The position numbers were made by a program, and so were the translations under genes. Below are positions 1-64,000 of a stretch of 64,000 nucleotides of DNA, piece after piece. The notes under the pieces are model-generated. The model made no database searches and was not told where the DNA came from. It saw only the letters and a list, made by a program, of their open reading frames with translations. Source of the stretch: an uncultured Litoreibacter sp. (GTDB taxonomy: Bacteria; Pseudomonadota; Alphaproteobacteria; Rhodobacterales; Rhodobacteraceae); NCBI GenBank assembly GCA_947494645.1, contig CANLVO010000001.1:1984001-2048000 (forward strand). Direction: 5' to 3'. Positions within the stretch are counted from its first letter, which is position 1; each line of letters starts with the position of its first letter.

Positions 1-301
1 CGACCGATGCCACCGGATCGGACGCTCGAAACCGGACACCTCGGCTGATCTTGTAAAACGGAGGTCCATCGGCCAACAGCTCGGCGATATATTGGTGTAC
101 CGGCCGGACAGTTATCCCAAGGCTCTTTGCCAGCGTTCCATTTGCGGGCCAGCATATTCCGGACGTCCTGCTTGCGTAACGATCGCACAAGACCACGCCC
201 ATCTGCTTTGCTCTGCGTGACAAGTCTTGCGATTCAATTATTCGTTCTTTCCATTCGAAGCGAAGTTTGCTCCAGCCCGACAAAATCTGTTCGTTATTCA
301 T
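1..301 (-). CDS. Helix-turn-helix protein of the mobile element (truncated by window edge)
   Basis: The start ATG is at 301-299 with GGAG just upstream, and it overlaps the AlpA stop codon by 8 bases. About 100 residues are visible before the sequence runs off the left edge. The pattern (R-A-K-x-x-G-V-V-L, then G-I-C-W-P-A-N-x-T-L-A-K-S-L-G-I) is that of the helix-turn-helix domain often found in replication or plasmid-type proteins of integrative elements. It is likely a DNA-binding or replication-linked protein, and the C-terminal part that would decide the function is missing. Confidence 0.65.
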   Translation of the reverse strand, partial: MNNEQILSGWSKLRFEWKERIIESQDLSRRAKQMGVVLCDRYASRTSGICWPANGTLAKSLGITVRPVHQYIAELLADGPPFYKISRGVRFRASDPVASV

Positions 302-506
302 TTTTTGCTCCACACTTCAAGCCCGTGGTGTTGGCAGTGATCCACTCTTGGATGTCCTTCGTCCGATAACGCGCCAACCGCCCGATGCGAACAATCGGTG
401 GCCCCTCTCCACGAGCGACACAGGTTTCCAGATAGCGTTTGGGTATTCCGAAGTGTTGTTCGACTTCAAACCGGGTAAGCAACCGATCATTCTCATGTGC
501 CGTCAT
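294..506 (-). CDS. AlpA-like excisionase / MerR-fold DNA-binding protein
   Basis: This 70-residue protein fits the small AlpA/excisionase family. The N-terminal half has a helix-turn-helix (L-L-T-R-F-E-V-E-Q-H-F-G-I-P-K-R-Y-L) followed by a G-P-P-I-V-R-I-G-R wing and an R-Y-R-T-K-D-I-Q-E-W helix. Such proteins activate the integrase gene or act as excision factors. It lies downstream of the integrase and the unknown gene on the same strand and overlaps the following HTH gene, as expected for a mobile-element control gene. Family assignment is good, exact role is inferred. Confidence 0.8.
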   Translation of the reverse strand: MTAHENDRLLTRFEVEQHFGIPKRYLETCVARGEGPPIVRIGRLARYRTKDIQEWITANTTGLKCGAKNE

Positions 507-513
507 TTGACCT

Positions 514-540
514 CTCCAAGTTACGATCCACGTCTTGGAG
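514..540. promoter_or_regulatory. Inverted repeat upstream of the AlpA-like gene
   Basis: CTCCAAG (514-520) is repeated inverted as CTTGGAG (534-540) with 13 bases between, 8 bases upstream of the AlpA-like start codon. It could be an operator or a weak hairpin. No promoter hexamers were confirmed. Confidence 0.35.
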
Positions 541-595
541 TTTCATCAAAATGCAGTCAGCGTAATATGGAGGTGAGAAGAAATTTATCACCCCA

Positions 596-1600
596 TTAAT
601 TTAAGTCTCTGATTTCACTTATACTTACCTTTTGCGCTTCAGGAATTCTTCCACTCTTCCAAGCGGCAGGCCACGTTGATCCCGCAACAACATCACGAGC
701 TGCGTTTTCTGTGAGGTCAAACCGTTGACGCATGACTATAGCCAGATCACTCTGGCTTGGTCGTTTGCCCAGCTTCTCGAAGTAGTCACAAGTAGCAGTA
801 AGCCAATTTTGCGCATTCGCTTTCTTGCGATGAAGCGGCGTATTGGACGTGACGACAGATGATGGCAGATCTCTCGAAGGCACGAAGAAGTATCCGTCGT
901 CCAGGTCCTCTCGCTTCAACTTTGCAGCTGCACCCGGAGCCACGAACCGATCGCCTGCCAAAGTTTCTTGCGCAACAATGATCCTGCCAGAAGAAATTGC
1001 ATGATCTATGGCAACTTCCAACTGACGTTGGAGCTTCAACGCCTCGTATGTAAATTCTAATGACCCCGAAGGAACATAAACTGCGGCCGCATGTACAGCT
1101 AGGCTGTCCATAGAAGAAGTGGGCGATCGATCGAGCTCCAAACCATATATTTTGTCTGAAAGCGTTTTGTACTCGCCACCGATAGCATAGGATCCGCAGA
1201 ATGTGGCCTTACGAAAAACAAAAAAGAGATCACAGCTTGGGTCAGAGCATTGACTGAGAATACGCCCTACCAATTGCCTCAACCCAATTTTACCGCGCTT
1301 CCAAGTCAGTGTTTTCCCATCGACAAAAGTTTGCCGAATCGAGCTACTGAAGACCTTGTCGGCGATCTTTGCACAGACCTTTGCTTCGCTGGTTTCTGGG
1401 CCTAGGAGCTCGATCATCTTCACCCGTTCTTCCAGCATTGCTAGAAGATGCCGTGGTGGGTGGATTGGAGATTTCTTGAGTAGTGCTTTCCCCTCCTCCA
1501 AGAGCTCAATGGCCTCGAGTTCACTGCACTGGAACTCCGCTGGATCCTGCCTCCCACCAATTGGTTTCGCAATAAGCGTCCAGTCCTCACCTTCGCTCAT
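596..1600 (-). CDS. Unknown protein of the mobile element
   Basis: I do not recognise this protein. The open frame extends to 1630, but the ATG at 1600 overlaps the integrase stop as ATGA, so 1600 is preferred (334 residues). It has no signal peptide or membrane segment. The N-terminal third is rich in E, K and L and probably helical. The middle part contains F-F-V-F-R-K-A-T-F-C-G-S-Y. The C-terminal 70 residues (A-Q-N-W-L-T-A-T-C-D-Y-F-E-K-L-G) look like a small helical DNA-binding region. Tight coupling to the integrase suggests an accessory role in the element, which is inference from position only. Confidence 0.6.
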   Translation of the reverse strand: MSEGEDWTLIAKPIGGRQDPAEFQCSELEAIELLEEGKALLKKSPIHPPRHLLAMLEERVKMIELLGPETSEAKVCAKIADKVFSSSIRQTFVDGKTLTWKRGKIGLRQLVGRILSQCSDPSCDLFFVFRKATFCGSYAIGGEYKTLSDKIYGLELDRSPTSSMDSLAVHAAAVYVPSGSLEFTYEALKLQRQLEVAIDHAISSGRIIVAQETLAGDRFVAPGAAAKLKREDLDDGYFFVPSRDLPSSVVTSNTPLHRKKANAQNWLTATCDYFEKLGKRPSQSDLAIVMRQRFDLTENAARDVVAGSTWPAAWKSGRIPEAQKVSISEIRDLN

Positions 1601-2673
1601 AGCCTGCACCTGTGCTGTAACTCTACACATATCTGCTCCATCGAAGGACGGAGCGCGTCTATGGACGGGCGTGCGTATCTCTGCCCCGTGATCGACAGCG
1701 GCGTGTGATTGAGCAACCGCCCAACGATCTCCTCAAGAACGCCAGCTTCCACAGCAACCGTTGCAAACGTCCGGCGATGCATGTGTGGGTTATACTGCAG
1801 TCTTTCGGGCTTCGTGATGTGCCCAACCACCGATTTTGGAGAAGGAAATACCCATTCCCGGCTCAGAGGGCGCATAGGTGCCAAGATCTCATGGTGCAGT
1901 TGCAGGATCGGCAAATCAAAACTCCGACCATTCTTAGTCATCGGAAGGTGGATGTGATCTTCTCGTATGCTAGCCCATTGGAGGGTGAGCGCTTCCATCT
2001 TCCGCAAACCGGTGAATAACAGAAACTCATAGAACACTTGGTGGATAGGGTTGTTTAGCCCGTCAATCGTCTGTCGCCAATTCTTCAAGTCGTCGATGAT
2101 GCGGCCATCCGGCTTTTCCTCGTACCATTCGATGGCCATAGTCGGACTTTCAGCCAGATCGTAAGTTCGTCGTGCATGATTGTAGATAGACCGAAAGGCG
2201 CGCAGCGCATGGTTTGCACCGGATGGTATCTTTGACAATTCCTGATGACGGCGAACGACCATCGCCTTGCTGATCTCGTCCAATGGCAACTTAAGCCAGT
2301 CCTTGAGATGGAGCTCCAATTGCCTGCGAATGCCACTCTTGTGAACCTCAGATCGCAACTTTGGGCGTGCCAGATATACGTCTGCTGCGCTTTCAAGCGT
2401 GGGCGCCCCCTTCTGCGCCACCTTCCCTGCCCCTCGACCCATCTCCAACGCAAGCCCAAGTGCCGTATCCCGGGCAGCCTGAGCTGAAATCACAGGGTAG
2501 CGTCCTATGAGTATTCGTTTCGTTTGGCCGCCCACATCTTTCTGGAAATACCAAGTCTTCGCTCTCTTACCGACAAATAGCACGAGCCCCTTGATCTCAC
2601 TGTCCCAGTACTTGTCGGTGCCCGCATTCGACTGAGATATCTTGCGCGCATAGGTTTCCGTGAGCTTTGGCAT
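1597..2673 (-). CDS. int: Tyrosine recombinase/integrase (P4-like)
   Basis: Site-specific recombinase expected to insert and excise the element. The N-terminal 80 residues match the DUF4102-type arm-binding domain of P4-like integrases (W-Y-F-Q-K-D-V-G-G, I-G-R-Y-P). The catalytic domain shows the first Arg in F-T-G-L-R-K-M-E-A-L, the H-x-x-R box in H-M-H-R-R-T-F, a further His in L-L-N-H-T and the nucleophile Tyr in G-Q-R-Y-A. The open frame reaches 2718, but M-P-K-L-T-E-T at 2673 is the usual start of this family (358 residues). The gene points away from the broken tRNA at 2801-2839, so the promoter lies in the AT-rich stretch 2674-2800. Confidence 0.9.
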   Translation of the reverse strand: MPKLTETYARKISQSNAGTDKYWDSEIKGLVLFVGKRAKTWYFQKDVGGQTKRILIGRYPVISAQAARDTALGLALEMGRGAGKVAQKGAPTLESAADVYLARPKLRSEVHKSGIRRQLELHLKDWLKLPLDEISKAMVVRRHQELSKIPSGANHALRAFRSIYNHARRTYDLAESPTMAIEWYEEKPDGRIIDDLKNWRQTIDGLNNPIHQVFYEFLLFTGLRKMEALTLQWASIREDHIHLPMTKNGRSFDLPILQLHHEILAPMRPLSREWVFPSPKSVVGHITKPERLQYNPHMHRRTFATVAVEAGVLEEIVGRLLNHTPLSITGQRYARPSIDALRPSMEQICVELQHRCRL

Positions 2674-2800
2674 TTTGTCTGCTTTTTGTAGGTAACGGTA
2701 TGCAAACACATGATACACAGCGATACCCGGTGCGCAATAATATTATATTAAATGAAAGTGTTAGACAAAAAATGCAACTCTACGAAACACAAGACTTCTT

Positions 2801-2839
2801 CTTGGAAAACTGAGGTCTTAACCATTACACAACGCCCGC
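2801..2839 (-). pseudogene. Truncated tRNA-Gly(TCC), probable attachment site
   Basis: Read on the minus strand, 2839-2801 gives the acceptor strand GCGGGCG, the D-arm with AATGGTTAAGAC and the anticodon arm up to TTTTCCAAG, which fits a tRNA-Gly with anticodon TCC. After the anticodon loop the sequence no longer pairs: the 3' anticodon strand, the T-arm (no GGTTCGA) and the CGCCCGC acceptor partner are absent. Integration in the anticodon region is typical of P4-like integrases. The lost 3' half may lie at the other end of the element. The alternative is a decayed duplicate. Confidence 0.6.
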
Positions 2840-2971
2840 GTCTGCTAGCCTGAGTATTGCAACCCAGAAATCTGGTCAAGCCGATATGGCAAGCGCGCCG
2901 GATAAGGGCGGACGATCACGCAACCGCCCATCGCTTGTTTCAAAGCCTCGACCATTGCAAAGGAACGGACG

Positions 2972-3877
2972 TCATCCAAGCAATGCGAGAACCTCATCGC
3001 GCATCGGCATGGATGGGGCCGCGCCAGCGCGTGTGACCGACAACCCGGCAACCGCGCAGGCCATGCGCACCGCGTCTTCAGGTGGAATTCCGTCGGCCAG
3101 ACAGGCCGCAAACCCGCCATTGAACGCGTCCCCTGCCCCGGTCGTCTCGACGACCTCCCCGGCTGAGACCGCAGGCACCAGACCGAATCCGTCGAGATAC
3201 GCGCCTTGGGACCCCATCGTGATAATCGGACGCGCAACACCCAGCCGCTTCAATGCCTCACACGCCTTTTGCGCCGAAACGGCATCATTGACCTCCACCC
3301 CGCACAAGCTGTGCGTTTCCGTCTCATTCGGGGTGACGTAGTCGCACAGGGCCAACATCTCAGCCGACAGCTCAGCGGCGGGCGCAGGGTTAAGGATCGT
3401 GATGACCCCGGCATCGCGGGCAATCTGCAACCCGCGCATCGCCGCATCCATCGGCTGTTCCAACTGGGTCATGAAGACCTGCGCGTTTTCAATCACCCTC
3501 CGGTTGGCCACAAGATCTGACGGAGTAATCTCAGCCGCAGCCCCCGGTGCAATAATGATCGCGTTGTCGCCGCTGGCCGCGTCAATGAAGATATGCGCAG
3601 CCCCAGTATAGCTGTCCGGGTCTTGCGTGACATGCGGAGTGATGCCCGCATCGTCCCAAAGCCCAAACGCCATCTGCGCGAAATCATCGTCCCCCAAACG
3701 GGTAATCATAGCCACATCCGCGCCCATCCGAGCGGCGGCAACCGCCTGATTGGAGCCTTTCCCACCGGGGTTCATCGCAAAGGATTGCCCCAAAACGGTC
3801 TCCCCCATCACGGGAAGACGGTCGGCCCGGAAGGCCAGGTCCGCAACGAACACGCCCAATACTGCGATCTTGCCCAT
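2972..3877 (-). CDS. rbsK: PfkB-family sugar kinase (ribokinase-like)
   Basis: This 301-residue cytosolic kinase belongs to the ribokinase/PfkB family. The N-terminal signature N-P-G-G-K-G-S-N-Q-A is near residue 37. The substrate/ATP region contains N-P-A-P-A, and the catalytic anion-hole motif T-T-G-A-G-D-A-F-N-G-G-F is near residue 248 with Asp as the base. It is the last gene of the long catabolic operon, 2 bases after the Gfo/Idh gene upstream, so it probably phosphorylates a sugar or sugar-acid intermediate of that pathway. Ribose itself is not proven: there is no ribose ABC transporter nearby. A GC-rich inverted repeat (GGGCGG...CCGCCC) around 2906-2930 may end transcription. Confidence 0.85.
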   Translation of the reverse strand: MGKIAVLGVFVADLAFRADRLPVMGETVLGQSFAMNPGGKGSNQAVAAARMGADVAMITRLGDDDFAQMAFGLWDDAGITPHVTQDPDSYTGAAHIFIDAASGDNAIIIAPGAAAEITPSDLVANRRVIENAQVFMTQLEQPMDAAMRGLQIARDAGVITILNPAPAAELSAEMLALCDYVTPNETETHSLCGVEVNDAVSAQKACEALKRLGVARPIITMGSQGAYLDGFGLVPAVSAGEVVETTGAGDAFNGGFAACLADGIPPEDAVRMACAVAGLSVTRAGAAPSMPMRDEVLALLG

Positions 3878-3879
3878 GG

Positions 3880-4938
3880 CTAACTCCTTTGCGGCATCCA
3901 GCCAGCATAAAGTGCGTGCTCAGGTCCGATTGGGCAAGCCTCGGCCGCCCCATTCGCGCGGCTCGATGCATAGATTGCAGTGATCAGCTCAATCGAGGCG
4001 CGCGCGTCGGCGAGCCTCACAGCGCTGTTCGGCTCGCCACCAATACGTGCCGCGACCTGAGCCAGAAATCCGGGGAACCCCGCACGCGCCTGAGGCACGC
4101 CAGCCGTGACCCTGTCCACCTCGATCTGCGCCGTCATATCGCGAGCCTGAAAGACCCATTCCTGATCCATCGGCGCATAAGGTCTGGGCCCGCTGGTCGC
4201 CGTCAAATGCTCAAAAACCAAGCGAATGCGCGTGGTGTCATCGCTGCCGCCAAGCGTCACAGAGCTGGTCGCCAACGCACCGCTTTGCATAGTGAAACTC
4301 AGCGCCGCGCAATCCTCAGTTTCAATCGGGTTGATCCGTGTCGCAAGCCGCGCATTGACCGATCCGACCCCACCAAACAAATGCGATAGCAGATCATGAG
4401 CATGGATCGCATGCCCTACCACGGCCCCACCGCATTCGCCCTGCCAAGTTCCACGCCATGGCACTGCATAATAGCTGGCGTCCCGGGCCCAATGGGTCTC
4501 GAGACTGGCCATCTGCGGCTGCCCCAAAAGCCCGGCGTCACGCAAGGCGTCAAGCTGGTCCATCGCCCGGCCGAACCGATACTGAAACACCGGAAACAGC
4601 GTCCCGTTCGAGGCCGCCTCCGCCTCTTCAAGCAAGTCGATTTCCGCAAGGCTCGTGGCCAAAGGCTTTTCACAGATGACATGTTTGCCAGCCGCCAGCG
4701 CTTTCAGGCTCATCGGCACATGCAGATGCGGCGGCAGGCAAATATCGATCAGGCCAATCTCAGGGTCCTGTATCGCCGCCTCGGCGTCGTCGCTGACAGG
4801 CAAATCGCCCGCAATGTCTTGCGCCCGCTTCAGGTCAAGATCGCATATCACCGCCACTTCAAAAAGGTCCGGCAAGGCGTGGTAGCCTGCCAGGTGCTCC
4901 GCCCCGATCCCTGCGCCTAGAATAGCAACGCGGATCAT
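3880..4938 (-). CDS. Gfo/Idh/MocA-family oxidoreductase (1)
   Basis: NAD(P)-dependent sugar or cyclitol dehydrogenase family, 352 residues. The Rossmann motif G-A-G-I-G-A-E-H is at the N-terminus, followed by the acidic strand end I-C-D-L-D. The E-K-P motif that carries the catalytic Lys is near residue 95, and the G-H-A-I-H-A-H-D box supplies the His/Asp of the active site. It overlaps the upstream dehydrogenase by ATGA and precedes the kinase by 2 bases. This is one of four paralogues in one operon, so each probably acts on a different step or carbon. The substrate cannot be read from sequence. Confidence 0.85.
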   Translation of the reverse strand: MIRVAILGAGIGAEHLAGYHALPDLFEVAVICDLDLKRAQDIAGDLPVSDDAEAAIQDPEIGLIDICLPPHLHVPMSLKALAAGKHVICEKPLATSLAEIDLLEEAEAASNGTLFPVFQYRFGRAMDQLDALRDAGLLGQPQMASLETHWARDASYYAVPWRGTWQGECGGAVVGHAIHAHDLLSHLFGGVGSVNARLATRINPIETEDCAALSFTMQSGALATSSVTLGGSDDTTRIRLVFEHLTATSGPRPYAPMDQEWVFQARDMTAQIEVDRVTAGVPQARAGFPGFLAQVAARIGGEPNSAVRLADARASIELITAIYASSRANGAAEACPIGPEHALYAGWMPQRS

Positions 4939-5945
4939 GCGCTATCCGCCATCACTTGAGCTTTGAGAGATAACTCCATGGTTTTAAACACATGCTCTTG
5001 CGCCATCGCCGTCTCTGTTCGGTCAGCCACGTCCGCCGCAAGCCGCGCGAAATATGGCAGACCGGCATCCTTGCAGTCCATCCTCTCGGCCCGCGTGTCA
5101 TTCACAAGGAACAGATGATCGCCACCCGGTGCGCCACCGACATCGACGTATTTTCTGAGCTCAATCGTGCCCTTAGTGCCCAGCAACATGAGCCGTCCGT
5201 CACCCCATGTCGGCAGCGCATCGGGGGTGAACCAATCGACGCGTATGTAGCCTTCGGCCCGATCAGACTTCAGCACAATCTGCCCGAAATCCTGCAAGCC
5301 TGGCGTCTGGGGATTGCCGTAATTGCCGGTGCTCGCATAGGTCACCTCAGCATCAGTTGAGCCTGTGAAAAACAGGAACTGGTCAATCTGATGAGACGCA
5401 ATATCGGTCAGGATCCCGCCAAATTTTTCGGGCTCGTAAAACCAATCTGGGCGCGTATTGAGGTTCAACCGATGCGGCCCGATCCCGATGGTCTGGATCA
5501 CTTGGCCAATGGCGCCCTCGGCAACCAGCTCTGCGGCACGCGTGACCGCTGGAACCTCAAACCGCTCCGAGAAATCAATGGACCAAATCCGACCCGTCTG
5601 CCCGACACACGCCTTGATCTGTTCAAGCTGGGCCTGACTGGTGCAACCCGGCTTGTCGCTCATTACATCCTTGCCCGCCTGCATGGCGGCAACCGCGAAC
5701 GCAGCCCGCTTGGACGGGATCCCGGACAACAGGATCAGGTCGATATCGTCTCGCTCGATGACATCACTCGCCCGGGCCACACGCGGCAGGTCTGGAAAGC
5801 GTTTCACGAAGCCTGCCAGCGTCTCTGGCTCGCCTTCTGTCCACCAGCAAACCAACTCCGCGCCGACTTTCTTCATTTTGGCGGCCATGCCGTAGATGTG
5901 GCGGTGGTCTATTCCCACGATCCCAATGCGCAAAGGATTAGACAT
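4935..5945 (-). CDS. Gfo/Idh/MocA-family oxidoreductase (2), variant catalytic motif
   Basis: A 336-residue family member with an N-terminal Rossmann fold (G-I-V-G-I-D-H-R-H). The usual E-K-P motif is S-D-K-P-G here: the catalytic Lys is kept and the preceding Glu is Asp. The second-domain box is I-A-S-H-Q-I-D-Q-F. The protein has W-W-T-E-G in place of the usual acidic cofactor-selecting residue, so cofactor preference is unclear. It overlaps the upstream gene by 8 bases and the downstream gene by ATGA. It may be a divergent dehydrogenase or an epimerase-like member; I cannot say which. Confidence 0.8.
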   Translation of the reverse strand: MSNPLRIGIVGIDHRHIYGMAAKMKKVGAELVCWWTEGEPETLAGFVKRFPDLPRVARASDVIERDDIDLILLSGIPSKRAAFAVAAMQAGKDVMSDKPGCTSQAQLEQIKACVGQTGRIWSIDFSERFEVPAVTRAAELVAEGAIGQVIQTIGIGPHRLNLNTRPDWFYEPEKFGGILTDIASHQIDQFLFFTGSTDAEVTYASTGNYGNPQTPGLQDFGQIVLKSDRAEGYIRVDWFTPDALPTWGDGRLMLLGTKGTIELRKYVDVGGAPGGDHLFLVNDTRAERMDCKDAGLPYFARLAADVADRTETAMAQEHVFKTMELSLKAQVMADSA

Positions 5946-6963
5946 GCGTCACCTCAACTTGTTTCTTGTCTCGTGACGACCTAGTGAGCGCATCAATCAA
6001 AGCATGTACTTTCAGCGCCTCCTGCCCTGTCACCAGCGGCGGACGATCTTGGGTAATGGCCTGCGCGAAATCCTCAATGATCCCCTGATGCAGCGCATGG
6101 CTGAACGCCATGGGGTCGGCCCCCGACCCGCTTTTGGCCGCGGCCCCAAACGTCTCTGAGCTGCCATCGCGGCCGTGCCAGATCAATTCCCCACGACTGA
6201 CCTCGGCAGACGCATGCGCGCCGTGTAGCTTGATGCTCTCGGAGCTGCCCGGAAAGCTTGCGGTGCTGGCGACCAGCGAGCCCACCGCCCCGCTCGCAAA
6301 CTCCAACCCGGCAGAAACGAAATCCTCTGCCTCCATTTCGTGCGCCACCGACGTGCGGGCAAAGGCCTGAACCGTGCGCACCGGCCCGGTGAAGGACAAC
6401 GCGAGATCCAGCACATGGATCGCCTGGGTCATCAGCACCCCGCCGCCATCCCGCGCATAGGTACCGCGCCCGGGCTCATCATAATAGCTTTGGTCGCGCC
6501 ACCAGGGCGCAGTGATTTCCACCGCATGGATCGCCCCCAGCTCAGACAGCTTCTCGCGCATAATCTTCGAAGCACCTGCCGCCCGGTGTTGAAACAGAAC
6601 GCCCAAGGGCACCCGCCCCTCGCAAAGCTGAACAAGGCTGCGGGCCGCACTCAAACTACGCTCAACCGGCTTTTCCATCAGCACCGGCTTCCCCGCCGCC
6701 GCAAGCGTTTCAACGAGCTCCATCCTGGCGTCCGGCGGCGTCGTGACGATTACAAAATCCACATCAGACGCCGCGACTTCCGCAAGACTGCCAAAGGTCC
6801 GCACGGCCATATTGTGATCACGCCCAAGAACCTCAGCGTAACGGGCCGCCGAAGCCTCTGACCGGGCGCACACCCCAACAAGCTCTACGAGGGCGCTGTC
6901 CCTACACGCCAGCGCATGGGTGTCCGCAACCATGCCGACCCCGATCATTGCGACCTTCAACAT
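5938..6963 (-). CDS. Gfo/Idh/MocA-family oxidoreductase (3)
   Basis: A 341-residue dehydrogenase with the motif G-V-G-M-V-A-D-T-H-A at the N-terminus and E-K-P-V-E-R-S at about residue 97. A T-Q-A-I-H-V-L-D-L-A box lines the substrate pocket. The region W-W-R-D-Q-S-Y-Y-D-E-P-G-R-G-T resembles the R-D-A-S-Y-Y-A-V-P-W-R-G-T of paralogue 1, so these two are closer to each other than to paralogues 2 and 4. The cytosolic NAD(P)-dependent reaction is inferred from the family. It lies 9 bases downstream of the HIBADH-type gene. Confidence 0.85.
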   Translation of the reverse strand: MLKVAMIGVGMVADTHALACRDSALVELVGVCARSEASAARYAEVLGRDHNMAVRTFGSLAEVAASDVDFVIVTTPPDARMELVETLAAAGKPVLMEKPVERSLSAARSLVQLCEGRVPLGVLFQHRAAGASKIMREKLSELGAIHAVEITAPWWRDQSYYDEPGRGTYARDGGGVLMTQAIHVLDLALSFTGPVRTVQAFARTSVAHEMEAEDFVSAGLEFASGAVGSLVASTASFPGSSESIKLHGAHASAEVSRGELIWHGRDGSSETFGAAAKSGSGADPMAFSHALHQGIIEDFAQAITQDRPPLVTGQEALKVHALIDALTRSSRDKKQVEVTHV

Positions 6964-6972
6964 ATCGCTAGG

Positions 6973-7854
6973 CTAGGCTTTGAAGCGGTCAGCGTAGAAA
7001 TCGACCATCTGGCTGACCATGTCGTCGCCCCGACCCGCATCCCGCGCGGTCTGCAGCGCTTCCAAAGTGGAGCGCGACATGATCGTGTCGACCTCCGCGT
7101 CCTTGGCCATCTGCGCGTAATACCCCACGTCCTTGGCCGCGTTCTTGATCGCAAAAGCCAACTGCGCCGGATCGCCGTCGACCCCGTAGCCCTTGACGAA
7201 GTCCATCATGCCTGAATGCAAAGGACCCGCCGACATCACGTCATATAGCGCCTGCCGGTCGACCCCCTGCACATCCGCCATTGCGAACGCTTCCGCCATT
7301 GCGTTGGCCACCGTCATGCCAAAGAAGTTGTTGATCAGCTTGATCGTATGCCCCGAACCCAATGGGCCAAGGTGAAAGACGTTCTCGCCCAGATCATCCA
7401 GCACAGGTTTGACCTTGTCGAAAACCGCCTTGTCGCCCGAGCACATGATGTTCAGCAAACCGTCCACGGCATGCGCAGGCGTGCGGCCCAACGGGCCGTC
7501 AAGATAGGTTCCCCCTGCCGCCGCCACGGCCTCTCCCAGCGCGCGGGTCGACGCGGGCAGCGACGTGCCGAAATCAATCACGACAGCGCCGGGTCGTAGC
7601 CCGGCAATCACGCCATCCGGGCCGTTCATCCGGCTTTCCACCTGATCCGAGGTGCCCATGCAAAGCATCACGATATCGGAGGCCTCTGCGACCTCGCGCG
7701 CAGTGCCAACCTCAGTCGCGCCTCGGGCAACAGCCGCCTCGACATTGGCCCGCGACGTGTTGGCGACAACCGTCAATGCATGTCCACATTTCTGCAGGCA
7801 TTGCACCATCGCGTCGCCCATAAGGCCCAGGCCAATAAATCCAACTTCGCTCAT
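6973..7854 (-). CDS. HIBADH-family NAD(P)-dependent dehydrogenase
   Basis: A 293-residue member of the beta-hydroxyacid dehydrogenase family (3-hydroxyisobutyrate, tartronate semialdehyde and related). It opens with F-I-G-L-G-L-M-G-D-A-M, has the substrate loop D-G-P-L-G-R-T-P near residue 118, and the catalytic Lys in H-T-I-K-L-I-N-N-F near residue 170. The usual D-A-P-V-S-G sequence of the family is D-G-P-L-G-R here, which suggests a changed acid-binding site. It overlaps the oxidase upstream by ATGA. It is likely to oxidise a 3-hydroxy acid or reduce a semialdehyde of the pathway. Confidence 0.85.
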   Translation of the reverse strand: MSEVGFIGLGLMGDAMVQCLQKCGHALTVVANTSRANVEAAVARGATEVGTAREVAEASDIVMLCMGTSDQVESRMNGPDGVIAGLRPGAVVIDFGTSLPASTRALGEAVAAAGGTYLDGPLGRTPAHAVDGLLNIMCSGDKAVFDKVKPVLDDLGENVFHLGPLGSGHTIKLINNFFGMTVANAMAEAFAMADVQGVDRQALYDVMSAGPLHSGMMDFVKGYGVDGDPAQLAFAIKNAAKDVGYYAQMAKDAEVDTIMSRSTLEALQTARDAGRGDDMVSQMVDFYADRFKA

Positions 7855-8948
7855 TCGGTGTCTCCTAAATTTTCCAATATCAAAGCCGCGCCTCGGCGGC
7901 CCAATTCGTCACTACACTTCGCGCCGGCGCCATTGCCCCCGGTGCACACGACAAGCCGATCGCTCAGCGCCCTGATCTCCGGCAAGCGGGACGTCGTCCA
8001 GCTGGTCACACAAGCATCCATACTGACGCTTTCAATCCTCAAAGAAGGCATCAATGCGCGGATCATCTCCTCAAGGCGGTCCCGCACGTCAGCGCTGCCG
8101 CCCCCCCGAAACCAGTCTCCTACCGCACCCGGCCCGTCAAGTCGCACATCCTCCGGGTCACCGCCGAGCTTGAGATAGGTTTTGCCATCCGGATACAGAA
8201 TGGGCGGCAAAAGATACGGGTCTTCAGGCGCTTCATAAACAAGCGAAGGCATCGTCTTCAAACGTTCCGCCTCCGCCGCGTCGACCTCAAAGAAGGCAAC
8301 GGTCCGGGCATACACATCAAGCTGTGGATCCCGCCCGAGAATGGCGTCAGTCCACCCACCGGCGGCGACCAGCACGTGGTCAAATTCGAGCAGACCGTCC
8401 GACGTGCGCACGCGCGCCTCGGAAACATGCCTCACCTCTGTCACCACAGGCTTGGCCCCGTGTTTGAACGCTGCCGCCTGCTGTGCTGCCACCAATCGCC
8501 GGGGGCTGACATGACCCGCGCGGCGGCGCTCATAGGCCCCGGAAAACCCCGGGTCGAAAGCAAAATACGGGAACGTTTCGCTCAAACCGCCCGCGTCCAG
8601 CATATGGCTCTCAACCCCATGCATTTGCGCCGCTTTGTCAATCTGAGCGATCCACGTATCCGAGCCCGCCATCAATGCCCCGGTTTCCGAAAAGAATGAG
8701 ATGCCGCTCTCTGTTTCGATCTCGCCATACCGCGCGATGGAGGCCTTGGACACCTCGACCCAGAACGGATCAACAGCGTTATGCCGCGTAATTCTACCTT
8801 CGTCGTAATGCGACCCAAACGTGCCTTGATGGGTGCGCTTGTTTTCTGGCTCGGCAGGCCCGATCAGCGTCACGTCGACACCGGCCTTCGCCAGATGCCG
8901 CGCCGCCGCTGAGCCCATCAGCCCGGCCCCCACGACCCCTACCTTCAT
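7851..8948 (-). CDS. FAD-dependent oxidoreductase, DAO/sarcosine-oxidase-like
   Basis: A 365-residue flavoprotein with the dinucleotide motif G-A-G-L-M-G-S-A-A-A-R-H-L at the N-terminus, followed by the T-L-I-G-P strand. Its layout resembles monomeric sarcosine and N-methyl-amino-acid oxidases, including a C-V-T-S-W-T near residue 320 where those enzymes attach FAD covalently to a Cys, and a late V-V-C-T-G-G-N-G-A-G. The family oxidises secondary amines or alpha-hydroxy/amino acids with O2. Position between a PhyH dioxygenase and a HIBADH gene suggests oxidative removal of a methyl or amino group from the operon's substrate (inference). Confidence 0.8.
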   Translation of the reverse strand: MKVGVVGAGLMGSAAARHLAKAGVDVTLIGPAEPENKRTHQGTFGSHYDEGRITRHNAVDPFWVEVSKASIARYGEIETESGISFFSETGALMAGSDTWIAQIDKAAQMHGVESHMLDAGGLSETFPYFAFDPGFSGAYERRRAGHVSPRRLVAAQQAAAFKHGAKPVVTEVRHVSEARVRTSDGLLEFDHVLVAAGGWTDAILGRDPQLDVYARTVAFFEVDAAEAERLKTMPSLVYEAPEDPYLLPPILYPDGKTYLKLGGDPEDVRLDGPGAVGDWFRGGGSADVRDRLEEMIRALMPSLRIESVSMDACVTSWTTSRLPEIRALSDRLVVCTGGNGAGAKCSDELGRRGAALILENLGDTE

Positions 8949-9835
8949 TCCGCCACCTCAAAGCTGCGGTTCTTCAACTGCTTTTGAACTTCATAAATGG
9001 TAAATTCATCCGTAGGCAGCGGCGCAGGGATGCGCGCGCCCAGCGATTGCACCCTTGGCTCCAGCACCGGGTCTCCGCACAACAGCCGGGTGTTGTAGTC
9101 CTCAATGCCGTTCCATTTGGTCATCGACCCCATGATCGGGAAGGCATCTGCGGCCATCATCTCGTAGAACAACAGCCGCCGGTCGCGGTCCGACACGTTC
9201 AGGGCCGATCCATGCACAATCCGTCCATGATGGATGGAGATCGATCCCGCAGGCCCCGTCAACTCCACCGCGTCCTTCATGTCATATCCGCAGGCCGCCA
9301 AGTCCATCGCTCCCGCAAAAACGCCGTTCACATGGTGGTCGTTGATCGGATGCTTGTGCGAGCCCGGGAACACCATCAGGGGGCCATTCTCGCTGGCCAT
9401 GTCGTCAATGATCACCGCAATCGCGAGCACGTCGTCATTGGTATGCGGATAGAATGCGAAATCCTGATGCCACTCAACGGCGGCCCCGTAGCCGCCCATC
9501 TTCATGTTCAGCTTGGTCGTATGCAGCCTAAGTGCCGGTCCAATGAGATCCCGCGCAGGCGCCAGCACATGGTCGGAATACATCAGGTCGCGCATTACTT
9601 CATTATGAGTATGCGGCAGCTTGATTCGCCGCACTCTTGGCTCTTCCGCCGTATGGCTGTCTTCCAGATCAATCTGGCTGTCAGACGCCGTCATCCCCCG
9701 CGCCTGTTCTTCATATTTGGCAATCTCATCGCGGATGCTTTGCAGAATGTCGTCGGGGATGCGGTTCTCTAGCACGAGGTAGCCGTTCTCCTCATAGAAC
9801 GCCTTTTGGTCTTGCGAGAGCGTTTCCAATGTCAT
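8945..9835 (-). CDS. Phytanoyl-CoA dioxygenase (PhyH) family protein (1)
   Basis: Fe(II)/2-oxoglutarate-dependent oxygenase family, 296 residues from the ATG at 9835. The open frame runs to 10021, but 9835 gives an ATGA overlap with the AroE-like gene and the natural start M-T-L-E-T-L. The iron ligands appear as H-Q-D in V-E-W-H-Q-D-F and a distal His in R-I-V-H-G-S, with Arg of the R-D-R-R-L-L segment likely to bind 2-oxoglutarate. Members hydroxylate or demethylate small molecules as well as fatty acyl-CoA. A second PhyH gene is at 13157, so the pathway may contain two hydroxylation steps. Confidence 0.85.
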   Translation of the reverse strand: MTLETLSQDQKAFYEENGYLVLENRIPDDILQSIRDEIAKYEEQARGMTASDSQIDLEDSHTAEEPRVRRIKLPHTHNEVMRDLMYSDHVLAPARDLIGPALRLHTTKLNMKMGGYGAAVEWHQDFAFYPHTNDDVLAIAVIIDDMASENGPLMVFPGSHKHPINDHHVNGVFAGAMDLAACGYDMKDAVELTGPAGSISIHHGRIVHGSALNVSDRDRRLLFYEMMAADAFPIMGSMTKWNGIEDYNTRLLCGDPVLEPRVQSLGARIPAPLPTDEFTIYEVQKQLKNRSFEVAE

Positions 9836-10650
9836 GGCCTGAGCGCCTCCAACTTGGGCAGAATATCGTCCGCGTTTACCATGATGCCAGTGTAGGCCGC
9901 GAAGGACCGGATCGCCATATGTCGAAACAGATCGAACCCCGTGACCACCTGCAAACCCGCGCCCTCGGCGCTTTTCAGAAACGCCGTATCCGTTGGCGTG
10001 TAGACGGCGTCGAAAGCCCACGCCTGCCCACTAATCAATTCAGACGCGAAAGCCGTTCCAGGATACTCCGCCATTCCCATTGGCGTTGCATTCACAAGGC
10101 CCGATGCACCTTGGACTGCGCTGTCGAATTCTGAAGAAGGGATCGCGCGGGCGGGTGGGCCGATGCTGAAAGCGAGGTCTTTCGCCCGCAGCGAATCCGT
10201 GTCGTAAATCGCCAGATCGGACACGCCCAGCGACACCAGCGCGGCGCCAATCGACCTCGCCACGCCGCCTGCGCCCGACATCACAACCGGCCCGCGATCC
10301 GCGACCGGCGCGAAAGCCGCGAGAAACCCGGTGTAATCCGTATTGTACCCGATCAGATATTCGCCAAAGACAAGCGTATTACACGCGCCCAAATGCGCGA
10401 CATCCGGGTGCATCCCATCTTCTGCATAGCGTGCCGCGTTGGTCTTGAAAGGATGGGTCACCGTCACGCCGCTCCAGCCCCGGTTGATTAACCCATGCAC
10501 CGTCGCATCAAAGTCGAATGACTTCAGCTCAGCAGTATCAATCAGCTCAAATTCCAGTGCTATCCCATGCGCCGCGCACATGATCTCCAACGCTGCGGGC
10601 AGCCGCGTGCGCGAGATATGTGATCCGATCAAGCCTGCCTGCAACGTCAC
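9832..10650 (-). CDS. Shikimate-dehydrogenase-family paralogue
   Basis: A 272-residue NAD(P)-dependent enzyme of the AroE/YdiB family. The catalytic Lys is in V-T-V-T-H-P-F-K-T-N and the Asp in Y-N-T-D-Y-T-G-F. The cofactor loop is S-G-A-G-G-V-A-R-S. The shikimate-carboxylate site of AroE (S-x-S in a G-x-P-I-x-H-S-x-S-P loop) reads G-S-H-I-S-R-T-R-L-P here, so shikimate is unlikely to be the substrate. It sits inside a sugar-acid operon with ATGA junctions on both sides. I read it as a cyclitol or keto-acid dehydrogenase recruited from the AroE family, not the aromatic pathway enzyme. Confidence 0.8.
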   Translation of the reverse strand: MTLQAGLIGSHISRTRLPAALEIMCAAHGIALEFELIDTAELKSFDFDATVHGLINRGWSGVTVTHPFKTNAARYAEDGMHPDVAHLGACNTLVFGEYLIGYNTDYTGFLAAFAPVADRGPVVMSGAGGVARSIGAALVSLGVSDLAIYDTDSLRAKDLAFSIGPPARAIPSSEFDSAVQGASGLVNATPMGMAEYPGTAFASELISGQAWAFDAVYTPTDTAFLKSAEGAGLQVVTGFDLFRHMAIRSFAAYTGIMVNADDILPKLEALRP

Positions 10651-11639
10651 GCTGCCACCTCGCGGCGCGGCGCAACCGCCCGATCAATCGCCAGCGTCAC
10701 CCGCAGGCTTTCCGTGGCATCTGCAGCGCTCACCAAAGGCGAAGCGCGACCTGCCACGACCTGTGCAAAATGCTCAAGCTGCGCCACGAGCGGCACATTA
10801 TTCTCTCCCGTGCAAGCCTCAGGCACCGCAGGCTCAGACCAGTCCTCCGCCCCGCCCCACACCGTGAGCGACGGAAACCCGATCGACCCACGGCTCCCAC
10901 TGATGCGCAGGTAATCCTCGCCTGTCGTCCCGATATTTGGGTTCTCCCCCGTCCCGGCTTCAAACCCCCAAGGGCTTAGCGCACTGTCGGCAAAAGCAAT
11001 CGACGCGGCCAGCCCACTTTCAAACATCACGCTTGCCGCCCCGCTTTCAACTCGCGCGGCCCCACGCTGCGCGTTGGAGCCGACACCGGTGACCGAGACC
11101 ACCTCGCCAAACAAGTGCCGCAGCAAATCGACCTCATGGACCAGATTGATCATCACGGGCGAGCCGTCCGCCCCGGACCGCCAATTGCCTTCGAAATAAC
11201 TTTCCGGCTTCTTCATCGCCCAGATCATCGAGGCCACAATGGGCGCCCCAATCGCCCCCTCCGACATCATGTGTTTCAACTGTGCCACCCGCGCATGGTG
11301 CCGGCGGTGATGCCCCACCAGCGTCTGCACCCCCGCCGCATCCGCCGCACGCGAAATCCGCTCCGCCGCCTCGACACTATGGGCCACTGGCTTCTCAATC
11401 AGCATGTGCCACCCTTTGGCCGCCGCCGCCTCCGCATGGTCCGCGTGAAGGTGCGACGGCGTCGCGATCAGAACCGCATCCGCGTCCACATCTACGTCAT
11501 CAAACGACGCAAAATGCGGCACGTCCGGCTGCGTCAGCGCCGGGTCGATGCACCCCACAACCTCCACCTCCGGGATCTCCAGCGCATGCCGCAAATGCCG
11601 CCCGCCGATCAGCCCGATGCCCGCAATCAGCAGCCTCAC
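10647..11639 (-). CDS. Gfo/Idh/MocA-family oxidoreductase (4)
   Basis: NAD(P)-dependent dehydrogenase family. An ATG is available at 11660, but the GTG at 11639 overlaps the stop of the dehydratase as GTGA, like most junctions in this operon, and it begins right at the Rossmann strand (V-R-L-L-I-A-G-I-G-L-I-G-G). This gives 330 residues. I-E-K-P-V-A-H-S is near residue 90 and L-V-H-E-V-D-L-L-R-H-L is the second-domain box. The reaction is inferred from the family. Coupled translation with the altronate-dehydratase homologue suggests it supplies or consumes that enzyme's sugar acid. Confidence 0.8.
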   Translation of the reverse strand: MRLLIAGIGLIGGRHLRHALEIPEVEVVGCIDPALTQPDVPHFASFDDVDVDADAVLIATPSHLHADHAEAAAAKGWHMLIEKPVAHSVEAAERISRAADAAGVQTLVGHHRRHHARVAQLKHMMSEGAIGAPIVASMIWAMKKPESYFEGNWRSGADGSPVMINLVHEVDLLRHLFGEVVSVTGVGSNAQRGAARVESGAASVMFESGLAASIAFADSALSPWGFEAGTGENPNIGTTGEDYLRISGSRGSIGFPSLTVWGGAEDWSEPAVPEACTGENNVPLVAQLEHFAQVVAGRASPLVSAADATESLRVTLAIDRAVAPRREVAA

Positions 11640-13141
11640 ATCACCGCCCCGATCTGCCATGGCACAAATTCATAGTCGCCCAGCCCCTGCGCTTCGGACT
11701 TCGACACCTCGCCCGACGCCACCCGCAGGATCAACTCGTAAATCTCGCGCCCCTTCTCTTCCAGGCTGACACCGCCGGTCAGCATGTCGCCCGCGTTGAC
11801 GTCCATATCGTCGGTCATGCGCTGATACATCTCGGTGTTGGTCGCAACTTTGATGGTCGGCGCGGGCTTGGACCCAAAGGCGGAGCCGCGCCCTGTGGTA
11901 AACACCACCACATTGCACCCCCCCGCGATCTGCCCCGTCACTGAGGCCGGGTCGTAGCCCGGCGAGTCCATAAACGTGAACCCCTTGGCCGTCACCGGCT
12001 CCGCGTATTTGTATACGCCGGTCAGGGGCGAGGTCCCCCCCTTCGCCGCCGCCCCCAGCGACTTCTCCAAGATCGTCGTCAGCCCGCCCTTCTTGTTCCC
12101 CGGCGACGGGTTGTTGTCCATCGAGCCGCGGTTGCGTTCCGTGTAATCCTTCCACCAGTCAATCAGCCCGATCAGCCGTTCTCCAACGGCCTCAGACACC
12201 GCCCGCCGCGTCAACAAATGCTCGGCGCCATAAATCTCCGGTGTCTCCGCCAACACGCCGGTCCCGCCCTGCGCGGCCAGCAAATCGCAGGCATACCCAA
12301 GCGCCGGGTTGGCCGTCACACCGGACCACGCGTCCGAGCCGCCGCATTGCAAAGCCACTTTCAGCTCCGACACCGGGCATTCTTCCCGCACAGCTTCATT
12401 GGCAATCGGCAGCATCGCCTCAATCTTCGAAATCCCCATCTCAATGGTCCGCTGCAACCCCGCCACGCCCTGAATGTTCATCACCTGGAACGTGTCCGAG
12501 GCCTTCAGCCCATAGGCCTCCAGCAACCAGTCGATCTGGTTCATCTCGCAGCCCAGACCCACCATCAAAACACCCGCATGGTTGGGGTGCTTGGCGTAGC
12601 CCCACATCACGCGTTGCAACGCCTCAAACCCGTCGCCGCTATCCGCCATCCCGCAGCCCGTGCCGTGCACAAAGGCGCAAACCCCGTCGACATTGGGGTA
12701 ATCCGCCAGCCGCTCCTCGGTGAAGTGATCCGCAATCCGCCGCGCCGCCGTGGCCGAACAATTCACCGACGTCACAATCGCGATATAGTTCCGCGTCCCG
12801 ACCGAGCCGTTCTCCCGCCGGTACCCCATAAACGTATCACCCGACGCCTCAGCAACCGGACGCATATCTGTCCCAAACTCATATTCCTGATCCGTCGCCA
12901 CGAAGTCGCAATTGTGCACATGCACATGCTCGCCCGGCGCAATGTGGTCCGACGCCACCCCGATCATCTGCGCGTATTTGCGGATTTGGTCGCCCTTGGG
13001 GATCGCGCGAATGGCCACCTTATGGCCCGAGGGGATCAACGCTGTGGTCCGCTTCCCGTCGGCGACCTCAACCCCGACCTCCAGCGCTCGCGTGGCCGTG
13101 ACGACATTGTCGTCGGCATCTAGGCGGATGTAGTCTTTCAT
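11636..13141 (-). CDS. Altronate dehydratase / galactarate dehydratase family (UxaA-like)
   Basis: A 501-residue enzyme with the two-part UxaA layout: an N-terminal SAF domain of about 90 residues (S-G-H-K-V-A-I-R-A-I-P-K-G) and a large C-terminal dehydratase domain containing N-Y-I-A-I-V-T-S-V-N-C-S, H-G-T-G-C-G and G-G-S-D-A-W-S-G. The family removes water from hexonates such as D-altronate, giving 2-keto-3-deoxy acids, and needs Fe2+. Length equals that of E. coli UxaA. No uronate isomerase or UxaB is nearby, so altronate itself is not certain. It follows the second PhyH gene by 15 bases. Confidence 0.85.
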   Translation of the reverse strand: MKDYIRLDADDNVVTATRALEVGVEVADGKRTTALIPSGHKVAIRAIPKGDQIRKYAQMIGVASDHIAPGEHVHVHNCDFVATDQEYEFGTDMRPVAEASGDTFMGYRRENGSVGTRNYIAIVTSVNCSATAARRIADHFTEERLADYPNVDGVCAFVHGTGCGMADSGDGFEALQRVMWGYAKHPNHAGVLMVGLGCEMNQIDWLLEAYGLKASDTFQVMNIQGVAGLQRTIEMGISKIEAMLPIANEAVREECPVSELKVALQCGGSDAWSGVTANPALGYACDLLAAQGGTGVLAETPEIYGAEHLLTRRAVSEAVGERLIGLIDWWKDYTERNRGSMDNNPSPGNKKGGLTTILEKSLGAAAKGGTSPLTGVYKYAEPVTAKGFTFMDSPGYDPASVTGQIAGGCNVVVFTTGRGSAFGSKPAPTIKVATNTEMYQRMTDDMDVNAGDMLTGGVSLEEKGREIYELILRVASGEVSKSEAQGLGDYEFVPWQIGAVM

Positions 13142-13156
13142 GTGTTTTCTTTCGGG

Positions 13157-14080
13157 TTACGCGCAATAGGGCGCGTCTGATTGCCATCTGTGAATGTCGA
13201 TATGGGGCTGCGCCGCAAGCCGCGCGCGGGCGTCCTCCCACATGGTTTTGTACTGCCGCCAATCGCGCATTTCGGTCTCGGGCGCGGCGCGTGAACGCGC
13301 CACAAAGTCCGGGAAATGCGCCCGCCCCGTAGGCTGGCCGGTTTTGTTGAATCGCAGATCAAACGACCAGCGGATGCCGTCGGTTGTGTTGACCAAGGAT
13401 GAATGCGGCACCAGCGGATGGAACAGCACCATCCCGCCCGCTTTCACGGGCAGAGGCACGGCCCCCTCTTCATTGATAAACCCATCCGCAATCGCTGTCT
13501 GTTGCTTTGGACAATGCGGCAATATCTCTTGCGGACCGTTGAACGGCTGCACTTGCAAACACCCATTCTCCACCGTCGCATCCGTCACGGCGACCCAACA
13601 GGTGATCATGTCGGTCTCATCCGCCTCTTCCAGCCCGACGGCGCGGTCCTGATGCCAGTCGGTGGCGGTAATATGGGCCCGCACCTCGTCACGATGCAGG
13701 TCCACCGCCGGAGGTTTGATCCGTACATGCTGAATGGGGTTCGACACCAATTCAGGACCAATCAGGCTTTCCACCACATCCAGCAACGCAGGCGCGGTCA
13801 TGAAGTCGAGCACGGCAGGGCCAATATGAAACGGGGTATCTGCGTGGATGCGATCCCCCGGCAGCGAGATATCCATCGGCTGATGCCAATCATGCCCGGC
13901 GCGGTACGCCGCGATCAGCTTCTCCTCAAAGCTGTCACCTTCGATCCCCCACCCGGCACAAAGCCCGTCCAGCAATTCTGCATACTCCGCCTTTAAGGCG
14001 GGCAGCTTGTCGGTCAGCACATCCTCTACGACCAGATAGCCGTCTCGGTTGAACCGGGCGATCTGGTCGTTGGTGAGCAT
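13157..14080 (-). CDS. Phytanoyl-CoA dioxygenase (PhyH) family protein (2)
   Basis: A 307-residue Fe(II)/2-oxoglutarate oxygenase-type protein. Its iron site is seen as T-D-W-H-Q-D-R-A-V-G, with the distal His in V-P-H-S-S-L-V and the 2-oxoglutarate Arg in G-I-R-W-S-F-D-L-R. A good AAAGGAC ribosome site precedes the ATG at 14080. It is longer than paralogue 1 (9835) and differs throughout, so the two are unlikely to be a recent duplication. It lies between the TRAP permease and the dehydratase. It probably hydroxylates or demethylates the imported substrate early in the pathway (inference). Confidence 0.85.
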   Translation of the reverse strand: MLTNDQIARFNRDGYLVVEDVLTDKLPALKAEYAELLDGLCAGWGIEGDSFEEKLIAAYRAGHDWHQPMDISLPGDRIHADTPFHIGPAVLDFMTAPALLDVVESLIGPELVSNPIQHVRIKPPAVDLHRDEVRAHITATDWHQDRAVGLEEADETDMITCWVAVTDATVENGCLQVQPFNGPQEILPHCPKQQTAIADGFINEEGAVPLPVKAGGMVLFHPLVPHSSLVNTTDGIRWSFDLRFNKTGQPTGRAHFPDFVARSRAAPETEMRDWRQYKTMWEDARARLAAQPHIDIHRWQSDAPYCA

Positions 14081-14093
14081 AGGTGTCCTTTCG

Positions 14094-15719
14094 CTACGGC
14101 AGCAGCAACGCCACGATGGGCGGCCAGATCAACAGGACGGACAGCGCGCAGATCTGGATGCCGATGAAAGGCAGGAAGCCTTTGAAGATATCGGTCAGCG
14201 AGATATGCGGCGGGGCCACGGATTTCAGGTAGAAGGCCGCAGGGCCGAATGGTGGCGACAGGAACGACACCTGCATGTTCATACAGAACACCACGCCGAA
14301 CCAGATCGCGACATGCTTCGGCTCAAGCTGGCCGAAATAGCCGATGTCTTCGATGGGCAGACGCAGCACGATGGGCAGGAACACCGGGATGATCAGCAGC
14401 ACGATGCCGACCCAATCCATGAACGCGCCCATAAAGAGCAAGATCACCATCATCACGAGGATGATGCCCATGGTCGGCACATCGAGACCAACAACCAGAT
14501 CGGCCACGAAAACCGGACCGCCCGCGATGGTGTAAGCGCCCGCAAGCGCCGCAGCCCCGATGGTCACCCAGATGATCGTACCGGTCGATTTCAGCGTTCG
14601 CATCAGGCTGTCCCAAAGAAGGTCCCAAGACGCCTCGCCCCGCAAGGCGGCCATGACCAACACTGCGAATGCGCCCATGCCAGCGGCCTCTGTGATGCCG
14701 GTGATACCCATATAGATGGAACCCAGCACCACACCGATGATGATGATCGGCGGAACAAGGCCTTTGCCCATGCTCCAGCCTTTCTTGGTGCGCTCAGTGC
14801 CCACCACGAAGAAGATCAGCGCCAGTGCCACGGCAATGGTGCCAAGGAACCACGGCAGGTAATTCATGGTACCAAACCGGATCGCATCGCCGGTGTTGGA
14901 CGCATTCTGACCGGAAAACTCAAAGAACAGAACCCGCGCGGTGAAGAAGCTCCACGCGCCCACAACGACCACGCAGAGGAAGCCAAGAAACAGCAGCCAT
15001 TTCTCCAAACCTTCCGGCTCGCCCGGGATGGGCTCCGGCAATGGCGCGTCTTCGGGGCGCAGACGGGTGCGCACCAGAATGTAGATGATGAAGAACGACG
15101 CCAGCATGAAGCCCGGTAAGAACGACGCAGTGAAGAGCGCCTTGATTGAGGTCTCCGTGATCAGCCCGTAAATGATCAAAACGATCGAGGGCGGGATCAT
15201 GGTGCCCAGCGAGCCGGATGCACAGATCGTCCCGATGGCGAGGTTCTGGTTGTAGCCCAGCCGCAGCATCTGCGGCAGCGCGATCAGGCCCAACAGGACC
15301 ACCTCGCCGCCAATGATGCCCGACATGGCGGCCATGATCACGGCCATGATGGAGGTCACCACCGCGATGCCGCCCCGTGTGCGGTTCAGCCAGATGTTGA
15401 GCGAGGAATACATGTCTTTGGCAATGCCGGAACGCTCCAGCAGCGCCGCCATGAAGATGAACAGCGGGATGGATATGAGCACATAGTCCGTTAAGAGCCC
15501 GTATATCTTTTGGGCTAAGATATTTAAGGGTCCCGACCCCGGCCTCCCCGTCAATATCCCGTCCCCGAAGGTCCAGGGTGCGGTGAGCAGCTGCGGCTCG
15601 AATTTCATGACCAGCACCAGCACCGCCAGAATGGCCGACGCAAAGCCCAGCGGCATGCCGATGGCCAGTAGCACCAGAAGGCCCAAGAGCAGGACCAGTG
15701 AGATTGTTCCGATATCCAT
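14094..15719 (-). CDS. dctM: TRAP transporter large permease DctM (long type)
   Basis: Membrane component that carries out Na+-driven uptake of an acidic substrate handed over by the periplasmic DctP protein. It has 541 residues, clearly longer than the usual 425-430. An extra hydrophobic block of about 100 residues lies in the middle. The start M-D-I-G-T-I-S-L-V-L-L-L is immediately hydrophobic. Typical family segments are G-G-E-V-V-L-L-G-L-I-A-L-P-Q-M and P-P-S-I-V-L-I-I-Y-G. The stop of dctQ lies 1 base upstream. Q, M and P genes are all in this operon, though P is separated from Q by the enolase gene. Confidence 0.9.
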   Translation of the reverse strand: MDIGTISLVLLLGLLVLLAIGMPLGFASAILAVLVLVMKFEPQLLTAPWTFGDGILTGRPGSGPLNILAQKIYGLLTDYVLISIPLFIFMAALLERSGIAKDMYSSLNIWLNRTRGGIAVVTSIMAVIMAAMSGIIGGEVVLLGLIALPQMLRLGYNQNLAIGTICASGSLGTMIPPSIVLIIYGLITETSIKALFTASFLPGFMLASFFIIYILVRTRLRPEDAPLPEPIPGEPEGLEKWLLFLGFLCVVVVGAWSFFTARVLFFEFSGQNASNTGDAIRFGTMNYLPWFLGTIAVALALIFFVVGTERTKKGWSMGKGLVPPIIIIGVVLGSIYMGITGITEAAGMGAFAVLVMAALRGEASWDLLWDSLMRTLKSTGTIIWVTIGAAALAGAYTIAGGPVFVADLVVGLDVPTMGIILVMMVILLFMGAFMDWVGIVLLIIPVFLPIVLRLPIEDIGYFGQLEPKHVAIWFGVVFCMNMQVSFLSPPFGPAAFYLKSVAPPHISLTDIFKGFLPFIGIQICALSVLLIWPPIVALLLP

Positions 15720-15720
15720 G

Positions 15721-16551
15721 TCAGTCGGCCCCCACGGCTTTTTTCAGCCGCTCAATTTCGTCTTCGTCAATGTCGTCCGCAGCGCTGTGCACCACCGGCT
15801 CGTTGTTCCAATCCGAGATCAGGTTGATCACCGACTGGATCGCCACCAGCGACACCACGATCAGCACCGTCGGCTTGATGGTCGCAGGGATCGGCGGGTC
15901 GAAGGCCGTGCCAAACGTCTCCCAGCGGCCAAACTTGGCGAAGGCCTCGCCGTAGCCGCCATAGACCAGAAAGAACGCAAAGGTGACGATCAGCAGGGTC
16001 GAAACGCAGTCGCAGACCCGCTGCAACCAGCGCGGGAACATGTCGTAGATCAGAAAGATGCGGATGTGGCTGCGCTGCTGCATGGCGTAAAGCCCGGCGC
16101 ACAGGAACACGAAACCCGCCAGCCACAGCGACAGCTCGTTGGCCCAGAGCGTGCCTGCGTTCAGCACATAGCGCACAAACACCTCATACAGCATCACGCA
16201 GGTCAGCAGCACCACCAGCAACATGGTGACGCGGCCGATAAACACCGACACGCGGTCAAGCGGCCCCCAGCTTTCATATTCCATCGCCGCGCGGCGCACG
16301 GTCTTGATGCCGAAAAAGCCCAGCACCGGCAGGGCGAGCAATGCAAGGATATCGATGATGTCGATATACTGCCCCATAACCACCGGCATGCCCGGGGCCA
16401 CGTCCAGTCGCTTGTATTGTTCCGAGAGCTGCTGCCCGTCGCCGCCCCAATCGAGAATAAAGGCGGGCATGTGCCACGTCACCCAAGCGGCGCACAGGAT
16501 GAATGCCAAGGGCATCAACCACTCTATGAGCGATCCTGATTTCTGTTCCAT
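15721..16551 (-). CDS. dctQ: TRAP transporter small permease DctQ (long type)
   Basis: Small membrane subunit of the TRAP transporter, partner of the DctM encoded next to it. The frame opens at 16566, but the ATG at 16551 has GGAGG 7 bases upstream and begins M-E-Q-K-S-G, so it is preferred (276 residues). Several hydrophobic segments are seen: L-M-P-L-A-F-I-L near the N-terminus, I-D-I-L-A-L-L-A-L-P, V-T-M-L-L-V-V-L-L-T and W-A-N-E-L-S-L-W-L-A-G-F-V-F-L. The E-L-S-L-W-L-A-G segment is characteristic of DctQ. The protein is longer than the usual 160-200 residues, matching its long DctM partner. Confidence 0.88.
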   Translation of the reverse strand: MEQKSGSLIEWLMPLAFILCAAWVTWHMPAFILDWGGDGQQLSEQYKRLDVAPGMPVVMGQYIDIIDILALLALPVLGFFGIKTVRRAAMEYESWGPLDRVSVFIGRVTMLLVVLLTCVMLYEVFVRYVLNAGTLWANELSLWLAGFVFLCAGLYAMQQRSHIRIFLIYDMFPRWLQRVCDCVSTLLIVTFAFFLVYGGYGEAFAKFGRWETFGTAFDPPIPATIKPTVLIVVSLVAIQSVINLISDWNNEPVVHSAADDIDEDEIERLKKAVGAD

Positions 16552-16575
16552 GTCCCCTCCTCCCAATCTGTGGCG

Positions 16576-17748
16576 TTACGCGGCCACGGCGTAGTGTCTC
16601 AAAAAGTCTCGGTCCGGCTCCACTCCGATTCCATGCCCCTGCGGGATGGCCACCCGGCCCCCGTTGGCTTTGACCTGTCCCTGAATATCCAACGGCTCCG
16701 CCAACAGGTTGTCGCGGAACTTGTTGTCGGTGGTGTCAAACTCCAGCATCGGCTCCCACGGGTGCAGGCCGCCCGGCATCGGCGGCATCGCCGCCAGCAG
16801 TTGCAAGTTGGTGGCCACCGCGATGGCTGAACCCCAGACATGGTTAATCACCGGGGTGAAATGTGCATGGCACAGGGCCAGAACACGCAGGTACTCGCTG
16901 ACCCCACCCAAGGCACACACCTCGGGTTGCGCAATATCGAGGCCGCGATTCTCCAGAATGGCGCGCCAGCCCCAGCGGCCAAACTCGGCCTCTCCGCCTG
17001 AAATGTTCACGCTCAGCCCGGCCCGCAATTCGCGGTAGCCGTCATGATCCTCAGGCGCGACGGGTTCTTCGAACCAATAAGCCCCCAGCTCTTCCAAAGC
17101 GCGGCCCACATAGAAGGCGTCCGACGTGGTGTAGCAATGGTTGGCGTCGACCATGAATTTGAACTCTGGGCCGACCCCTTCCCGCACCGCCTCGCACAGC
17201 CGCACATCGTCACGCGGGCCCAGACCGGTTTTCATCTTGGTGGCAACGAAGCCCATGTCGCGGATCGCGGCGGCCTCGTCCTTGAACAGCGCGACCAAAT
17301 CGTCCGTGCTATGCTCAGGCCGCAGCATCATGCCGTAACCATAGGCCGGCACATCCGCACGGTGCGCCCCGCCAATCAGCTTGTGCAGAGGCATAGCGGC
17401 GGCTTTGCCCGCAATATCCCACAGCGCAATATCGACGCCTGACAGGGATTGCATCGGCATCCCCTTCTGGCCGTGGTCGCGCATCAGGTTGTAAACTTTG
17501 TGCCAGATCACGTCGCGGTCCAGCGGGTCCATACCCACGACCATGGGGGCAATCACGCCCTCGACGATCCCTTTATTGGCCAGCGCAATGGCGCCCGGCC
17601 CAAAACATTCGCCCCATCCGGTGACGCCTTCGTCTGTTTCCACCTCCACCAGATGCGCGGTGCGCTTGTCATAGTATTGCTGCGAATACCCAAGCGGTTC
17701 GGGCATGTCGTATTGCAATACATGGCTGGTGATGCGGGTGATTTTCAT
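16576..17748 (-). CDS. Mandelate racemase / muconate lactonizing enzyme family protein
   Basis: Enolase-superfamily enzyme of 390 residues, expected to abstract a proton alpha to a carboxylate (acid-sugar dehydratase or epimerase). K171 and K173 form the K-x-K pair (A-T-K-M-K-T-G). Mg2+ ligands are D201 (V-D-A-N-H), E227 (F-E-E-P) and E253 (G-G-E-A-E-F). H303 (I-N-H-V-W-G-S) and an upstream D271 could form the His-Asp dyad of the mandelate-racemase subgroup. It lies between dctP and dctQ, so it probably performs the first step on the imported acid. The exact sugar acid cannot be named. Confidence 0.85.
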   Translation of the reverse strand: MKITRITSHVLQYDMPEPLGYSQQYYDKRTAHLVEVETDEGVTGWGECFGPGAIALANKGIVEGVIAPMVVGMDPLDRDVIWHKVYNLMRDHGQKGMPMQSLSGVDIALWDIAGKAAAMPLHKLIGGAHRADVPAYGYGMMLRPEHSTDDLVALFKDEAAAIRDMGFVATKMKTGLGPRDDVRLCEAVREGVGPEFKFMVDANHCYTTSDAFYVGRALEELGAYWFEEPVAPEDHDGYRELRAGLSVNISGGEAEFGRWGWRAILENRGLDIAQPEVCALGGVSEYLRVLALCHAHFTPVINHVWGSAIAVATNLQLLAAMPPMPGGLHPWEPMLEFDTTDNKFRDNLLAEPLDIQGQVKANGGRVAIPQGHGIGVEPDRDFLRHYAVAA

Positions 17749-17781
17749 CGGCTCAAGGCTGTCCTGAAAGGCGGCAGGGAC

Positions 17782-17819
17782 AAAAAAGCGCGGGGCCTGT
17801 CCAGAGGAAGGCCCCGCGC
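17782..17819 (-). terminator. Rho-independent (attenuating) terminator after dctP
   Basis: On the minus strand a perfect 10-bp GC stem (GCGCGGGGCC with GGCCCCGCGC, 12-base loop, 17788-17819) is followed by six T (17787-17782). It lies between dctP and the enolase gene of the same operon, so it probably reduces transcription of the downstream genes relative to the binding protein. Confidence 0.85.
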
Positions 17820-17833
17820 CGGAAACGTCAGGC

Positions 17834-18859
17834 TTACTCTTGTACGAGGCCCAGCTGTTTCAGGTACGCAACGTGGCTTTCCACCAGAGCTTTCGCTTCA
17901 GGGGTGGTCGCGAACTCAGGCCATGTGGCTTGAGCAGCGTTGCGGAACTCTTGCAGATCCTCTGCGGACCACTGCGAGATCGTCACGCCTTGCTCTGTCA
18001 GCGCGGCTGCGGCTTCTGCGTTCTCCTTTTCAAAGATCAACGCGGACTTCAGCGCGATGTCAGAGATTGCAGTTTCCATGATCAGGCGGTGGTGATCTGG
18101 CATGCCGTCCCAAACTGCTTTGTTACAAGCAATGTGGTCAGATGGCATCGAGTGGAAGCCCGGGAAGTTCGCGTATTTCGCGATGTCGTAAAGACCCAGA
18201 CCAACGTTGTTGGCCAGACCGGATGCGTCGGCACCGTCGATGATACCAGTTTCAAGCGCGGTAAAGATCTCGGTGAAGTCCATCACGATCGGCTTGGCGC
18301 CGAGCTTTTCGAAGATCTTGGTTTCCATGCCTGGAGGCGAACGGAATTTCCAGTCTTTCAGGTCGGACAGGCCAGCAATGGGCTTGGTCGATGCGAAAGA
18401 TTCCTGACCGTAGACGATCCAGCCAACAAGCTGCATGTCATACTGGTTGTAGAGCGCCTGAGCCGCTTCACGACCGCCGCCGTAGTAGAGCCATGACAGC
18501 TGCTGAGCAGGTGTCGCGTAGCCGCCCATGATGTCACCAACGAATTGGAACGCAGGGTTTTTACCAGTTTGGTAGCCGCCGCCTGTCGCGTCGCAATCCA
18601 GAATGCCGGTTGCTGCAGCGTCAAAGGTCTCAACCGATTTCACAACGGAGGAGGAGTAGAACATCTCGATGGCGATCTCGCCGTTCGACATGGCTTCCAC
18701 GTTCTCTTTCCATTCGGTCAGCAGTTTGCCCGAAGTGGTTTCAGGGGCGTAGTGTGTTTGGATGCGCAGCTTGGTGCTGGCGTGGCCATCAGCAAAAGCG
18801 CCGGTTGCAGCGATAGCTGCTGCTGCGACGGCTGTCGCAACGGTTTTAACGAAACTCAT
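17834..18859 (-). CDS. dctP: TRAP transporter substrate-binding protein DctP
   Basis: Periplasmic binding protein of 341 residues that captures the substrate for DctQM. A Sec signal peptide is clear: M-S-F-V-K-T-V-A-T, then an Ala-rich core and cleavage around A-F-A-D (residue 23). Family segments include R-I-Q-T-H-Y-A-P-E-T and W-K-F-R-S-P-P-G with the Arg that normally salt-bridges the ligand carboxylate. A strong ribosome site (GGGAGGAAACCA) precedes the ATG. It is the first gene of the 15-gene operon, followed by a terminator-like hairpin. Expression is likely set by the divergent GntR regulator. Confidence 0.92.
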   Translation of the reverse strand: MSFVKTVATAVAAAAIAATGAFADGHASTKLRIQTHYAPETTSGKLLTEWKENVEAMSNGEIAIEMFYSSSVVKSVETFDAAATGILDCDATGGGYQTGKNPAFQFVGDIMGGYATPAQQLSWLYYGGGREAAQALYNQYDMQLVGWIVYGQESFASTKPIAGLSDLKDWKFRSPPGMETKIFEKLGAKPIVMDFTEIFTALETGIIDGADASGLANNVGLGLYDIAKYANFPGFHSMPSDHIACNKAVWDGMPDHHRLIMETAISDIALKSALIFEKENAEAAAALTEQGVTISQWSAEDLQEFRNAAQATWPEFATTPEAKALVESHVAYLKQLGLVQE

Positions 18860-18970
18860 TGGTTTCCTCCCAGTTTAATACGTCCGGCGCTTTTCGTTTC
18901 TCGACAGAGTGTACGCCGCGTAAAGTGGAGCCTAGCGAGCGAATCTCGGTCCGACAACAAAAAACCTGAT

Positions 18971-18987
18971 TTTCAAAAATTTTGAAA
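18971..18987. promoter_or_regulatory. Palindrome between dctP and gntR (candidate GntR operator)
   Basis: TTTCAAAA-A-TTTTGAAA is a perfect 8+1+8 palindrome in the 197-base divergent region. A further TTGAAATT copy lies at 18993-19000. GntR/FCD regulators bind short AT-rich palindromes in such positions, so this is the best operator candidate for the operon. Binding is inferred. Confidence 0.55.
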
Positions 18988-19056
18988 TTATGTTGAAATT
19001 GCAGAATTATTGATTAGGGTCGAGCAACCCAAATTGACCGGGATGCTGCGCAAAAA

Positions 19057-19764
19057 ATGCTGAAAACGAAGCTGACGACTCCACAGATTTATGACGATCT
19101 GCACATGCAATTGGTCACCGCGCAAATCCCGCAGGGGCAGAAGATGCGGTCCGAACGGTTGCGCGAAGATTACGATTGCTCCGCCAATACGATCCGTGAA
19201 GTTCTGTTCCGCTTGGCCTCCGAGGGGCTGGTCATTTTCGAGGATCAACGCGGCTTTCGCGCCCGCCCCACTGACCCTGAGCGGCTGCACTACCTCGCCA
19301 AGTTCCGCATCATGCTGGAACAGGAAGGTGCCACCGCCTCAATCCAAAATGGCGGCCTTGAATGGGAGGCACAGCTCGCCGCATCACACCACAAGCTCAG
19401 CCATATCGAAGGCAAGTTGACCGATAACCCGCTCAGCGGAAACACCCTCAAGCTCTGGTCGCTCGCTGAATTGGAGTTCCATGACACGCTACTCTCCGCC
19501 TGCGACAGCCCGTTCCTGCGCTCCAGCTACCGGCGGACCTATGACCAGTTCCGACAGCAGAAAATCATGCAACCTGAATATGGCTACCACCCCGAGAACA
19601 TTCTTGAGCATCAAGCCATCGTGTCAGCCGCACTCGACCGCGACCCCGATGCCTGCCGGGTCGCCATCTATGAGCATATGAAGCGTAATCTGCGCGACGG
19701 GGGTGCCAGCGGCGAGCTGCACCCCGACCGCATGACCGCTTCAATGCAGGTTAACAGACAGTAA
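19057..19764 (+). CDS. GntR-family transcriptional regulator (FCD type)
   Basis: A 235-residue one-component regulator. The N-terminal winged helix has M-R-S-E-R-L-R-E-D-Y-D-C-S-A-N-T-I-R-E-V-L-F-R-L, close to the GntR signature, then the wing G-L-V-I-F-E-D-Q-R-G-F. The C-terminal all-helical FCD domain (F-H-D-T-L-L-S-A-C-D-S-P, then E-H-Q-A-I-V) normally binds a sugar acid or organic acid through a metal held by Asp and His residues, of which H and D can be seen. It is divergent from dctP and convergent with the denD-like gene, so it most likely represses the 15-gene operon until its substrate is present. Confidence 0.88.
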   Translation: MLKTKLTTPQIYDDLHMQLVTAQIPQGQKMRSERLREDYDCSANTIREVLFRLASEGLVIFEDQRGFRARPTDPERLHYLAKFRIMLEQEGATASIQNGGLEWEAQLAASHHKLSHIEGKLTDNPLSGNTLKLWSLAELEFHDTLLSACDSPFLRSSYRRTYDQFRQQKIMQPEYGYHPENILEHQAIVSAALDRDPDACRVAIYEHMKRNLRDGGASGELHPDRMTASMQVNRQ

Positions 19765-19802
19765 AGAAATTTTACGTTCTCTATACTTTTCAATGCCTTA
19801 AT

Positions 19803-19843
19803 ATAGAGCGGCGCATGCGCCGGATCTTGGTCCGCAGCTCTAT
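19803..19843. terminator. Branched hairpin between convergent gntR and denD-like genes
   Basis: ATAGAGC (19803-19809) pairs with GCTCTAT (19837-19843). Inside lie the palindrome CGGCGCATGCGCCG and a shorter GGATC/GGTCC stem, so the element can fold as a three-way junction. It overlaps the TAG stop of the denD-like gene. A two-way terminator for the converging genes is likely, although T-runs are short. Confidence 0.45.
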
Positions 19844-20808
19844 TTCGACAAATCATCTTCCATATAGACCTGAATAATCTCCCCAAAACTCTTCTCAGCT
19901 TTGAACCCTAGGTCTATCGCCCTCTGCGGATCAAAATTCCTTGGCCATCCTTCCACGATCTTCATGATTGCGTCGTCCGGCTTGGGTTTGATCAACTTGA
20001 CCACGTCATTGCCCGCAGCCTCCCTCAAGGCCTCAATCTGCTCGGCCACCGAACAGCTCACCCCCGGCAAATTCAGCGCCCGCCGCGACCCAAGCAGGCC
20101 CAGATCCATCGTCCCCGCATGCGTCAGAAACCCCGCCGCCGCCCGCGGGCTGGCATGCCAATGACGCACCGTATCAGGAACCGGCAAGATCGCCTCCACC
20201 CCGTTCAACGGCTCGCGAATTATGCCTGAGAAGAACGAAGACGCCGCTAGGTTCGCCTTACCAGGCCGCACACAGATCGTCGGCAATCGGATCGATATGC
20301 CATCAATGAACCCCTTCCGTGAGAAATCCGAGATCATCGTCTCGCAAATTGATTTCTGCGCCCCATAGCTGGTCTGCGGCGCCGACAAGAACGTGTCGCT
20401 GATCTTATCCGGATAAGGCCCGCCAAACACCGCAATAGAAGATGTGAACACCAGCCGCGGCCGGTAGCCCGGGTCCTTGCCCTGCTCCGCCCTCAGCCCC
20501 TCCAAAAGCGCCCAGGTCGGCTGCATGTTGACCTGCCAGCCCAGATCGAAATCTGTCTCAGCCTGCCCGGATACAATGGAAGCGAGATGGAAAATGACGT
20601 CGAACTTCTCCGCCGCGAGCGCCTCCATCGCGCCGGCATCTGCTAGATTGCCAACCCTTTGATCAGCAACGTCCGCCCCGCTCGGCGGGAACGCCATGTC
20701 ATGCAGCGTGATCTCGCAAGGCGCTCCGTCCAACCCCTCGGCCAGCAGCCGATGCGCCAGCTTCTGGCCAACCATGCCGCCGCCACCCAAAATCAAAACC
20801 CGGTTCAT
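19840..20808 (-). CDS. denD: NAD-dependent epimerase/dehydratase family, D-erythronate dehydrogenase-like
   Basis: Extended short-chain dehydrogenase of 322 residues. The frame opens at 20832, but the ATG at 20808 overlaps the upstream stop as ATGA and starts at the Rossmann strand (M-N-R-V-L-I-L-G-G-G-G-M-V-G). Catalytic residues are S/T in V-F-T-S-S-I-A-V-F and Y-x-x-x-K in S-Y-G-A-Q-K. Further motifs (H-L-A-S-I-V-S-G, R-L-P-T-I-C-V-R-P-G-K) match the D-erythronate dehydrogenase group, which makes 2-keto-D-erythronate. The expected OtnK kinase and isomerase/decarboxylase genes are not in this window, so the symbol is probable, not certain. Confidence 0.7.
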   Translation of the reverse strand: MNRVLILGGGGMVGQKLAHRLLAEGLDGAPCEITLHDMAFPPSGADVADQRVGNLADAGAMEALAAEKFDVIFHLASIVSGQAETDFDLGWQVNMQPTWALLEGLRAEQGKDPGYRPRLVFTSSIAVFGGPYPDKISDTFLSAPQTSYGAQKSICETMISDFSRKGFIDGISIRLPTICVRPGKANLAASSFFSGIIREPLNGVEAILPVPDTVRHWHASPRAAAGFLTHAGTMDLGLLGSRRALNLPGVSCSVAEQIEALREAAGNDVVKLIKPKPDDAIMKIVEGWPRNFDPQRAIDLGFKAEKSFGEIIQVYMEDDLSK

Positions 20809-21689
20809 AGCATCACCCCATTGCGTTTGCATAATTCGACAAACAGGCCGGAGTGATCCTTATCCGCGCCGTCCATCTGGTGAACATAATGATCAAACCG
20901 GTCTCGTACAGATTGTGCCGCCGGCAGCTCCAACCCGAGCCCGCCGCTCTCATGCAGCAGGTTATCCAAATCCTTGAGCTGGAATTTCGACAGGCCGCCC
21001 GGCTCAAAGTTTCGCTGGGACATCCGCTCCCCATGTTGCTGCAGGATGGTGCTGTCGGCAAATCCGCCCTTCAGGGCGTCCCGCACCGCCGCCGGATCCG
21101 CGCCGCCCTTTTCCAACAACAGCATCGCTTCAGCCACCGCAGCAATCGTCACGGCGACAATTCCCTGGTTGGCCAGCTTCGACAACTGCCCGGACCCAGA
21201 CGGGCCAACATGCACCGGCCTGCCCATAGGAGCGAATACAGGCTCCATTTGGTTAAAAATACTCAAGTCTCCGCCCACCATGATCGCCAGCGTTCCCGCT
21301 TCAGCGCCCTTGGTGCCACCGGAAACCGGCGCATCAAGATGAGCAACGCCGAGTTCGGCAAGGGAAGCGCTTTGGGCCCGCGCTTCCTCGGGCTTGGCCG
21401 ATGACATGTCGATCCAGACCGCCCCCTCGGCCAATCCCGCCGTTACGGTCCGGTCCTCAACCAACCCTCCAACCGCGACACCGTCGCTCAGCATGGTGAT
21501 CACCACATTCGCACCATCGACCGCTGCCGCAGCCGTGTCGCCAACCTGTGCGCCGAGGCTTGCCAATGGCTTCGCTTTCTCAATCGTCCGGTTCCAAACC
21601 TGAACCGGGAAACCTGCCTTCAACAGATTTCGCGCCATTGGATCCCCCATCAGACCGGTTCCGAGCAGGGCAATAGTGGGTTGGGACAC
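20805..21689 (-). CDS. HIBADH-family dehydrogenase (2-hydroxy-3-oxopropionate reductase / L-threonate dehydrogenase-like)
   Basis: A 294-residue NAD(P)-dependent beta-hydroxyacid dehydrogenase. It starts I-A-L-L-G-T-G-L-M-G-D-P-M-A, has the classic substrate loop D-A-P-V-S-G-G-T-K-G-A near residue 122 and the catalytic Lys in S-K-L-A-N-Q near residue 172. It is translationally coupled to the denD-like gene, a pairing seen in four-carbon sugar-acid pathways, so L-threonate or tartronate semialdehyde are the best substrate guesses. The segment encoding S-I-F-N-Q-M-E (21243-21267) matches a repeat found elsewhere in intergenic DNA of this window. Confidence 0.82.
   Translation of the reverse strand: MSQPTIALLGTGLMGDPMARNLLKAGFPVQVWNRTIEKAKPLASLGAQVGDTAAAAVDGANVVITMLSDGVAVGGLVEDRTVTAGLAEGAVWIDMSSAKPEEARAQSASLAELGVAHLDAPVSGGTKGAEAGTLAIMVGGDLSIFNQMEPVFAPMGRPVHVGPSGSGQLSKLANQGIVAVTIAAVAEAMLLLEKGGADPAAVRDALKGGFADSTILQQHGERMSQRNFEPGGLSKFQLKDLDNLLHESGGLGLELPAAQSVRDRFDHYVHQMDGADKDHSGLFVELCKRNGVML
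21243..21267 (+). repeat. Dispersed repeat module 1, copy inside a CDS
   Basis: CCATTTGGTTAAAAATACTC at 21245-21264 matches the intergenic copies at 22617-22648 (reverse orientation) and 56946-56980 at nearly every base. Here it lies within the HIBADH-type coding region on the opposite strand. Confidence 0.45.
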
Positions 21690-21865
21690 GAGGGGTCTCC
21701 TTCTTGGATATGATCGGCTGTTTGCGTTAACGTTAGATCACGTAGCAGGGGTTTAAAAGCATTGCCGTTCCGCCAATTTGACCGTAGGTCTTTGGCGTAT
21801 CTGCGACATATGCCAACGCGAGAAGACGCTTCTTGATGCCCGCGTTGAGGGAGAAAATGTAATCT
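21690..21865. promoter_or_regulatory. Divergent promoter region, denD/HIBADH versus SDR operon
   Basis: This 176-base gap separates two divergent sugar-acid operons. It contains the palindrome CGTTAACG (21725-21732) within TTGCGTTAACGTTAG and a run GTTTAAAAGC. It probably holds both promoters and an operator, but I could not place -10/-35 hexamers with confidence, and no regulator gene is adjacent. Confidence 0.35.
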
Positions 21866-22609
21866 ATGGAACGACTAAGCGGGAAACGCGCGCTCGTAAC
21901 GGCGGCGGGTCAAGGGATCGGACGCGCTAGCGCATTGGCGATGGCCGAGGAAGGCGCGCAGGTCTTTGCCACAGACATCAACGAGACGACTTTGGCCGAC
22001 CTGAAACATCCCAATATCGAGACAGATCTGCTGGATGTGCGCGACAAAACTGCTGTTGAAGAAGGTGTCGCCCGCGCAAACCCGGATGTGGTTTTCAACT
22101 GCGCGGGCTTTGTGCATCACGGCTCCATTTTGGATGCCACTGACGACGATTGGGCGTTCGGCTTTGATTTAAATGTACGCTCCATGTTTTGGGTCATGCA
22201 GGCCGCTCTGCCCGGTATGCGTGATCGCGGCGCAGGATCGATCATCAACATGTCATCCGCGCTGTCTTCCATCATCGGCGCGCCGAACCGCTTTATTTAC
22301 GGGACCACCAAGGCAGCGGTCATTGGCATGACCAAATCGGTGGCGATTGAATATATCAAGGAAGGCATTCGCTGTAACTGCATCTGCCCCGGCACGGTGG
22401 AAAGCCCAAGCTGGCATGGCCGCGTCAAGGCGCTGGGCGAAGAGCTGGGTAGCTATGAAGCCGGAATGGAGGCCTTTGTCTCCCGTCAGCCAATGGGTCG
22501 CGTCGCGACGGCCGAGGAAATTGCTGCATTGGTGGTGTATCTGGCCAGCGACGAGAGCGCGTTCACCACCGGTCAGCCACATGTGATCGATGGTGGGTGG
22601 TCTGGCTGA
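21866..22609 (+). CDS. SDR-family dehydrogenase (2-keto-3-deoxy-sugar-acid dehydrogenase-like)
   Basis: Classical short-chain dehydrogenase, 247 residues. The cofactor motif is T-A-A-G-Q-G-I-G-R-A, the acidic F-A-T-D-I-N predicts NAD+, and N-C-A-G, N-M-S-S-A and Y-G-T-T-K give the N, S, Y and K of the active site. The sequence resembles the DHRS6 / 2-keto-3-deoxy-L-fuconate dehydrogenase group (C-N-C-I-C-P-G-T-V-E-S-P-S near residue 172). It is the first gene of a four-gene operon with an IlvD/EDD dehydratase and FAH hydrolase, which fits oxidation of a 2-keto-3-deoxy acid to the 2,4-diketo form. Substrate chain length is unknown. Confidence 0.8.
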   Translation: MERLSGKRALVTAAGQGIGRASALAMAEEGAQVFATDINETTLADLKHPNIETDLLDVRDKTAVEEGVARANPDVVFNCAGFVHHGSILDATDDDWAFGFDLNVRSMFWVMQAALPGMRDRGAGSIINMSSALSSIIGAPNRFIYGTTKAAVIGMTKSVAIEYIKEGIRCNCICPGTVESPSWHGRVKALGEELGSYEAGMEAFVSRQPMGRVATAEEIAALVVYLASDESAFTTGQPHVIDGGWSG

Positions 22610-22616
22610 GGGCGGA

Positions 22617-22648
22617 TTTGAGTATTTGGAACCAAATGGAAACAAGGG
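22617..22648 (-). repeat. Dispersed repeat module 1, intergenic copy
   Basis: Read on the minus strand this is CCCTTGTTTCCATTTGGTT followed by CCAAATACTCAAA. It lies between the SDR and dehydratase genes. The same unit occurs at 56946-56980 and, without the first bases, at 21243-21267. Confidence 0.55.
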
Positions 22649-22691
22649 CGTCTCGCAACAGGGGACGCGTTAACCTTAATGGGACGTGTAG

Positions 22692-24479
22692 ATGACCGAT
22701 AAGCCGAAGTTGAGATCACAAAAATGGTTCAACAACCCTGACAATCAGGAAATGACCGCCCTCTATCTGGAGCGATACCTGAATTACGGGCTCACGCGAG
22801 AAGAACTGCAATCAGGCAAACCGATCATCGGGATTGCCCAGACTGGGAGCGACCTGTCTCCGTGCAATCGCCATCATATCGAGCTGACCAAACGCGTACG
22901 CGATGGGGTGATCGCTGCAGGTGGCACAGTGATCGAAGTTCCGGTGCATCCCATTCAGGAAACAGGCAAGCGCCCCACTGCGATGCTGGACCGCAACTTG
23001 GCATACCTCTCACTGGTGGAAACGCTTTTCGGCTATCCGCTGGACGGCGTGGTGCTGAATATCGGCTGCGACAAGACGACCCCTGCCCTGTTGATGGCAG
23101 CCGCGACGGTCAACATTCCGGCGATTGCGCTAAGCGTCGGCCCGATGCTGAATGGCTGGTTTAACGGCGAGCGAACAGGCTCTGGCACCATCGTTTGGAA
23201 AGCCCGCGAAATGCAGGCAGCGGGCGAGATTGACGATGACGGTTTCATGGAGCTGGTTGCTTCCTCAACGCCTTCAGTGGGCTATTGCAATACCATGGGC
23301 ACAGCGACAACGATGAACTCTCTCGCCGAGGCTTTGGGTATGCAATTGCCGGGCTCCGCCGCGATCCCTGCGCCATATCGCGAACGCGGGCAGATGAGCT
23401 ATTTCACCGGCAAGCGCATTGTCGAAATGGTACATGAGGACCTCAAGCCGTCGCAGATCATGACCCGCGAAGCCTTTGAAAACGCTATCGTTATTAACTC
23501 TGCTATCGGCGGCTCGACCAACGCCCCGATCCATTTGAACGGGGTGGCAAAACATCTGGATGTGTCGCTCAGCAACGATGACTGGCAGGCTTTGGGGCAT
23601 AAGGTGCCGCTGCTGGTGAACCTGCAACCGGCGGGCAAATATCTGGGCGAAGACTACCACCGCGCGGGAGGTGTGCCTGCGGTGATTGGCGAGTTGATCA
23701 AGGCTGACCTGTTGCCGCACCCCGACGTCATGACAGCCAATGGCAAGACCATGCGTGAGAATTGCGAAGGCGTGCTGACAGGCAACCTGGATGTCATCTA
23801 TTCAACCGACGCTCCGATGCTGAAAGATGCAGGCTTCATCAACCTGAGCGGCAACCTTTTTGACAGCGCCATTATGAAAACCAGCGTGATTTCCAAGGAA
23901 TTCCGCGACCGCTACCTGTCCAATCCGGACGACCCAAACGCGTTCGAAGGCCGGGCCATTGTGTTTGATGGGCCGGAAGATTTCCACCATCGCATTGATG
24001 ATGAAAGCCTCGCGATTGACGAGCATTGCATCCTGATCATGCGCGGGGCCGGACCTAAAGGGTACCCCGGCGGGGCGGAGGTCGTGAACATGCGCCCGCC
24101 TGCCTATTTGCTGAAGAAAGACATCCACGCCCTGCCTTGCGTGGGCGACGGTCGGCAGTCTGGCACTTCAGGGTCCCCTTCCATTCTCAATGCGTCGCCA
24201 GAGGCCGCAGATGGCGGCGGTTTGGCCCTTGTCCAGACAGGTGACAAAGTGCGGATTGACCTCGCCAAATGCACCGCAGACATGCTGGTTGACGACGCCA
24301 CATTGAAGGCCCGGGCAGAGAAACTGGTGAACGGCTCCATCGAGGTGCCAGACAGCCAAACGCCTTGGCAAGAGATCTTCCGCAACCTTGTGCGCCCTTT
24401 CTCCGAAGGCATGACGCTGGAGGGCGCCGCCAAATATCAAGACATCGCGCATCGCTACATGCCGCGCGACAACCACTAG
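22692..24479 (+). CDS. IlvD/Edd-family sugar-acid dehydratase
   Basis: Iron-sulfur dehydratase of 595 residues, the length of the pentonate/hexonate branch (L-arabonate, D-xylonate, L-fuconate type). The cluster-binding cysteines appear in L-S-P-C-N-R-H-H (near residue 57), I-G-C-D-K-T-T-P (near 125) and [16 protein letters not shown]. It removes water from an aldonate to form a 2-keto-3-deoxy acid. It is followed 10 bases later by an FAH-family hydrolase and preceded by the SDR. The three enzymes together outline a non-phosphorylative route ending in pyruvate and a 2-hydroxy acid. Which sugar acid enters is not evident. Confidence 0.88.
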
Positions 24480-24489
24480 GAGTTATCCA

Positions 24490-25335
24490 ATGAAATTAGT
24501 GCGTTACGGCGAAGCAGGCGCGGAAAAACCCGGCATGATCGACGCGGATGGGACGCTGAGAGACCTCAGCACCCAAGTCACCGACATCAATGGCGAGGCG
24601 TTATCTGGGCAGCTGGACATGCTCAAAGGGCTCGACCCAACCAGCCTGCCTGCGGTTGCGGGCAGTCCACGCATGGGACCCTGCGTGGGCGACATCGGCA
24701 AATTCCTGTGCATCGGGTTGAACTACTCTGACCACGCCGACGAGATGGGGCTCGACTACCCGGCGCATCCCATCCTGTTCTTCAAGGCGAACTCAGCGAT
24801 TGTGGGTCCAAATGACGACGTGATGATCCCGCGCGGGTCGACCAAGACCGATTGGGAGGTCGAGCTTGGCGTGGTGATTGGCAAGCCTTGCAAATATGTC
24901 AGCGAGGCGGAAGCTCTGGACTATGTGGCGGGCTATTGCATCGTGAATGATGTTTCCGAGCGTGACTTTCAGACCCAACTGACGGGGCAATGGACCAAGG
25001 GAAAAAGCTGCGACACCTTCGGGCCGACCGGGCCTTGGTTGGTCACAGCGGATGAGATTGCGGACGTCCAAAATCTGTCTATGTCATTGGATGTAAACGG
25101 AAAACGGATGCAAACAGGCACCACGGCGACGATGATCTTTACCGTAGCGCAGATCATTTCACATCTCAGCCAGTTGATGACGTTGCATCCGGGCGATGTG
25201 ATTTCGACCGGAACACCTCCGGGTGTGGGGGGCGGTATGAAGCCGGAGCCGGTGTTCCTGAAGGAAGGTGACGTGATGGAGCTGACCATTGAAGGGCTCG
25301 GGACCCAGCGCCAGAACGTGGGGGCGGACGCATGA
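24490..25335 (+). CDS. Fumarylacetoacetate hydrolase family protein (2,4-diketo-3-deoxy acid hydrolase-like)
   Basis: A 281-residue FAH-fold protein with a good AGGAG site that overlaps the dehydratase stop. Metal and active-site segments are seen: G-L-N-Y-S-D-H-A (near 77), D-W-E-V-E-L-G-V-V-I-G with the acidic metal ligands, S-E-R-D-F-Q and K-S-C-D-T-F-G-P, and finally S-T-G-T-P-P-G-V-G. Family members hydrolyse beta-diketones. With the SDR and dehydratase upstream, cleavage of a 2,4-diketo-3-deoxy-aldonate into pyruvate plus a hydroxy acid is the best reading. Ureidoglycolate lyase is a common mis-annotation of this group. Confidence 0.85.
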   Translation: MKLVRYGEAGAEKPGMIDADGTLRDLSTQVTDINGEALSGQLDMLKGLDPTSLPAVAGSPRMGPCVGDIGKFLCIGLNYSDHADEMGLDYPAHPILFFKANSAIVGPNDDVMIPRGSTKTDWEVELGVVIGKPCKYVSEAEALDYVAGYCIVNDVSERDFQTQLTGQWTKGKSCDTFGPTGPWLVTADEIADVQNLSMSLDVNGKRMQTGTTATMIFTVAQIISHLSQLMTLHPGDVISTGTPPGVGGGMKPEPVFLKEGDVMELTIEGLGTQRQNVGADA

Positions 25336-26288
25336 GCAAGCCGGGATTGCTGCTGATCGGCGGCGCGACAGACGTCATGCTGGCGCGAATGGAGGCCGAA
25401 TTCACCCTGCATAAAATGAACGATATCAATGACTTCGATGCGTGGGCGGCCGAGAACGGCGCATCTATTGAGGCTGTCGCCACCAATGGCCATGACGGTG
25501 TGCCCGCCGATGTGATGACGGGCTGTCCGAACCTGAAAGTCGCCTCTGCTTATGGGGTTGGGTATGACGCGATTGACACGGATGCCTGCGTGGAGCGCGG
25601 GATCAAGGTGTCGCATACGCCGAATGTTTTGAACGCGGAAGTGGCCAATACCACCCTGCTTTTGATGTTGGCGTGTTTCCGAAATTTCCTTTCAGATGAA
25701 CGACATGCGCGGTCTGGGGACTGGGAGCGGGAGGGCAATGCGCCTTTGTCGCGCTCGCCGGACAACCGGACCATCGGCATCTTGGGGATGGGGCGGATCG
25801 GACAGGAAATTGCTGAGCGTTTACAGGTGTTTAACCCGGCGATCCTGTATCACACCCGGTCCAAAAAGGACCTGCCCTATGAATATTGCGAAACGTTGGT
25901 CGGCATGGCAGAGCGCTCGGATGTGCTGATCTGCATCACGCCGGGCGGTCCTTCGACCAATAAAATCGTTGATAAACAAGTACTTGAAGCGCTGGGGCCG
26001 GAGGGTGTGCTGATCAACGTGTCGCGCGGCTCGGTCGTGGATGAGGCGGCTTTGATCGAGGCGTTGCAGTCGGGCAAGCTTGGGATGGCCGGGCTGGACG
26101 TGTTCGAAAAGGAACCGCACATCCCTAACGCCTTGAAAGACATGGAGAATGTGGTGCTGTTGCCGCATGTAGGTTCGGCCACGCACGAAACGCGGGCGGC
26201 GATGGGCAAGCTGACGGTGGACAATCTGCTGCAGTGGAAGAAAGACGGCACGGTGCTGACGCCGGTGCCGGAATGCGCGCATCTGTAA
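25332..26288 (+). CDS. D-isomer-specific 2-hydroxyacid dehydrogenase
   Basis: A 318-residue NAD(P)-dependent enzyme of the GhrB / hydroxypyruvate reductase group. It overlaps the hydrolase by ATGA. The cofactor motif G-M-G-R-I-G-Q is near residue 154. The catalytic Arg is in V-S-R-G-S-V-V-D, Glu in F-E-K-E-P, and His in L-P-H-V-G-S-A-T. It probably interconverts glyoxylate/glycolate or hydroxypyruvate/glycerate, and so could use the short hydroxy acid released by the upstream hydrolase (inference). A strong hairpin at 26305-26320 ends the operon. Confidence 0.87.
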   Translation: MSKPGLLLIGGATDVMLARMEAEFTLHKMNDINDFDAWAAENGASIEAVATNGHDGVPADVMTGCPNLKVASAYGVGYDAIDTDACVERGIKVSHTPNVLNAEVANTTLLLMLACFRNFLSDERHARSGDWEREGNAPLSRSPDNRTIGILGMGRIGQEIAERLQVFNPAILYHTRSKKDLPYEYCETLVGMAERSDVLICITPGGPSTNKIVDKQVLEALGPEGVLINVSRGSVVDEAALIEALQSGKLGMAGLDVFEKEPHIPNALKDMENVVLLPHVGSATHETRAAMGKLTVDNLLQWKKDGTVLTPVPECAHL

Positions 26289-26304
26289 AGCGGGCGGCTG
26301 AGGC

Positions 26305-26320
26305 CCACCGCGCGGTGGGT
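26305..26320 (+). terminator. Terminator hairpin after the 2-hydroxyacid dehydrogenase
   Basis: CCCACCGCGCGGTGGG is a perfect 16-base palindrome 17 bases after the stop codon, followed by TTTACGGGTTTT. It is the likely end of the SDR-dehydratase-FAH operon. Confidence 0.65.
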
Positions 26321-26325
26321 TTACG

Positions 26326-26382
26326 GGTTTTGTACAAAATGGGGGCAATTTCGAAGGCCCAAAACCCATTTTGTACAAAACT
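26326..26382. promoter_or_regulatory. Twin palindromic operators of the Phd/YefM-type gene
   Basis: The 12-base perfect palindrome TTTTGTACAAAA occurs twice (26329-26340 and 26370-26381), centre to centre 41 bases, about four helical turns. The flanks are also inverted (GGG before and TGGG after the first, CCCA before and C after the second), so the pair forms a long inverted repeat. Phd/YefM antitoxins repress their own promoter through such sites, which makes this the probable autoregulatory region of the gene at 26394. The second site ends 12 bases before the start codon. Confidence 0.65.
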
Positions 26383-26393
26383 CAGAGGCCAAA

Positions 26394-26837
26394 ATGTTAA
26401 CCCATCCTCAATCTTTGCGCCTGCCGACCTCCGCGGCGCGTGACCGGTTTTCCGAAATCATCCACCGCGTCCAGGATCCGCGCGCAGCTTGCGTCCTGAC
26501 CCGGCACGGCAAACCGGTCGCGGCGGTCGTCTCCATGGCGGAGCTGCGACGGCTGCACGCCCATCACGACATCGAAGATATCTCGGAATACGACCACCGC
26601 CCGGTGAGCTTCACCCTCGGCAAAGAGCTGCACCTGACCAACGCGGAGGCTGCGGAGCATGTGCAACGGCTTCAAATGGACCGCCGGATTGAACGGGAGG
26701 TGCTGGCGAAAGCCGGGCTGAAACCGGTGCCGGGCGGGGAGTTGGTGGAGGAGGTTGCGATGATGCCGGAGGTAGAAAGGAAGCGGCGGTGGTGGTGGTT
26801 TTGGCGGTTGAAACCGTGGAAGTCACTCAATTTCTAA
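26394..26837 (+). CDS. Phd/YefM-type antitoxin-like protein without adjacent toxin
   Basis: A 147-residue protein. Residues 8-60 fit the Phd/YefM DNA-binding fold: R-L-P-T-S-A-A-R-D-R-F-S-E-I-I-H, then V-L-T-R-H-G-K-P-V-A-A-V-V-S-M-A-E. The usual members are about 80-90 residues; here an extra 60 residues follow, ending in an odd basic, Trp-rich tail (R-R-W-W-W-F-W-R-L-K-P-W-K). No ParE, RelE or Doc toxin follows in the same direction. The next gene is the convergent SIR2-domain gene, whose 3' end overlaps by 15 bases. It may be a solitary regulator or membrane-associating variant; function beyond autoregulation is unknown. Confidence 0.7.
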   Translation: MLTHPQSLRLPTSAARDRFSEIIHRVQDPRAACVLTRHGKPVAAVVSMAELRRLHAHHDIEDISEYDHRPVSFTLGKELHLTNAEAAEHVQRLQMDRRIEREVLAKAGLKPVPGGELVEEVAMMPEVERKRRWWWFWRLKPWKSLNF

Positions 26838-28220
26838 TTCGTAGTCATCTCCGTCTCGAACTCTCTTCAATAGTTCGACACAAGCTTCTGAGTACATTTG
26901 GGCCTGAGATTTCTTACTTATCCTTACTGTGCCATGGTAACGGTTATCTGAAGCTTTTAGGTCAATACCATCTTCGTCCTTGATTTTCGTGATGAGCGAG
27001 TTCGCTTTGTGCCAGCTGTTGAAACCCAACTTCCTGCCAACTTCGGTTAGATTGTAAGGATATTCCGCCGAAAATCTCGTTACTGGCTGTAAAGTTCCGA
27101 TTCCAAAAACTTTTGCAAAATCTTCTTTGGTTTCAACTTTCCCTGATATCAGCTCGAAATCCACTTCGAATTTTTGACGTGGAATATCAGACCGAACTAA
27201 TTGATAAGATCTCGCCAGCAAGGACCTTAAGATTTGGGGGTTCACGTTTGATAGGGGTGCATTGTGACCAAAAGCTTTAAATACCCACTCGAAATCAGTA
27301 GTCTCTATTGAATTTACCCGAACGCCTTTCGTTGCGCCAACCTGCAAAACTCTCTCGAAACCGGGACTGTCATCGCTCGGTCTAGTCAAAAAGAAAATAT
27401 TCGGGATTATTTCGCCCTTTATATCAACTGCTTCATTAAGGTCTTCTAGGATTTTTCTGATGTTTGCATCTTCGACGCTATACCCAATGAACACGATTGG
27501 ATGTTCAGCGAAGAACGTCAGCAGTTTCGCAGTAAGATACTTTCGTTTTGCTCCAAAAGCTGAGTAGTCATTACTTGTCAAAACCATTGAACTTGGTTTT
27601 TCAACAGTTCCATGAATTTTGTATATTTCACCAATATTTGCAAACGGCGCCGAGATTAGGCCAGTACCCAATATTGGCTGGTAACCTGGGAGCACTTCCT
27701 CTAGCAAAGCATCATAGTTTGTTGTGATGACTGCATGGGGCCTTATGGCTGAAAAGGCCTCTGCTTCCGATGCGTATTTCGTAGCTACTGTTGTACCAAA
27801 ACCCTTGATATGTCGAGCAATCGAATACTTAAGGTAAATCTCTGCAGGTACCTTAGCCTCAAATAATATCTTTGGGAATTGATCCTTGCCCTCCCCCCAT
27901 GCCCAAGTCTGATAGGATTGCGCGATCCTTTGAGCAACTTCGGGAAGACCTTGTTCTTGCTGAGTAAAATATTGGATGGGTCTGTCAATTAGTGGGCAAT
28001 TGCTAACTGCCCATTCAAGCAACTCCAGCCAAGTCGGTGCCTCAACCCATCGACGACTTAGTCCCGATCCGGCAAAAACGATTGGCTGTAGAGGATATTT
28101 TTTTCGCGTTTCGATTATTCGAACCGTTTGTTCTTCAATGTACTTTTTCGTATCCACAATTTGTATACTCTGACAATTTCTTAGAAATATTTCTAAGGAA
28201 GAATATGCATCTTTGAACAA
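26823..28220 (-). CDS. SIR2-domain protein, candidate anti-phage NADase
   Basis: A 465-residue protein, much richer in A+T than its neighbours. The SIR2-type Rossmann core is clear: F-A-G-S-G-L-S (residues 49-55), T-T-N-Y-D-A-L-L-E-E (166-175) with N168, K-I-H-G-T (201-205) with H203, and V-F-I-G-Y-S-V-E-D (243-251). N and H are the NAD-hydrolysis residues of ThsA/DSR-like defence proteins. Residues 350-465 form a separate basic C-terminal domain (L-T-E-V-G-R-K-L-G-F), possibly winged-helix or sensor. The start is TTG at 28220 or GTG at 28157; neither has a strong ribosome site. No partner gene (ThsB, Argonaute, helicase) is adjacent, so single-gene defence is an inference. Confidence 0.75.
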   Translation of the reverse strand: MFKDAYSSLEIFLRNCQSIQIVDTKKYIEEQTVRIIETRKKYPLQPIVFAGSGLSRRWVEAPTWLELLEWAVSNCPLIDRPIQYFTQQEQGLPEVAQRIAQSYQTWAWGEGKDQFPKILFEAKVPAEIYLKYSIARHIKGFGTTVATKYASEAEAFSAIRPHAVITTNYDALLEEVLPGYQPILGTGLISAPFANIGEIYKIHGTVEKPSSMVLTSNDYSAFGAKRKYLTAKLLTFFAEHPIVFIGYSVEDANIRKILEDLNEAVDIKGEIIPNIFFLTRPSDDSPGFERVLQVGATKGVRVNSIETTDFEWVFKAFGHNAPLSNVNPQILRSLLARSYQLVRSDIPRQKFEVDFELISGKVETKEDFAKVFGIGTLQPVTRFSAEYPYNLTEVGRKLGFNSWHKANSLITKIKDEDGIDLKASDNRYHGTVRISKKSQAQMYSEACVELLKRVRDGDDYELEIE

Positions 28221-28483
28221 AGATCACAGCACCAATTACCTTCCACCTAGTTTATTTGAAAACTTACTTCGCCCAAGATTTCATTGATTGTCGCCAGCCG
28301 GGCGGGCGGAAGACCGTGGGGTGGCGCTGCGACTTCTTTCGGCAGTGCTTTATGGCAGCCAAGCACATCTTCCGAATATGCGGTGCACGCGGGTAACAAA
28401 AGCGCCAGCCCGTGGGGACGGTCTTGCGCTCGCCCGGCGCCTGCGGCTTGATTCCGGGCGGGTCAGTGCGTTGAATTCGGGGC
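28221..28483. other. Non-coding boundary between the SIR2 gene and native chromosome
   Basis: These 263 bases change abruptly from AT-rich (28221-28285, next to the SIR2 gene and probably its promoter) to GC-rich. A short frame with stops (28288-28521 on plus) has no family features. I see no RNA gene, repeat or terminator. The step in composition suggests one edge of an acquired segment. Confidence 0.4.
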
Positions 28484-29458
28484 TTACGTCAGCCCTGCGG
28501 TTTTGGCGCGGAGGCGGATGAGGGCCAGCACCGCGTCGATCATCGGTGTGGGCTTGCCGACCAGCTCCCCCAATTCAGCGACCGCGCCCACCAGCGCCTC
28601 GATCTCCATGGGCCGCCCGGCATCCAGGTCCTGCCACATGGACGTGCGGTGGGCGCCGACGGCGGCGCCTCCGTCTATGCGTTTGTCGACGGTGATGGGG
28701 AATTTGACGCCAAGGGCCTCGGCGATGTCCTGGGCCTCGACCATCATGGCGCGGGCCAGCGCACGCGTACCTGGGTCGGTGCAGAGCTGCTCCAGCGTCG
28801 CGTGGGTCAGCGCGGAGATCGGGTTGAAGCTAAGATTGCCCCAGAGCTTGACCCAGATCTCGTCGCGGATTTTGGGGCGCACGGGCGCTTTCAGCCCGGC
28901 CTCGATCAGCTTTTTCGACAGGGCCAGCGCGCGAGGTGATTTCTCGCCGGAGGGCTCGCCGAGGGTGAAACGATTGCCCTCGATATGGCGGATGACGCCG
29001 GGTTGGACGACCTCCGCCGCGGGGTAGACCACGCAGCCCAGCGTCTTTTCGGGCGTGAAGGTATTCCATTGCGCGTCGCCGGGATCGACGGAGGCGAGAC
29101 GGGTGTTTTTATGCGGGCCGTCGAGGCCGTAGAAATACCACCACGGCACCCCGTTGACGGCGGAGACGACGGTGGTGTTGGGGCCGATGAGCGGCGCGAT
29201 TTTGTCCACCACCGGGGGCACGGAATGGGCCTTGAGCGTGATGAAGACGTAGTCCTGCGGGCCGAGGAAACTGGCGGTGTCCGACGCGATGACGTCGACA
29301 TTGACGTAGCCGTTTTCGTCCATGAGCGTGAGGCCATTGTCCTGCATGGCCTCCAGATGCGGCCCGCGCGCGATCATGGAGACCTGCGCGTCGGTTTGGG
29401 CGAGTTTGGCCCCGAGATAGCCGCCGATCGCGCCCGCGCCGAAGATACAGATTTTCAT
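28484..29458 (-). CDS. Ketopantoate reductase (PanE/ApbA) family protein
   Basis: A 324-residue NAD(P)H-dependent 2-keto-acid reductase. It begins I-C-I-F-G-A-G-A-I-G-G-Y-L-G-A, has K in L-K-A-H-S and the conserved K of D-E-I-W-V-K-L-W-G-N-L-S-F-N-P near residue 203, with the C-terminal helical domain typical of the family. It overlaps the acyl-CoA ligase upstream by ATGA, so it is not in a pantothenate operon. A role in reducing another 2-keto acid, perhaps linked to oxalate/glyoxylate metabolism, is suggested by the neighbour. The family label is firm, the substrate is open. Confidence 0.82.
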   Translation of the reverse strand: MKICIFGAGAIGGYLGAKLAQTDAQVSMIARGPHLEAMQDNGLTLMDENGYVNVDVIASDTASFLGPQDYVFITLKAHSVPPVVDKIAPLIGPNTTVVSAVNGVPWWYFYGLDGPHKNTRLASVDPGDAQWNTFTPEKTLGCVVYPAAEVVQPGVIRHIEGNRFTLGEPSGEKSPRALALSKKLIEAGLKAPVRPKIRDEIWVKLWGNLSFNPISALTHATLEQLCTDPGTRALARAMMVEAQDIAEALGVKFPITVDKRIDGGAAVGAHRTSMWQDLDAGRPMEIEALVGAVAELGELVGKPTPMIDAVLALIRLRAKTAGLT

Positions 29459-30978
29459 TTGGTTAACCCCAGTTTTTCGGCCATGCCGATGCGTTGCATC
29501 TTGCCGGTGGCGCCTTTGGGGATCTCGTCCATGATGACGATGTGACGTGGGATTTTGAACTCCGCCACGCGGGTTTTGGCGAAGGCCTTGAGGTCTTGTT
29601 CGGTGGTGTTTTTGTTGGTCAGCACGATGGCCGCGCCGACCTCCTCGCCCAGCTTGGGGTGCGGCACCGCGAAGGAGACGACCTGCGCCACGTCGGGGTG
29701 GTCCATCAGCATTTCGTCGATTTCGAGGGGGGAGATCTTTTCGCCGCCGCGGTTGATGATTTCCTTCAGGCGGCCGGTGAGGGACAGGTAGCCATCGGCG
29801 TCGAACTGCCCCTGATCGCCGGTGCGGAACCAGCGGGTGCCGTCCACCTCGAAGAAGTTCTCGGCATTGGCTTTGTCGTTGTTTTCATAGCCCGGCGTGA
29901 CGTTGGGGCCGGAGATGACGATCTCCCCGGTGCCGGTGATGAGCCGTGGCTCCGCCTCATGGGCGATGCGCACCATGGGGCCTGCCTCCACCCCCACGGA
30001 GCCGGGCTTTTGCGCGCGGGGCGGCAGCGGGTTGGAGGCCATCTGGTGGGTCGCCTCGGTCATGCCGTAGCCTTCGATGACAGGGGCATTGAAGGTGGTT
30101 TCCAGCGCCGCAAAGACCTGCGGCGGCAGGGAGGCCGACGACGAGCGCAGGAAGCGCAGCGGGTTGGCCGCGATAACCTCGGCGTTGCGGGGCGCGCGCG
30201 ACAGGATGGCCTGATGCATGGTGGGCACGGCGGTGTACCAGCTGGGCGCGGCCTCCTCCATCCAGGTGAAGAATTTCAGCGCGTCAAAGCCGGGCGCGCA
30301 CCAGACCTGCCCGCCTGATGCCAGCGTGGCGGAGACGGCAGCGATCAGCCCGTGGATGTGAAACAGCGGCATGACATTCATGCAGCGGTCCTGCGCGGTC
30401 AGGGTCAGCGAGGCCTCGATATTGCGCGCGGACGCCACGACGTTCGAGTGCAGCAGCGGCACGATCTTGGGGCGCGATGTGGTGCCCGAGGTGTGCAGGA
30501 TCAGCGCGACATCATCCGGGCCGGGCGCGGCGGTGTTTGCGCCGTCCAGCGCCTCCCCGTCCAATGCCAAAGTAAACGCACCCGCCGCATGTTCGGGGCG
30601 CACGTGCAGCCGGATCACCGCGATGCCCAAGCCAAGTGCTGCGGCCAGGGCGGGGCCGTCATAGCCCTCCATCACCATCAGGGCGCGGGCCTTCAGGTCG
30701 TCCAGATAAAACGCGTATTCGTCTTGCTTGTAACCGGGGTTCAAGGGAGCCGTGACCGCCGCTTGCGCGACGCAGACGAAGGCCGACGCCATCTCCGGCC
30801 CGTTGGGCAGCACGATGGCCACCCGGTCGCCACGCCCGATGCCGAAGCCGTGCAACGCGCCCGCCACATACCCCGCCTGATCGCGCAACGCGCCATAGCT
30901 CAGCCACGCCCGGTCGGGCGCGCCAATCGCAAATTGCGGGGCGTCATGGTCGGCAATCAGGGAGGCGAAATTCGGCAT
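29455..30978 (-). CDS. AMP-dependent acyl-CoA synthetase, oxalate-CoA ligase-like
   Basis: ANL-superfamily ligase of 507 residues. The phosphate loop reads H-T-S-G-T-T-S-R-P-K-I-V-P-L (near residue 162), the form found in the AAE3/Pcs60 oxalyl-CoA synthetases rather than in fatty-acyl ligases. Further motifs are G-Y-G-M-T-E-A-T-H-Q (near 297), W-F-R-T-G-D-Q-G, and the C-terminal catalytic Lys in P-K-G-A-T-G-K-M-Q-R. It activates a carboxylate to its CoA thioester through an acyl-AMP. A ribosome site AAGGA precedes the ATG. It is coupled to a ketopantoate-reductase-like gene. Oxalate is a reasonable guess; no oxalyl-CoA decarboxylase is seen. Confidence 0.82.
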   Translation of the reverse strand: MPNFASLIADHDAPQFAIGAPDRAWLSYGALRDQAGYVAGALHGFGIGRGDRVAIVLPNGPEMASAFVCVAQAAVTAPLNPGYKQDEYAFYLDDLKARALMVMEGYDGPALAAALGLGIAVIRLHVRPEHAAGAFTLALDGEALDGANTAAPGPDDVALILHTSGTTSRPKIVPLLHSNVVASARNIEASLTLTAQDRCMNVMPLFHIHGLIAAVSATLASGGQVWCAPGFDALKFFTWMEEAAPSWYTAVPTMHQAILSRAPRNAEVIAANPLRFLRSSSASLPPQVFAALETTFNAPVIEGYGMTEATHQMASNPLPPRAQKPGSVGVEAGPMVRIAHEAEPRLITGTGEIVISGPNVTPGYENNDKANAENFFEVDGTRWFRTGDQGQFDADGYLSLTGRLKEIINRGGEKISPLEIDEMLMDHPDVAQVVSFAVPHPKLGEEVGAAIVLTNKNTTEQDLKAFAKTRVAEFKIPRHIVIMDEIPKGATGKMQRIGMAEKLGLTK

Positions 30979-31038
30979 AGCGTGTCCTTCATCATCAGCC
31001 CCTCTGACCTGCCGCAGGGCGCGGGCGAGTGCAAGGGC

Positions 31039-31719
31039 TCAGGCGGTCTTGGCCTCCGGGTAATAAGGCTCGATCAGCTCGGGGCCTGAGGCGCGGTTGG
31101 AATTGACGGCCGGGTCGACGCGGAAAAACTCCAGCTGCTCAGGCGGGGAGGCGGTCATCAAGGTGGCCGCGCCATGCCCCTCCTCACCCAGCCACAGCCC
31201 GTAATCCGCAGAAGCGATGGTCACGGGTTGGCGCGAATGCAACTCCGCCATTCGGGTATTGGCCAAGGTGGTGACAATGGCGCAGGTGGTATGCGCCTCC
31301 CCGTCCCGCTCCCAGCGTTGCCAGACGCCGGCAAAAGCCAGCGCCTCCTCCTGCGCTGGATATATGTACCACGGCAGCCGGTTGCCCTCCGCATCCTTGG
31401 TCCATTCGTAAAACCCGGTCGCGGGGATCAGGCAGCGGCGCTGGCGCACGGCGGCCTTGAAAGCGGGCTTCTCGGCAATCGTCTCGCTGCGCGCATTGAT
31501 CAAAAGCGGGCCACCATTGGGCTTGGCATACCAATGCGGAATGAACCCCCAACGCATCGAGGTCACATGCCGCACCCCCTCATCCGAAGTAACAGCACAC
31601 ACCTGATTGGTCGGGCAGATATTGTAATTGGGCACATCCGGCAGGTCATTGGCCAGCGCAGCACCAAACATCTGGCTCATTGCATCATGCGGCAATGTCA
31701 GGGCCTGACGTCCACACAT
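31039..31719 (-). CDS. yedK: SOS response-associated peptidase (SRAP, YedK/HMCES family)
   Basis: A 226-residue protein that forms a thiazolidine crosslink with abasic sites in single-stranded DNA, protecting them. After removal of Met1 the catalytic Cys is N-terminal (M-C-G-R). Other family residues are seen: N in L-L-I-N-A-R-S-E-T, R-R-C-L-I-P-A-T-G-F-Y-E-W with the catalytic Glu, and the His in A-E-L-H-S-R-Q-P-V. GGGGAG lies 6 bases before the ATG. It is downstream of the nucleotidase and a double-hairpin repeat, so it probably has its own promoter. Confidence 0.92.
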   Translation of the reverse strand: MCGRQALTLPHDAMSQMFGAALANDLPDVPNYNICPTNQVCAVTSDEGVRHVTSMRWGFIPHWYAKPNGGPLLINARSETIAEKPAFKAAVRQRRCLIPATGFYEWTKDAEGNRLPWYIYPAQEEALAFAGVWQRWERDGEAHTTCAIVTTLANTRMAELHSRQPVTIASADYGLWLGEEGHGAATLMTASPPEQLEFFRVDPAVNSNRASGPELIEPYYPEAKTA

Positions 31720-31735
31720 GGCGTTCTCCCCATCA

Positions 31736-31811
31736 TTGCTTCAAAAATACCTCCGGGGGTGCGGGGGCAGAGCCCCCGCGGGATCGGCGCGCGCAAGCGC
31801 GACGAAACCCC
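31736..31811. repeat. Dispersed double-hairpin repeat, copy 2
   Basis: An AAAAATACCTCCGGGGG head is followed by hairpin 1 (GCGGGGGC-AGA-GCCCCCGC), then GATCGGCG, hairpin 2 (CGCGC-GCAA-GCGCG) and CGAAACC. The same layout with compensating stem changes is at 56946-57033. It starts at the base after the nucleotidase stop codon on the minus strand and probably acts as its terminator. Confidence 0.65.
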
Positions 31812-33383
31812 TTATTGCTTGGTGATACGGCCTTCAACCGACACCGCGTTATCGCCATTTGCAGCCATATATTCGGCCACGACGTCTGCCACATCCGGCC
31901 CAAAGTCATAGGCGTTCTCAGCCGTGGTGAACATCTTGAACCCATCGCCGCCGTTGCGCACGAAGTTGTTGGACGCCACACCGTAGGTCTTGGCGGGGTC
32001 AATCGGCACGAAGCTGTCGCCCTCTTGTACCATCACCTCCTGAATGCGGCCCTCATTTGGGGCCACGGACGCGTCCCATGTGTATTTCAGACCTGCGACC
32101 TGCGGAAAGCGGCCTTTCACCTCTTCCACCTGGCTCACGCCGTTTTCCAGCGCGTCAATGATGGTCTGACCCGACACTTGGAACGTGGACAGCGTGTTCT
32201 GGAATGGCAGCACGGTCAGCACCTCGCCCATCGTCACCTCGCCTGCATCAATCGAGGCGCGGATGCCGCCGGAGTTCATGATCGCGATGTCGATGCCCTG
32301 ATCCTTGACCCGCGCCAGCATGGCGTCGGCGATCAGGTTGCCCATGGCGCATTCCTCAACGCGGCACACGGCCCGGTCGCCTTCCAACGCGCCTGCGGCA
32401 GAGGCCACGACCTTGTTGCGGATCTCATCAAGCGGGCCTGCCAGCTCACCGATCCGGGCCACGATGGCATCGTCCTCGGCCACGCCGCCGTCAATCAAAA
32501 GCGGCTCGCCCTTGGCCTCGACGATTTTGCCGTCGTCGTCGAAAGTGACGTTCAGCTCGCCCAGGAATTTGCCGTAGGCATAGGCCTGCACAACCGCCGT
32601 GTCGCCGACCATGACCGGGTAGACATCGACCGCGCGCTCCTGAGTGTTGGACAAGAGCGTGTTGGAATGCCCGCCGACAATTACGTCAACGCCCGTGGTA
32701 TTGGCCGCGACCTCTTTGTCGACAACAAAGCCCGAATGGCTGAGCACGATGATCTTGTTCACACCCTCGGCGGTCAGCTTGTCGACCTCGCCTTGAACCG
32801 CGCCCGCGGGCTCGGTGAAGGTGATGTTCTTGCCCGGTGAGGCCAGATCAGGGGTGTCTTGCGGGGTCAGGCCGATGAGGCCGATCTTTTCGCCGCCCCG
32901 CTCGATCACGGTGGATTTCGCCAGCTTGTCCGCCAGCGCGGGCTCGCCCGAGACATCTGCATTCGACATCAGCACCGGGAAGTTCACGCTGTCCATGAAA
33001 CCGGCCAGCACTTCGGGGCCGTCATCAAACTCGTGATTGCCGACGGTCATGCCGTCATAGCCCAGCCCGTTCATCATCTCGGCCGCGACCTTGCCCTTGT
33101 AATAAGTGTAGAACAGCGTGCCCTGGAACTGGTCGCCGCCATCCACCAGAATGGAGTTGTTCGTCCGCGCGCGGGCGTCTTTCACCGCATTGACCAGCCG
33201 CGCCCAGCCGCCGAAGCACTCGCCTGCGGCATTGTCCTCGGCAGAGCAGCCGCTGTCATATTTGCTGATCGGCTCGAACCGCGCGTGGAAGTCGTTGGTG
33301 TGCAGAATGGTCAGGTTGTAATCCGCTGCCGCCGCGCCTGCTGACAAGGCCAAAACGGCTGCCGATGTGAAAAGAGTACGCAT
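31812..33383 (-). CDS. Bifunctional metallophosphatase / 5'-nucleotidase
   Basis: Secreted 523-residue enzyme that hydrolyses nucleotides in the periplasm to release nucleoside and phosphate. A signal peptide (M-R-T-L-F-T-S-A-A-V-L-A-L-S) ends near A-A-A-D (residue 21). The N-terminal metallophosphatase domain has the di-metal motifs I-L-H-T-N-D-F-H, D-G-G-D-Q-F-Q-G, G-N-H-E-F-D and G-G-H-S-N. The C-terminal nucleotide-binding domain shows M-N-S-G-G-I-R and V-A-S-N-N-F-V-R-N-G-G-D-G-F. GGGGGAT lies just before the start. It stands alone, divergent from the DUF952 gene. Confidence 0.92.
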   Translation of the reverse strand: MRTLFTSAAVLALSAGAAAADYNLTILHTNDFHARFEPISKYDSGCSAEDNAAGECFGGWARLVNAVKDARARTNNSILVDGGDQFQGTLFYTYYKGKVAAEMMNGLGYDGMTVGNHEFDDGPEVLAGFMDSVNFPVLMSNADVSGEPALADKLAKSTVIERGGEKIGLIGLTPQDTPDLASPGKNITFTEPAGAVQGEVDKLTAEGVNKIIVLSHSGFVVDKEVAANTTGVDVIVGGHSNTLLSNTQERAVDVYPVMVGDTAVVQAYAYGKFLGELNVTFDDDGKIVEAKGEPLLIDGGVAEDDAIVARIGELAGPLDEIRNKVVASAAGALEGDRAVCRVEECAMGNLIADAMLARVKDQGIDIAIMNSGGIRASIDAGEVTMGEVLTVLPFQNTLSTFQVSGQTIIDALENGVSQVEEVKGRFPQVAGLKYTWDASVAPNEGRIQEVMVQEGDSFVPIDPAKTYGVASNNFVRNGGDGFKMFTTAENAYDFGPDVADVVAEYMAANGDNAVSVEGRITKQ

Positions 33384-33505
33384 GATCTATCCCCCAGGAT
33401 GTGAAATGGATGTGATGTGATTGCCCCCAGATTGGCGATCACAGCGCCGAGAGTCAAAGGGCAAACCCGCTTGACCCAGCGGAGGGCGCGGGGCAATTGT
33501 GGCCC

Positions 33506-33844
33506 ATGCTGATTTACAAGATTTTTCGCCCCGGTGAGCTGGCAGAGCTGCTCAAAAACAAGGCAACCGCGGGCGCGCCCGTCGATCTGGCGGACGGATA
33601 TGTCCATTTTTCGACCGGCGATCAGGTGGCGGGCACGCTGAACGCCCATTTCGCGGGCGAGGAGGATCTGACCCTTCTGGCCGTCGAGGCTGACGCGCTG
33701 GGAGACGCCCTGAAATGGGAGCCATCGCGGGGCGGATCGCTTTTCCCGCATCTCTACCGGGAGCTGCGGCTCGATGACATAGTCTGGCAACGCCCGATCA
33801 CCATTGACGAGACCACCAAGGCCTTTGTGCCAGTCTGGGTCTGA
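33506..33844 (+). CDS. DUF952 domain-containing protein
   Basis: A 112-residue protein of the DUF952 family. The family signature is visible: I-Y-K-I-F near the N-terminus, then [12 protein letters not shown], and [11 protein letters not shown]. The ATG at 33506 is chosen over the TTG at 33497. No biochemical role is established for this family, though the fold relates to glutathione-transferase-like or lyase-like small domains in my memory, which I would not rely on. It is followed by pyrD 10 bases later, so the genes are co-transcribed. Confidence 0.8.
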
Positions 33845-33854
33845 GCGTGCGGGG

Positions 33855-34913
33855 ATGAGCTTTGCCAACCGCATAGGCCTGCCGCTGCTGCACAAGCTGC
33901 CGCCCGAGGCCGCGCATACGGCCTCGCTGATGGCGCTGAAGCTGGGCTTGGGCGGCGGGCGCGGGCCTGTCACCTCGCCCCGGCTGAGAACCATCGTGGC
34001 GGGCATCGACATGCCCAACCCGGTGGGCCTCGCAGCGGGCTATGACAAGAACGCCGAAGTGATCGGGCCGTTGACCAAGCTGGGTTTCGGCTTTCTGGAG
34101 CTGGGCGCCGCCACCCCGCGCGCGCAACCCGGCAACCCCAAGCCGCGCCTGTTTCGCCTGACCGAGGACCGCGCGGCGATCAACCGGTTCGGCTTCAACA
34201 ATGACGGCATGCAGGCGATTGCCGACCGGCTGGACGCCGCCCGCGCCCCGGTGCCTTTGGGGCTGAACCTCGGGGCCAACAAGGACAGCGCGGACCGGGC
34301 CTCGGACTTCGTGGCCGTGCTGGAACGCGCGGGCGCGGCGGTCGATTTCGCGACGGTGAATGTCTCCTCCCCCAACACCGAAAAGCTGCGCGACCTGCAG
34401 GGCAAGGCCGCGCTTTACGACCTGCTGGACCGCGTGATGAGCACCCGCGACCAGCATGCGCGGGGCACCAAAATCTTCCTCAAGATCGCCCCGGACCTCA
34501 GCGCCACCGAGCTGGCGGAGATTGTCGAGGTCGCGCTGCAGACCCGCATCGACGGGATCATCGCGACCAACACCACGCTGAACCGCGACGGGCTGTCGAG
34601 CCCCGACAAAGACCAGGCGGGCGGGCTGTCGGGCCAGCCGCTCTTTGAGCGCTCCACCCGCATCTTGGCGCAGCTGTCGCATCTGACGGGCGGGCAGTTG
34701 CCGCTGATCGGCGTGGGCGGCGTGGGCTCGGCCCAGCAGGCCTATGATAAGATCAAGGCGGGCGCGAGCGCGGTGCAGCTTTACACGGCGATGGTCTATC
34801 GCGGCGCGGGGCTGGCCACAGAGATCGCCACCGGGCTGGACGCGCTTGTGGCGGCGGACGGGTATGAAAACGTCTCTCAAGCAATCGGCACGGGGCGCGA
34901 CGCATGGCTGTGA
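33855..34913 (+). CDS. pyrD: Dihydroorotate dehydrogenase (quinone)
   Basis: Class 2, membrane-associated flavoenzyme of pyrimidine synthesis that oxidises dihydroorotate with quinone. It has 352 residues from the ATG at 33855 (GGGG just upstream); the frame opens earlier at 33804. The N-terminal helices ([11 protein letters not shown]) are the quinone-site extension of class 2. FMN/substrate motifs are [36 protein letters not shown] with the catalytic Ser, and I-A-T-N-T-T. The last 10 bases overlap the ArsC-like gene. Confidence 0.95.
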
Positions 34914-35233
34914 TCTGGCATAACCCGCGCTGCACCAAATCGCGCCAGACGCTGGCTTTGCTGGACGATCCCGACATCCGGCTTTACCTGCAGGACCCGC
35001 CAAGCCGGGAGCAGATTGTGGCGGCGCTACGCCTGCTTGATATCTCTGCGAGCCAATTGGTGCGCCGGGGTGAGGCCAAGTTCAAAGAGCTGGGGCTCAG
35101 CAAGGACACACCCGAGGACGCGCTGATTGACGCGATGGCGGCGCATCCGATCCTGATCGAGCGGCCCGTGGTGTTTGCCAATGGCAAAGGCGCGATAGGG
35201 CGACCGCCAGAGGCGGTTCTGGCCATTTTGTAA
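34904..35233 (+). CDS. arsC: ArsC/Spx-family protein (arsenate reductase-like)
   Basis: A 109-residue thioredoxin-fold protein. The catalytic Cys is in [10 protein letters not shown] near residue 10, and the C-terminal substrate Arg region [11 protein letters not shown] is present. In glutaredoxin-coupled arsenate reductases this Cys reduces As(V) to As(III). No arsenite pump or ArsR regulator lies nearby, and the gene overlaps pyrD, so a housekeeping redox role is as likely as arsenic resistance. Confidence 0.85.
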
Positions 35234-35264
35234 ACTTGCCGCATTGAGCCGGGCCCGCACAGGA

Positions 35265-36524
35265 TCAGATCAGCGCGGTCGACAGCCCTTCGAAATAGCT
35301 CAGCAATACCAGCACCGCGGCCACCGCGATAAGGAACGGCCAGAGCGCCTTGAGGATGGCACCGGGGGTCGTCTCGCTCATCGAAGACGCAATGTAGAGG
35401 CCGATGCCCACGGGCGGGGTCAGCAGGCCCAGAACGAGGTTCAGGCAGATCACAACGCCGAACTGATAGGGGCTGATGTCGTACGAGCCGGTGGCGATGG
35501 GCAACAGGATCGGCGTGATCAGGATGATGGCCGCGATGCCGTCGATGATCATGCCGACCAGCAGCAGCGCCAGATTGACGATGAGCAGGAACATGAACGG
35601 GTTTGACGTGACCGAGGTGACGAGCGCTGCAAGCGTTTGAGGGACCTCTTCATAGATGATCACCCAACCAAAGACGCTGGCGGCGGCAATCATGAAGATG
35701 ATCATCGAGGCGTTGGAGGCGGTGCGTTTGAACATCTCACCCAATTGAGAGGGCTTCAGTTCGCCGTAGACCAGCCAGCCGACAAGAAAAGCGATAAGCG
35801 AGGCGATGGCCGCGGATTCTGTCGGCGTGGCGACGCCAAACATGATGCCGCCAATGATCGCCAGCGGGATCAACAGCGCCGGGACCGCGTCAAGACAGGC
35901 CCAAAGCGCGGAGGCGGCAGACATCCATTGGCCCTTGGGGAATTGCTGCCGCCAGCCGATCAGCGCGATCACAAGCGCAAAGGACGCTGACAGGATCAGG
36001 CCAGGAATAATGCCCGCGATGAACATGTCGCCAATGGGCACTTGCGCCAGAACGCCAAAGATCACGAACATCATGGAGGGTGGAATGACGGGCGCCAAGA
36101 GCCCTCCGGCGGCGGTGGTGGCTGCGGCGAAGCCTTTGTCGTAGCCCTCTTTCTCCATTGCCGGGACCATAGCGCGCGACATCACGGCAATCTGCGCCGT
36201 GGCCGAGCCGATGATGGCGGCCATGAACATGTTGGCCAGCAGGTTGATATAGGCCAGCCCGCCCCGAAACCCGCCCACAAAGACGCGGGCCATGTTGATC
36301 AGGCGCTTGGTCATGCCGCCCTCGTTCATCAGCTCGCCCGTCAGCATGAAGAGCGGGATGGCCAAGAGGCCGTAATTCTCCAACCCGCCGAACATCTTCT
36401 GGGCGAAGCTGTCGTAAAGGACAGTGTTGCCGCTTTCGGAGATGTACCAGATGGCCGTGATGATCAGCACGAAAGCCACGGGCACAGAGACCAGCAGCGC
36501 GGCGAGGAAGACAATGGGGGTCAT
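35265..36524 (-). CDS. dctM: TRAP transporter large permease DctM (second system)
   Basis: Membrane permease of 419 residues, the normal length. The frame reaches 36590, but the ATG at 36524 overlaps the dctQ stop as ATGA and starts directly with a hydrophobic helix (M-T-P-I-V-F-L-A-A-L-L). Family segments include L-A-I-P-L-F-M-L-T-G-E-L-M, A-T-T-A-A-G-G-L-L-A-P-V-I-P-P-S and L-L-T-P-P-V-G-I-G-L-Y. It is the last gene of the second TRAP operon. The substrate is probably the compound handled by the dioxygenase- and DapA-like enzymes encoded upstream. Confidence 0.92.
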   Translation of the reverse strand: MTPIVFLAALLVSVPVAFVLIITAIWYISESGNTVLYDSFAQKMFGGLENYGLLAIPLFMLTGELMNEGGMTKRLINMARVFVGGFRGGLAYINLLANMFMAAIIGSATAQIAVMSRAMVPAMEKEGYDKGFAAATTAAGGLLAPVIPPSMMFVIFGVLAQVPIGDMFIAGIIPGLILSASFALVIALIGWRQQFPKGQWMSAASALWACLDAVPALLIPLAIIGGIMFGVATPTESAAIASLIAFLVGWLVYGELKPSQLGEMFKRTASNASMIIFMIAAASVFGWVIIYEEVPQTLAALVTSVTSNPFMFLLIVNLALLLVGMIIDGIAAIILITPILLPIATGSYDISPYQFGVVICLNLVLGLLTPPVGIGLYIASSMSETTPGAILKALWPFLIAVAAVLVLLSYFEGLSTALI

Positions 36525-37045
36525 GTTGCGGGGCCCCGGCGAAACAGATGGGACGCGGAATGCAGGGTTGCGCCCAAGGCGAATAGCCACATCACCAGCC
36601 AGAACAGGTATTTCGGCAGGCCGAGGGTCGTGGTGGGCTCTGCGTAGATGAAGTTGAAGGTCGTGCCCTGAAAGACCACCATGTCAAAGCCCGCCGCGAC
36701 CAGATCAAGCGGCAGGAACCAGCGCCAGCAGAACCACAACAGCAACAGCGATGTCGCAAAGACGATCAGGTCAACCGCCTTGAGTAGCAGCGTCTTGGCC
36801 CTTTCAGAGACCGCGTCGGGGATGAGCGTCACCGCGACAGAGCTGCGGTGGTGCAGCGCGGCGGAGGCGCCCAGAAAGGTCATCCACGCCATCGCATAGA
36901 TCGCCAGCTCGTCGACCCAGAAGATCGCGTGGCCCGCCGTCCGGGTGACCACGTTGAGCAACACCAAAAGCGTCACGCAGACCGCCAGCGCGGCGGCTGC
37001 CCATAGCTCGACGCGCGCCCAGACCGCCGATAGTCGAAATAGCAT
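36521..37045 (-). CDS. dctQ: TRAP transporter small permease DctQ (second system)
   Basis: A 174-residue, four-helix membrane subunit. The hydrophobic segments are A-L-A-V-C-V-T-L-L-V-L-L, A-I-F-W-V-D-E-L-A-I-Y-A-M-A-W-M-T-F-L-G with the DctQ-typical E-L-A-x-Y motif, V-F-A-T-S-L-L-L-L-W-F and Y-L-F-W-L-V-M-W-L-F-A. It partners the DctM that overlaps its stop codon. A terminator-like hairpin separates it from dctP upstream. Confidence 0.9.
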   Translation of the reverse strand: MLFRLSAVWARVELWAAAALAVCVTLLVLLNVVTRTAGHAIFWVDELAIYAMAWMTFLGASAALHHRSSVAVTLIPDAVSERAKTLLLKAVDLIVFATSLLLLWFCWRWFLPLDLVAAGFDMVVFQGTTFNFIYAEPTTTLGLPKYLFWLVMWLFALGATLHSASHLFRRGPAT

Positions 37046-37085
37046 TCCCGTCCCTCACCTTGTCCGTCGCGCGGGTTCTCGCACG

Positions 37086-37117
37086 AAAAAGGGGGCGCAG
37101 GTTCGACCTACGCCCCC
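37086..37117 (-). terminator. Rho-independent (attenuating) terminator after dctP of second TRAP operon
   Basis: On the minus strand a GGGGGCG/CGCCCCC stem continued by AGGT/ACCT (one mismatch, 3-base loop, 37091-37117) is followed by TTTTT (37090-37086). It lies between dctP and dctQ of one operon, the same arrangement as at 17782-17819. Confidence 0.82.
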
Positions 37118-37142
37118 TGTTCGTGTCGCCCCGTTGCGGCGC

Positions 37143-38735
<1,593 letters not shown>

Positions 38736-38742
38736 CTACGCA

Positions 38743-39696
38743 TCAGCGCTTTAATCCGCAATTCTCAAAAGCCGCGGCGATGGCGTCCCTCTCAGGCGGC
38801 GTCAGATCGAGCATCGGCGCGCGGACCGGGCCGCCGACTTGTCCCAGCAGCTCTTGCCAGTATTTGCCAAACGCGGTGGGCTTGTCGGCGGGGCGGGTGC
38901 GCTTCATCGCGTCGCGCACCGGGTCGAGGCTGTCGCGGACCTTGCGGGCGGCGTCGAACTTTCCGGCGAAGGCCAGCTGGGTGTATTCGTGCATCCGCAG
39001 GTCGTTGGCGGTCTGCAATTGGTAGGGCGGCGAGGAGCAGAGGTAGAGCCTCCAGTTGAGCTGCTCGATATTATCGAGCCAGTCATCCTCAAGCGAGGTG
39101 GAGACCTGAATTTTGTCGCCGACCATCTTGGACAATTCGACATACATCTCGCGCGGGACGGAATATTTGATGGCCACGATATTGGGCAGCTCGGCGATCC
39201 GGGCGCATTCTGCGGGCTGCATCAGGTAGCCGCTATCCGGGTGGCTCCACATGGCGATGCCGATATCAAGTTCGTCGCAGAACCGTTTGTAATACTGGTA
39301 CAAAACCTCGCCCCGATCATGCACGAAACTAAGCACCGGAGCGTGGACGACGATGAAATCGGCGCCGCAGTCTTGGGCAAAATGCGCAAGCTCCAGCGCG
39401 GTGTCCATGTTCTGGTCAGAGACGGAAGCGATCACGCCCGCCTTGCCCGTGCAGGCGCCAACTGCGACCTCGATGTTGCGCTTGCGCTCCGCGAGGCTCA
39501 TGGAGAAGAACTCCCCCTGCTTGCCTGCCACAAACAGGCCCTGAATGTGCAGATCGTCGATCCAGTGGCGGATGTTGGAGCGCAGCCCGGCCTCGTTTAG
39601 GCTGAGATCGGCGTTGAACGGGTTTAGCGCGGCGGCCCAGATGCCGGTCATGTTCTCGCGGGCATAGGCCTTGGCGTCGTGCTTGGTGTATTTCAT
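38743..39696 (-). CDS. DapA-superfamily lyase/aldolase, not a DHDPS
   Basis: A 317-residue TIM-barrel of the dihydrodipicolinate synthase superfamily. The Schiff-base Lys is K177 in N-I-V-A-I-K-Y-S. The T-T pair of DapA is replaced (V-A-G-K-Q-G-E-F-F, near residue 57), and the catalytic Tyr position is Trp (A-M-W-S-H-P-D-S-G, W150), so lysine-pathway activity is unlikely. The superfamily includes pyruvate aldolases and hydratase-aldolases of aromatic breakdown. It is the first gene of the minus-strand operon with the HAAO-like cupin and the TRAP genes. Cleavage of a ring-fission product to a keto acid is a reasonable inference. Confidence 0.8.
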   Translation of the reverse strand: MKYTKHDAKAYARENMTGIWAAALNPFNADLSLNEAGLRSNIRHWIDDLHIQGLFVAGKQGEFFSMSLAERKRNIEVAVGACTGKAGVIASVSDQNMDTALELAHFAQDCGADFIVVHAPVLSFVHDRGEVLYQYYKRFCDELDIGIAMWSHPDSGYLMQPAECARIAELPNIVAIKYSVPREMYVELSKMVGDKIQVSTSLEDDWLDNIEQLNWRLYLCSSPPYQLQTANDLRMHEYTQLAFAGKFDAARKVRDSLDPVRDAMKRTRPADKPTAFGKYWQELLGQVGGPVRAPMLDLTPPERDAIAAAFENCGLKR

Positions 39697-39780
39697 CTCT
39701 CTCGCCGCTTTTCATGTCGCCAGTTGCCACAGTATCAGGGCGCATTCCCGGCCCGGAGCCAACCCGAAAGCCTTTATCTG

Positions 39781-39801
39781 GCTATCACAAATTTCTATAG
39801 C
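39781..39801. promoter_or_regulatory. LysR-type T-N11-A box, divergent promoter region
   Basis: GCTAT (39781-39785), 11 bases, then ATAGC (39797-39801): a perfect 5-bp inverted repeat with exact T-N11-A spacing, the LysR-family recognition pattern. It lies between the DapA-like operon (start 39696) and the aspartate dehydrogenase gene (start 39851). The matching box at 41581-41601 supports it. Confidence 0.65.
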
Positions 39802-39850
39802 AAGCGGCTCTCAATTCGGAATAAATGGCCGCAAGCGGGAGGACTGCACC

Positions 39851-40627
39851 ATGAAAATCGGGCTGATCGGACGGGGCGCGATTGCGCAATACGCGCGTGC
39901 CGGGCTGGACGCGCGCGGCGATGAGGTTGCCACCATTCTGGTCCGCCCGGAGCGGGTGGCGGAGAACCCGAAGCTTCATGTCGCCCGCGTCGCGGACCTG
40001 CCGGGCGATCTGGACCTGATGATAGACTGCGCCGGACATGAGGCGCTGGTGCAGTATGGGGCGGAGATTTTGCGCGAGGGCATGGACCTTGTGACCGTCT
40101 CACTAGGCGCGTTGGCGGACCCGGCGGTCCTAGCTGATTTGGAGGAAGCAGCGACGGCAGGCAACGCGCGGCTGCATCTGGCCACCGGGGCGATTGGCGC
40201 GCTGGATTGCTTGCAGGCGGCGCGGGCTGGCGGGCTGGCGCGGGTGACATATACCGGGCGCAAACCGCCCAAAGGCTGGCGCGGCTCCCCCGCTGAAGAG
40301 GTGCTTGACCTGGAAGCAATGGGGTCGCGTGCCGCCACGCATTTTGACGGCACCGCGCGGGAGGCGGCGCTGCGCTATCCAAAGAACGCCAATGTCGCCG
40401 CTGCCGTGGCGCTTGCAGGCATGGGGTTTGACGCGACCCAAGTGCAGCTGATCGCTGATCCCGGCATCTCGGAAAACATCCACGAGATTGAGGCGGAGGG
40501 CGCGTTTGGCCGCTTGCAGTTCCAGATCAACGGCGCCGCGTTGCCGGACAATCCGCGCAGCTCTGCGCTGGCGGCGATGAGTGTGCTGAGCAAGCGCGAC
40601 CAGCTGACCCAGCGCGTGGTGATCTGA
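39851..40627 (+). CDS. nadX: Aspartate dehydrogenase-like protein
   Basis: A 258-residue NAD(P)-dependent dehydrogenase. The start is the ATG at 39851, with GGAGG 9 bases upstream; the longer frame from 39671 crosses the operator region. Family features are I-G-L-I-G-R-G-A-I-A at the N-terminus, D-C-A-G-H-E-A near residue 57, G-A-I-G-A-L-D near 118 and the C-terminal N-A-N-V-A-A-A-V-A-L-A-G. L-aspartate dehydrogenase makes iminoaspartate, the partner for NAD synthesis. Beside an HAAO-like gene this may instead serve a catabolic amination or deamination. It is divergent from the DapA/HAAO/TRAP operon. Confidence 0.83.
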   Translation: MKIGLIGRGAIAQYARAGLDARGDEVATILVRPERVAENPKLHVARVADLPGDLDLMIDCAGHEALVQYGAEILREGMDLVTVSLGALADPAVLADLEEAATAGNARLHLATGAIGALDCLQAARAGGLARVTYTGRKPPKGWRGSPAEEVLDLEAMGSRAATHFDGTAREAALRYPKNANVAAAVALAGMGFDATQVQLIADPGISENIHEIEAEGAFGRLQFQINGAALPDNPRSSALAAMSVLSKRDQLTQRVVI

Positions 40628-40629
40628 AC

Positions 40630-41574
40630 ATGGCCGCCAACCATTCCCGCATCGTGGACCGCGCCCTGACCCGGTTGAAGCTGCGCCAATTGCGCCTGCT
40701 GGTCGCGGTGGGACGGCAGGGCAACATCCAGAATGCCGCCCGCGAGCTGGGTATCTCGCAACCGGCCGCCACCAAGATGATCCAGGACCTTGAACTGGAT
40801 TTCGAGGTGAAGCTGTTCACCCGGACCAATCGCGGCGTCCATCCCACGGTCTTTGGCGACACGCTTATTCGGCATGGCAAACTGATCTTCGCACAGGTCT
40901 CGAACGCGGCGCAGGAGCTGGATGATCTGAGCGAGGGCAATGCGGGGCGCGTGGTGATCGGCACGCTGCTGGCGGCCTCGACCGGCGCCCTGCCCGAGGC
41001 GATCGACATTGTGCTGTCGGAGCGGCCAAACGTGGCGATCAAGATCACGGAAGGCACCAACGAGGTGCTGATCCCACAGCTGCTGTCAGGCGAGATTGAT
41101 CTGGTCGTGGGCCGCCTTCCGGCGCATCGCTACCGCAACAAGATCACCCAGGAAACGCTGTTTGACGACACCGTGCAGGCCGTTGTGGGTGCCCAGCATC
41201 CGCTGGCGCGGCAGCCGGGTCTGAGCTTTGCCGACATCAAGCCTTACGGGTGGATCCTGCCGCCGCTGGAAACCACCCTGCGCCGTCAGGTGGATCAGTT
41301 CTTCATTCGCGAGGACCAGTATATCCCGCATCTGTCCATCGAATCGGTGTCGTATCTGGCCAACAGATCGCTGCTGCAAGCGCGTGACGTGATCTGCCTG
41401 ATGCCTGCCGAGATCACCGCCCATGACGTGGATAGCGGCCAGCTGTGCCGTCTGGATTGGGAGGTGCCGTTTGGCACGGGGCCGATTGGGGTGTCGTACC
41501 GCTCGGATGCCAGCCTGTCGCCGGCAGGTCAGGCGTTCAAAGCCGCGCTGCATCAGGCGGTGCGCACGCGGTAG
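40630..41574 (+). CDS. LysR-family transcriptional regulator
   Basis: A 314-residue activator/repressor. The N-terminal helix-turn-helix reads L-R-Q-L-R-L-L-V-A-V-G, then N-I-Q-N-A-A-R-E-L-G-I-S-Q-P-A-A-T-K and L-F-T-R-T-N-R-G-V. The C-terminal effector domain has the periplasmic-binding-protein fold seen in G-E-I-D-L-V-V-G-R. It starts 2 bases after the aspartate dehydrogenase stop. T-N11-A boxes are found in the divergent promoter and 7 bases after its own stop, in front of the aldehyde dehydrogenase gene. It probably senses the substrate of the HAAO/DapA-like pathway. Confidence 0.9.
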   Translation: MAANHSRIVDRALTRLKLRQLRLLVAVGRQGNIQNAARELGISQPAATKMIQDLELDFEVKLFTRTNRGVHPTVFGDTLIRHGKLIFAQVSNAAQELDDLSEGNAGRVVIGTLLAASTGALPEAIDIVLSERPNVAIKITEGTNEVLIPQLLSGEIDLVVGRLPAHRYRNKITQETLFDDTVQAVVGAQHPLARQPGLSFADIKPYGWILPPLETTLRRQVDQFFIREDQYIPHLSIESVSYLANRSLLQARDVICLMPAEITAHDVDSGQLCRLDWEVPFGTGPIGVSYRSDASLSPAGQAFKAALHQAVRTR

Positions 41575-41580
41575 CTGTTT

Positions 41581-41601
41581 GGTATTCGTCAAAGTGATAC
41601 C
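41581..41601. promoter_or_regulatory. Second LysR-type T-N11-A box, upstream of the aldehyde dehydrogenase
   Basis: GGTAT (41581-41585), 11 bases, ATACC (41597-41601): same geometry as the box at 39781. Two overlapping or nearby palindromes, TGATACCTGTATCA (41595-41608) and TCACT-TGA-AGTGA (41616-41628), suggest a compound operator. Confidence 0.6.
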
Positions 41602-41679
41602 TGTATCATGTCAATTCACTTGAAGTGAGAGAGGCGCTTGCGTGATCTGGGCGGGCCAAAAACGAAGGACGGTGCGGCG

Positions 41680-43110
41680 ATGTATCCTGATCTGAAACTC
41701 TTTATTGCGGGCGAGTGGCGGGACACGGACAGCCATATCCCGGTGATCAACCCCGCCACCGAAGAGGTGCTGGGCCAACTGCCCCGCGCCCGGCTGAGCG
41801 ATCTGGACGACGCGTTGAGCGCGGCCGAGCGGGGCCTGAAGCTTTGGAGCGCCACGTCGCCGCGCGACCGCGCCGACATTATCTTGCGGGCCGCCACGTT
41901 GATGCGGGAGCGGCAGGAAGAGATCGCGCAATCGATCACGCGCGAGCATGGCAAACCCCTGCCCCAGGCCCGGCTGGAGGTCATTCGCGGCGCGGAGTTT
42001 TTCGAGTGGGACGCGGGCGAGGCGATGCGAACCTACGGGCGCATTATCCCCGCCGCACAGGGCCATAAATTTGCGGTGCACCACCAGCCGATTGGCGTCG
42101 TCGCGGCGTTCTCCCCGTGGAATTTCCCGATGAGCCAACCCGCGCGCAAAATCGCAGGCGCGCTGGCCTCGGGCTGTTCGATCATTTTGAAAGCGGCGGA
42201 GGAAACGCCCGCAGGTGCCATCCATATTGCCCGCGCCTTTCAGGATGCGGGACTGCCTGCCGGGGTGCTGAACCTCGTCTTTGGAGAGCCGTCCGAGATA
42301 TCGGCGCATCTGATCCCGCAAGACCCGGTGCGGCTGGTGGCGTTCACCGGCTCGACCGCCGTCGGGCGGCATCTGACGGGGCTGGCGTCGCAGCATATGA
42401 CCTCTGTGCTGATGGAGCTGGGCGGCCATGCGCCGGTGATTGTCTGCGAGGACACTGACGTGGACGCCGCCGCCGTGTCCGGCGCTGTGCGTAAGATGCG
42501 CAACGCGGGTCAGGTGTGCACCTCTCCCACGCGGTTCTTCGTGCATGAGACGGTTTTCGAGGACTTCGCCGCGCGCTTCGTGGCCCGCGCCGCCAAGACC
42601 ATTGTGGGCAACGGGTTGAAAGACGGCGTCGAGATGGGACCGCTGGCCAATGACCGCCGCGTACCCGCCCTGAGCGAACTGGTGGAGGACGCCCGCAACA
42701 AGGGCGCAACCGTTGCCACCGGCGGCGGAGCGCTGAGCGGCAGCGGGTATTTCTTCCAGCCAACGGTCTTGCTGAACGTGCCGGACACCGCGCGGATCAT
42801 GCAGGAAGAACCTTTCGGCCCGGTGGCGGTGATCAACCCGGTGCCCTCGCTCGACGCGGCGATAGCGGCGGCCAATGCGGTGCCCTACGGGCTGGCGGGC
42901 TACGCGTTCACCAACAGGGCGGATTACATTGACCAGATGATTGACGAGGTTGAGGTGGGCAATTTGTCGATCAACACGCTGGAGGCCTCCATGCCGGAAA
43001 CGCCGTTTGGCGGGGTCAAATCCAGCGGCTACGGGCGTGAGGGCGGCTCGGAAGGGTTGGACAATTACATGACTGTCAAACATGTCTGGCACTCCCGCAA
43101 GATCGTCTGA
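41680..43110 (+). CDS. NAD(P)-dependent aldehyde dehydrogenase (succinate-semialdehyde type)
   Basis: A 476-residue ALDH. The ATG at 41680 with GAAGGA upstream is chosen over the TTG at 41638. Motifs are F-S-P-W-N-F-P near residue 146, F-T-G-S-T near 227, the catalytic Glu in M-E-L-G-G-H-A-P and nucleophile Cys in N-A-G-Q-V-C-T-S-P. The usual L-G-G-K Lys is replaced by His in L-G-G-H. Closest by feel to succinate-semialdehyde or 2-aminomuconate-semialdehyde dehydrogenases. It has its own upstream LysR box, so it likely oxidises the aldehyde product of the HAAO/DapA-like pathway (inference). Confidence 0.85.
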   Translation: MYPDLKLFIAGEWRDTDSHIPVINPATEEVLGQLPRARLSDLDDALSAAERGLKLWSATSPRDRADIILRAATLMRERQEEIAQSITREHGKPLPQARLEVIRGAEFFEWDAGEAMRTYGRIIPAAQGHKFAVHHQPIGVVAAFSPWNFPMSQPARKIAGALASGCSIILKAAEETPAGAIHIARAFQDAGLPAGVLNLVFGEPSEISAHLIPQDPVRLVAFTGSTAVGRHLTGLASQHMTSVLMELGGHAPVIVCEDTDVDAAAVSGAVRKMRNAGQVCTSPTRFFVHETVFEDFAARFVARAAKTIVGNGLKDGVEMGPLANDRRVPALSELVEDARNKGATVATGGGALSGSGYFFQPTVLLNVPDTARIMQEEPFGPVAVINPVPSLDAAIAAANAVPYGLAGYAFTNRADYIDQMIDEVEVGNLSINTLEASMPETPFGGVKSSGYGREGGSEGLDNYMTVKHVWHSRKIV

Positions 43111-43192
43111 CCCCCGGGATTTTGGCAGATAGACGGTGATCTCTGGCACATAGGCGTGAGCGTGACGACGGGGCGTCCGCTATCCCTGAGCT

Positions 43193-43789
43193 ATGACTGC
43201 CATAGAGACATATGAAAACGCGGCGCCCGGCTGGAGCCGGAAGGCGCAGCGGCTGGGCTATGTGGGGGCCTATGCGGCGTTCCTGCAGGGCGCGGTGCGG
43301 GCCGAGGGTCCGGTACTGGATGTGGGCACCGGTCCTGGAGTGTTCGCTCTATCCTGGCTGGAGGCGGGCGGCAGCGCGGATCTGACATTGCTGGACCCCT
43401 CAGCGGCGATGCTGCGCCAAGCACGGGCGCAATTTGCGCAGCGCGGGCTGCGGCCTGACCTGCTGAATATGGGGTTCGAGGACGTGCCGCGACAGTTGAG
43501 ATTTGACGCGGTGCTGGCCTCCCATGTGTTGGAGCATTTCGATGATGCCCCTTGGGCGATGCAGCGATTTGCGGATCATTTGGCCTCGGGCGGGCGGCTT
43601 TATCTGACCGTGTCCAAGCCGCATTGGTGCAACTGGATGATCTGGCTGCGCTTTCGCCATCGCTGGTTTCGACCCGAGACCGTGTGCGAGATGGCGGACG
43701 ATGCCGGGCTGACGGTCGTTGAGGTGCACCGGTTTCTGACCGGCCCGCCGAGCCGAACGAGCCTTGGCTATATTTTCGCGAAACCCTGA
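43193..43789 (+). CDS. Class I SAM-dependent methyltransferase
   Basis: A 198-residue cytosolic methyltransferase. Motif I is V-L-D-V-G-T-G-P-G-V-F (near residue 40), followed by acidic L-L-D-P-S, then F-D-A-V-L-A-S-H-V-L-E-H-F (near 103), the usual H-V-L-E-H box of Methyltransf_11/25. The C-terminal part is short and basic. The acceptor molecule is unknown. It lies 82 bases downstream of the aldehyde dehydrogenase with no link in function evident. Confidence 0.82.
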   Translation: MTAIETYENAAPGWSRKAQRLGYVGAYAAFLQGAVRAEGPVLDVGTGPGVFALSWLEAGGSADLTLLDPSAAMLRQARAQFAQRGLRPDLLNMGFEDVPRQLRFDAVLASHVLEHFDDAPWAMQRFADHLASGGRLYLTVSKPHWCNWMIWLRFRHRWFRPETVCEMADDAGLTVVEVHRFLTGPPSRTSLGYIFAKP

Positions 43790-43815
43790 TCCCCCTGTTA
43801 GAAAGGCCCCTTGCC

Positions 43816-44112
43816 ATGTTTATCGCCCATGTCCTGTTTTCGGTGTCGCCTGAGAGCCGCCCCGTTGCTCTGGAAACGCTTGTGAAAGAAGTGGAGGCCG
43901 TGCGGGCCATGCCCGGTTGCGTCACCTATATTCCGTTTCTCGATCCCACTGACGATCAGGGTGTTGGCGTAATGCAGGAATGGCAAAGCGCGGAGGCGTT
44001 TGGGGGCTATACCGGCTCGGATATTTTTGCGGAGATCCTTGGCGTGTTGCGGCCCTTGCTGGTGGCCCCGCCCGTCAGCAAGCGGTTTGACGCAAAGCTG
44101 ATCGATGCCTAG
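43816..44112 (+). CDS. ABM-domain protein (putative quinol monooxygenase)
   Basis: A 98-residue protein with the dimeric ferredoxin-like fold of the antibiotic biosynthesis monooxygenase family. It shows A-H-V-L-F-S-V-S-P-E-S-R, then A-M-P-G-C-V-T-Y-I-P and G-V-M-Q-E-W. Such proteins bind small hydrophobic or quinol molecules without a metal. It sits 9 bases upstream of an AraC regulator, and the two may form a small operon in which the regulator controls this enzyme. Confidence 0.72.
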   Translation: MFIAHVLFSVSPESRPVALETLVKEVEAVRAMPGCVTYIPFLDPTDDQGVGVMQEWQSAEAFGGYTGSDIFAEILGVLRPLLVAPPVSKRFDAKLIDA

Positions 44113-44121
44113 ACAAGCCAG

Positions 44122-44874
44122 ATGCAGCCGGACGCCTATTGCTTTCACCGCAGCTTCGAGCCTGCCGCGCCATCTGATTTTGAGGTGGACCGGCACTACC
44201 TTCTATACGCGCTTGAAGGCACGGTGCGGCTGGAAGCGGATGGGCACAGATGGACCCTGCCCCCTGCCCGCGCGGCACTGATCCGGGCGGGGCATCCGAT
44301 TTCGATCACTGTGCTGTCAAAGCTGACCTCGGCCTCTGTGCTGTTTGCACCGGATTTCATGGCGACCCCGCGCCGGGTTCTGACGGTGTTCGAGATGTCG
44401 CCACTAGCCCGCGAGTTGGTGCGCGAATGCCGCGACTGGGGCAGCGAAAGCGGGCCGTTGACCCCCTATGCCAGACGGATATTCGAGACCCTGGCCGACG
44501 TGGTGCAGCAATTGGCACAGGTGCCCAGCACATGTGTGCTGCCCTCGCCGTCGTCGCCTCAGTTGATCAAGGCGGTCGCGTTGACGGAAGAGCTGGCCCA
44601 TGGCGACCCGAGTTTTGAAGAGATTGCCGCGAAGTCCAACCAATCGACTCGGGCACTTGCGCGGCGCTTTGCCAGCGAGATGGGCATGACGTGGCGCGAG
44701 GTCTTGCGACATGTGCGGATCATGAAAGCGGTGGAGGAACTGGCCACCACGGATGCGCAGATCACGCAGGTGGCTTTGTCGGTGGGGTACGGCTCGCTGT
44801 CCGGGTTCAACGCCGCATTTCGCCAGCATATGCAGATGACGCCGAGCGCGTTCCGAGAGAGCGTGAAGTCCTGA
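44122..44874 (+). CDS. AraC-family transcriptional regulator
   Basis: A 250-residue regulator. The N-terminal 100 residues form a cupin-like sensor (R-L-E-A-D-G-H-R-W-T-L-P-P-A-R-A-A-L-I). The C-terminal AraC domain has two helix-turn-helix units: S-F-E-E-I-A-A-K-S-N-Q-S-T-R-A-L-A-R-R-F and I-T-Q-V-A-L-S-V-G-Y-G-S-L-S-G-F-N-A-A-F-R-Q, ending with M-T-P-S-A-F-R-E. The ligand is unknown. It is convergent with the MATE exporter gene, whose stop is 5 bases away. Confidence 0.88.
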   Translation: MQPDAYCFHRSFEPAAPSDFEVDRHYLLYALEGTVRLEADGHRWTLPPARAALIRAGHPISITVLSKLTSASVLFAPDFMATPRRVLTVFEMSPLARELVRECRDWGSESGPLTPYARRIFETLADVVQQLAQVPSTCVLPSPSSPQLIKAVALTEELAHGDPSFEEIAAKSNQSTRALARRFASEMGMTWREVLRHVRIMKAVEELATTDAQITQVALSVGYGSLSGFNAAFRQHMQMTPSAFRESVKS

Positions 44875-44879
44875 CTTCG

Positions 44880-46229
44880 TCAGTGCGCGTGGCCTTTCAG
44901 CGCAGCACGCTCAAGAGACGGGTACTTGGCTCCCAGCGTGATGCCGCGGGCGATGAAGGAAATCAGCAGCGCCGCCCAAAGCCCGTGATTGCCAAAGAGC
45001 GGCAACAGCGCCAGCACGGCCGCCCAGTAGATGATGAAAGACAGCGTCATCATGTTGCGCATGTCGCGGCCGCGCGTGGCCCCGATGAAGATGCCATCCA
45101 GCATCCAGGCGGCGCAGCCCACCAAGGGGGCGGCTACCATCCACCACAGGAAGCGGCGGGCCTCGTCCTGCACATCCGGGGATTTGGCCATGACGTCGAT
45201 CAGCCATGGACCCGCCAGCGCAAAGAACAAAGACATGGTGACACAGACCACGAGCCCACCCGTTGAGGTGACAATTGCGGAGCGGCGGACACGCTCCGGC
45301 TGGCCGCGCCCGTAAGCGCGGGCGATGAGCGTCTCAGCAGCGAAGGCGAACCCGTCCATGGCGTAGGCGGTGATATACATGAATTGGATCAGCACCTCGT
45401 TGGCCGCCAAGGTGACGTCGCCATAACGCGCGCCCAGAAAGACGAAAGAGGAGAAGATGATCATCAGCATCAGGGAGCGGATGAGAATGTCGACATTGAC
45501 CAGCATCATCTTGATGAGCCGGGCGCGCTCGAACACGCGGGTCCAGTCGCGCCATGCAGGGTTGGCGAAGGCGGCACGGCAGAGATAAAGGCCGAGCGCC
45601 GCGCCAGTGACTTCCGCAATGACGGTGGCGATGGCCACCCCCTCGACGCCCCAGCCAAGGCCGAGGACGAACCAGATGTCGAGCACCACATTGACGCCGT
45701 TCATCACCAGCTGGACCCAGAATACGCCCGTTGTGCGCTCCATCGCGACGAGCCAGCCGGTCAGCGCGTAGACGGCGATGGCGAAGGGCGCGGACCAGAT
45801 GCGGATAAAGAGATAGTCGCGCGCGAGGCTTTCGACCTCGGGCGTTGCGGGCGACAGGGCGAAGGCCCCGAGAAAGAGCAGCGGCTGGAGGATGATCAAC
45901 AGAAGCCCGCCCGCGCCCGCGATGAGCAACGCGCGGGTCAAAAGCGCGGAGACCTCCTTGCGGTCACCGGCGCCCTCGGCCTGGCCGACCATGCCGACCG
46001 TGCCCATGCGCAGAAAGCCGAAGACCCAGTACAGCGTGGTCAGGATGATCGCGCCCATGGCGACAGCCCCGATGGGCGCGGCCTCCCCCATCTGGCCGAC
46101 GACGCCCACATCGACCGCACCCAAGATGGGCACCGTGGCGTTGGACAGCACGATGGGCATCGCGATTTTGAACACGCGGGCGTGGGTGATGGGCTGTGGA
46201 GGGGCGACTGCCTCAGTCACCGGGGCCAT
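44880..46229 (-). CDS. MATE-family multidrug/toxin efflux transporter (DinF-like)
   Basis: A 449-residue inner-membrane antiporter with 12 predicted helices. The N-terminal part reads A-M-P-I-V-L-S-N-A-T-V-P-I-L-G-A-V-D-V-G-V-V-G (first motif split here), with the Asp in A-V-D that is typical of the DinF branch, and G-M-V-G-Q-A-E-G-A-G-D near residue 80. Family members export cationic drugs using Na+ or H+. It overlaps the upstream thioesterase by 17 bases, so it is co-transcribed with the two hotdog genes. Confidence 0.88.
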   Translation of the reverse strand: MAPVTEAVAPPQPITHARVFKIAMPIVLSNATVPILGAVDVGVVGQMGEAAPIGAVAMGAIILTTLYWVFGFLRMGTVGMVGQAEGAGDRKEVSALLTRALLIAGAGGLLLIILQPLLFLGAFALSPATPEVESLARDYLFIRIWSAPFAIAVYALTGWLVAMERTTGVFWVQLVMNGVNVVLDIWFVLGLGWGVEGVAIATVIAEVTGAALGLYLCRAAFANPAWRDWTRVFERARLIKMMLVNVDILIRSLMLMIIFSSFVFLGARYGDVTLAANEVLIQFMYITAYAMDGFAFAAETLIARAYGRGQPERVRRSAIVTSTGGLVVCVTMSLFFALAGPWLIDVMAKSPDVQDEARRFLWWMVAAPLVGCAAWMLDGIFIGATRGRDMRNMMTLSFIIYWAAVLALLPLFGNHGLWAALLISFIARGITLGAKYPSLERAALKGHAH

Positions 46230-46728
46230 CTTTGGGGTCGTCTTTGGCGGGCATCAGAAAATGGCCCGTCGCCTGCGCAAAGAGCCGGGTGCGGTTGTCC
46301 TGCCACGCCTCGACATGCACCGACGCGTAGCGCCGCCCCGAGCGGTTGATCCGCGCCCGCGCGTAGGCATCGCGCGGCAGGCCGGAGCGCAAGTAATCGA
46401 CAGTAAAGTCGATGGTCTTGGGCAAGGGCGGCAGCGTGTCGGTTTCGGGATCGATATGGCCCGCCTCAAGATCGGCCCAGAGGGAGGCCCAGCTGAGTTC
46501 GATGATGGAAGTCACTTCAAGGAAGGACGCGGTCGCGCCACCGTGCAGGGCCTGCAGCGCCGGGTTGCCGACCAGCTTGGGGTCGAACGGCAGAACGGCG
46601 GTCAGTTCGTCGCCGCGCCGGTCGATGGTGACGCCCAGAAAGCCCACATAGGGCACCGCGCCGACCAAGCGCCCCAAGAGCGCGTCGCGGCGGGTTTTGA
46701 CAACTTGAACCGGTTCGTGGCGCTTCAT
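46213..46728 (-). CDS. PaaI-family hotdog thioesterase (1)
   Basis: A 171-residue hotdog-fold protein. The ATG at 46728 overlaps the stop of the next thioesterase as ATGA; the longer frame to 46857 is an artefact. The family core is visible: N-P-A-L-Q-A-L-H-G-G-A-T-A-S-F-L-E, with H-G-G at the active-site turn, then T-I-D-F-T-V-D-Y-L-R-S-G. It probably hydrolyses an acyl- or aryl-CoA. The two paralogues lie side by side and share the layout, suggesting an old duplication. Confidence 0.85.
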   Translation of the reverse strand: MKRHEPVQVVKTRRDALLGRLVGAVPYVGFLGVTIDRRGDELTAVLPFDPKLVGNPALQALHGGATASFLEVTSIIELSWASLWADLEAGHIDPETDTLPPLPKTIDFTVDYLRSGLPRDAYARARINRSGRRYASVHVEAWQDNRTRLFAQATGHFLMPAKDDPKDGPGD

Positions 46729-47207
46729 GGCTTGCCCCCTTTGGGCGTCGCCCTTTGGAATGTGAAGGCCCCGGTTGCGGAGGCCACGGGCCGCTCTGTG
46801 TCCTCGTCCCACGCGGTGGCCCGCACGAAAGCCACGGAGCGGGTGACATGATAACAAGACGCCTCAGTGCGGATACGCTGGCCGGGTTTGGCGGCACGCA
46901 TATAGTCGATGCGCAAATCGATGGTGGCGGTCGCTACGGGCATATCAGGGTGGCTCATCACGGCCGCCCCGCCGCAGGTGTCCATCAGCGCCGAGACCGC
47001 ACCACCATGGATCACGCCGGTGACCGGATCGCCCACAAGCTGCTCATTATAGGGCATGGAGATCACCGCGCGACCGTCGCCGATCTCGTCGAGCGACATG
47101 GACAGGGCCTTGGAAAAGGGGATCGCCTCGATGAATTGACGGGCGATTTTGGCGGGATCTGGAGGGGGCATAGCAGCGGTCAACTTTGGCAAGGTTAGCC
47201 CAAGCAT
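46725..47207 (-). CDS. PaaI-family hotdog thioesterase (2)
   Basis: A 160-residue hotdog protein with the motif V-T-G-V-I-H-G-G-A-V-S-A-L-M-D-T-C-G-G, closer to the classic PaaI pattern than its neighbour. The I-D-L-R-I-D-Y-M-R-A-A strand follows. It cleaves acyl-CoA in the cytosol, perhaps clearing dead-end thioesters. The start could be 47207 or the internal Met at 47171; no clear ribosome site decides. It is the first gene of the thioesterase-thioesterase-MATE operon, divergent from the MerR gene. Confidence 0.85.
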   Translation of the reverse strand: MLGLTLPKLTAAMPPPDPAKIARQFIEAIPFSKALSMSLDEIGDGRAVISMPYNEQLVGDPVTGVIHGGAVSALMDTCGGAAVMSHPDMPVATATIDLRIDYMRAAKPGQRIRTEASCYHVTRSVAFVRATAWDEDTERPVASATGAFTFQRATPKGGKP

Positions 47208-47267
47208 CTAACGCTGCTCAAGCATGGCCCCGCAAGGCTGAACTTCAGCTATGTCAAAAAGTGTAAC

Positions 47268-47280
47268 TGACGTAACGTCA
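47268..47280. promoter_or_regulatory. MerR-type palindrome upstream of merR-1
   Basis: TGACGT-A-ACGTCA is a perfect 6+1+6 palindrome 72 bases before the gene, with TACTAT (47286-47291) as a possible -10 just downstream. MerR regulators bind such sites between -35 and -10. It recurs, with one change, at 47860-47872. Confidence 0.6.
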
Positions 47281-47351
47281 ATTTCTACTATGCAAAAGCC
47301 GTTTCTCGCGGCAATATACGTCAGCCTGCAAAGAAAGACCTGCTGATACTT

Positions 47352-47729
47352 ATGTCCGAAATCCGCCTCACCTTTAAGGAAATGTGCGCCAAGTTTGACG
47401 TCACTCCCCGGACATTGCGGTATTACGAATATATTGAGTTACTCCAGCCCGAGCGCGATGGCCGGGCGCGGTTCTACCATGCCCGCGAGATTGCCCGTAT
47501 GGAGCTGATTATGCGGGGTCGGCGGTTCGGCTTCTCGCTGGAAGACATCCGGCAGTGGCTCGACCTCTATAATACAGAGCACCAGAATCAGACGCAGATG
47601 ACCGCGTGGATCGAGCTGGCAGACGCCCAGCTGGAGGAATTGAACTCACGTAACCGTCAGATCGAGGAGGCAATTGCCGAGCTGCAAGAGCTTCGAGACC
47701 GGGTAGAACGCGATCTCAAGGCAAGTTGA
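47352..47729 (+). CDS. MerR-family transcriptional regulator (1)
   Basis: A 125-residue regulator. The winged helix reads T-F-K-E-M-C-A-K-F-D-V-T-P-R-T-L-R-Y-Y-E, then R-F-Y-H-A-R-E-I-A-R and R-G-R-R-F-G-F-S-L-E-D-I-R-Q-W. A long C-terminal coiled coil (Q-L-E-E-L-N-S-R-N-R-Q-I-E-E-A-I) provides the dimer interface. It has one Cys in the DNA-binding domain but no metal-binding loop. It is clearly paralogous to the MerR at 48000 and probably controls fatty-acid or branched-acid breakdown genes with it. Confidence 0.88.
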   Translation: MSEIRLTFKEMCAKFDVTPRTLRYYEYIELLQPERDGRARFYHAREIARMELIMRGRRFGFSLEDIRQWLDLYNTEHQNQTQMTAWIELADAQLEELNSRNRQIEEAIAELQELRDRVERDLKAS

Positions 47730-47859
47730 CGCTTAGGGCAACCTTTCTGCGCCGAAAACTCATATATGACGCGAAGCCGCGTCGCTTCCCCTTATATACA
47801 GGCATCCAAAGCGCTTTGGTCGCGACATAAAATGTCACGCTGAGCGGGCCGAGCTTTGC

Positions 47860-47872
47860 TGACATTACGTCA
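47860..47872. promoter_or_regulatory. MerR-type palindrome copy upstream of the beta-oxidation operon
   Basis: TGACATTACGTCA differs from the palindrome at 47268 in one half-site. A looser inverted repeat GACAT-AAA-ATGTC lies at 47824-47836. Both are in the 270-base region before merR-2 and acdA. Confidence 0.5.
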
Positions 47873-47893
47873 AGCGCGGAGTGACGCCACGTT

Positions 47894-47909
47894 ACGTTTA
47901 CGTAAACGT
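47894..47909. promoter_or_regulatory. 16-bp palindrome in the merR-2/acyl-CoA dehydrogenase promoter
   Basis: ACGTTTACGTAAACGT is a perfect 16-base palindrome, with TAAGAT (47922-47927) a possible -10. TTTACGTAAA-type sites are typical of MerR regulators of acyl-CoA catabolism. It is probably the main operator for the operon. Confidence 0.6.
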
Positions 47910-47999
47910 CAACATGAGTTGTAAGATGCATGTGTCACACTCAGATCAGCCGCACTGACACCGCAGACGTATTTGTTTCGGCAATGTGAGGATGACACC

Positions 48000-48410
48000 A
48001 TGACCGAGGAAATTATGACGATCCGAGAAATGTGCGACGCCTTTGGGGTCACCCCCCGCGCCCTACGCTTCTATGAAGCCAAGGAGCTGATCTTCCCGAC
48101 CCGGGACGGCCAGCGGCGTCTATATGACAAAAGTGACCGGGCCCGGTTGAAGCTGATCATGCGCGGCAAGCGCTTCGGCTTCTCGCTGGAAGAGATCCGC
48201 CAGCTTTTGGACATGTACCACCTCGACGACCAACAAGCGACCCAACTGGCCAAAACCTACGAGATCGGCCAAGCTCGACTGGCGGACATGATCCGGCAGC
48301 GCGACGAGTTGGGAGAGGCCATCGAAGAGCTCACCGCGCAGCTGCGTTGGGGCGAAAAGATGCTGGCCTCACTAGAGAAAGACACCACCCCCCGCGCCGC
48401 AGCGGGCTAA
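48000..48410 (+). CDS. MerR-family transcriptional regulator (2)
   Basis: A 136-residue regulator from the ATG at 48000 (GAGGA upstream); the frame opens at 47973. The DNA-binding part is [20 protein letters not shown] and the recognition continues [16 protein letters not shown]. The C-terminus is a coiled coil with M-I-R-Q-R-D-E-L. It shares much of its sequence with merR-1. It is 19 bases upstream of the acyl-CoA dehydrogenase, and so is probably autoregulated with the fatty-acid genes. Acyl-CoA or a related ester is the likely effector. Confidence 0.88.
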
Positions 48411-48429
48411 CACACCGACCGGAGGACCT

Positions 48430-50208
48430 ATGCCAACCTACACCGCCCCAGTGAAAGACATGCAATTCGTGCTGCACGAAGTCCTTGATGTGACCAAGCA
48501 GGACGTGCCCGGCTATGACGAGCTGGACGCAGATTTCACCTCCGCCATCTTGGAGGAGGCCGGCAAGATTTCCTCCGAAGTGCTGCAACCGCTTAACGCG
48601 GTGGGCGATCAGGAAGGCTGCGTGCTGGAAAACGGCGTGGTCCGCACCCCCAAGGGCTTCAAGGAAGCCTTTGACCAGATGAAAGAAGGCGGCTGGACGG
48701 CGCTGGACTGTGACCCTGACTATGGCGGCCAAGGCCTGCCCTACCTGATGGGCACCGCAGTGGGCGAAATGATGGTGTCCGCCAACATGGCGTTCAACAT
48801 GTATCAAGGCCTGACCCACGGCGCCTATTCCGCCATTCATGCGCATGGCACGGATGAGCAGAAAGCCATGTATCTGCCCAAGATGGTCAGCTGCGACTGG
48901 ACCGGCACCATGAACCTGACGGAGCCGCATTGCGGCACCGATCTGGGCTTGATGCGCACCAAGGCGGCCCCACAGGACGACGGCAGCTACAAAATCTCCG
49001 GCCAGAAGATCTTTATCTCGGCGGGCGAGCACGACATGTCCGACAACATCATCCACTTGGTCTTGGCCAAGATCGAAGGTGGCCCCGAGGGCATTAAAGG
49101 CGTGTCGCTCTTCATCGTGCCGAAATTCATGGTTAACGAGGATGGCTCCCTTGGCGCACGCAACGGTGTGTCTGTCGGTGCCATCGAAGAAAAGATGGGC
49201 ATCCACGGCAACTCGACTTGTGTGATGAATTATGACGAGGCGACCGGCTATTTGCTGGGGACCGAGCACAAAGGCATGCGCGCCATGTTCACCATGATGA
49301 ACGAAGCGCGTCTGGGCGTGGGCCTGCAAGGCTACGCGCAAGCCGCCGTCGCTTATGAAAACGCCGCCTGGTACGCCAACGACCGGCTGCAGGGCCGCGC
49401 CGTCACGGGCGACGCATACCCCGACAAACCTGCCGATCCGTTGATCGTGCACCCTGACATTCGCCGCAACCTGATGGATCAGAAATCCTTCGTCGAAGGC
49501 GCGCGGGCCTTTGTGTTCTGGGGCGCGTCGCTGATTGACCGGGCGCATAAGAATGGCGATGCGGAGGCCGATGGCCTGATCTCGCTAATGACCCCGGTGA
49601 TCAAAGGCTTCCTGACCGACAAGGGCTTTGAATACGCCACCGCGGCGCAGCAGGTCTATGGCGGCCACGGCTATATCGAGGAATGGGGCATGTCGCAATT
49701 CGCGCGCGATGCCCGGATCGCGATGATCTATGAGGGCGCCAACGGCGTGCAGGCGCTTGATCTGGTCGGCCGCAAGCTGGCGCAAGACGGCGGCAAGCAT
49801 GTGATGGCCTTCTTCGAGATGGTGAAAACATTCATCAAGGAAAACTCCGGCGACGAGACCTTTGACAAGGAGTTCCTCGATCCGTTGAAAGCCGCCTCAA
49901 AAGACCTGCAGGCCGCTGGCATGTATTTCATGCAGAACGGCATGAAGAACCCGAACCACGCTTTGGCTGGCTCCTATGACTTCATGCATATGATGGGCCA
50001 TGTTTGCCTTGGGCTGATGTGGGCACGCATGGCGAAAGCGGCGAAAGAAGCGCTGGATGGCGGCGCGTCGGACACTGCGTTCTATGAGACCAAGATCGCC
50101 ACTGGCCGCTATTATATGGCGCGGCAACTGCCCGCGACATCAATGCATCTGACCCGCATTGAAAGCGGTGCCGATACTGTGATGTCATTGGACGCAGCAA
50201 ACTTCTAA
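48430..50208 (+). CDS. Acyl-CoA dehydrogenase (FadE-like, long form)
   Basis: A 592-residue FAD enzyme that makes trans-2-enoyl-CoA. A perfect GGAGG site precedes the ATG. The N-terminal extra segment ([14 protein letters not shown]) is typical of the long bacterial group that includes DmdC. Flavin and substrate motifs are [11 protein letters not shown] (near 163), [12 protein letters not shown], and the catalytic Glu in [10 protein letters not shown] (near 437). The C-terminal 100 residues form the extra domain of this group. Strong hairpin after the stop at 50214. Confidence 0.9.
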
Positions 50209-50213
50209 GCTGT

Positions 50214-50235
50214 GGGAGGGCGCCCGCGCCCTCCC
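50214..50235 (+). terminator. Hairpin after the acyl-CoA dehydrogenase gene
   Basis: GGGAGGGCG-CCCG-CGCCCTCCC is a perfect 9-bp stem with a 4-base loop, 5 bases after the stop. There is no T-run, so it is more likely an mRNA stabiliser or weak attenuator within the operon than a full terminator. Confidence 0.5.
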
Positions 50236-50263
50236 TGCCCCATTGCATTCGGACCCTTTGCCC

Positions 50264-50476
50264 ATGCCCAGACGCCTCAAACTGACCCGCCGCGTGAACC
50301 TCGCCCTATCCGAGGACGCCTGGCGCAAGCTGAAGAAATTCAGCGCAGAGGCCGGGCTGGATGAGGGGGAAGCGCTGTCGTTTCTGTTTGAGAACTTCAA
50401 TTCAGTGATGGACGAGGAAAACCTCACGCACCGGCTTCGCATCTTCAACTCCGAGCTGGAGGCGCGCAAAAGATAA
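50264..50476 (+). CDS. Small ribbon-helix-helix-like protein
   Basis: A 70-residue basic protein starting M-P-R-R-L-K-L-T-R-R-V-N-L-A-L (the ATG at 50264 is preferred to 50243). The pattern strand (V-N-L-A-L-S) then helix (D-A-W-R-K-L-K-K-F-S) then helix (E-G-E-A-L-S-F-L-F-E) fits a ribbon-helix-helix fold, but the sequence does not match a named family for me. It lies inside the beta-oxidation operon, between acyl-CoA dehydrogenase and a glutathione transferase. A small DNA- or RNA-binding regulator is possible. Confidence 0.6.
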   Translation: MPRRLKLTRRVNLALSEDAWRKLKKFSAEAGLDEGEALSFLFENFNSVMDEENLTHRLRIFNSELEARKR

Positions 50477-50549
50477 AGTGCGGCACCTTCGGGGGCCGTT
50501 GCACCAAGAGTATTTTCACCAACTGACGCCACTGGCGGAAAGGCCTGAC

Positions 50550-51176
50550 ATGACAGCGAAACTCTACTGCTTTGGAGAAAGCGGCAACGCCTATAAGGCC
50601 GCGCTGACGTTGCAGCTGGCAGGCGTCGATTGGGAGCCGGTTTTTGTCGACTTCTTCAAAGGCGAGGCCCGCAGCGACGCCTTTCGCAAGATCAACCCGA
50701 TGGGCGAGGCCCCGGTGCTGGTGGACGGCGATCTGACCCTGACCCAGTCGGGCGTGATCCAGCAATATGTGGTGGACCAGACCGGCAAGCTTGGCGGTGG
50801 GCCGGACGATAAATACGAGGTTCTGCGCTGGGTGCTGTGGGACAACCACAAGATGTCCAGCCAAGCGGGCGTGACCCGGTTTCTGATGAACTTCCTGCCT
50901 GAAGATAAACGCCCGCAAGAGGCCATCGCCTTTCTGCAGGGCCGTCTGCAGGCCGCCTACAAGACGCTCGACGACCATCTGGCGAGTCGCGACTGGATCG
51001 CGGCGGATAGCATGACCGTGGCCGACATCTCGAACTGCGGCTACCTGTTTTATGACGAGCCGTTCGGCTTTGTGCGCGCCGACTGGCCCAATATCGACGC
51101 CTGGCTGACCCGCATCAGCGAGACACCGGGCTGGAAGCATCCCTATGACCTGATGCAAAGGGCCTACTCGGCATGA
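50550..51176 (+). CDS. Glutathione S-transferase family protein
   Basis: A 208-residue GST from the ATG at 50550 (frame opens at 50478). The N-terminal thioredoxin-like domain has K-L-Y-C-F-G-E-S-G-N-A-Y-K-A-A-L-T-L with Ser/Tyr near the active site and G-E-A-P-V-L-V near residue 52, the cis-Pro that binds glutathione. The C-terminal helical domain contains D-W-I-A-A-D-S-M-T-V-A-D-I-S, the N-capping motif of GSTs. It is in the fatty-acid operon, perhaps handling reactive enals or epoxides (inference). Confidence 0.88.
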   Translation: MTAKLYCFGESGNAYKAALTLQLAGVDWEPVFVDFFKGEARSDAFRKINPMGEAPVLVDGDLTLTQSGVIQQYVVDQTGKLGGGPDDKYEVLRWVLWDNHKMSSQAGVTRFLMNFLPEDKRPQEAIAFLQGRLQAAYKTLDDHLASRDWIAADSMTVADISNCGYLFYDEPFGFVRADWPNIDAWLTRISETPGWKHPYDLMQRAYSA

Positions 51177-51249
51177 GCCTCTCCCCCCAGAAATTGCTGG
51201 ATTTGCCCCCACAGAGCCGCAAAACTGCGCGGAACTGTAAGGGAACCGC

Positions 51250-51720
51250 ATGTTCAGCAAATTGGCGCTTGGCGCGATCTGGGGCTACCAGCAATTTATC
51301 TCGCCCTACAAAGGCTTCCGCTGCGCCTATGCCGCACATCATGGCGGCACGGGATGTTCGGGCTACGCCAAATACGCGATCCGCGACCACGGGCTTTGGC
51401 GTGCCCTGCCCATCATCCGGCAACGCCTGCGCGACTGCCGCGTGGCCTATGACGAGATCAAGGCCAGCTGCACCTGCCGCGACGAGACGCTTTCCGACGA
51501 GGAACGCGCCGAGCTGGAAGCCCGGCGTCGCAAGGACAAGAAATCCGGCAAATGCGACAACTGCCATTGCGGCGATTGCGCACCGATGCCCGGCGGATGC
51601 CTGGGCGGCGGACGTGCGGCGTCGTCCAACAACGGCTGCATCGACCTTAACCCGTGTGACGGCGATATTGGCTGCGGCAGCTGCGACGCGTGCTCTTGCG
51701 ACATCTGCTCTTGCGGTTGA
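51250..51720 (+). CDS. yidD: YidD-family membrane protein insertion factor with cysteine-rich tail
   Basis: A 156-residue protein. Residues 1-70 match YidD: Y-Q-Q-F-I-S-P-Y-K-G-F-R-C-A-Y, then G-C-S-G-Y-A-K-Y-A and H-G-L-W-R-A-L-P, with the conserved cysteines kept. YidD assists YidC-dependent insertion at the inner membrane. The remaining 85 residues are unlike usual YidD (about 70-110 residues in total): they contain a charged linker and then about 15 cysteines, mostly in C-x-C and C-x-x-C spacing, ending C-S-C-D-I-C-S-C-G. This tail might bind metal or a cluster. It is part of the beta-oxidation operon. Confidence 0.82.
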   Translation: MFSKLALGAIWGYQQFISPYKGFRCAYAAHHGGTGCSGYAKYAIRDHGLWRALPIIRQRLRDCRVAYDEIKASCTCRDETLSDEERAELEARRRKDKKSGKCDNCHCGDCAPMPGGCLGGGRAASSNNGCIDLNPCDGDIGCGSCDACSCDICSCG

Positions 51721-51738
51721 CGCGGGCGAGGCCCGCAT

Positions 51739-52077
51739 ATGATCCTTGGAGCGTTCATAATCGGCATGGCGCTCTGCGCCGTGACCCTGTCGCTGATCCA
51801 CACAGAGGATAGCAGCGACAAATTTGGCAGCGCGGTGGCGATGTTTGCCGCGTGGTGCGCGTTTGGAATGCTGTTGATGGGCGGCACCTGGGGCATCGGG
51901 ATTGTAATCCCGGGCCTGCTGGCCGCTTTGGTATTGATGATACGAACAACGAAATTCGGCGAGATGATTACCCCCCTCGCCCCTTACAAGATGCCCTTCG
52001 GGATCGGCGCGCTGGTGTGCAGCGTGTTGGTCTGGCTGGGCGTGCTCAATATGATGGAAGGACTCCCCAATGGCTGA
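51739..52077 (+). CDS. Small multi-pass membrane protein, unknown
   Basis: A 112-residue hydrophobic protein with three likely helices: I-L-G-A-F-I-I-G-M-A-L-C-A-V-T-L-S-L at the N-terminus, V-A-M-F-A-A-W-C-A-F-G-M-L-L-M-G, and I-G-I-V-I-P-G-L-L-A-A-L-V-L-M, then a further C-terminal one. I do not recognise a family. It overlaps the thiolase gene by 8 bases and follows yidD by 18, so it is co-expressed with both. Confidence 0.65.
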   Translation: MILGAFIIGMALCAVTLSLIHTEDSSDKFGSAVAMFAAWCAFGMLLMGGTWGIGIVIPGLLAALVLMIRTTKFGEMITPLAPYKMPFGIGALVCSVLVWLGVLNMMEGLPNG

Positions 52078-53281
52078 AGCCTATATCTACGACGCAGTGC
52101 GTTCCCCACGTGGCAAAGGCCGCAAGGACGGCTCACTTCACGAGGTCACCGCCGCGCGGCTGTCCTCGCAAATCCTGAACGCCGTCAAGGAGCGCAACGG
52201 GCTGGAAGGCCATGCGGTCGAGGACGTGATCTGGGGCAACGCCACGCAGGTGATGGAGCAAGGCGGCTGTCTGGCACGGACCGCGGTGCTGGCCTCTGAT
52301 CTGGATGAGCGTATCCCGGGCCTCAGCATCAACCGCTTCTGTGCGAGCGGCATGGAGGCTGTGAACCTGGCCGCCAACCAAGTCAAAGGCGGCGCGGGCG
52401 ACGGCTATATCGCGGGCGGCGTGGAGATGATGGGCCGCGTGCCGATGGGCTCTGACGGCGCGGCGATTGCCGTGGACCCAACGATTGCGATGAAATCCTA
52501 CTTTGTCCCGCAAGGCATCTCTGCCGATATTATTGCCACCGAATACGGCTTCAGCCGCGACGACGCGGACCAACTGGGCGCGGAAAGCCAGCGCCGGGCC
52601 AAGGCCGCTTGGGATGACAACCGCTTTGCCAATTCGATTGTGACCATCAAGGACCAGAACGGCCTGCCGATTCTGGATCATGACGAGTATATGCGCCCGC
52701 AGACCGACATGCAGTCGCTTGGCGCGCTCAACCCGGCGTTTCAGGCGATGGGCGAGGTGATGCCCGGCTTCGACAAGGTCGCGCTGATGAAATACCCGCA
52801 TCTGGAGAAGATCAACCACATCCACCATGCCGGGAACTCCTCGGGCATCGTGGACGGTTCTGCCGCGGTTCTGATCGGCTCCAAGGAGTTCGGCGAGGCC
52901 AACGGGCTGAAGCCCCGCGCCCGCATCCGCGCCACTGCGAAGATCGGCACGGACCCGACCATCATGCTGACCGGCCCGGTCCCTGTGACCGAGCACATCA
53001 TGAAGCAGTCAGGCATGAGCATCAGCGATATCGACCTCTTTGAGGTCAACGAGGCCTTTGCCTCCGTCGTGCTGCGCTTCATGCAGGCGTTTGACGTCGA
53101 TGCAGACAAGGTCAACGTCAATGGCGGCTCGATTGCCATGGGCCACCCGCTGGGCGCCACCGGCGCGATCATCATCGGCACGCTCCTTGATGAGCTGGAA
53201 CGCTCTGACAAAGAGGTTGGTCTGGCCACGCTGTGTGTGGCCTCCGGGATGGGAGCCGCCACGATTGTCGAACGCGTTTAA
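52070..53281 (+). CDS. fadA: Acetyl-CoA C-acyltransferase (thiolase)
   Basis: A 403-residue degradative thiolase that splits 3-ketoacyl-CoA into acetyl-CoA and a shortened acyl-CoA. The nucleophile Cys is in I-N-R-F-C-A-S-G-M-E-A (near residue 89). His is in G-G-S-I-A-M-G-H-P-L-G-A-T-G-A (near 356) and the second Cys in L-C-V-A-S-G-M-G-A. N-E-A-F-A follows the V-N in the loop near 327. AAGGA lies just upstream. It pairs with the FadB/J at 54731, with two small genes between. Confidence 0.93.
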   Translation: MAEAYIYDAVRSPRGKGRKDGSLHEVTAARLSSQILNAVKERNGLEGHAVEDVIWGNATQVMEQGGCLARTAVLASDLDERIPGLSINRFCASGMEAVNLAANQVKGGAGDGYIAGGVEMMGRVPMGSDGAAIAVDPTIAMKSYFVPQGISADIIATEYGFSRDDADQLGAESQRRAKAAWDDNRFANSIVTIKDQNGLPILDHDEYMRPQTDMQSLGALNPAFQAMGEVMPGFDKVALMKYPHLEKINHIHHAGNSSGIVDGSAAVLIGSKEFGEANGLKPRARIRATAKIGTDPTIMLTGPVPVTEHIMKQSGMSISDIDLFEVNEAFASVVLRFMQAFDVDADKVNVNGGSIAMGHPLGATGAIIIGTLLDELERSDKEVGLATLCVASGMGAATIVERV

Positions 53282-53305
53282 CCCGAACGACACGAGGAGA
53301 CCCCG

Positions 53306-53770
53306 ATGCCCAAGATCGACATAGAAGCGCTGCCCGTTGAGACCGGCTCTGGCTATCCCGGCCACCGCGCCGCGTTGATGGACGGGCGCAGTCAGGTGCG
53401 CTTGGGCGATGTCAGCGGGCTGACGCAGTTTGGGGTCAATCTGGTGCGGCTCGCGCCCGGCGCATTGTCATCGTTGCGCCACTGGCATGTGCAGCAGGAC
53501 GAGTTTCTCGTGGTCACCGAAGGGGTTTGCACCCTGATCGATGACCACGGCGAGACCTTGCTGCACCAAGGCGATTGCGCGGCCTTTCCGGCGGGCGATG
53601 CCAACGGCCACACGGTCCAGAACCAAAGCGACGCCCCGGCGGCCTTTGTGGTGGTCGGCACGCGCACCACATCCGAGACCGGCTACTACAGCGACGAAGA
53701 CATGATGGTGACAGTGTCGGATGGGACCATGAGCTTCACCAAGAAGGACGGCAGCCCCCTTGACCCGTAG
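53306..53770 (+). CDS. Cupin-domain protein
   Basis: A 154-residue single-cupin protein. The first motif is L-R-H-W-H-V-Q-Q-D-E-F-L-V-V-T-E-G (near residue 53) and the second G-D-C-A-A-F-P-A-G-D-A-N-G-H-T-V-Q-N (near 93), giving the His/Glu/His metal site. AGGAG precedes the ATG. The role in fatty-acid breakdown is unclear; similar cupins occur next to FadB genes in alphaproteobacteria. Its stop overlaps the TTG start of the next gene. Confidence 0.78.
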   Translation: MPKIDIEALPVETGSGYPGHRAALMDGRSQVRLGDVSGLTQFGVNLVRLAPGALSSLRHWHVQQDEFLVVTEGVCTLIDDHGETLLHQGDCAAFPAGDANGHTVQNQSDAPAAFVVVGTRTTSETGYYSDEDMMVTVSDGTMSFTKKDGSPLDP

Positions 53771-54734
53771 GACGGACATAAGCGCTGACGAAGCAGCCCA
53801 CACCATCTATCAAGAGGTGCTGGACAGCCTGTCAGAGGCCACGTTGCATTACGACCCGAAAGCGCTGCGCGCCGGCGTGCATTTCCCGCTGCGCATCTCA
53901 ACCGCGACCGAGAACTTCATTATCGAAACCGAAGAAGACTGGCTGCAAAGCGCCAAGGTGTTCCACCAGAACCTGGTGTCCATGGGCGTGAACAACTTCA
54001 TCCGGCTGGCCAACAAGGCGGAGTTTCTGAGCGAGAACTACATCCAAGGCTACCACATCACCCATATCATGCGGAATTCCGAGAAGGTGGTGCCAGACTA
54101 TGAAAACCGCACCACCCTGACGCGGGTTGACGGCCATTGGCGCATCGCCTCGTTGGACAGCGCCATGCAGGATGACCGCTGGCCGGTGATGTCGCCGCGC
54201 GTCGTGGTCGACGCCAAACCTGATTGGCAAGAGGTCAGTCCAGAGGCCGACGCGCGGCGCCGGAGCACCTCGCCGATGTCGATTTACCAGACCTATCTGG
54301 ACCGACTGACCCTGACCAATATGGAGAACGACTTTGACGGCTGGTGCGCGCTGTGCGCTTTCCCCCATACCGTTCACATCAACTACGTGGACCAGCAGAT
54401 TGATGGCCCCGAAGGCATTCGCGCGTTTTTCGACATGCTGTCCGAACAAATCGAAGAGCATGGCATCACCGTGTTCAGCCGCCGCGCCAGCCGGGCGGAA
54501 TTTCTGAGCCCCACGCAAATCTGCGGCTACCACACCACAACGCTTGGCACTGAGGACGAGGTCAAACTTGGACCCTTTGACTGCCGCTACATCCTGACCC
54601 GCGTGGGAACGCGCTGGCGGATGTCCTCGGTCACCAACACCGTTGCCAACGACACATTCCCCTATGACCGGCCTGAGCCCAGCAAGACGCTGCTCACGCT
54701 GCAAGAGATACAGAAAAGGATGCGATCCAAATGA
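53760..54734 (+). CDS. Tandem NTF2/SnoaL-like protein, unknown
   Basis: A 324-residue protein built of two similar halves (about residues 12-145 and 172-310). Both contain I-Y-Q-x-x-L-D, an A-E-F-L-S box, Y-H-x-T and a late R-W-R or W-R-I followed by S. This layout suggests two NTF2-like folds. The only in-frame start upstream of the first repeat is a TTG at 53760, overlapping the cupin stop by 11 bases; a GTG further down would cut the first half. It overlaps fadB/J by ATGA. A binding or hydratase role is possible; no name can be given. Confidence 0.65.
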   Translation: MTRRTDISADEAAHTIYQEVLDSLSEATLHYDPKALRAGVHFPLRISTATENFIIETEEDWLQSAKVFHQNLVSMGVNNFIRLANKAEFLSENYIQGYHITHIMRNSEKVVPDYENRTTLTRVDGHWRIASLDSAMQDDRWPVMSPRVVVDAKPDWQEVSPEADARRRSTSPMSIYQTYLDRLTLTNMENDFDGWCALCAFPHTVHINYVDQQIDGPEGIRAFFDMLSEQIEEHGITVFSRRASRAEFLSPTQICGYHTTTLGTEDEVKLGPFDCRYILTRVGTRWRMSSVTNTVANDTFPYDRPEPSKTLLTLQEIQKRMRSK

Positions 54735-56923
54735 CCGATTTCACCATGAAAACCGACGCTGACGGCGTGGCCACCATCACCTGGGACACCGTGGGCAAAT
54801 CCATGAACGTGATGAACCAGCAAGGGTTCTACGACCTCGACGCGCTGATCGACGAGGCGCTGGCAGACGACAAGATCAAGGGCGTGATCCTGACCTCCGG
54901 CAAGGAGGGATCGTTTGCGGGCGGCATGGACCTCAATATCATCGCCAAGATGAAGGAAAGCGCGGGCGACAACCCTGCCAAGGGCCTGATGGACGGGCTG
55001 ATGGCGACCCACCAGATGCTGCGCAAGATCGAGCGCGGCGGCATGGATGACAAGAACAAGGGCGGCAAACCGATTGCCTGCGCCATGCAGGGCACCGGCC
55101 TTGGCATCGGCTTCGAGATCCCGCTGGCCTGCCACCGGATCTTTGTGGCCGACAACCCGAAGGCCAAGATCGGCCTGCCCGAGATCATGGTCGGCATCTT
55201 CCCCGGCATGGGCGGCACCACCCGGCTGGTGCGGATGATGGGCGCTATGGCGGCCTCGCCTTTCCTTTTGGAAGGCAAGCTGAGCGACCCCAAGAAAGCC
55301 AAGGCGGCCGGGCTGGTGGACGAAGTGGTCCCCGCAGACGAGCTGCTGGCCAAAGCCAAGGAATGGGTTCTGTCCGAGCCCAAAATCGTCAAGCCATGGG
55401 ACGAAAAGGGCTACAAAATGCCTGGCGGCGCCCCCTATCACCCGGCAGGTTTCATGACCTTTGTGGGCGCCTCAGCCATGGTGCATGGCAAGACCCAAGG
55501 CGTCTACCCGGCGGCCAAGGCGCTGCTCTCGGCGGTGTATGAAGGCGCGATGGTGCCCTTTGACACCGCGCTCAAGATCGAGGCGCGCTGGTTCACCAAT
55601 GTGCTTATGAACCCGTCCTCCGGCGCAATGATCCGCTCGCTCTTCATCAACAAGGAGGCGCTTGAAAAAGGCGCTGTGCGCCCCGAAGGCGTCGACGATC
55701 AATCGGTCAAGAAGGTCGGCATCATCGGTGCAGGGATGATGGGCGCGGGCATCGCGCTGGTCTCCGCCCTGGCGGGCATCGAGGTGGTGCTGATCGACAG
55801 CAAACAAGAGGCCGCCGACAAGGGCAAGGCCTACACCACCGCCTATATGGACAAGGGCATCGCCCGCAAAAAAGCCACCGAAGAGAAGAAAGAGAAGGTG
55901 CTTGGCCTGATCAATGCCACCACCGATTACGACGCTTTGAAGGGTTGCGACCTGATCGTCGAAGCGGTGTTCGAAGACGTGGGCGTCAAAGCCGAGGTCA
56001 CCAAGAAGGTGCAGGCGGTCGTGGGCGAGGATTGCATTTTCGCGACCAACACCTCCACCCTGCCGATCACCGAACTGGCGAAAGCCTCCAACAACGAAGA
56101 GCAGTTCATCGGCATTCACTTCTTCTCCCCCGTCGACAAGATGCTGCTGGTGGAGATCATCAAAGGCGCCAAGACCGGCGACCGGGCGACGGCCAAGGCG
56201 CTGGATTTCGTGCGCCAGATCCGCAAGACGCCCATCGTGGTCAACGACGCGCGGTTCTTCTACGCCAACCGCTGCATCATCCCCTACATCAACGAGGGTA
56301 TCCGCATGGTCACCGAAGGCGTGGAGCCAGCTTTGATCGAAAACGCCGCCAAGCTGCTCGGCATGCCCTTGGGACCGCTGCAACTGGTCGATGAAACATC
56401 GGTCGATCTGGGCGTGAAAATCGCCAAGGCCACCAAGGCCGCAATGGGCGACGCCTATGACGACGCGGTCGACGAGATCCTGTTCTGGATGGAGGCCGAG
56501 GGCCGTCTGGGCCGCAAAGCCAATGCCGGGTTCTACGCCTATGACGAGAAGGGCAAACGCCAGCTTTTGTGGGACGGGCTGGAGGCCAAATACCCGGTCT
56601 CCGACGACCAGCCCGAGCTGTCAGAGGTGCAAAACCGCCTGCTCTTCGCACAAGTGCTGGAAGCCGTTCGCGCCATCGAGGAAGACGTGTTGATGGATAT
56701 CCGCGAAGGCGATGTCGGCGCAATCCTTGGCTGGGGCTTCGCGCCTTGGTCGGGCGGGCCGCTCTCTTGGCTCGACATGGTCGGGACGCCTTGGGCTGCG
56801 GAAACCACCAACGCGCTGGCCAAAAAACACGGCGAACGGTTCGAGGCCCCCGACTTGCTGGAGGCCATGGCCAAAGAGGGCGAAAGCTTCTACGAGCGTT
56901 TTGATCCCGCGAAAGCGGCCTAA
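54731..56923 (+). CDS. fadJ: 3-hydroxyacyl-CoA dehydrogenase / enoyl-CoA hydratase (FadB/FadJ)
   Basis: A 730-residue two-domain beta-oxidation enzyme. The N-terminal crotonase domain (residues 1-190) has G-S-F-A-G-G-M-D-L-N and G-I-F-P-G-M-G-G-T with the catalytic Glu in L-P-E-I-M-V-G. The dehydrogenase domain starts near 330 with G-I-I-G-A-G-M-M-G-A-G-I-A-L, followed by the catalytic H in I-G-I-H-F-F-S-P-V. It hydrates enoyl-CoA and oxidises the 3-hydroxyacyl-CoA. It is the last gene of the operon, ending at a double-hairpin repeat. FadB and FadJ cannot be told apart here without the partner complex. Confidence 0.92.
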   Translation: MTDFTMKTDADGVATITWDTVGKSMNVMNQQGFYDLDALIDEALADDKIKGVILTSGKEGSFAGGMDLNIIAKMKESAGDNPAKGLMDGLMATHQMLRKIERGGMDDKNKGGKPIACAMQGTGLGIGFEIPLACHRIFVADNPKAKIGLPEIMVGIFPGMGGTTRLVRMMGAMAASPFLLEGKLSDPKKAKAAGLVDEVVPADELLAKAKEWVLSEPKIVKPWDEKGYKMPGGAPYHPAGFMTFVGASAMVHGKTQGVYPAAKALLSAVYEGAMVPFDTALKIEARWFTNVLMNPSSGAMIRSLFINKEALEKGAVRPEGVDDQSVKKVGIIGAGMMGAGIALVSALAGIEVVLIDSKQEAADKGKAYTTAYMDKGIARKKATEEKKEKVLGLINATTDYDALKGCDLIVEAVFEDVGVKAEVTKKVQAVVGEDCIFATNTSTLPITELAKASNNEEQFIGIHFFSPVDKMLLVEIIKGAKTGDRATAKALDFVRQIRKTPIVVNDARFFYANRCIIPYINEGIRMVTEGVEPALIENAAKLLGMPLGPLQLVDETSVDLGVKIAKATKAAMGDAYDDAVDEILFWMEAEGRLGRKANAGFYAYDEKGKRQLLWDGLEAKYPVSDDQPELSEVQNRLLFAQVLEAVRAIEEDVLMDIREGDVGAILGWGFAPWSGGPLSWLDMVGTPWAAETTNALAKKHGERFEAPDLLEAMAKEGESFYERFDPAKAA

Positions 56924-56945
56924 CGCCTGGGCAAACCTCTCAGCC

Positions 56946-57033
56946 CCCTTGTTTCCATTTGGTTAAAACTACTCCGGGGGTTTGGGGGCAGCGCCCCCAA
57001 CCGATCGGCGGGCCGCACGGCCCGTCGAAACCA
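56946..57033. repeat. Dispersed double-hairpin repeat, copy 1
   Basis: CCCTTGTTTCCATTTGGTT and a short A-rich spacer lead to CTCCGGGGG, hairpin 1 (TTGGGGGC-AGC-GCCCCCAA), GATCGGCG, hairpin 2 (CGGGCC-GCAC-GGCCCG) and CGAAACC. It separates the convergent fadJ and aminotransferase genes, so it can act as a two-way terminator. Related copies are at 31736-31811, 22617-22648 and 21243-21267. Confidence 0.65.
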
Positions 57034-57035
57034 CG

Positions 57036-58235
57036 CTACCCTTCCGCGCAGACCCGCGCCGCTGCATCCAGCCCACCGGCCCCATGCGGAATGTCCAGCG
57101 CCACCAGCCCTGCTTGAATAGCGCCCAGCGTGCCCATCAGCATATGCGCGTTCAGATGGCCCATATGTCCGACGCGGAAAAACCCGTCGGATTTGGGATC
57201 CTCTTTGGTGGCCATGCCCAGCCCGATGCCAAGCGTGACACCTGCCTCTTCGGTCAGCCAGTTGCGCAGGCGGGTGCCGTTCTCTGCCCCAATCCGCACA
57301 GAGGTCACGGCGTTGGACCGGATCGCCGCATCCGACACATTCAGCTCGACCGGTCCCTCCGCACCCCAGGCCTCAAACGCGGCCCAGACCGCGCGGGCGA
57401 GCGTTGCGTGACGCGCCAGAACGGCCTCGACCCCTTCCTCACGGACGATCATGTCCAGCGCCTCGCGCAGCCCGTACAGATGATGCGTCGGCGCGGTGCC
57501 GCACCAGTACTGCCAGAACTCCGCCGGGTTGGCGCGCGGCACCCAATCCCAATAGCTCGAGACGCGCTCCATACGGGCGCGGGCCTCCGCCGCCTTGGCG
57601 TTGAAGAACACAAACCCCATACCCGGCGGCGTCATCAGCCCCTTTTGGCAGCCCGCCACGACCACATCGACGCCCCAGGCGTCCATTTGCATCTCGTCGC
57701 AGCCAAGGCACGCTATGCAATCCACCATCAACAGCGCCGGGTGGCCGGTGGCATCCATCGCCGCCCGCAGCGCCGCCACATCCGATTTGACCGAGGTCGC
57801 GGTGTCGGTCTGTACGCACAGCACTGCCTTGATCGCATGGTTCGTGTCTGCCTCAAGGGTCGCGGCAATATCCGCCGGGTCCAGCGCGGATCTGCGGCCA
57901 TACTCAATCATTTTGGTCTTGATCCCCATCTTCTGCGCCATCCCGGCCCAGCCATGGGAGAAATTGCCCGTCGCGGGCACCAGCACCCGGTCGCCCGGGG
58001 CCAGCACATTGGCCAGCGACGCCTCCCAGACCGCGTGGCCATTGCCGATATACATCGCCATGTCGCCCGTGGTCTTGGCGATGGCTTTCAGATCGGGGCC
58101 CAGCGTCGCCGCCAGATCAATCAGCGGTCCAGTATAGATGTTGGGCGCGGCGCGGTGCATCGCCTGCAGCACCCGGTCGGGCATCACCGAGGGGCCGGGG
58201 ATGGAAAGCGTATGACGACCATGGGAAAGCGACAT
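57036..58235 (-). CDS. Class V aminotransferase (alanine/serine-glyoxylate aminotransferase family)
   Basis: A 399-residue PLP enzyme from the ATG at 58235, which has AAGGA upstream (the frame opens at 58295). It begins with the P-G-P-S-V-M-P motif of AGXT-like enzymes. The PLP Lys is in A-G-C-Q-K-G-L-M-T-P-P-G, with D in M-V-D-C-I-A near residue 176. It moves an amino group to glyoxylate, giving glycine, or acts in serine metabolism. The gene is alone on its strand between a terminator and the glycosyltransferase gene. Confidence 0.87.
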   Translation of the reverse strand: MSLSHGRHTLSIPGPSVMPDRVLQAMHRAAPNIYTGPLIDLAATLGPDLKAIAKTTGDMAMYIGNGHAVWEASLANVLAPGDRVLVPATGNFSHGWAGMAQKMGIKTKMIEYGRRSALDPADIAATLEADTNHAIKAVLCVQTDTATSVKSDVAALRAAMDATGHPALLMVDCIACLGCDEMQMDAWGVDVVVAGCQKGLMTPPGMGFVFFNAKAAEARARMERVSSYWDWVPRANPAEFWQYWCGTAPTHHLYGLREALDMIVREEGVEAVLARHATLARAVWAAFEAWGAEGPVELNVSDAAIRSNAVTSVRIGAENGTRLRNWLTEEAGVTLGIGLGMATKEDPKSDGFFRVGHMGHLNAHMLMGTLGAIQAGLVALDIPHGAGGLDAAARVCAEG

Positions 58236-58306
58236 CGGGGCGGTCCTTCTGCTTGTAATGCCCCAAGACGTATGCCGCCCTAGGGGGGCGGTCAATCATC
58301 CACCGA

Positions 58307-58987
58307 TCAGGTTTTGTGATAGGCGCGAGCAAGCTTTGTGGGGTCGGCCCCGCACAGGTACCGCGCAAGGGTCCACAGGTTGCGCAAAGGGCGTCGCACC
58401 CAGCCGCCCCGTCGGTAGCGGGCCGCATCGGTGCTGACCGTCTCTGGCAGCGCCACAAGCCTGCCTTTCAGGGCCTGCGCCATGGCCACGTCTTCCATTA
58501 AGGCGATCTCCGGGTAGCCGCCTACCGCATTATAGAGTGTGCGCGAGATCAACAGGCCCTGATCCCCGTAGGGCAACCCAAAAAGCCGGCTGCGCAAGTT
58601 GGCCCCTGCGGCAATGACCTTCGCCATGACCGCGCCTGATCGGAAGCTCAACCGGAAATAAGCGGCCCGCTCTGCGTCGCGATGCGTGCAAACGGCCCCC
58701 ACCCAGGCAAGCGGCAGATGGGTGTCGGCATGCAGAAACAACAGCCATTCCCCGCGCGCCGCCTTTGCCCCGCGTCGCAACTGACCGCCGCGCCCGGCCG
58801 GGCCGGTCACCACCGTGCACCCCGCATCGCGCGCCAGCTGACGTGACCCGTCCGTGCTGCCACCATCGCTGACGATCACCTCCCGGATCACCCCCTGCGC
58901 CACGCCCGGCAACAAGCTGTCCAGCGTCGCAGGCAGCGCGTCAGCCGCGTTCAGCACCGGGATCACAATCGACAAATGAGCAGGCAT
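58307..58987 (-). CDS. Glycosyltransferase family 2 (TIGR04283-like)
   Basis: A 226-residue GT-A fold enzyme. It begins S-I-V-I-P-V-L-N-A-A-D-A-L, with D-G-G-S-T-D-G-S (near residue 40) and the metal motif L-H-A-D-T (near residue 90). Lys/Arg-rich G-R-G-G-Q-L-R-R-G follows the nucleotide site. M-E-D-V-A-M-A-Q appears near 167. It probably transfers a sugar in a lipid- or carotenoid-linked context, as is common for this group. The start overlaps the opposite-strand leader of ygfZ. Confidence 0.85.
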   Translation of the reverse strand: MPAHLSIVIPVLNAADALPATLDSLLPGVAQGVIREVIVSDGGSTDGSRQLARDAGCTVVTGPAGRGGQLRRGAKAARGEWLLFLHADTHLPLAWVGAVCTHRDAERAAYFRLSFRSGAVMAKVIAAGANLRSRLFGLPYGDQGLLISRTLYNAVGGYPEIALMEDVAMAQALKGRLVALPETVSTDAARYRRGGWVRRPLRNLWTLARYLCGADPTKLARAYHKT

Positions 58988-59053
58988 AAGGCCCCTGTTG
59001 GAAGCGTCACCTGCCCCCTATATGTTACCCGACACCAAAGCGGGAGAGCGAAG

Positions 59054-59803
59054 ATGCCGGGCGAGCGGATAAAGAACAGGCAGGTCCTGCAGATCACCGG
59101 CGCGGACAGGCAGGACTTCCTGCAAGGGCTGGTCACCAATGATGTTTCCAAACTCGACGACGGGCTGGTCTACGCCGCGCTTCTGTCGCCGCAGGGCAAA
59201 TACCTCGCCGATTTCTTTCTGGTCCCGGCGCAGGACGCGATCCTGCTTGACGTGGCTGACACGCTGGCCCCCGCCTTGCTGAAACGTCTCACCATGTACC
59301 GCCTGCGTGCCGATGTGGAGATCGCACCGGTCGATATGGCCGTCTCTCGCGGGCTCGGCCCGACGCCAAACGGCGCCTTCACGGATCCACGCTCCCCCGC
59401 ACTGGGCTGGCGGGCCTACGGTATGGAAAGCGTGGAACCCAGCCTCGATTGGAACGCGATCCGCGTGGCCCATATGATCCCCGAGGCGGGCTCGGAGCTG
59501 ACACCTGATGACAGCTACATCCTCGAAATGAATTTCGAGCAGCTCAATGGCGTCGACTTCAAGAAAGGCTGTTATGTCGGCCAAGAGGTCACCGCGCGCA
59601 TGAAACACAAGACCGAGCTGCGCAAAGGTCTGGCGCGGGTCACTATCTCAGGCGAGGCTGCCCCGGGCACACCGATCACCGCTGATGGCAAACCTGTCGG
59701 CACCTTGCACACGGTCGCGGGCAACAAAGGGCTTGCCTATCTCCGCTTTGATCGCGCCAAATCTCAGATGACCGCCGGCACAGCCACCATCACTGCTTCA
59801 TAA
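59054..59803 (+). CDS. ygfZ: Folate-binding protein YgfZ (iron-sulfur cluster assembly)
   Basis: A 249-residue protein that helps maintain Fe-S enzymes such as MiaB. The ATG at 59054 follows GGGAGAG; the upstream part of the frame (from 58976) overlaps the glycosyltransferase start and is not coding. The diagnostic K-G-C-Y-V-G-Q-E-V-T-A-R box with its Cys is near residue 173, and folate-binding T-N-D near 30. The hairpin GGAGAAT-GAA-ATTCTCC at 59831-59847 follows the gene before the convergent phosphatase. Confidence 0.9.
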   Translation: MPGERIKNRQVLQITGADRQDFLQGLVTNDVSKLDDGLVYAALLSPQGKYLADFFLVPAQDAILLDVADTLAPALLKRLTMYRLRADVEIAPVDMAVSRGLGPTPNGAFTDPRSPALGWRAYGMESVEPSLDWNAIRVAHMIPEAGSELTPDDSYILEMNFEQLNGVDFKKGCYVGQEVTARMKHKTELRKGLARVTISGEAAPGTPITADGKPVGTLHTVAGNKGLAYLRFDRAKSQMTAGTATITAS

Positions 59804-59830
59804 ATACTCTCAAGAGGATGCCCGCGTGGC

Positions 59831-59847
59831 GGAGAATGAAATTCTCC
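59831..59847 (+). terminator. Hairpin between convergent ygfZ and inositol monophosphatase genes
   Basis: GGAGAAT-GAA-ATTCTCC is a perfect 7-bp stem with a 3-base loop, 28 bases after the ygfZ stop. It lacks a T-run on both strands, so termination is possible but not certain. Confidence 0.4.
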
Positions 59848-59883
59848 AAGAACGCAAAATATCGCGTGCGCAGCACAATAAGG

Positions 59884-60678
59884 TCAGTCGCGGGCGCGGA
59901 TCACTTTGGCGAAGGGTGCAAAGATGTCGGGGTTGGCGCAGATCAGGTGGCCGTCTTCCAGAACGTTCTGGCCGTCCCGAATAGGCTCGACAAACCCCCC
60001 CGCTTCCTTGACCAGCAGCACCCCGCCCGCGATGTCCCAGATGTTCAGGCCGCGTTCCCAGTAGCCGTCATAGCGCCCCGCGGCCACATAGGCCAAATCG
60101 AGCGCCGCGGCGCCCCAGCGCCGCACGCCTGCGCATTCGGGCATAAGGCCCGCCAGGTCCTGCAACGTCGCAGGCAGATATTTCCCACCTGCAAACGGCA
60201 CGCCAGTTGCAAAAACGCTTTCGATCATCCGCGAGCGGCCTGAGACCCGCAACCGGGTCTTGTCGTTCAGCCAGCAGCCTTGGCCCTTCTCGGCGTGAAA
60301 CATCTCGTCCTTGGCCGGGTCATAGACCACGGCTGCGACGATCTCGCCTTTATGCTCTAACGCGATGGACACCGCCCAATGCGGCATGCCGTGCAGAAAA
60401 TTCGTAGTGCCATCAAGCGGGTCCACGATCCAGCGGCGTGTCGGGTCCTTGCCCTCAACCTCGGCACTTTCCTCGCCTAGCCAGCCATAGGTGGGCCGCG
60501 CCTCCATCAGCATCTCTCGGATGATTTCCTCGGCGGCGGTATCGGCTTTCGACACAAAATCCCCGGCCCCTTTCATGGAAACCTGCAGGTTCTCCACCTC
60601 GCGAAAATCCTTCGCCAGACTGCGCCCGGCGGCGAAAGCGGCCTTGACCATAACATTGAGATTTGCGCTGCCCTGCAT
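59884..60678 (-). CDS. suhB: Inositol monophosphatase family protein (SuhB-like)
   Basis: A 264-residue Mg2+-dependent phosphatase. The ATG at 60678 begins M-Q-G-S-A-N-L-N-V-M-V-K-A-A, the usual N-terminus. The open frame running to 61641 only reads through the antisense of the neighbouring transporter. Metal motifs are G-E-E-S (near 67), W-I-V-D-P-L-D-G-T-T-N-F (near 84) and W-D-I-A-G-G near the C-terminus. It hydrolyses myo-inositol phosphates, and in bacteria also modulates rRNA transcription. Confidence 0.92.
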   Translation of the reverse strand: MQGSANLNVMVKAAFAAGRSLAKDFREVENLQVSMKGAGDFVSKADTAAEEIIREMLMEARPTYGWLGEESAEVEGKDPTRRWIVDPLDGTTNFLHGMPHWAVSIALEHKGEIVAAVVYDPAKDEMFHAEKGQGCWLNDKTRLRVSGRSRMIESVFATGVPFAGGKYLPATLQDLAGLMPECAGVRRWGAAALDLAYVAAGRYDGYWERGLNIWDIAGGVLLVKEAGGFVEPIRDGQNVLEDGHLICANPDIFAPFAKVIRARD

Positions 60679-60798
60679 GGAACCTGCTCCGCGAGTTGAG
60701 ATGAGCGTGACCCATAGCCCCAGCGGGCCGCCATGCCAAGCCCCTGCGGCGCGGCCTTTACGCGTGACATTGCGGCGCGGCGCTCCTAGCGTCGCCGC

Positions 60799-61713
60799 AT
60801 GACCGATTTCATCGCCGCAAGAAAGGCCGACCGGCCCTCGCTTGGCATTTTGCTGATGCTTGGCTTTTGCGTGCTGGCACCCATGGGTGATGCGCTGGCC
60901 AAGGCGGTGGGCGACACGATCCCGCTGGGCCAGTTGCTGCTGGTCCGCTTCGGGATACAGGCTGTGCTGCTGATCCCTCTGGTGGTCTTCACCACCCGCA
61001 GCTTCGCGATGAGCCCGCGCGTCATCAAGCTGATCGCGCTGCGCACAGTGTTCCACATCCTCGGCATCGGCGCGATGTTTACAGCCTTGCGGTTCATGCC
61101 GCTCGCCGACACGGTCGCCATCGCCTTTGTGATGCCATTCATCATGTTGCTTTTGGGCAAATATGTCCTCGGCGAAGAGGTCGGCCCCCGCCGCCTGATC
61201 GCCTGCACGGTGGGCTTTGTCGGCACCCTTCTGGTGATCCAGCCCAGCTTTGCGGAAGTGGGCTGGTTGGCGTTGCTGCCGCTCTTTGTGGCTGTGGTGT
61301 TCTCCCTCTTCATGCTGGTCACACGGCAAGTCGCCAAGGACGTCGACCCCATCGCGATGCAGGCGGTCTCCGGCATGATGGCCTGCGCCATGCTCGGCGT
61401 GCTTTACGCGGCATTCGGAGGCTTGGCCTGGGGCGCGTTGACACTGGTTGCCCCCGGCCCGACAGATCTGTGGATGCTGGCCTTGATCGGCGTGCTGGGC
61501 ACAGGCGCGCATTTGCTGATGAGCTGGAGCCTGCGGTTTGCCCCCTCGGCCACTTTGGCCCCCATGCAATATCTCGAGATCCCCGTGGCCACGATCATCG
61601 GCTATCTGGCCTTCCGCGACTGGCCCAACGGGCTGGCGCAACTCGGCATCGCCATCACGATCGGCGCGGGGCTCTATATCATCTGGCGCGAACAGAGAAC
61701 GGCGCGGGCCTAA
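60799..61713 (+). CDS. DMT-superfamily transporter (EamA family)
   Basis: A 304-residue inner-membrane exporter with two EamA repeats, each of five helices. The first half shows G-F-C-V-L-A-P-M-G-D-A-L-A-K, F-G-I-Q-A-V-L-L-I-P-L-V-V-F and R-L-I-A-C-T-V-G-F-V-G-T-L-L-V-I. The second contains A-L-I-G-V-L-G-T-G-A-H-L and P-M-Q-Y-L-E-I-P-V-A-T-I-I-G-Y-L. It is likely to export amino acids or metabolites. It is convergent with the lipoprotein gene (stop 4 bases away). Confidence 0.87.
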   Translation: MTDFIAARKADRPSLGILLMLGFCVLAPMGDALAKAVGDTIPLGQLLLVRFGIQAVLLIPLVVFTTRSFAMSPRVIKLIALRTVFHILGIGAMFTALRFMPLADTVAIAFVMPFIMLLLGKYVLGEEVGPRRLIACTVGFVGTLLVIQPSFAEVGWLALLPLFVAVVFSLFMLVTRQVAKDVDPIAMQAVSGMMACAMLGVLYAAFGGLAWGALTLVAPGPTDLWMLALIGVLGTGAHLLMSWSLRFAPSATLAPMQYLEIPVATIIGYLAFRDWPNGLAQLGIAITIGAGLYIIWREQRTARA

Positions 61714-61716
61714 TCC

Positions 61717-62349
61717 TTACTCCGTACGGATCGTGGCCCCGGCGGCGTCAACATAACGCGTTGTCAGCTCACCGCGGGCGCGTTTCCAGGCGAAGACCTC
61801 TTCGCGTGGGGTCCAGTTGTAGCGCGTGTCAGCGCGCACGCCGTCCCAGACCAGCACCCCGCCCTTGCGCCACGGATCAAGCACCACCCCGTCATACATC
61901 GAGGCCCCGGCGGCGCTGACGATCACGGTGGAATGTTCCAGCCGCCAATTATCAAAATTCGAAATGGCGCGGTGCAGATCAAGTGTCTGGAAGTTTTCCT
62001 GACCGAGCCGGATCTCCATGTCTTGCGCCCAATGCCAGCACAGCCCACGCGGTTTCACCCCGTTATTGACCTTGATGTTGTGGATCAGCGGCCCGTCCGT
62101 GATCTGGTATTCGCGCCGCAGCTGGGCGGTATAGCTATAGGCAATGCGGGCCGCACGGGCGGCCTCCTCTGGATCAACCGCGGCGCCGAGGCTCATGATC
62201 TTTTCGGTCAGGGCGGCAACCTTGCCGGGCTCGACCTGATCGGCCTGCACAGACAGCGCCGGACCGCTTGCGCGTTGTGTTTGCGGCCCACCGCAGGCCG
62301 CCAATGCAGCCACCAAAGCCAATGCCAAAACCGATTTTGAACCCGTCAT
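61717..62349 (-). CDS. Lipoprotein of unknown function, possible papain-like fold
   Basis: A 210-residue lipoprotein. The signal peptide ends in the lipobox L-A-A-C-G (Cys 19), so it is membrane-anchored. AAGGAAG lies before the ATG. The mature part contains G-L-C-W-H-W-A-Q-D (near residue 103), then L-E-H-S-T-V-I-V (near 137) and V-V-L-D-P-W (near 156). Cys, His and Asp in this order and spacing could form a papain- or transglutaminase-like triad, which I infer from pattern alone. No named family is recognised. Confidence 0.72.
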   Translation of the reverse strand: MTGSKSVLALALVAALAACGGPQTQRASGPALSVQADQVEPGKVAALTEKIMSLGAAVDPEEAARAARIAYSYTAQLRREYQITDGPLIHNIKVNNGVKPRGLCWHWAQDMEIRLGQENFQTLDLHRAISNFDNWRLEHSTVIVSAAGASMYDGVVLDPWRKGGVLVWDGVRADTRYNWTPREEVFAWKRARGELTTRYVDAAGATIRTE

Positions 62350-62519
62350 CGCGCGTGTCTTCCTTTATGTCTGGCGAAACAGGTAACCCGCCCCCATTGC
62401 CTTGTCGAGCAGGCCGCGGGACCTGCCGCCCAATCACGGCCCCGTGGGTGCGGGCGGGCCACAATCCCGCCCCCACCTTCGCGCTTCACCCTGCCTGCGT
62501 TCTCTGGCACCATCGCGTC

Positions 62520-63452
62520 ATGACACAATTGAAAACCCGCTCTGGCAGCCCCGCCTCCGCCCTTTGTTTTGGCACCATGCAATTCGGCTCGACCGCCGAC
62601 CACACGGCGTCAAAAGCGCTGTATGCGGCCTGCCGTGACGCAGGTATCAACTTCTTCGACACTGCCTACGCTTATAACGACGGCACGTCCGAGCGGTATT
62701 TGGGCGCGTTCGCTGCCGATGAGCTGGACGACGTGATCCTTGCCTCGAAAGTGTCTTTCGACGCGCCGCACACGGCGAGCAATATCAAAGCCAGTGTCGC
62801 GACCTCCCTTGAGCGGCTGGGCATGGACAGCGTCGATTTGATGTATCTGCACCGCTGGGACGGCGAGACCCCGCTGCACGAAACCTTCGAAACGCTCGCC
62901 AACCTGAAATCCGCGGGCAAATTCCGCTATGTCGGCGTGTCGAACTTCGCCGCATGGCAGGTGGTCAAAGCCTGTCACGTCGCGGCGCAGTTCGACCTGA
63001 AAATCGACGTGCTGCAACCGATGTATAACCTCGTCAAACGCCAAGCCGAGGTAGAGATCATCCCCGCCTGCGCCGACCAGGACGTGGCCGTGGTGCCCTA
63101 CTCGCCTTTGGGCGGCGGCTTGCTAACCGGCAAATACGCGCAAGGCGCGGGCGGACGCCTGAAAGACGTGGAGATGTATACCAAACGCTACAACGTCGAC
63201 TGGATGCACGACGCCGCTGCCGCCCTGCCCGCGCTGGCCGCCAAACATGGCACCGAGGCCGCGACGTTGGCCGTGGCATGGGTCGCGCATAATTCAGGGA
63301 TCACCGCGCCGATTATCTCTGCCCGCTCGGTCGAACAATTGCAGCCGTCGCTGGCCGCTCTGGACTTCAAAATGTCTGAGGCGCTTTACGCAGAGATGGC
63401 CGCGATGACCCCTGCGCCGCCGCCCGCCACGGACCGCCTCGAAGAAGCATGA
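62520..63452 (+). CDS. Aldo/keto reductase
   Basis: A 310-residue NADPH-dependent TIM barrel from the ATG at 62520. Catalytic residues are Asp and Tyr in F-F-D-T-A-Y-A-Y (near residue 45), Lys in A-S-K-V-S (near 75) and His in Y-L-H-R-W-D-G (near 115). The N-terminal G-S-P-A-S-A-L-C-F-G-T-M and late S-A-R-S-V-E-Q-L (cofactor site) match the family. It reduces sugar or other aldehydes. It overlaps the next flavin oxidase by ATGA, so both may act on one substrate. Confidence 0.87.
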   Translation: MTQLKTRSGSPASALCFGTMQFGSTADHTASKALYAACRDAGINFFDTAYAYNDGTSERYLGAFAADELDDVILASKVSFDAPHTASNIKASVATSLERLGMDSVDLMYLHRWDGETPLHETFETLANLKSAGKFRYVGVSNFAAWQVVKACHVAAQFDLKIDVLQPMYNLVKRQAEVEIIPACADQDVAVVPYSPLGGGLLTGKYAQGAGGRLKDVEMYTKRYNVDWMHDAAAALPALAAKHGTEAATLAVAWVAHNSGITAPIISARSVEQLQPSLAALDFKMSEALYAEMAAMTPAPPPATDRLEEA

Positions 63453-64000
63453 CGGATATCCTCGTGATTGGCGGGGGCATTGCCGGATTGTCCGCCGCCG
63501 CACGGCTGGCCCCTCTGGGCAAAGTTGTCGTGCTGGAGGCCGAAGACGCGCTGGGCACCCATGCCACTGCGCGCTCTGCTGCCATGTTCCTGCGGGACTA
63601 CGGCAACGCGGTGGTACGCGCGCTGAACTATGCCTCCGACGCCTATCTGCAAGAGGCGGACCTGCTGACCCCGCGCTCCATGATGCTGCTGGCCCGCCCC
63701 GACCAGCGCGACGCGTTCGAGGCCGAATACCCCGCCTTCAACATGCAGACGATCAGCGTGGCGGAGGCGCAGCAGAAGTTTCCGATCCTGAACACCAAGT
63801 CGACCGGGTTCGTGGGCTACCGCGAGGGGATCTACGACCTCGACACCGACCGAATGGTGCAGGGCTTCGTGAAAACCGCAAAATCCCATGGCGCATCTCT
63901 GATCACCGGGGCCCGGGTGGATGCCATCACAAAGACGCCCTCAGGCTGGCGCGTGAAAGCGGCAGGCACCACTTATGAGGCCCGTATGCTGGTCAACGCC
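63449..64000 (+). CDS. FAD-dependent oxidoreductase, DAO family (truncated by window edge)
   Basis: The first 184 residues are visible. It starts D-I-L-V-I-G-G-G-I-A-G-L-S-A-A-A-R-L, the FAD dinucleotide fold, followed by V-V-V-L-E-A-E and a T-A-R-S-A-A-M-F-L-R segment typical of glycine/D-amino-acid oxidase-like proteins. The rest lies outside the window, so the substrate region cannot be judged. It overlaps the aldo/keto reductase stop by ATGA. Confidence 0.82.
   Translation, partial: MTDILVIGGGIAGLSAAARLAPLGKVVVLEAEDALGTHATARSAAMFLRDYGNAVVRALNYASDAYLQEADLLTPRSMMLLARPDQRDAFEAEYPAFNMQTISVAEAQQKFPILNTKSTGFVGYREGIYDLDTDRMVQGFVKTAKSHGASLITGARVDAITKTPSGWRVKAAGTTYEARMLVNA

Follow-up and report, generated by a model that had tools for sequence, protein, structure and literature searches.

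The non-phosphorylative Route III of Herbaspirillum huttiense combines a UxaA/GarD-superfamily dehydratase, a dehydrogenase and a FAH-family hydrolase, with pyruvate and a hydroxy acid as products (PMC6336799). The L-gulonate TRAP pathway of H. influenzae is given as GulPQM-GulD-UxuB-UxuA-KdgK-KdgA (PMC5788505). In the L-galactonate/L-fuconate loci of Halomonas and Chromohalobacter, TRAP and UxaA genes are found together with a fuconate-type COG1028/COG0179 branch (PMC5507952).

The locus studied here lies in a window of 64,000 nucleotides, i.e., the whole stretch of DNA analysed. It shares with Route III the UxaA/GarD-superfamily dehydratase with four conserved cysteines, a dehydrogenase (here an SDR, a candidate for that step) and the FAH-family hydrolase, the last two resembling the hydrolytic cleavage module of that route. 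It differs in its TRAP transporter, in its additional dehydratases of the IlvD and enolase types, and in its AroE, Gfo, PhyH and DAO proteins and GarR/GhrB-like enzymes (PMC6336799). The Halomonas and Chromohalobacter loci have the same TRAP, UxaA and fuconate-type elements, the transporters being likened by presence; neither LgoD nor UxaB was seen in the present locus, which has oxygenases, a flavoprotein and enzymes of the AroE, Gfo and HIB types in their place (PMC5507952). With the H. influenzae pathway, the likeness would consist of a TRAP-imported hexonate, two oxidoreductases, a dehydratase and KDG, whereas the present genome has no UxuA and the locus has a hydrolase-type cleavage module instead of KdgK and KdgA (PMC5788505). 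No published description of the gene set was found in the open-licence literature, and in this sense the statement of an earlier sequence-only reading that no described pathway matches may be right for the exact set; the logic of the locus, with TRAP transporter, oxidoreductases and a UxaA/UxuA-type dehydratase, is nevertheless already known for L-gulonate and L-galactonate. Judged from gene content, the locus (about 23 kb) somewhat more probably than not serves the catabolism of a sugar acid, aldonate-type and probably six-carbon, by dehydration and then hydrolysis to pyruvate and a hydroxy acid.

Extent of the locus and its transporter

All 15 ORFs of the minus-strand run at 2972..18859 were confirmed with their Pfam and NCBIfam families, namely DctP, an MR_MLE enolase, DctQ, DctM, two PhyH proteins, a GD_AH (UxaA/GarD) dehydratase, four Gfo/Idh/MocA proteins, an AroE paralogue, a DAO/sarcosine-oxidase-like protein, a HIBADH-type enzyme and PfkB, and the 15-gene single-strand set first proposed is thus real. 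That the genes are joined mostly by ATGA overlaps was too strong a wording: overlaps do exist, but ATGA occurs at only four of the 14 junctions, together with one GTGA overlap (4 bp each) and two longer ones (8 and 25 bp), the remaining seven being gaps of 1-85 bp; 13/14 junctions fall within 25 bp. The 15 genes are no chance row of ORFs, because the AroE orthologue and like neighbours recur in other genomes and a genome search found a UxaA-like gene in all but one of the 20 other members of the genus. As a functional unit, the locus probably continues beyond the run to 26288 (2972-26288); beside the 15 genes, here and in relatives, are found a GntR regulator, DenD-like and GarR-like genes and a divergent SDR-IlvD-FAH-2HADH set (19057-26288). 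In a simple comparison, the two divergent intergenic regions had no common 14-mer with up to 2 mismatches, and co-regulation of the two halves is therefore argued from neighbourhood only.

Regarding transport, the genes dctP (17834..18859, 341 aa, PF03480), dctQ (15721..16566, 281 aa, TTG start, PF04290) and dctM (14094..15719, 541 aa, PF06808), all on the minus strand, encode products above the Pfam cut-offs, so that the three-part TRAP transporter is complete. The closest solved structures to DctP are 4pe3, 7ug8 (ketoacid-binding), 2zzv and 2hzk, and its R173 and D211 line up with an Arg and an acidic residue of these chains. A DctP relative from Hartmannibacter (53%) is encoded together with an L-idonate 5-dehydrogenase, an SDR and an enolase. 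The 85-bp gap between dctP and the enolase gene is filled by a terminator-like hairpin with T6 (17749..17833, minus strand; fold z -3.12), which is possibly an attenuator; comparable structures follow dctP in 12/45 related loci, against 29/450 random stretches of the same loci (Fisher p 8e-5). Because this strong terminator-like hairpin follows dctP, full read-through of the run as one transcript is unproven. Divergent from dctP is a GntR-FCD regulator gene (19057..19764, plus strand, PF00392/PF07729), present in 33/58 loci.

The gene island is conserved in marine Rhodobacterales. DctPQM, UXA (the UxaA/GarD-superfamily dehydratase), Gfo1 and HIB (the HIBADH-type enzyme) are all found in 17 of 19 genus relatives, the two exceptions being a contig that stops within UXA (G019) and a locus without Gfo1 (G015). 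Around this set, content is strongly modular among close relatives, with DMT, UxaC-MtlD, KdgK, IdnD-SDR, LysE and Gfo2-4 gained or lost. A catabolic role with a sugar-acid substrate, as first suggested, is supported by the genes within or beside related loci: a KdgK-like kinase in 14/58 (13 of these 14 also with HIB, which it immediately follows in seven), an L-idonate-dehydrogenase-like gene in 8/58, glucuronate isomerase in 7/58, mannonate dehydratase in 1/58 and also in L056 (outside the 58), a gluconokinase in locus L119, and a fructuronate-reductase-like gene inside or beside loci.

Dehydratases, oxidoreductases and candidate cleavage enzymes

Three types of dehydratase are encoded. UXA (11636..13141, minus strand; PF20629, PF04295, SAF) is the sole UxaA/GarD homologue of its genome and occurs in 19/19 genus relatives in the locus comparison; C128, C163, C198 and C266 are kept in all six aligned sequences, E. 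coli UxaA and GarD among them. The galactarolactone-cycloisomerase-like enolase-superfamily enzyme (16576..17748, minus strand, PF13378/PF02746) has as best PDB matches 4ggb/4hpn (311.8 bits), 4ggb being what we take to be Agrobacterium Gci, and 5olc (280.3 bits). Enolases of this type are found in only 6/58 loci and 3/19 genus relatives. Enolase-superfamily matches in general occur in 6/11 loci without UXA and 8/32 with it, a difference that is not significant (Fisher p 0.13); one of these six, in locus L110, is a 28% match far upstream. The third enzyme is of the IlvD/Edd type (22692..24479, plus strand; NF009560 1010.5 bits, cut-off 684).

Four Gfo oxidoreductases are encoded on the minus strand: Gfo1 (10647..11660, PF01408), found in 18/19 genus relatives, Gfo2 (5938..6963) and Gfo3 (4935..5945), both PF22725/PF01408 and together in 14/58 loci, with relatives adjoining uxuA in Paracoccus and Ketogulonicigenium, and Gfo4 (3880..4938, PF01408). 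The PfkB kinase that ends the operon (2972..3877, minus strand; TIGR02152 300.8 bits, cut-off 299.65) is ribokinase-like in this genome, not KdgK-like.

The AroE-family paralogue (9832..10650, minus strand, PF08501) has an altered substrate site. It keeps K69, N91 and D105, the catalytic Lys and Asp (K69, D105) being present in 51/51 aligned family members, and has L17 and M245. The Gln aligned with M245 is presumably the substrate-site Gln; position 245 is Met in the window and in 32/33 operon-group sequences, and Gln in 18/18 of the quinate-context group. Positions 15 and 17, which we take to be the two Ser/Thr of the carboxylate site, are Thr/Ser and a bulky Leu/Phe/Tyr, respectively, in 33/33 operon-group sequences, as against Ser (11/18), Ala (5) or Met (2) at position 17 in the quinate-context group. 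Family and catalytic Lys/Asp are thus those of quinate/shikimate dehydrogenase (3jyo), but Met stands for the substrate-site Gln and position 17 is of the bulky Leu/Phe/Tyr group. Orthologues of at least 50% identity are found in 16/194 other genomes, in most cases among similar neighbouring genes; in the locus comparison, the gene occurs in 11/19 genus relatives. Automatic annotation labels this subgroup "shikimate dehydrogenase".

The sequence-only reading listed no aldolase and sent the products to a pathway encoded elsewhere. As worded, this finds no support: divergent genes of the same window (21866-25335) include an SDR and a FAH-family hydrolase, the latter a candidate cleavage enzyme which that reading overlooked. 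The SDR (21866..22609, plus strand) is a candidate C4 dehydrogenase of 2-keto-3-deoxy acids; its family is clear, no equivalog was above cut-off among the best 25 NCBIfam models listed, and it is 77% identical to the SDR of a Thalassococcus locus, which carries the whole SDR-IlvD-FAH-2HADH module. Marivivens has a compact UXA-SDR-FAH trio, 58/50/60% identical to the window proteins. The hydrolase (24490..25335, plus strand), a candidate 2,4-diketo-3-deoxy-acid hydrolase, appears close to 2,4-didehydro-3-deoxy-L-rhamnonate hydrolase, with a score below the equivalog cut-off (NF053535 436.6 bits, cut-off 500). Its H82-x-x-E85 motif, read by eye, has the spacing of His83/Glu86 reported for the Route III hydrolase (PMC6336799). 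FAH is found in just 12/58 loci and SDR in 22/58, many loci ending before that point. The GarR-like tartronate semialdehyde reductase (20805..21689, minus strand; TIGR01505 250.7 bits, cut-off 340.75), the GhrB-like 2-hydroxyacid dehydrogenase (25332..26288, plus strand; NF011938 202.7 bits, cut-off 492) and HIB, a beta-hydroxyacid dehydrogenase of the tartronate-semialdehyde-reductase type (6973..7854, minus strand, PF03446/PF14833; best model TIGR01505, 172 bits, same cut-off) also remain under their NCBIfam equivalog cut-offs; HIB occurs in 19/19 genus relatives. The DenD-like enzyme (19840..20832, minus strand) exceeds the D-erythronate dehydrogenase cut-off (NF043036 358.4 bits, cut-off 325).

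PhyH1 (13157..14080) and PhyH2 (8945..9835), both minus strand and PF05721, belong to the Fe(II)/2OG oxygenase family; WHQD and a distal His of PhyH2 align with solved enzymes, and its start is most likely the ATG at 9835 rather than the mechanical GTG at 10021. The monomeric-sarcosine-oxidase-like flavoprotein of the DAO family (7851..8948, minus strand, PF01266) is closest, among solved structures, to 1l9c, with C313 aligned to the flavin-site Cys of the latter. The methylated, aminated or cyclitol substrate once proposed from these families is conceivable but finds no direct support: the PhyH enzymes are patchy, and so is the flavoprotein outside the genus, with PhyH1, PhyH2 and flavoprotein in 22, 26 and 10 of 58 loci, yet in 10, 16 and 18 of 19 within the genus.

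Proposed route and competing explanations

The reactions, their order and the substrate are deduced from what was directly observed, i.e., gene content, conservation, retained or lost residues and relatives' modules. The TRAP transporter would take in a sugar acid of the 2-hydroxy- or 2-ketocarboxylate type, and Gfo1-4, with the AroE paralogue where present, may oxidise and re-reduce hydroxyls so that various stereoisomers reach a dehydratable form. UXA, with the enolase and IlvD-type enzymes assisting, would remove water to produce a 2-keto-3-deoxy acid. Oxidation of this acid at C4 by the divergent SDR would give a 2,4-diketo acid, from which the FAH-family hydrolase would release pyruvate and a hydroxy acid, namely glycerate if the starting compound is a hexonate, glycolate if it is a pentonate and lactate if it is a 6-deoxyhexonate; HIB, GarR-like, GhrB-like and DenD-like enzymes could handle this hydroxy acid. 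Also in favour of this reading, the genome encodes UxaC, a fructuronate-reductase-like protein, Eda, a KdgK-like kinase and a glycerate-kinase family MOFRL protein, but no UxuA and only one UxaA/GarD homologue. A KDG-kinase/KDPG-aldolase branch may offer an alternative exit; PhyH and flavoprotein would be accessory, perhaps removing substituents.

It can also be supposed that the locus does no more than supply D-altronate or D-mannonate to the classical hexuronate/hexonate isomerase route (via KDG, KdgK, Eda) and that the FAH module acts on another substrate. UxaC, fructuronate-reductase-like, UxuA and KdgK-like genes do lie within relatives' loci (UxaC with the reductase in 7/19 genus relatives), and this genome has UxaC and a fructuronate-reductase-like gene about 760 kb from the locus, as well as Eda and a KdgK-like kinase outside it, but no UxuA (0 PF03786 matches in the genome), UXA being its sole UxaA/GarD homologue. 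However, UxaC and KdgK are not within the window's locus, and UXA shares 35.6% identity with E. coli UxaA and 37.9% with GarD, against 57-58% with two proteins encoded outside the locus, of which one belongs to a UXA-SDR-FAH trio. IlvD, SDR, FAH, GarR-like, AroE and PhyH would also be left unexplained, and this explanation is considered rather improbable. An oxidative aldarate/uronate route, from galactarolactone or galactarate to the same 3-deoxy-2-keto-hexarate via a GCI-like enolase and a GarD-like UXA, is less probable still: the 4ggb/4hpn match, the family of UXA (385 on the GarD model TIGR03248, cut-off 731), the adjacent GarR-like gene and the enolase matches in UXA-less loci would suit it, but that last contrast is not significant and includes the distant L110 match, window-type enolases are rare, no locus protein scored as uronate dehydrogenase, the DenD-like enzyme passing the D-erythronate cut-off instead, and a DHDPS-family gene (38743-39696) scores 89 of 374 on KdgD.

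The modular content and the hairpin after dctP could also reflect an island of several independent sugar-acid modules that share a transporter and a regulator but form no single pathway; the joint presence of DctPQM, UXA, Gfo1 and HIB in nearly all genus relatives argues against this, and it is regarded as doubtful. A cyclic-acid route, with a quinate/shikimate-like or mycosporine-like cyclohexenone substrate, AroE, demethylation by PhyH and amine oxidation, is very unlikely. DAO and PhyH families would suit N-alkyl and O-methyl groups, and AroE's next relatives (37-42%, 18 loci) often adjoin a QuiC-like gene (13/18) or a type II dehydroquinase (10/18), one representative of each having been annotated; yet the substrate Gln kept throughout that group is replaced in 32/33 operon-group sequences, AroE is absent from 8/19 genus loci with the rest intact, and the linked genes are sugar-acid genes. 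The preferred sugar-acid route with hydrolytic cleavage itself leaves the near-constancy of Gfo1, PhyH2 and DAO in the genus unexplained. A more specific version, put forward tentatively and thought improbable as a whole, is that an L-hexonate (e.g., L-galactonate), set free where necessary from a substituted form by PhyH and flavoprotein, would undergo dehydration, oxidation and hydrolysis to pyruvate and L-glycerate, the latter being inverted to D-glycerate via tartronate semialdehyde by HIB and the GarR-like enzyme, with an AroE-family sugar-acid dehydrogenase in some strains.

Implications for marine Rhodobacterales

The organic carbon available to marine Rhodobacterales includes sugar acids. 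A hydrolytic hexonate pathway of this kind may be absent from the open-licence descriptions found; the island would combine three non-homologous sugar-acid dehydratases with a module for hydrolytic cleavage and, in some strains, an AroE turned to a new task. If the proposal is true, functions could be given to over a dozen enzymes whose present annotation stops at the family, and an AroE subgroup that now carries the automatic label "shikimate dehydrogenase" would be delimited.

Layout and edges of the locus

The locus (2972-26288) is real, conserved and uncharacterised, and is most likely devoted to a sugar acid; its gene set was not found in the open-licence papers searched, in agreement with an earlier, sequence-only reading that knew of no described pathway with this set. 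All 15 minus-strand ORFs of its TRAP operon, running from dctP at 18859 down to pfkB at 2972, are present and belong to the families first named for them. They are not, as had been stated, joined mostly by ATGA overlaps: the 14 junctions comprise 7 gaps (1-85 bp) and 7 overlaps, with ATGA in four cases and GTGA in one. The sole long gap, 3' of dctP, contains a GC-rich hairpin with a T6 run (fold z -3.12), and similar structures trail dctP in 12 of 45 related loci; of 450 random stretches taken from those loci, 29 have one (Fisher p 8e-5). Since hairpins 3' of solute-binding-protein genes usually reduce rather than abolish downstream expression, the TRAP operon likely forms one regulated unit. 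The output of a sigma-70/terminator scan was close to chance expectation (7 vs. 6.3 and 20 vs. 18.1); the dctP hairpin was absent from its list, probably owing to a loop limit of 8.

A GntR-FCD regulator gene (19057-19764) is divergent from dctP. Past it come first a DenD-like gene, which exceeds the cut-off for D-erythronate dehydrogenase, and a GarR-like gene, then a divergent set encoding a short-chain dehydrogenase (SDR), IlvD, a fumarylacetoacetate-family hydrolase (FAH) and a 2-hydroxyacid dehydrogenase (2HADH). The annotation of Thalassococcus sp. S3 shows its TRAP operon surrounded by a comparable set of genes in which the DenD-like gene is missing; the four divergent proteins are 66-80% identical to those of the window. 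A simple comparison of the divergent intergenic regions found no shared GntR operator. At the other edge, the pfkB end is adjoined by two minus-strand ORFs, one (1597-2718) for a tyrosine recombinase/integrase whose DNA-binding domain is of the Arm type, the other (596-1630) unmatched by any family of Pfam, NCBIfam or PADLOC. Given these genes and a drop in G+C from ~0.62 to ~0.50, the pfkB end may be an island boundary.

Directly past the locus, a SIR2_2-domain protein (26823-28220, minus strand), encoded in a stretch of low G+C (0.455), matches the PADLOC candidate defence family PDC-S25 with 264.6 bits. Further on, a second TRAP large permease (35265-36590, minus strand), a DHDPS-family protein (38743-39696, minus strand; best model KdgD, 89 vs. 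a cut-off of 374) and a LysR regulator (40630-41574) possibly represent another organic-acid locus.

Conservation among relatives

Of 194 other genomes, 16 have an AroE orthologue (≥50% identity), in neighbourhoods with much of the window's gene set. From the best 80 of 575 loci in a collection scan seeded with an AroE alignment, exclusion of 18 loci (L122-L139, 37-42% AroE identity) and four orphans left 58, which form the operon group. The orphans (L097, L102, L103 and L115), Rhodospirillales AroE homologues with none of the other locus genes, were left out of the counts; the neighbours in L097 and L103 belong to unrelated housekeeping families. Presence was scored with identity cut-offs set by us for each gene (35-65%), and all counts are lower bounds because contig ends or the 10-kb flank cut many loci. 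Among these 58 loci, from the best 80 of 575, at least 47 carry the β-hydroxyacid dehydrogenase HIB, 46 DctM, 45 DctQ, 43 DctP and 41 UXA, the UxaA/GarD-superfamily dehydratase. At least 34 have the Gfo/Idh/MocA oxidoreductase Gfo1, 33 GntR, 27 a DMT exporter, 26 the Fe(II)/2OG oxygenase PhyH2, 25 the GarR-like protein, 22 each SDR and PhyH1, and 19 IlvD. Minimum counts are lower for Gfo2 and the DenD-like protein (16 each), Gfo3 and a KdgK-like kinase (14 each), FAH and LysE (12 each), the sarcosine-oxidase-like flavoprotein DAO (10), 2HADH and an IdnD-like protein (8 each), UxaC (7), Gfo4, an MtlD-like reductase and the window-type enolase (6 each), and the window-type PfkB (3). The idea that enolase and UXA strictly exclude each other was set aside (enolase-superfamily hits in 6/11 loci without UXA vs. 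8/32 with it, among those from the best 80 of 575; Fisher p 0.13).

Seeding with AroE inflates this protein to apparent universality. A UXA-seeded search found UXA in 20 of the 21 genomes of the genus, counting that of the window, and in stretches of ≤20 kb fetched from 19 genus relatives, where counts are again lower bounds, UXA and HIB can be found in all 19, Gfo1 and DAO in at least 18, PhyH2 in 16 and AroE in 11. AroE was thus rejected as a core gene, eight of these 19 relatives lacking it in that search and in the fetched regions; judged by this distribution against that of UXA and HIB, the AroE paralogue is an accessory enzyme of the locus.

Exporters of the EamA (DMT) type, as at L056:15233-16126, and of the LysE type, as at L109:12680-13285, lie inside at least 27 and 12, respectively, of the 58 loci from the best 80 of 575. 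On three contigs labelled gammaproteobacterial (L079, L085 and L086), a smaller set comprising an MFS transporter, a 2-hydroxyacid dehydrogenase-like protein, Gfo1, the AroE paralogue and HIB adjoins an aminotransferase and an alpha/beta hydrolase; neither UXA nor TRAP genes were seen within the fetched stretches.

Sugar-acid context and accessory enzymes

That the substrate is a sugar acid is well supported by the genes inside or adjoining the relatives' loci, which are sugar-acid genes. Thalassococcus has a glucuronate isomerase and a mannonate dehydratase above NCBIfam cut-offs, together with a fructuronate-reductase-like protein. KDG-kinase-like proteins (four tested) reach 252-299 bits (cut-off 400), the L-idonate 5-dehydrogenase-like protein of L083 reaches 358.8 bits (cut-off 469), L119 has a gluconokinase above its cut-off and L098 a glycerate-kinase-family protein below it. 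Relatives of the Gfo2-Gfo3 pair stand beside uxuA in Paracoccus seriniphilus, where the TRAP transporter is a different one (its DctP shares 22% identity with that of the window), and in Ketogulonicigenium they adjoin uxaC-reductase-uxuA; the pair is also found away from such genes, e.g., beside an ABC sugar transporter in Phyllobacterium sp. T1293. The Hartmannibacter DctP relative (53%) is followed by TRAP permease genes and by genes for an enolase, SDR, L-idonate 5-dehydrogenase and 2-hydroxyacid dehydrogenase. Neither a TRAP permease nor such enzymes directly adjoin that of Jannaschia sp. M317 (70%), which has SDR, enolase-family and kinase genes less than 10 kb downstream. For DctP itself, the best alignments are to 4pe3 and to proteins that bind keto acids or lactate; its R173 matches an Arg and its D211 an acidic residue of theirs, at what we take to be functional positions of TRAP binders. 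PMC12076931 mentions a conserved arginine of TRAP binding proteins.

On a Loktanella salsilacus plasmid (L146), DctP (69%) and FAH (58%) relatives adjoin genes for L-threonate dehydrogenase, 3-oxo-tetronate kinase and an aldolase. The window's genome encodes elsewhere a DUF1537-family kinase (PF07005), which may be connected with the DenD-like gene.

Among solved structures, the AroE paralogue is nearest in sequence to quinate/shikimate dehydrogenases (3jyo), and the next AroE group (37-42%; 18 loci among the best 80 of 575) stands in what we call a quinate context, with a QuiC-like gene in only 13 of the 18 and a type II dehydroquinase in 10, one representative of each being annotated. Residues were compared in the window protein, 33 of the 62 remaining sequences (three of them orphans; together termed operon-group) and all 18 of the other group. 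The catalytic Lys and Asp, as well as Asn 91, are kept in 51 of 51 (33 operon-group and 18 others). Among what are presumably substrate-site positions (15, 17 and 245), Ser/Thr at 15 is kept throughout, position 17 is Leu/Phe/Tyr in 33/33 operon-group sequences vs. Ser (11), Ala (5) or Met (2) in the 18, and position 245 is Met in 32/33 vs. Gln in 18/18, the exception being L101, which keeps Gln. With the substrate Gln lost and the linked genes being sugar-acid genes, a true shikimate/quinate pathway was set aside as unlikely, and in our view these residues argue against naming the paralogue a shikimate dehydrogenase.

PhyH2 retains the HxD...H motif, which we take to be the iron site, and DAO aligns with monomeric sarcosine oxidase, its C313 falling at the presumed flavin-linking Cys. 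The oxygenases and DAO may remove an O-methyl group or a substituent on nitrogen, as first guessed, and would be accessory because their presence is patchy outside the genus; their near-constancy within it (PhyH2 16/19, DAO 18/19) is unexplained by an aldonate-type pathway ending in FAH cleavage. In Skermanella, a PhyH2 relative (47%) adjoins a TRAP binding protein, FAH (60% to the window's) and SDR (31%), which suggests that a PhyH2-type oxygenase can belong to such a module.

Proposed cleavage of the sugar acid

No aldolase is included, as noted earlier; the window does encode FAH (24490-25335), the proposed cleavage enzyme, nearest to 2,4-didehydro-3-deoxy-L-rhamnonate hydrolase (436.6 bits, cut-off 500). 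Its H82-x-x-E85 matches the spacing of His83/Glu86, which PMC6336799 reports for a hydrolase belonging to the non-phosphorylative Route III. The same paper assigns the D-arabinonate dehydratase of that route to the UxaA/GarD superfamily, notes its four conserved cysteines and describes it as active on D-arabinonate and far less so on D-altronate, L-fuconate and L-galactonate; UXA likewise has four cysteines, invariant with five relatives including E. coli UxaA and GarD. Mainly because of a compact UXA-SDR-FAH trio in Marivivens (58, 50 and 60% to the window's proteins), taken with the FAH and UXA matches, hydrolysis yielding pyruvate plus a hydroxy acid is the preferred route, with moderate support from these sequence comparisons. 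HIB and the GarR-like protein are both of the tartronate-semialdehyde-reductase type (TIGR01505, 172 and 251 bits, cut-off 340.75), and the genome carries a MOFRL kinase outside the window; together with the GhrB-like enzyme, these would process a three-carbon acid.

The window's own genome, of 3.44 Mb, further encodes UxaC and a fructuronate-reductase-like protein on contig C1 (near 1.223-1.226 Mb), on C2 a KdgK-like kinase (243 bits vs. a cut-off of 400), and Eda adjoining Edd. As no UxuA was found in this genome and UXA is its sole UxaA/GarD homologue, UXA may also serve a hexuronate route as D-altronate dehydratase.
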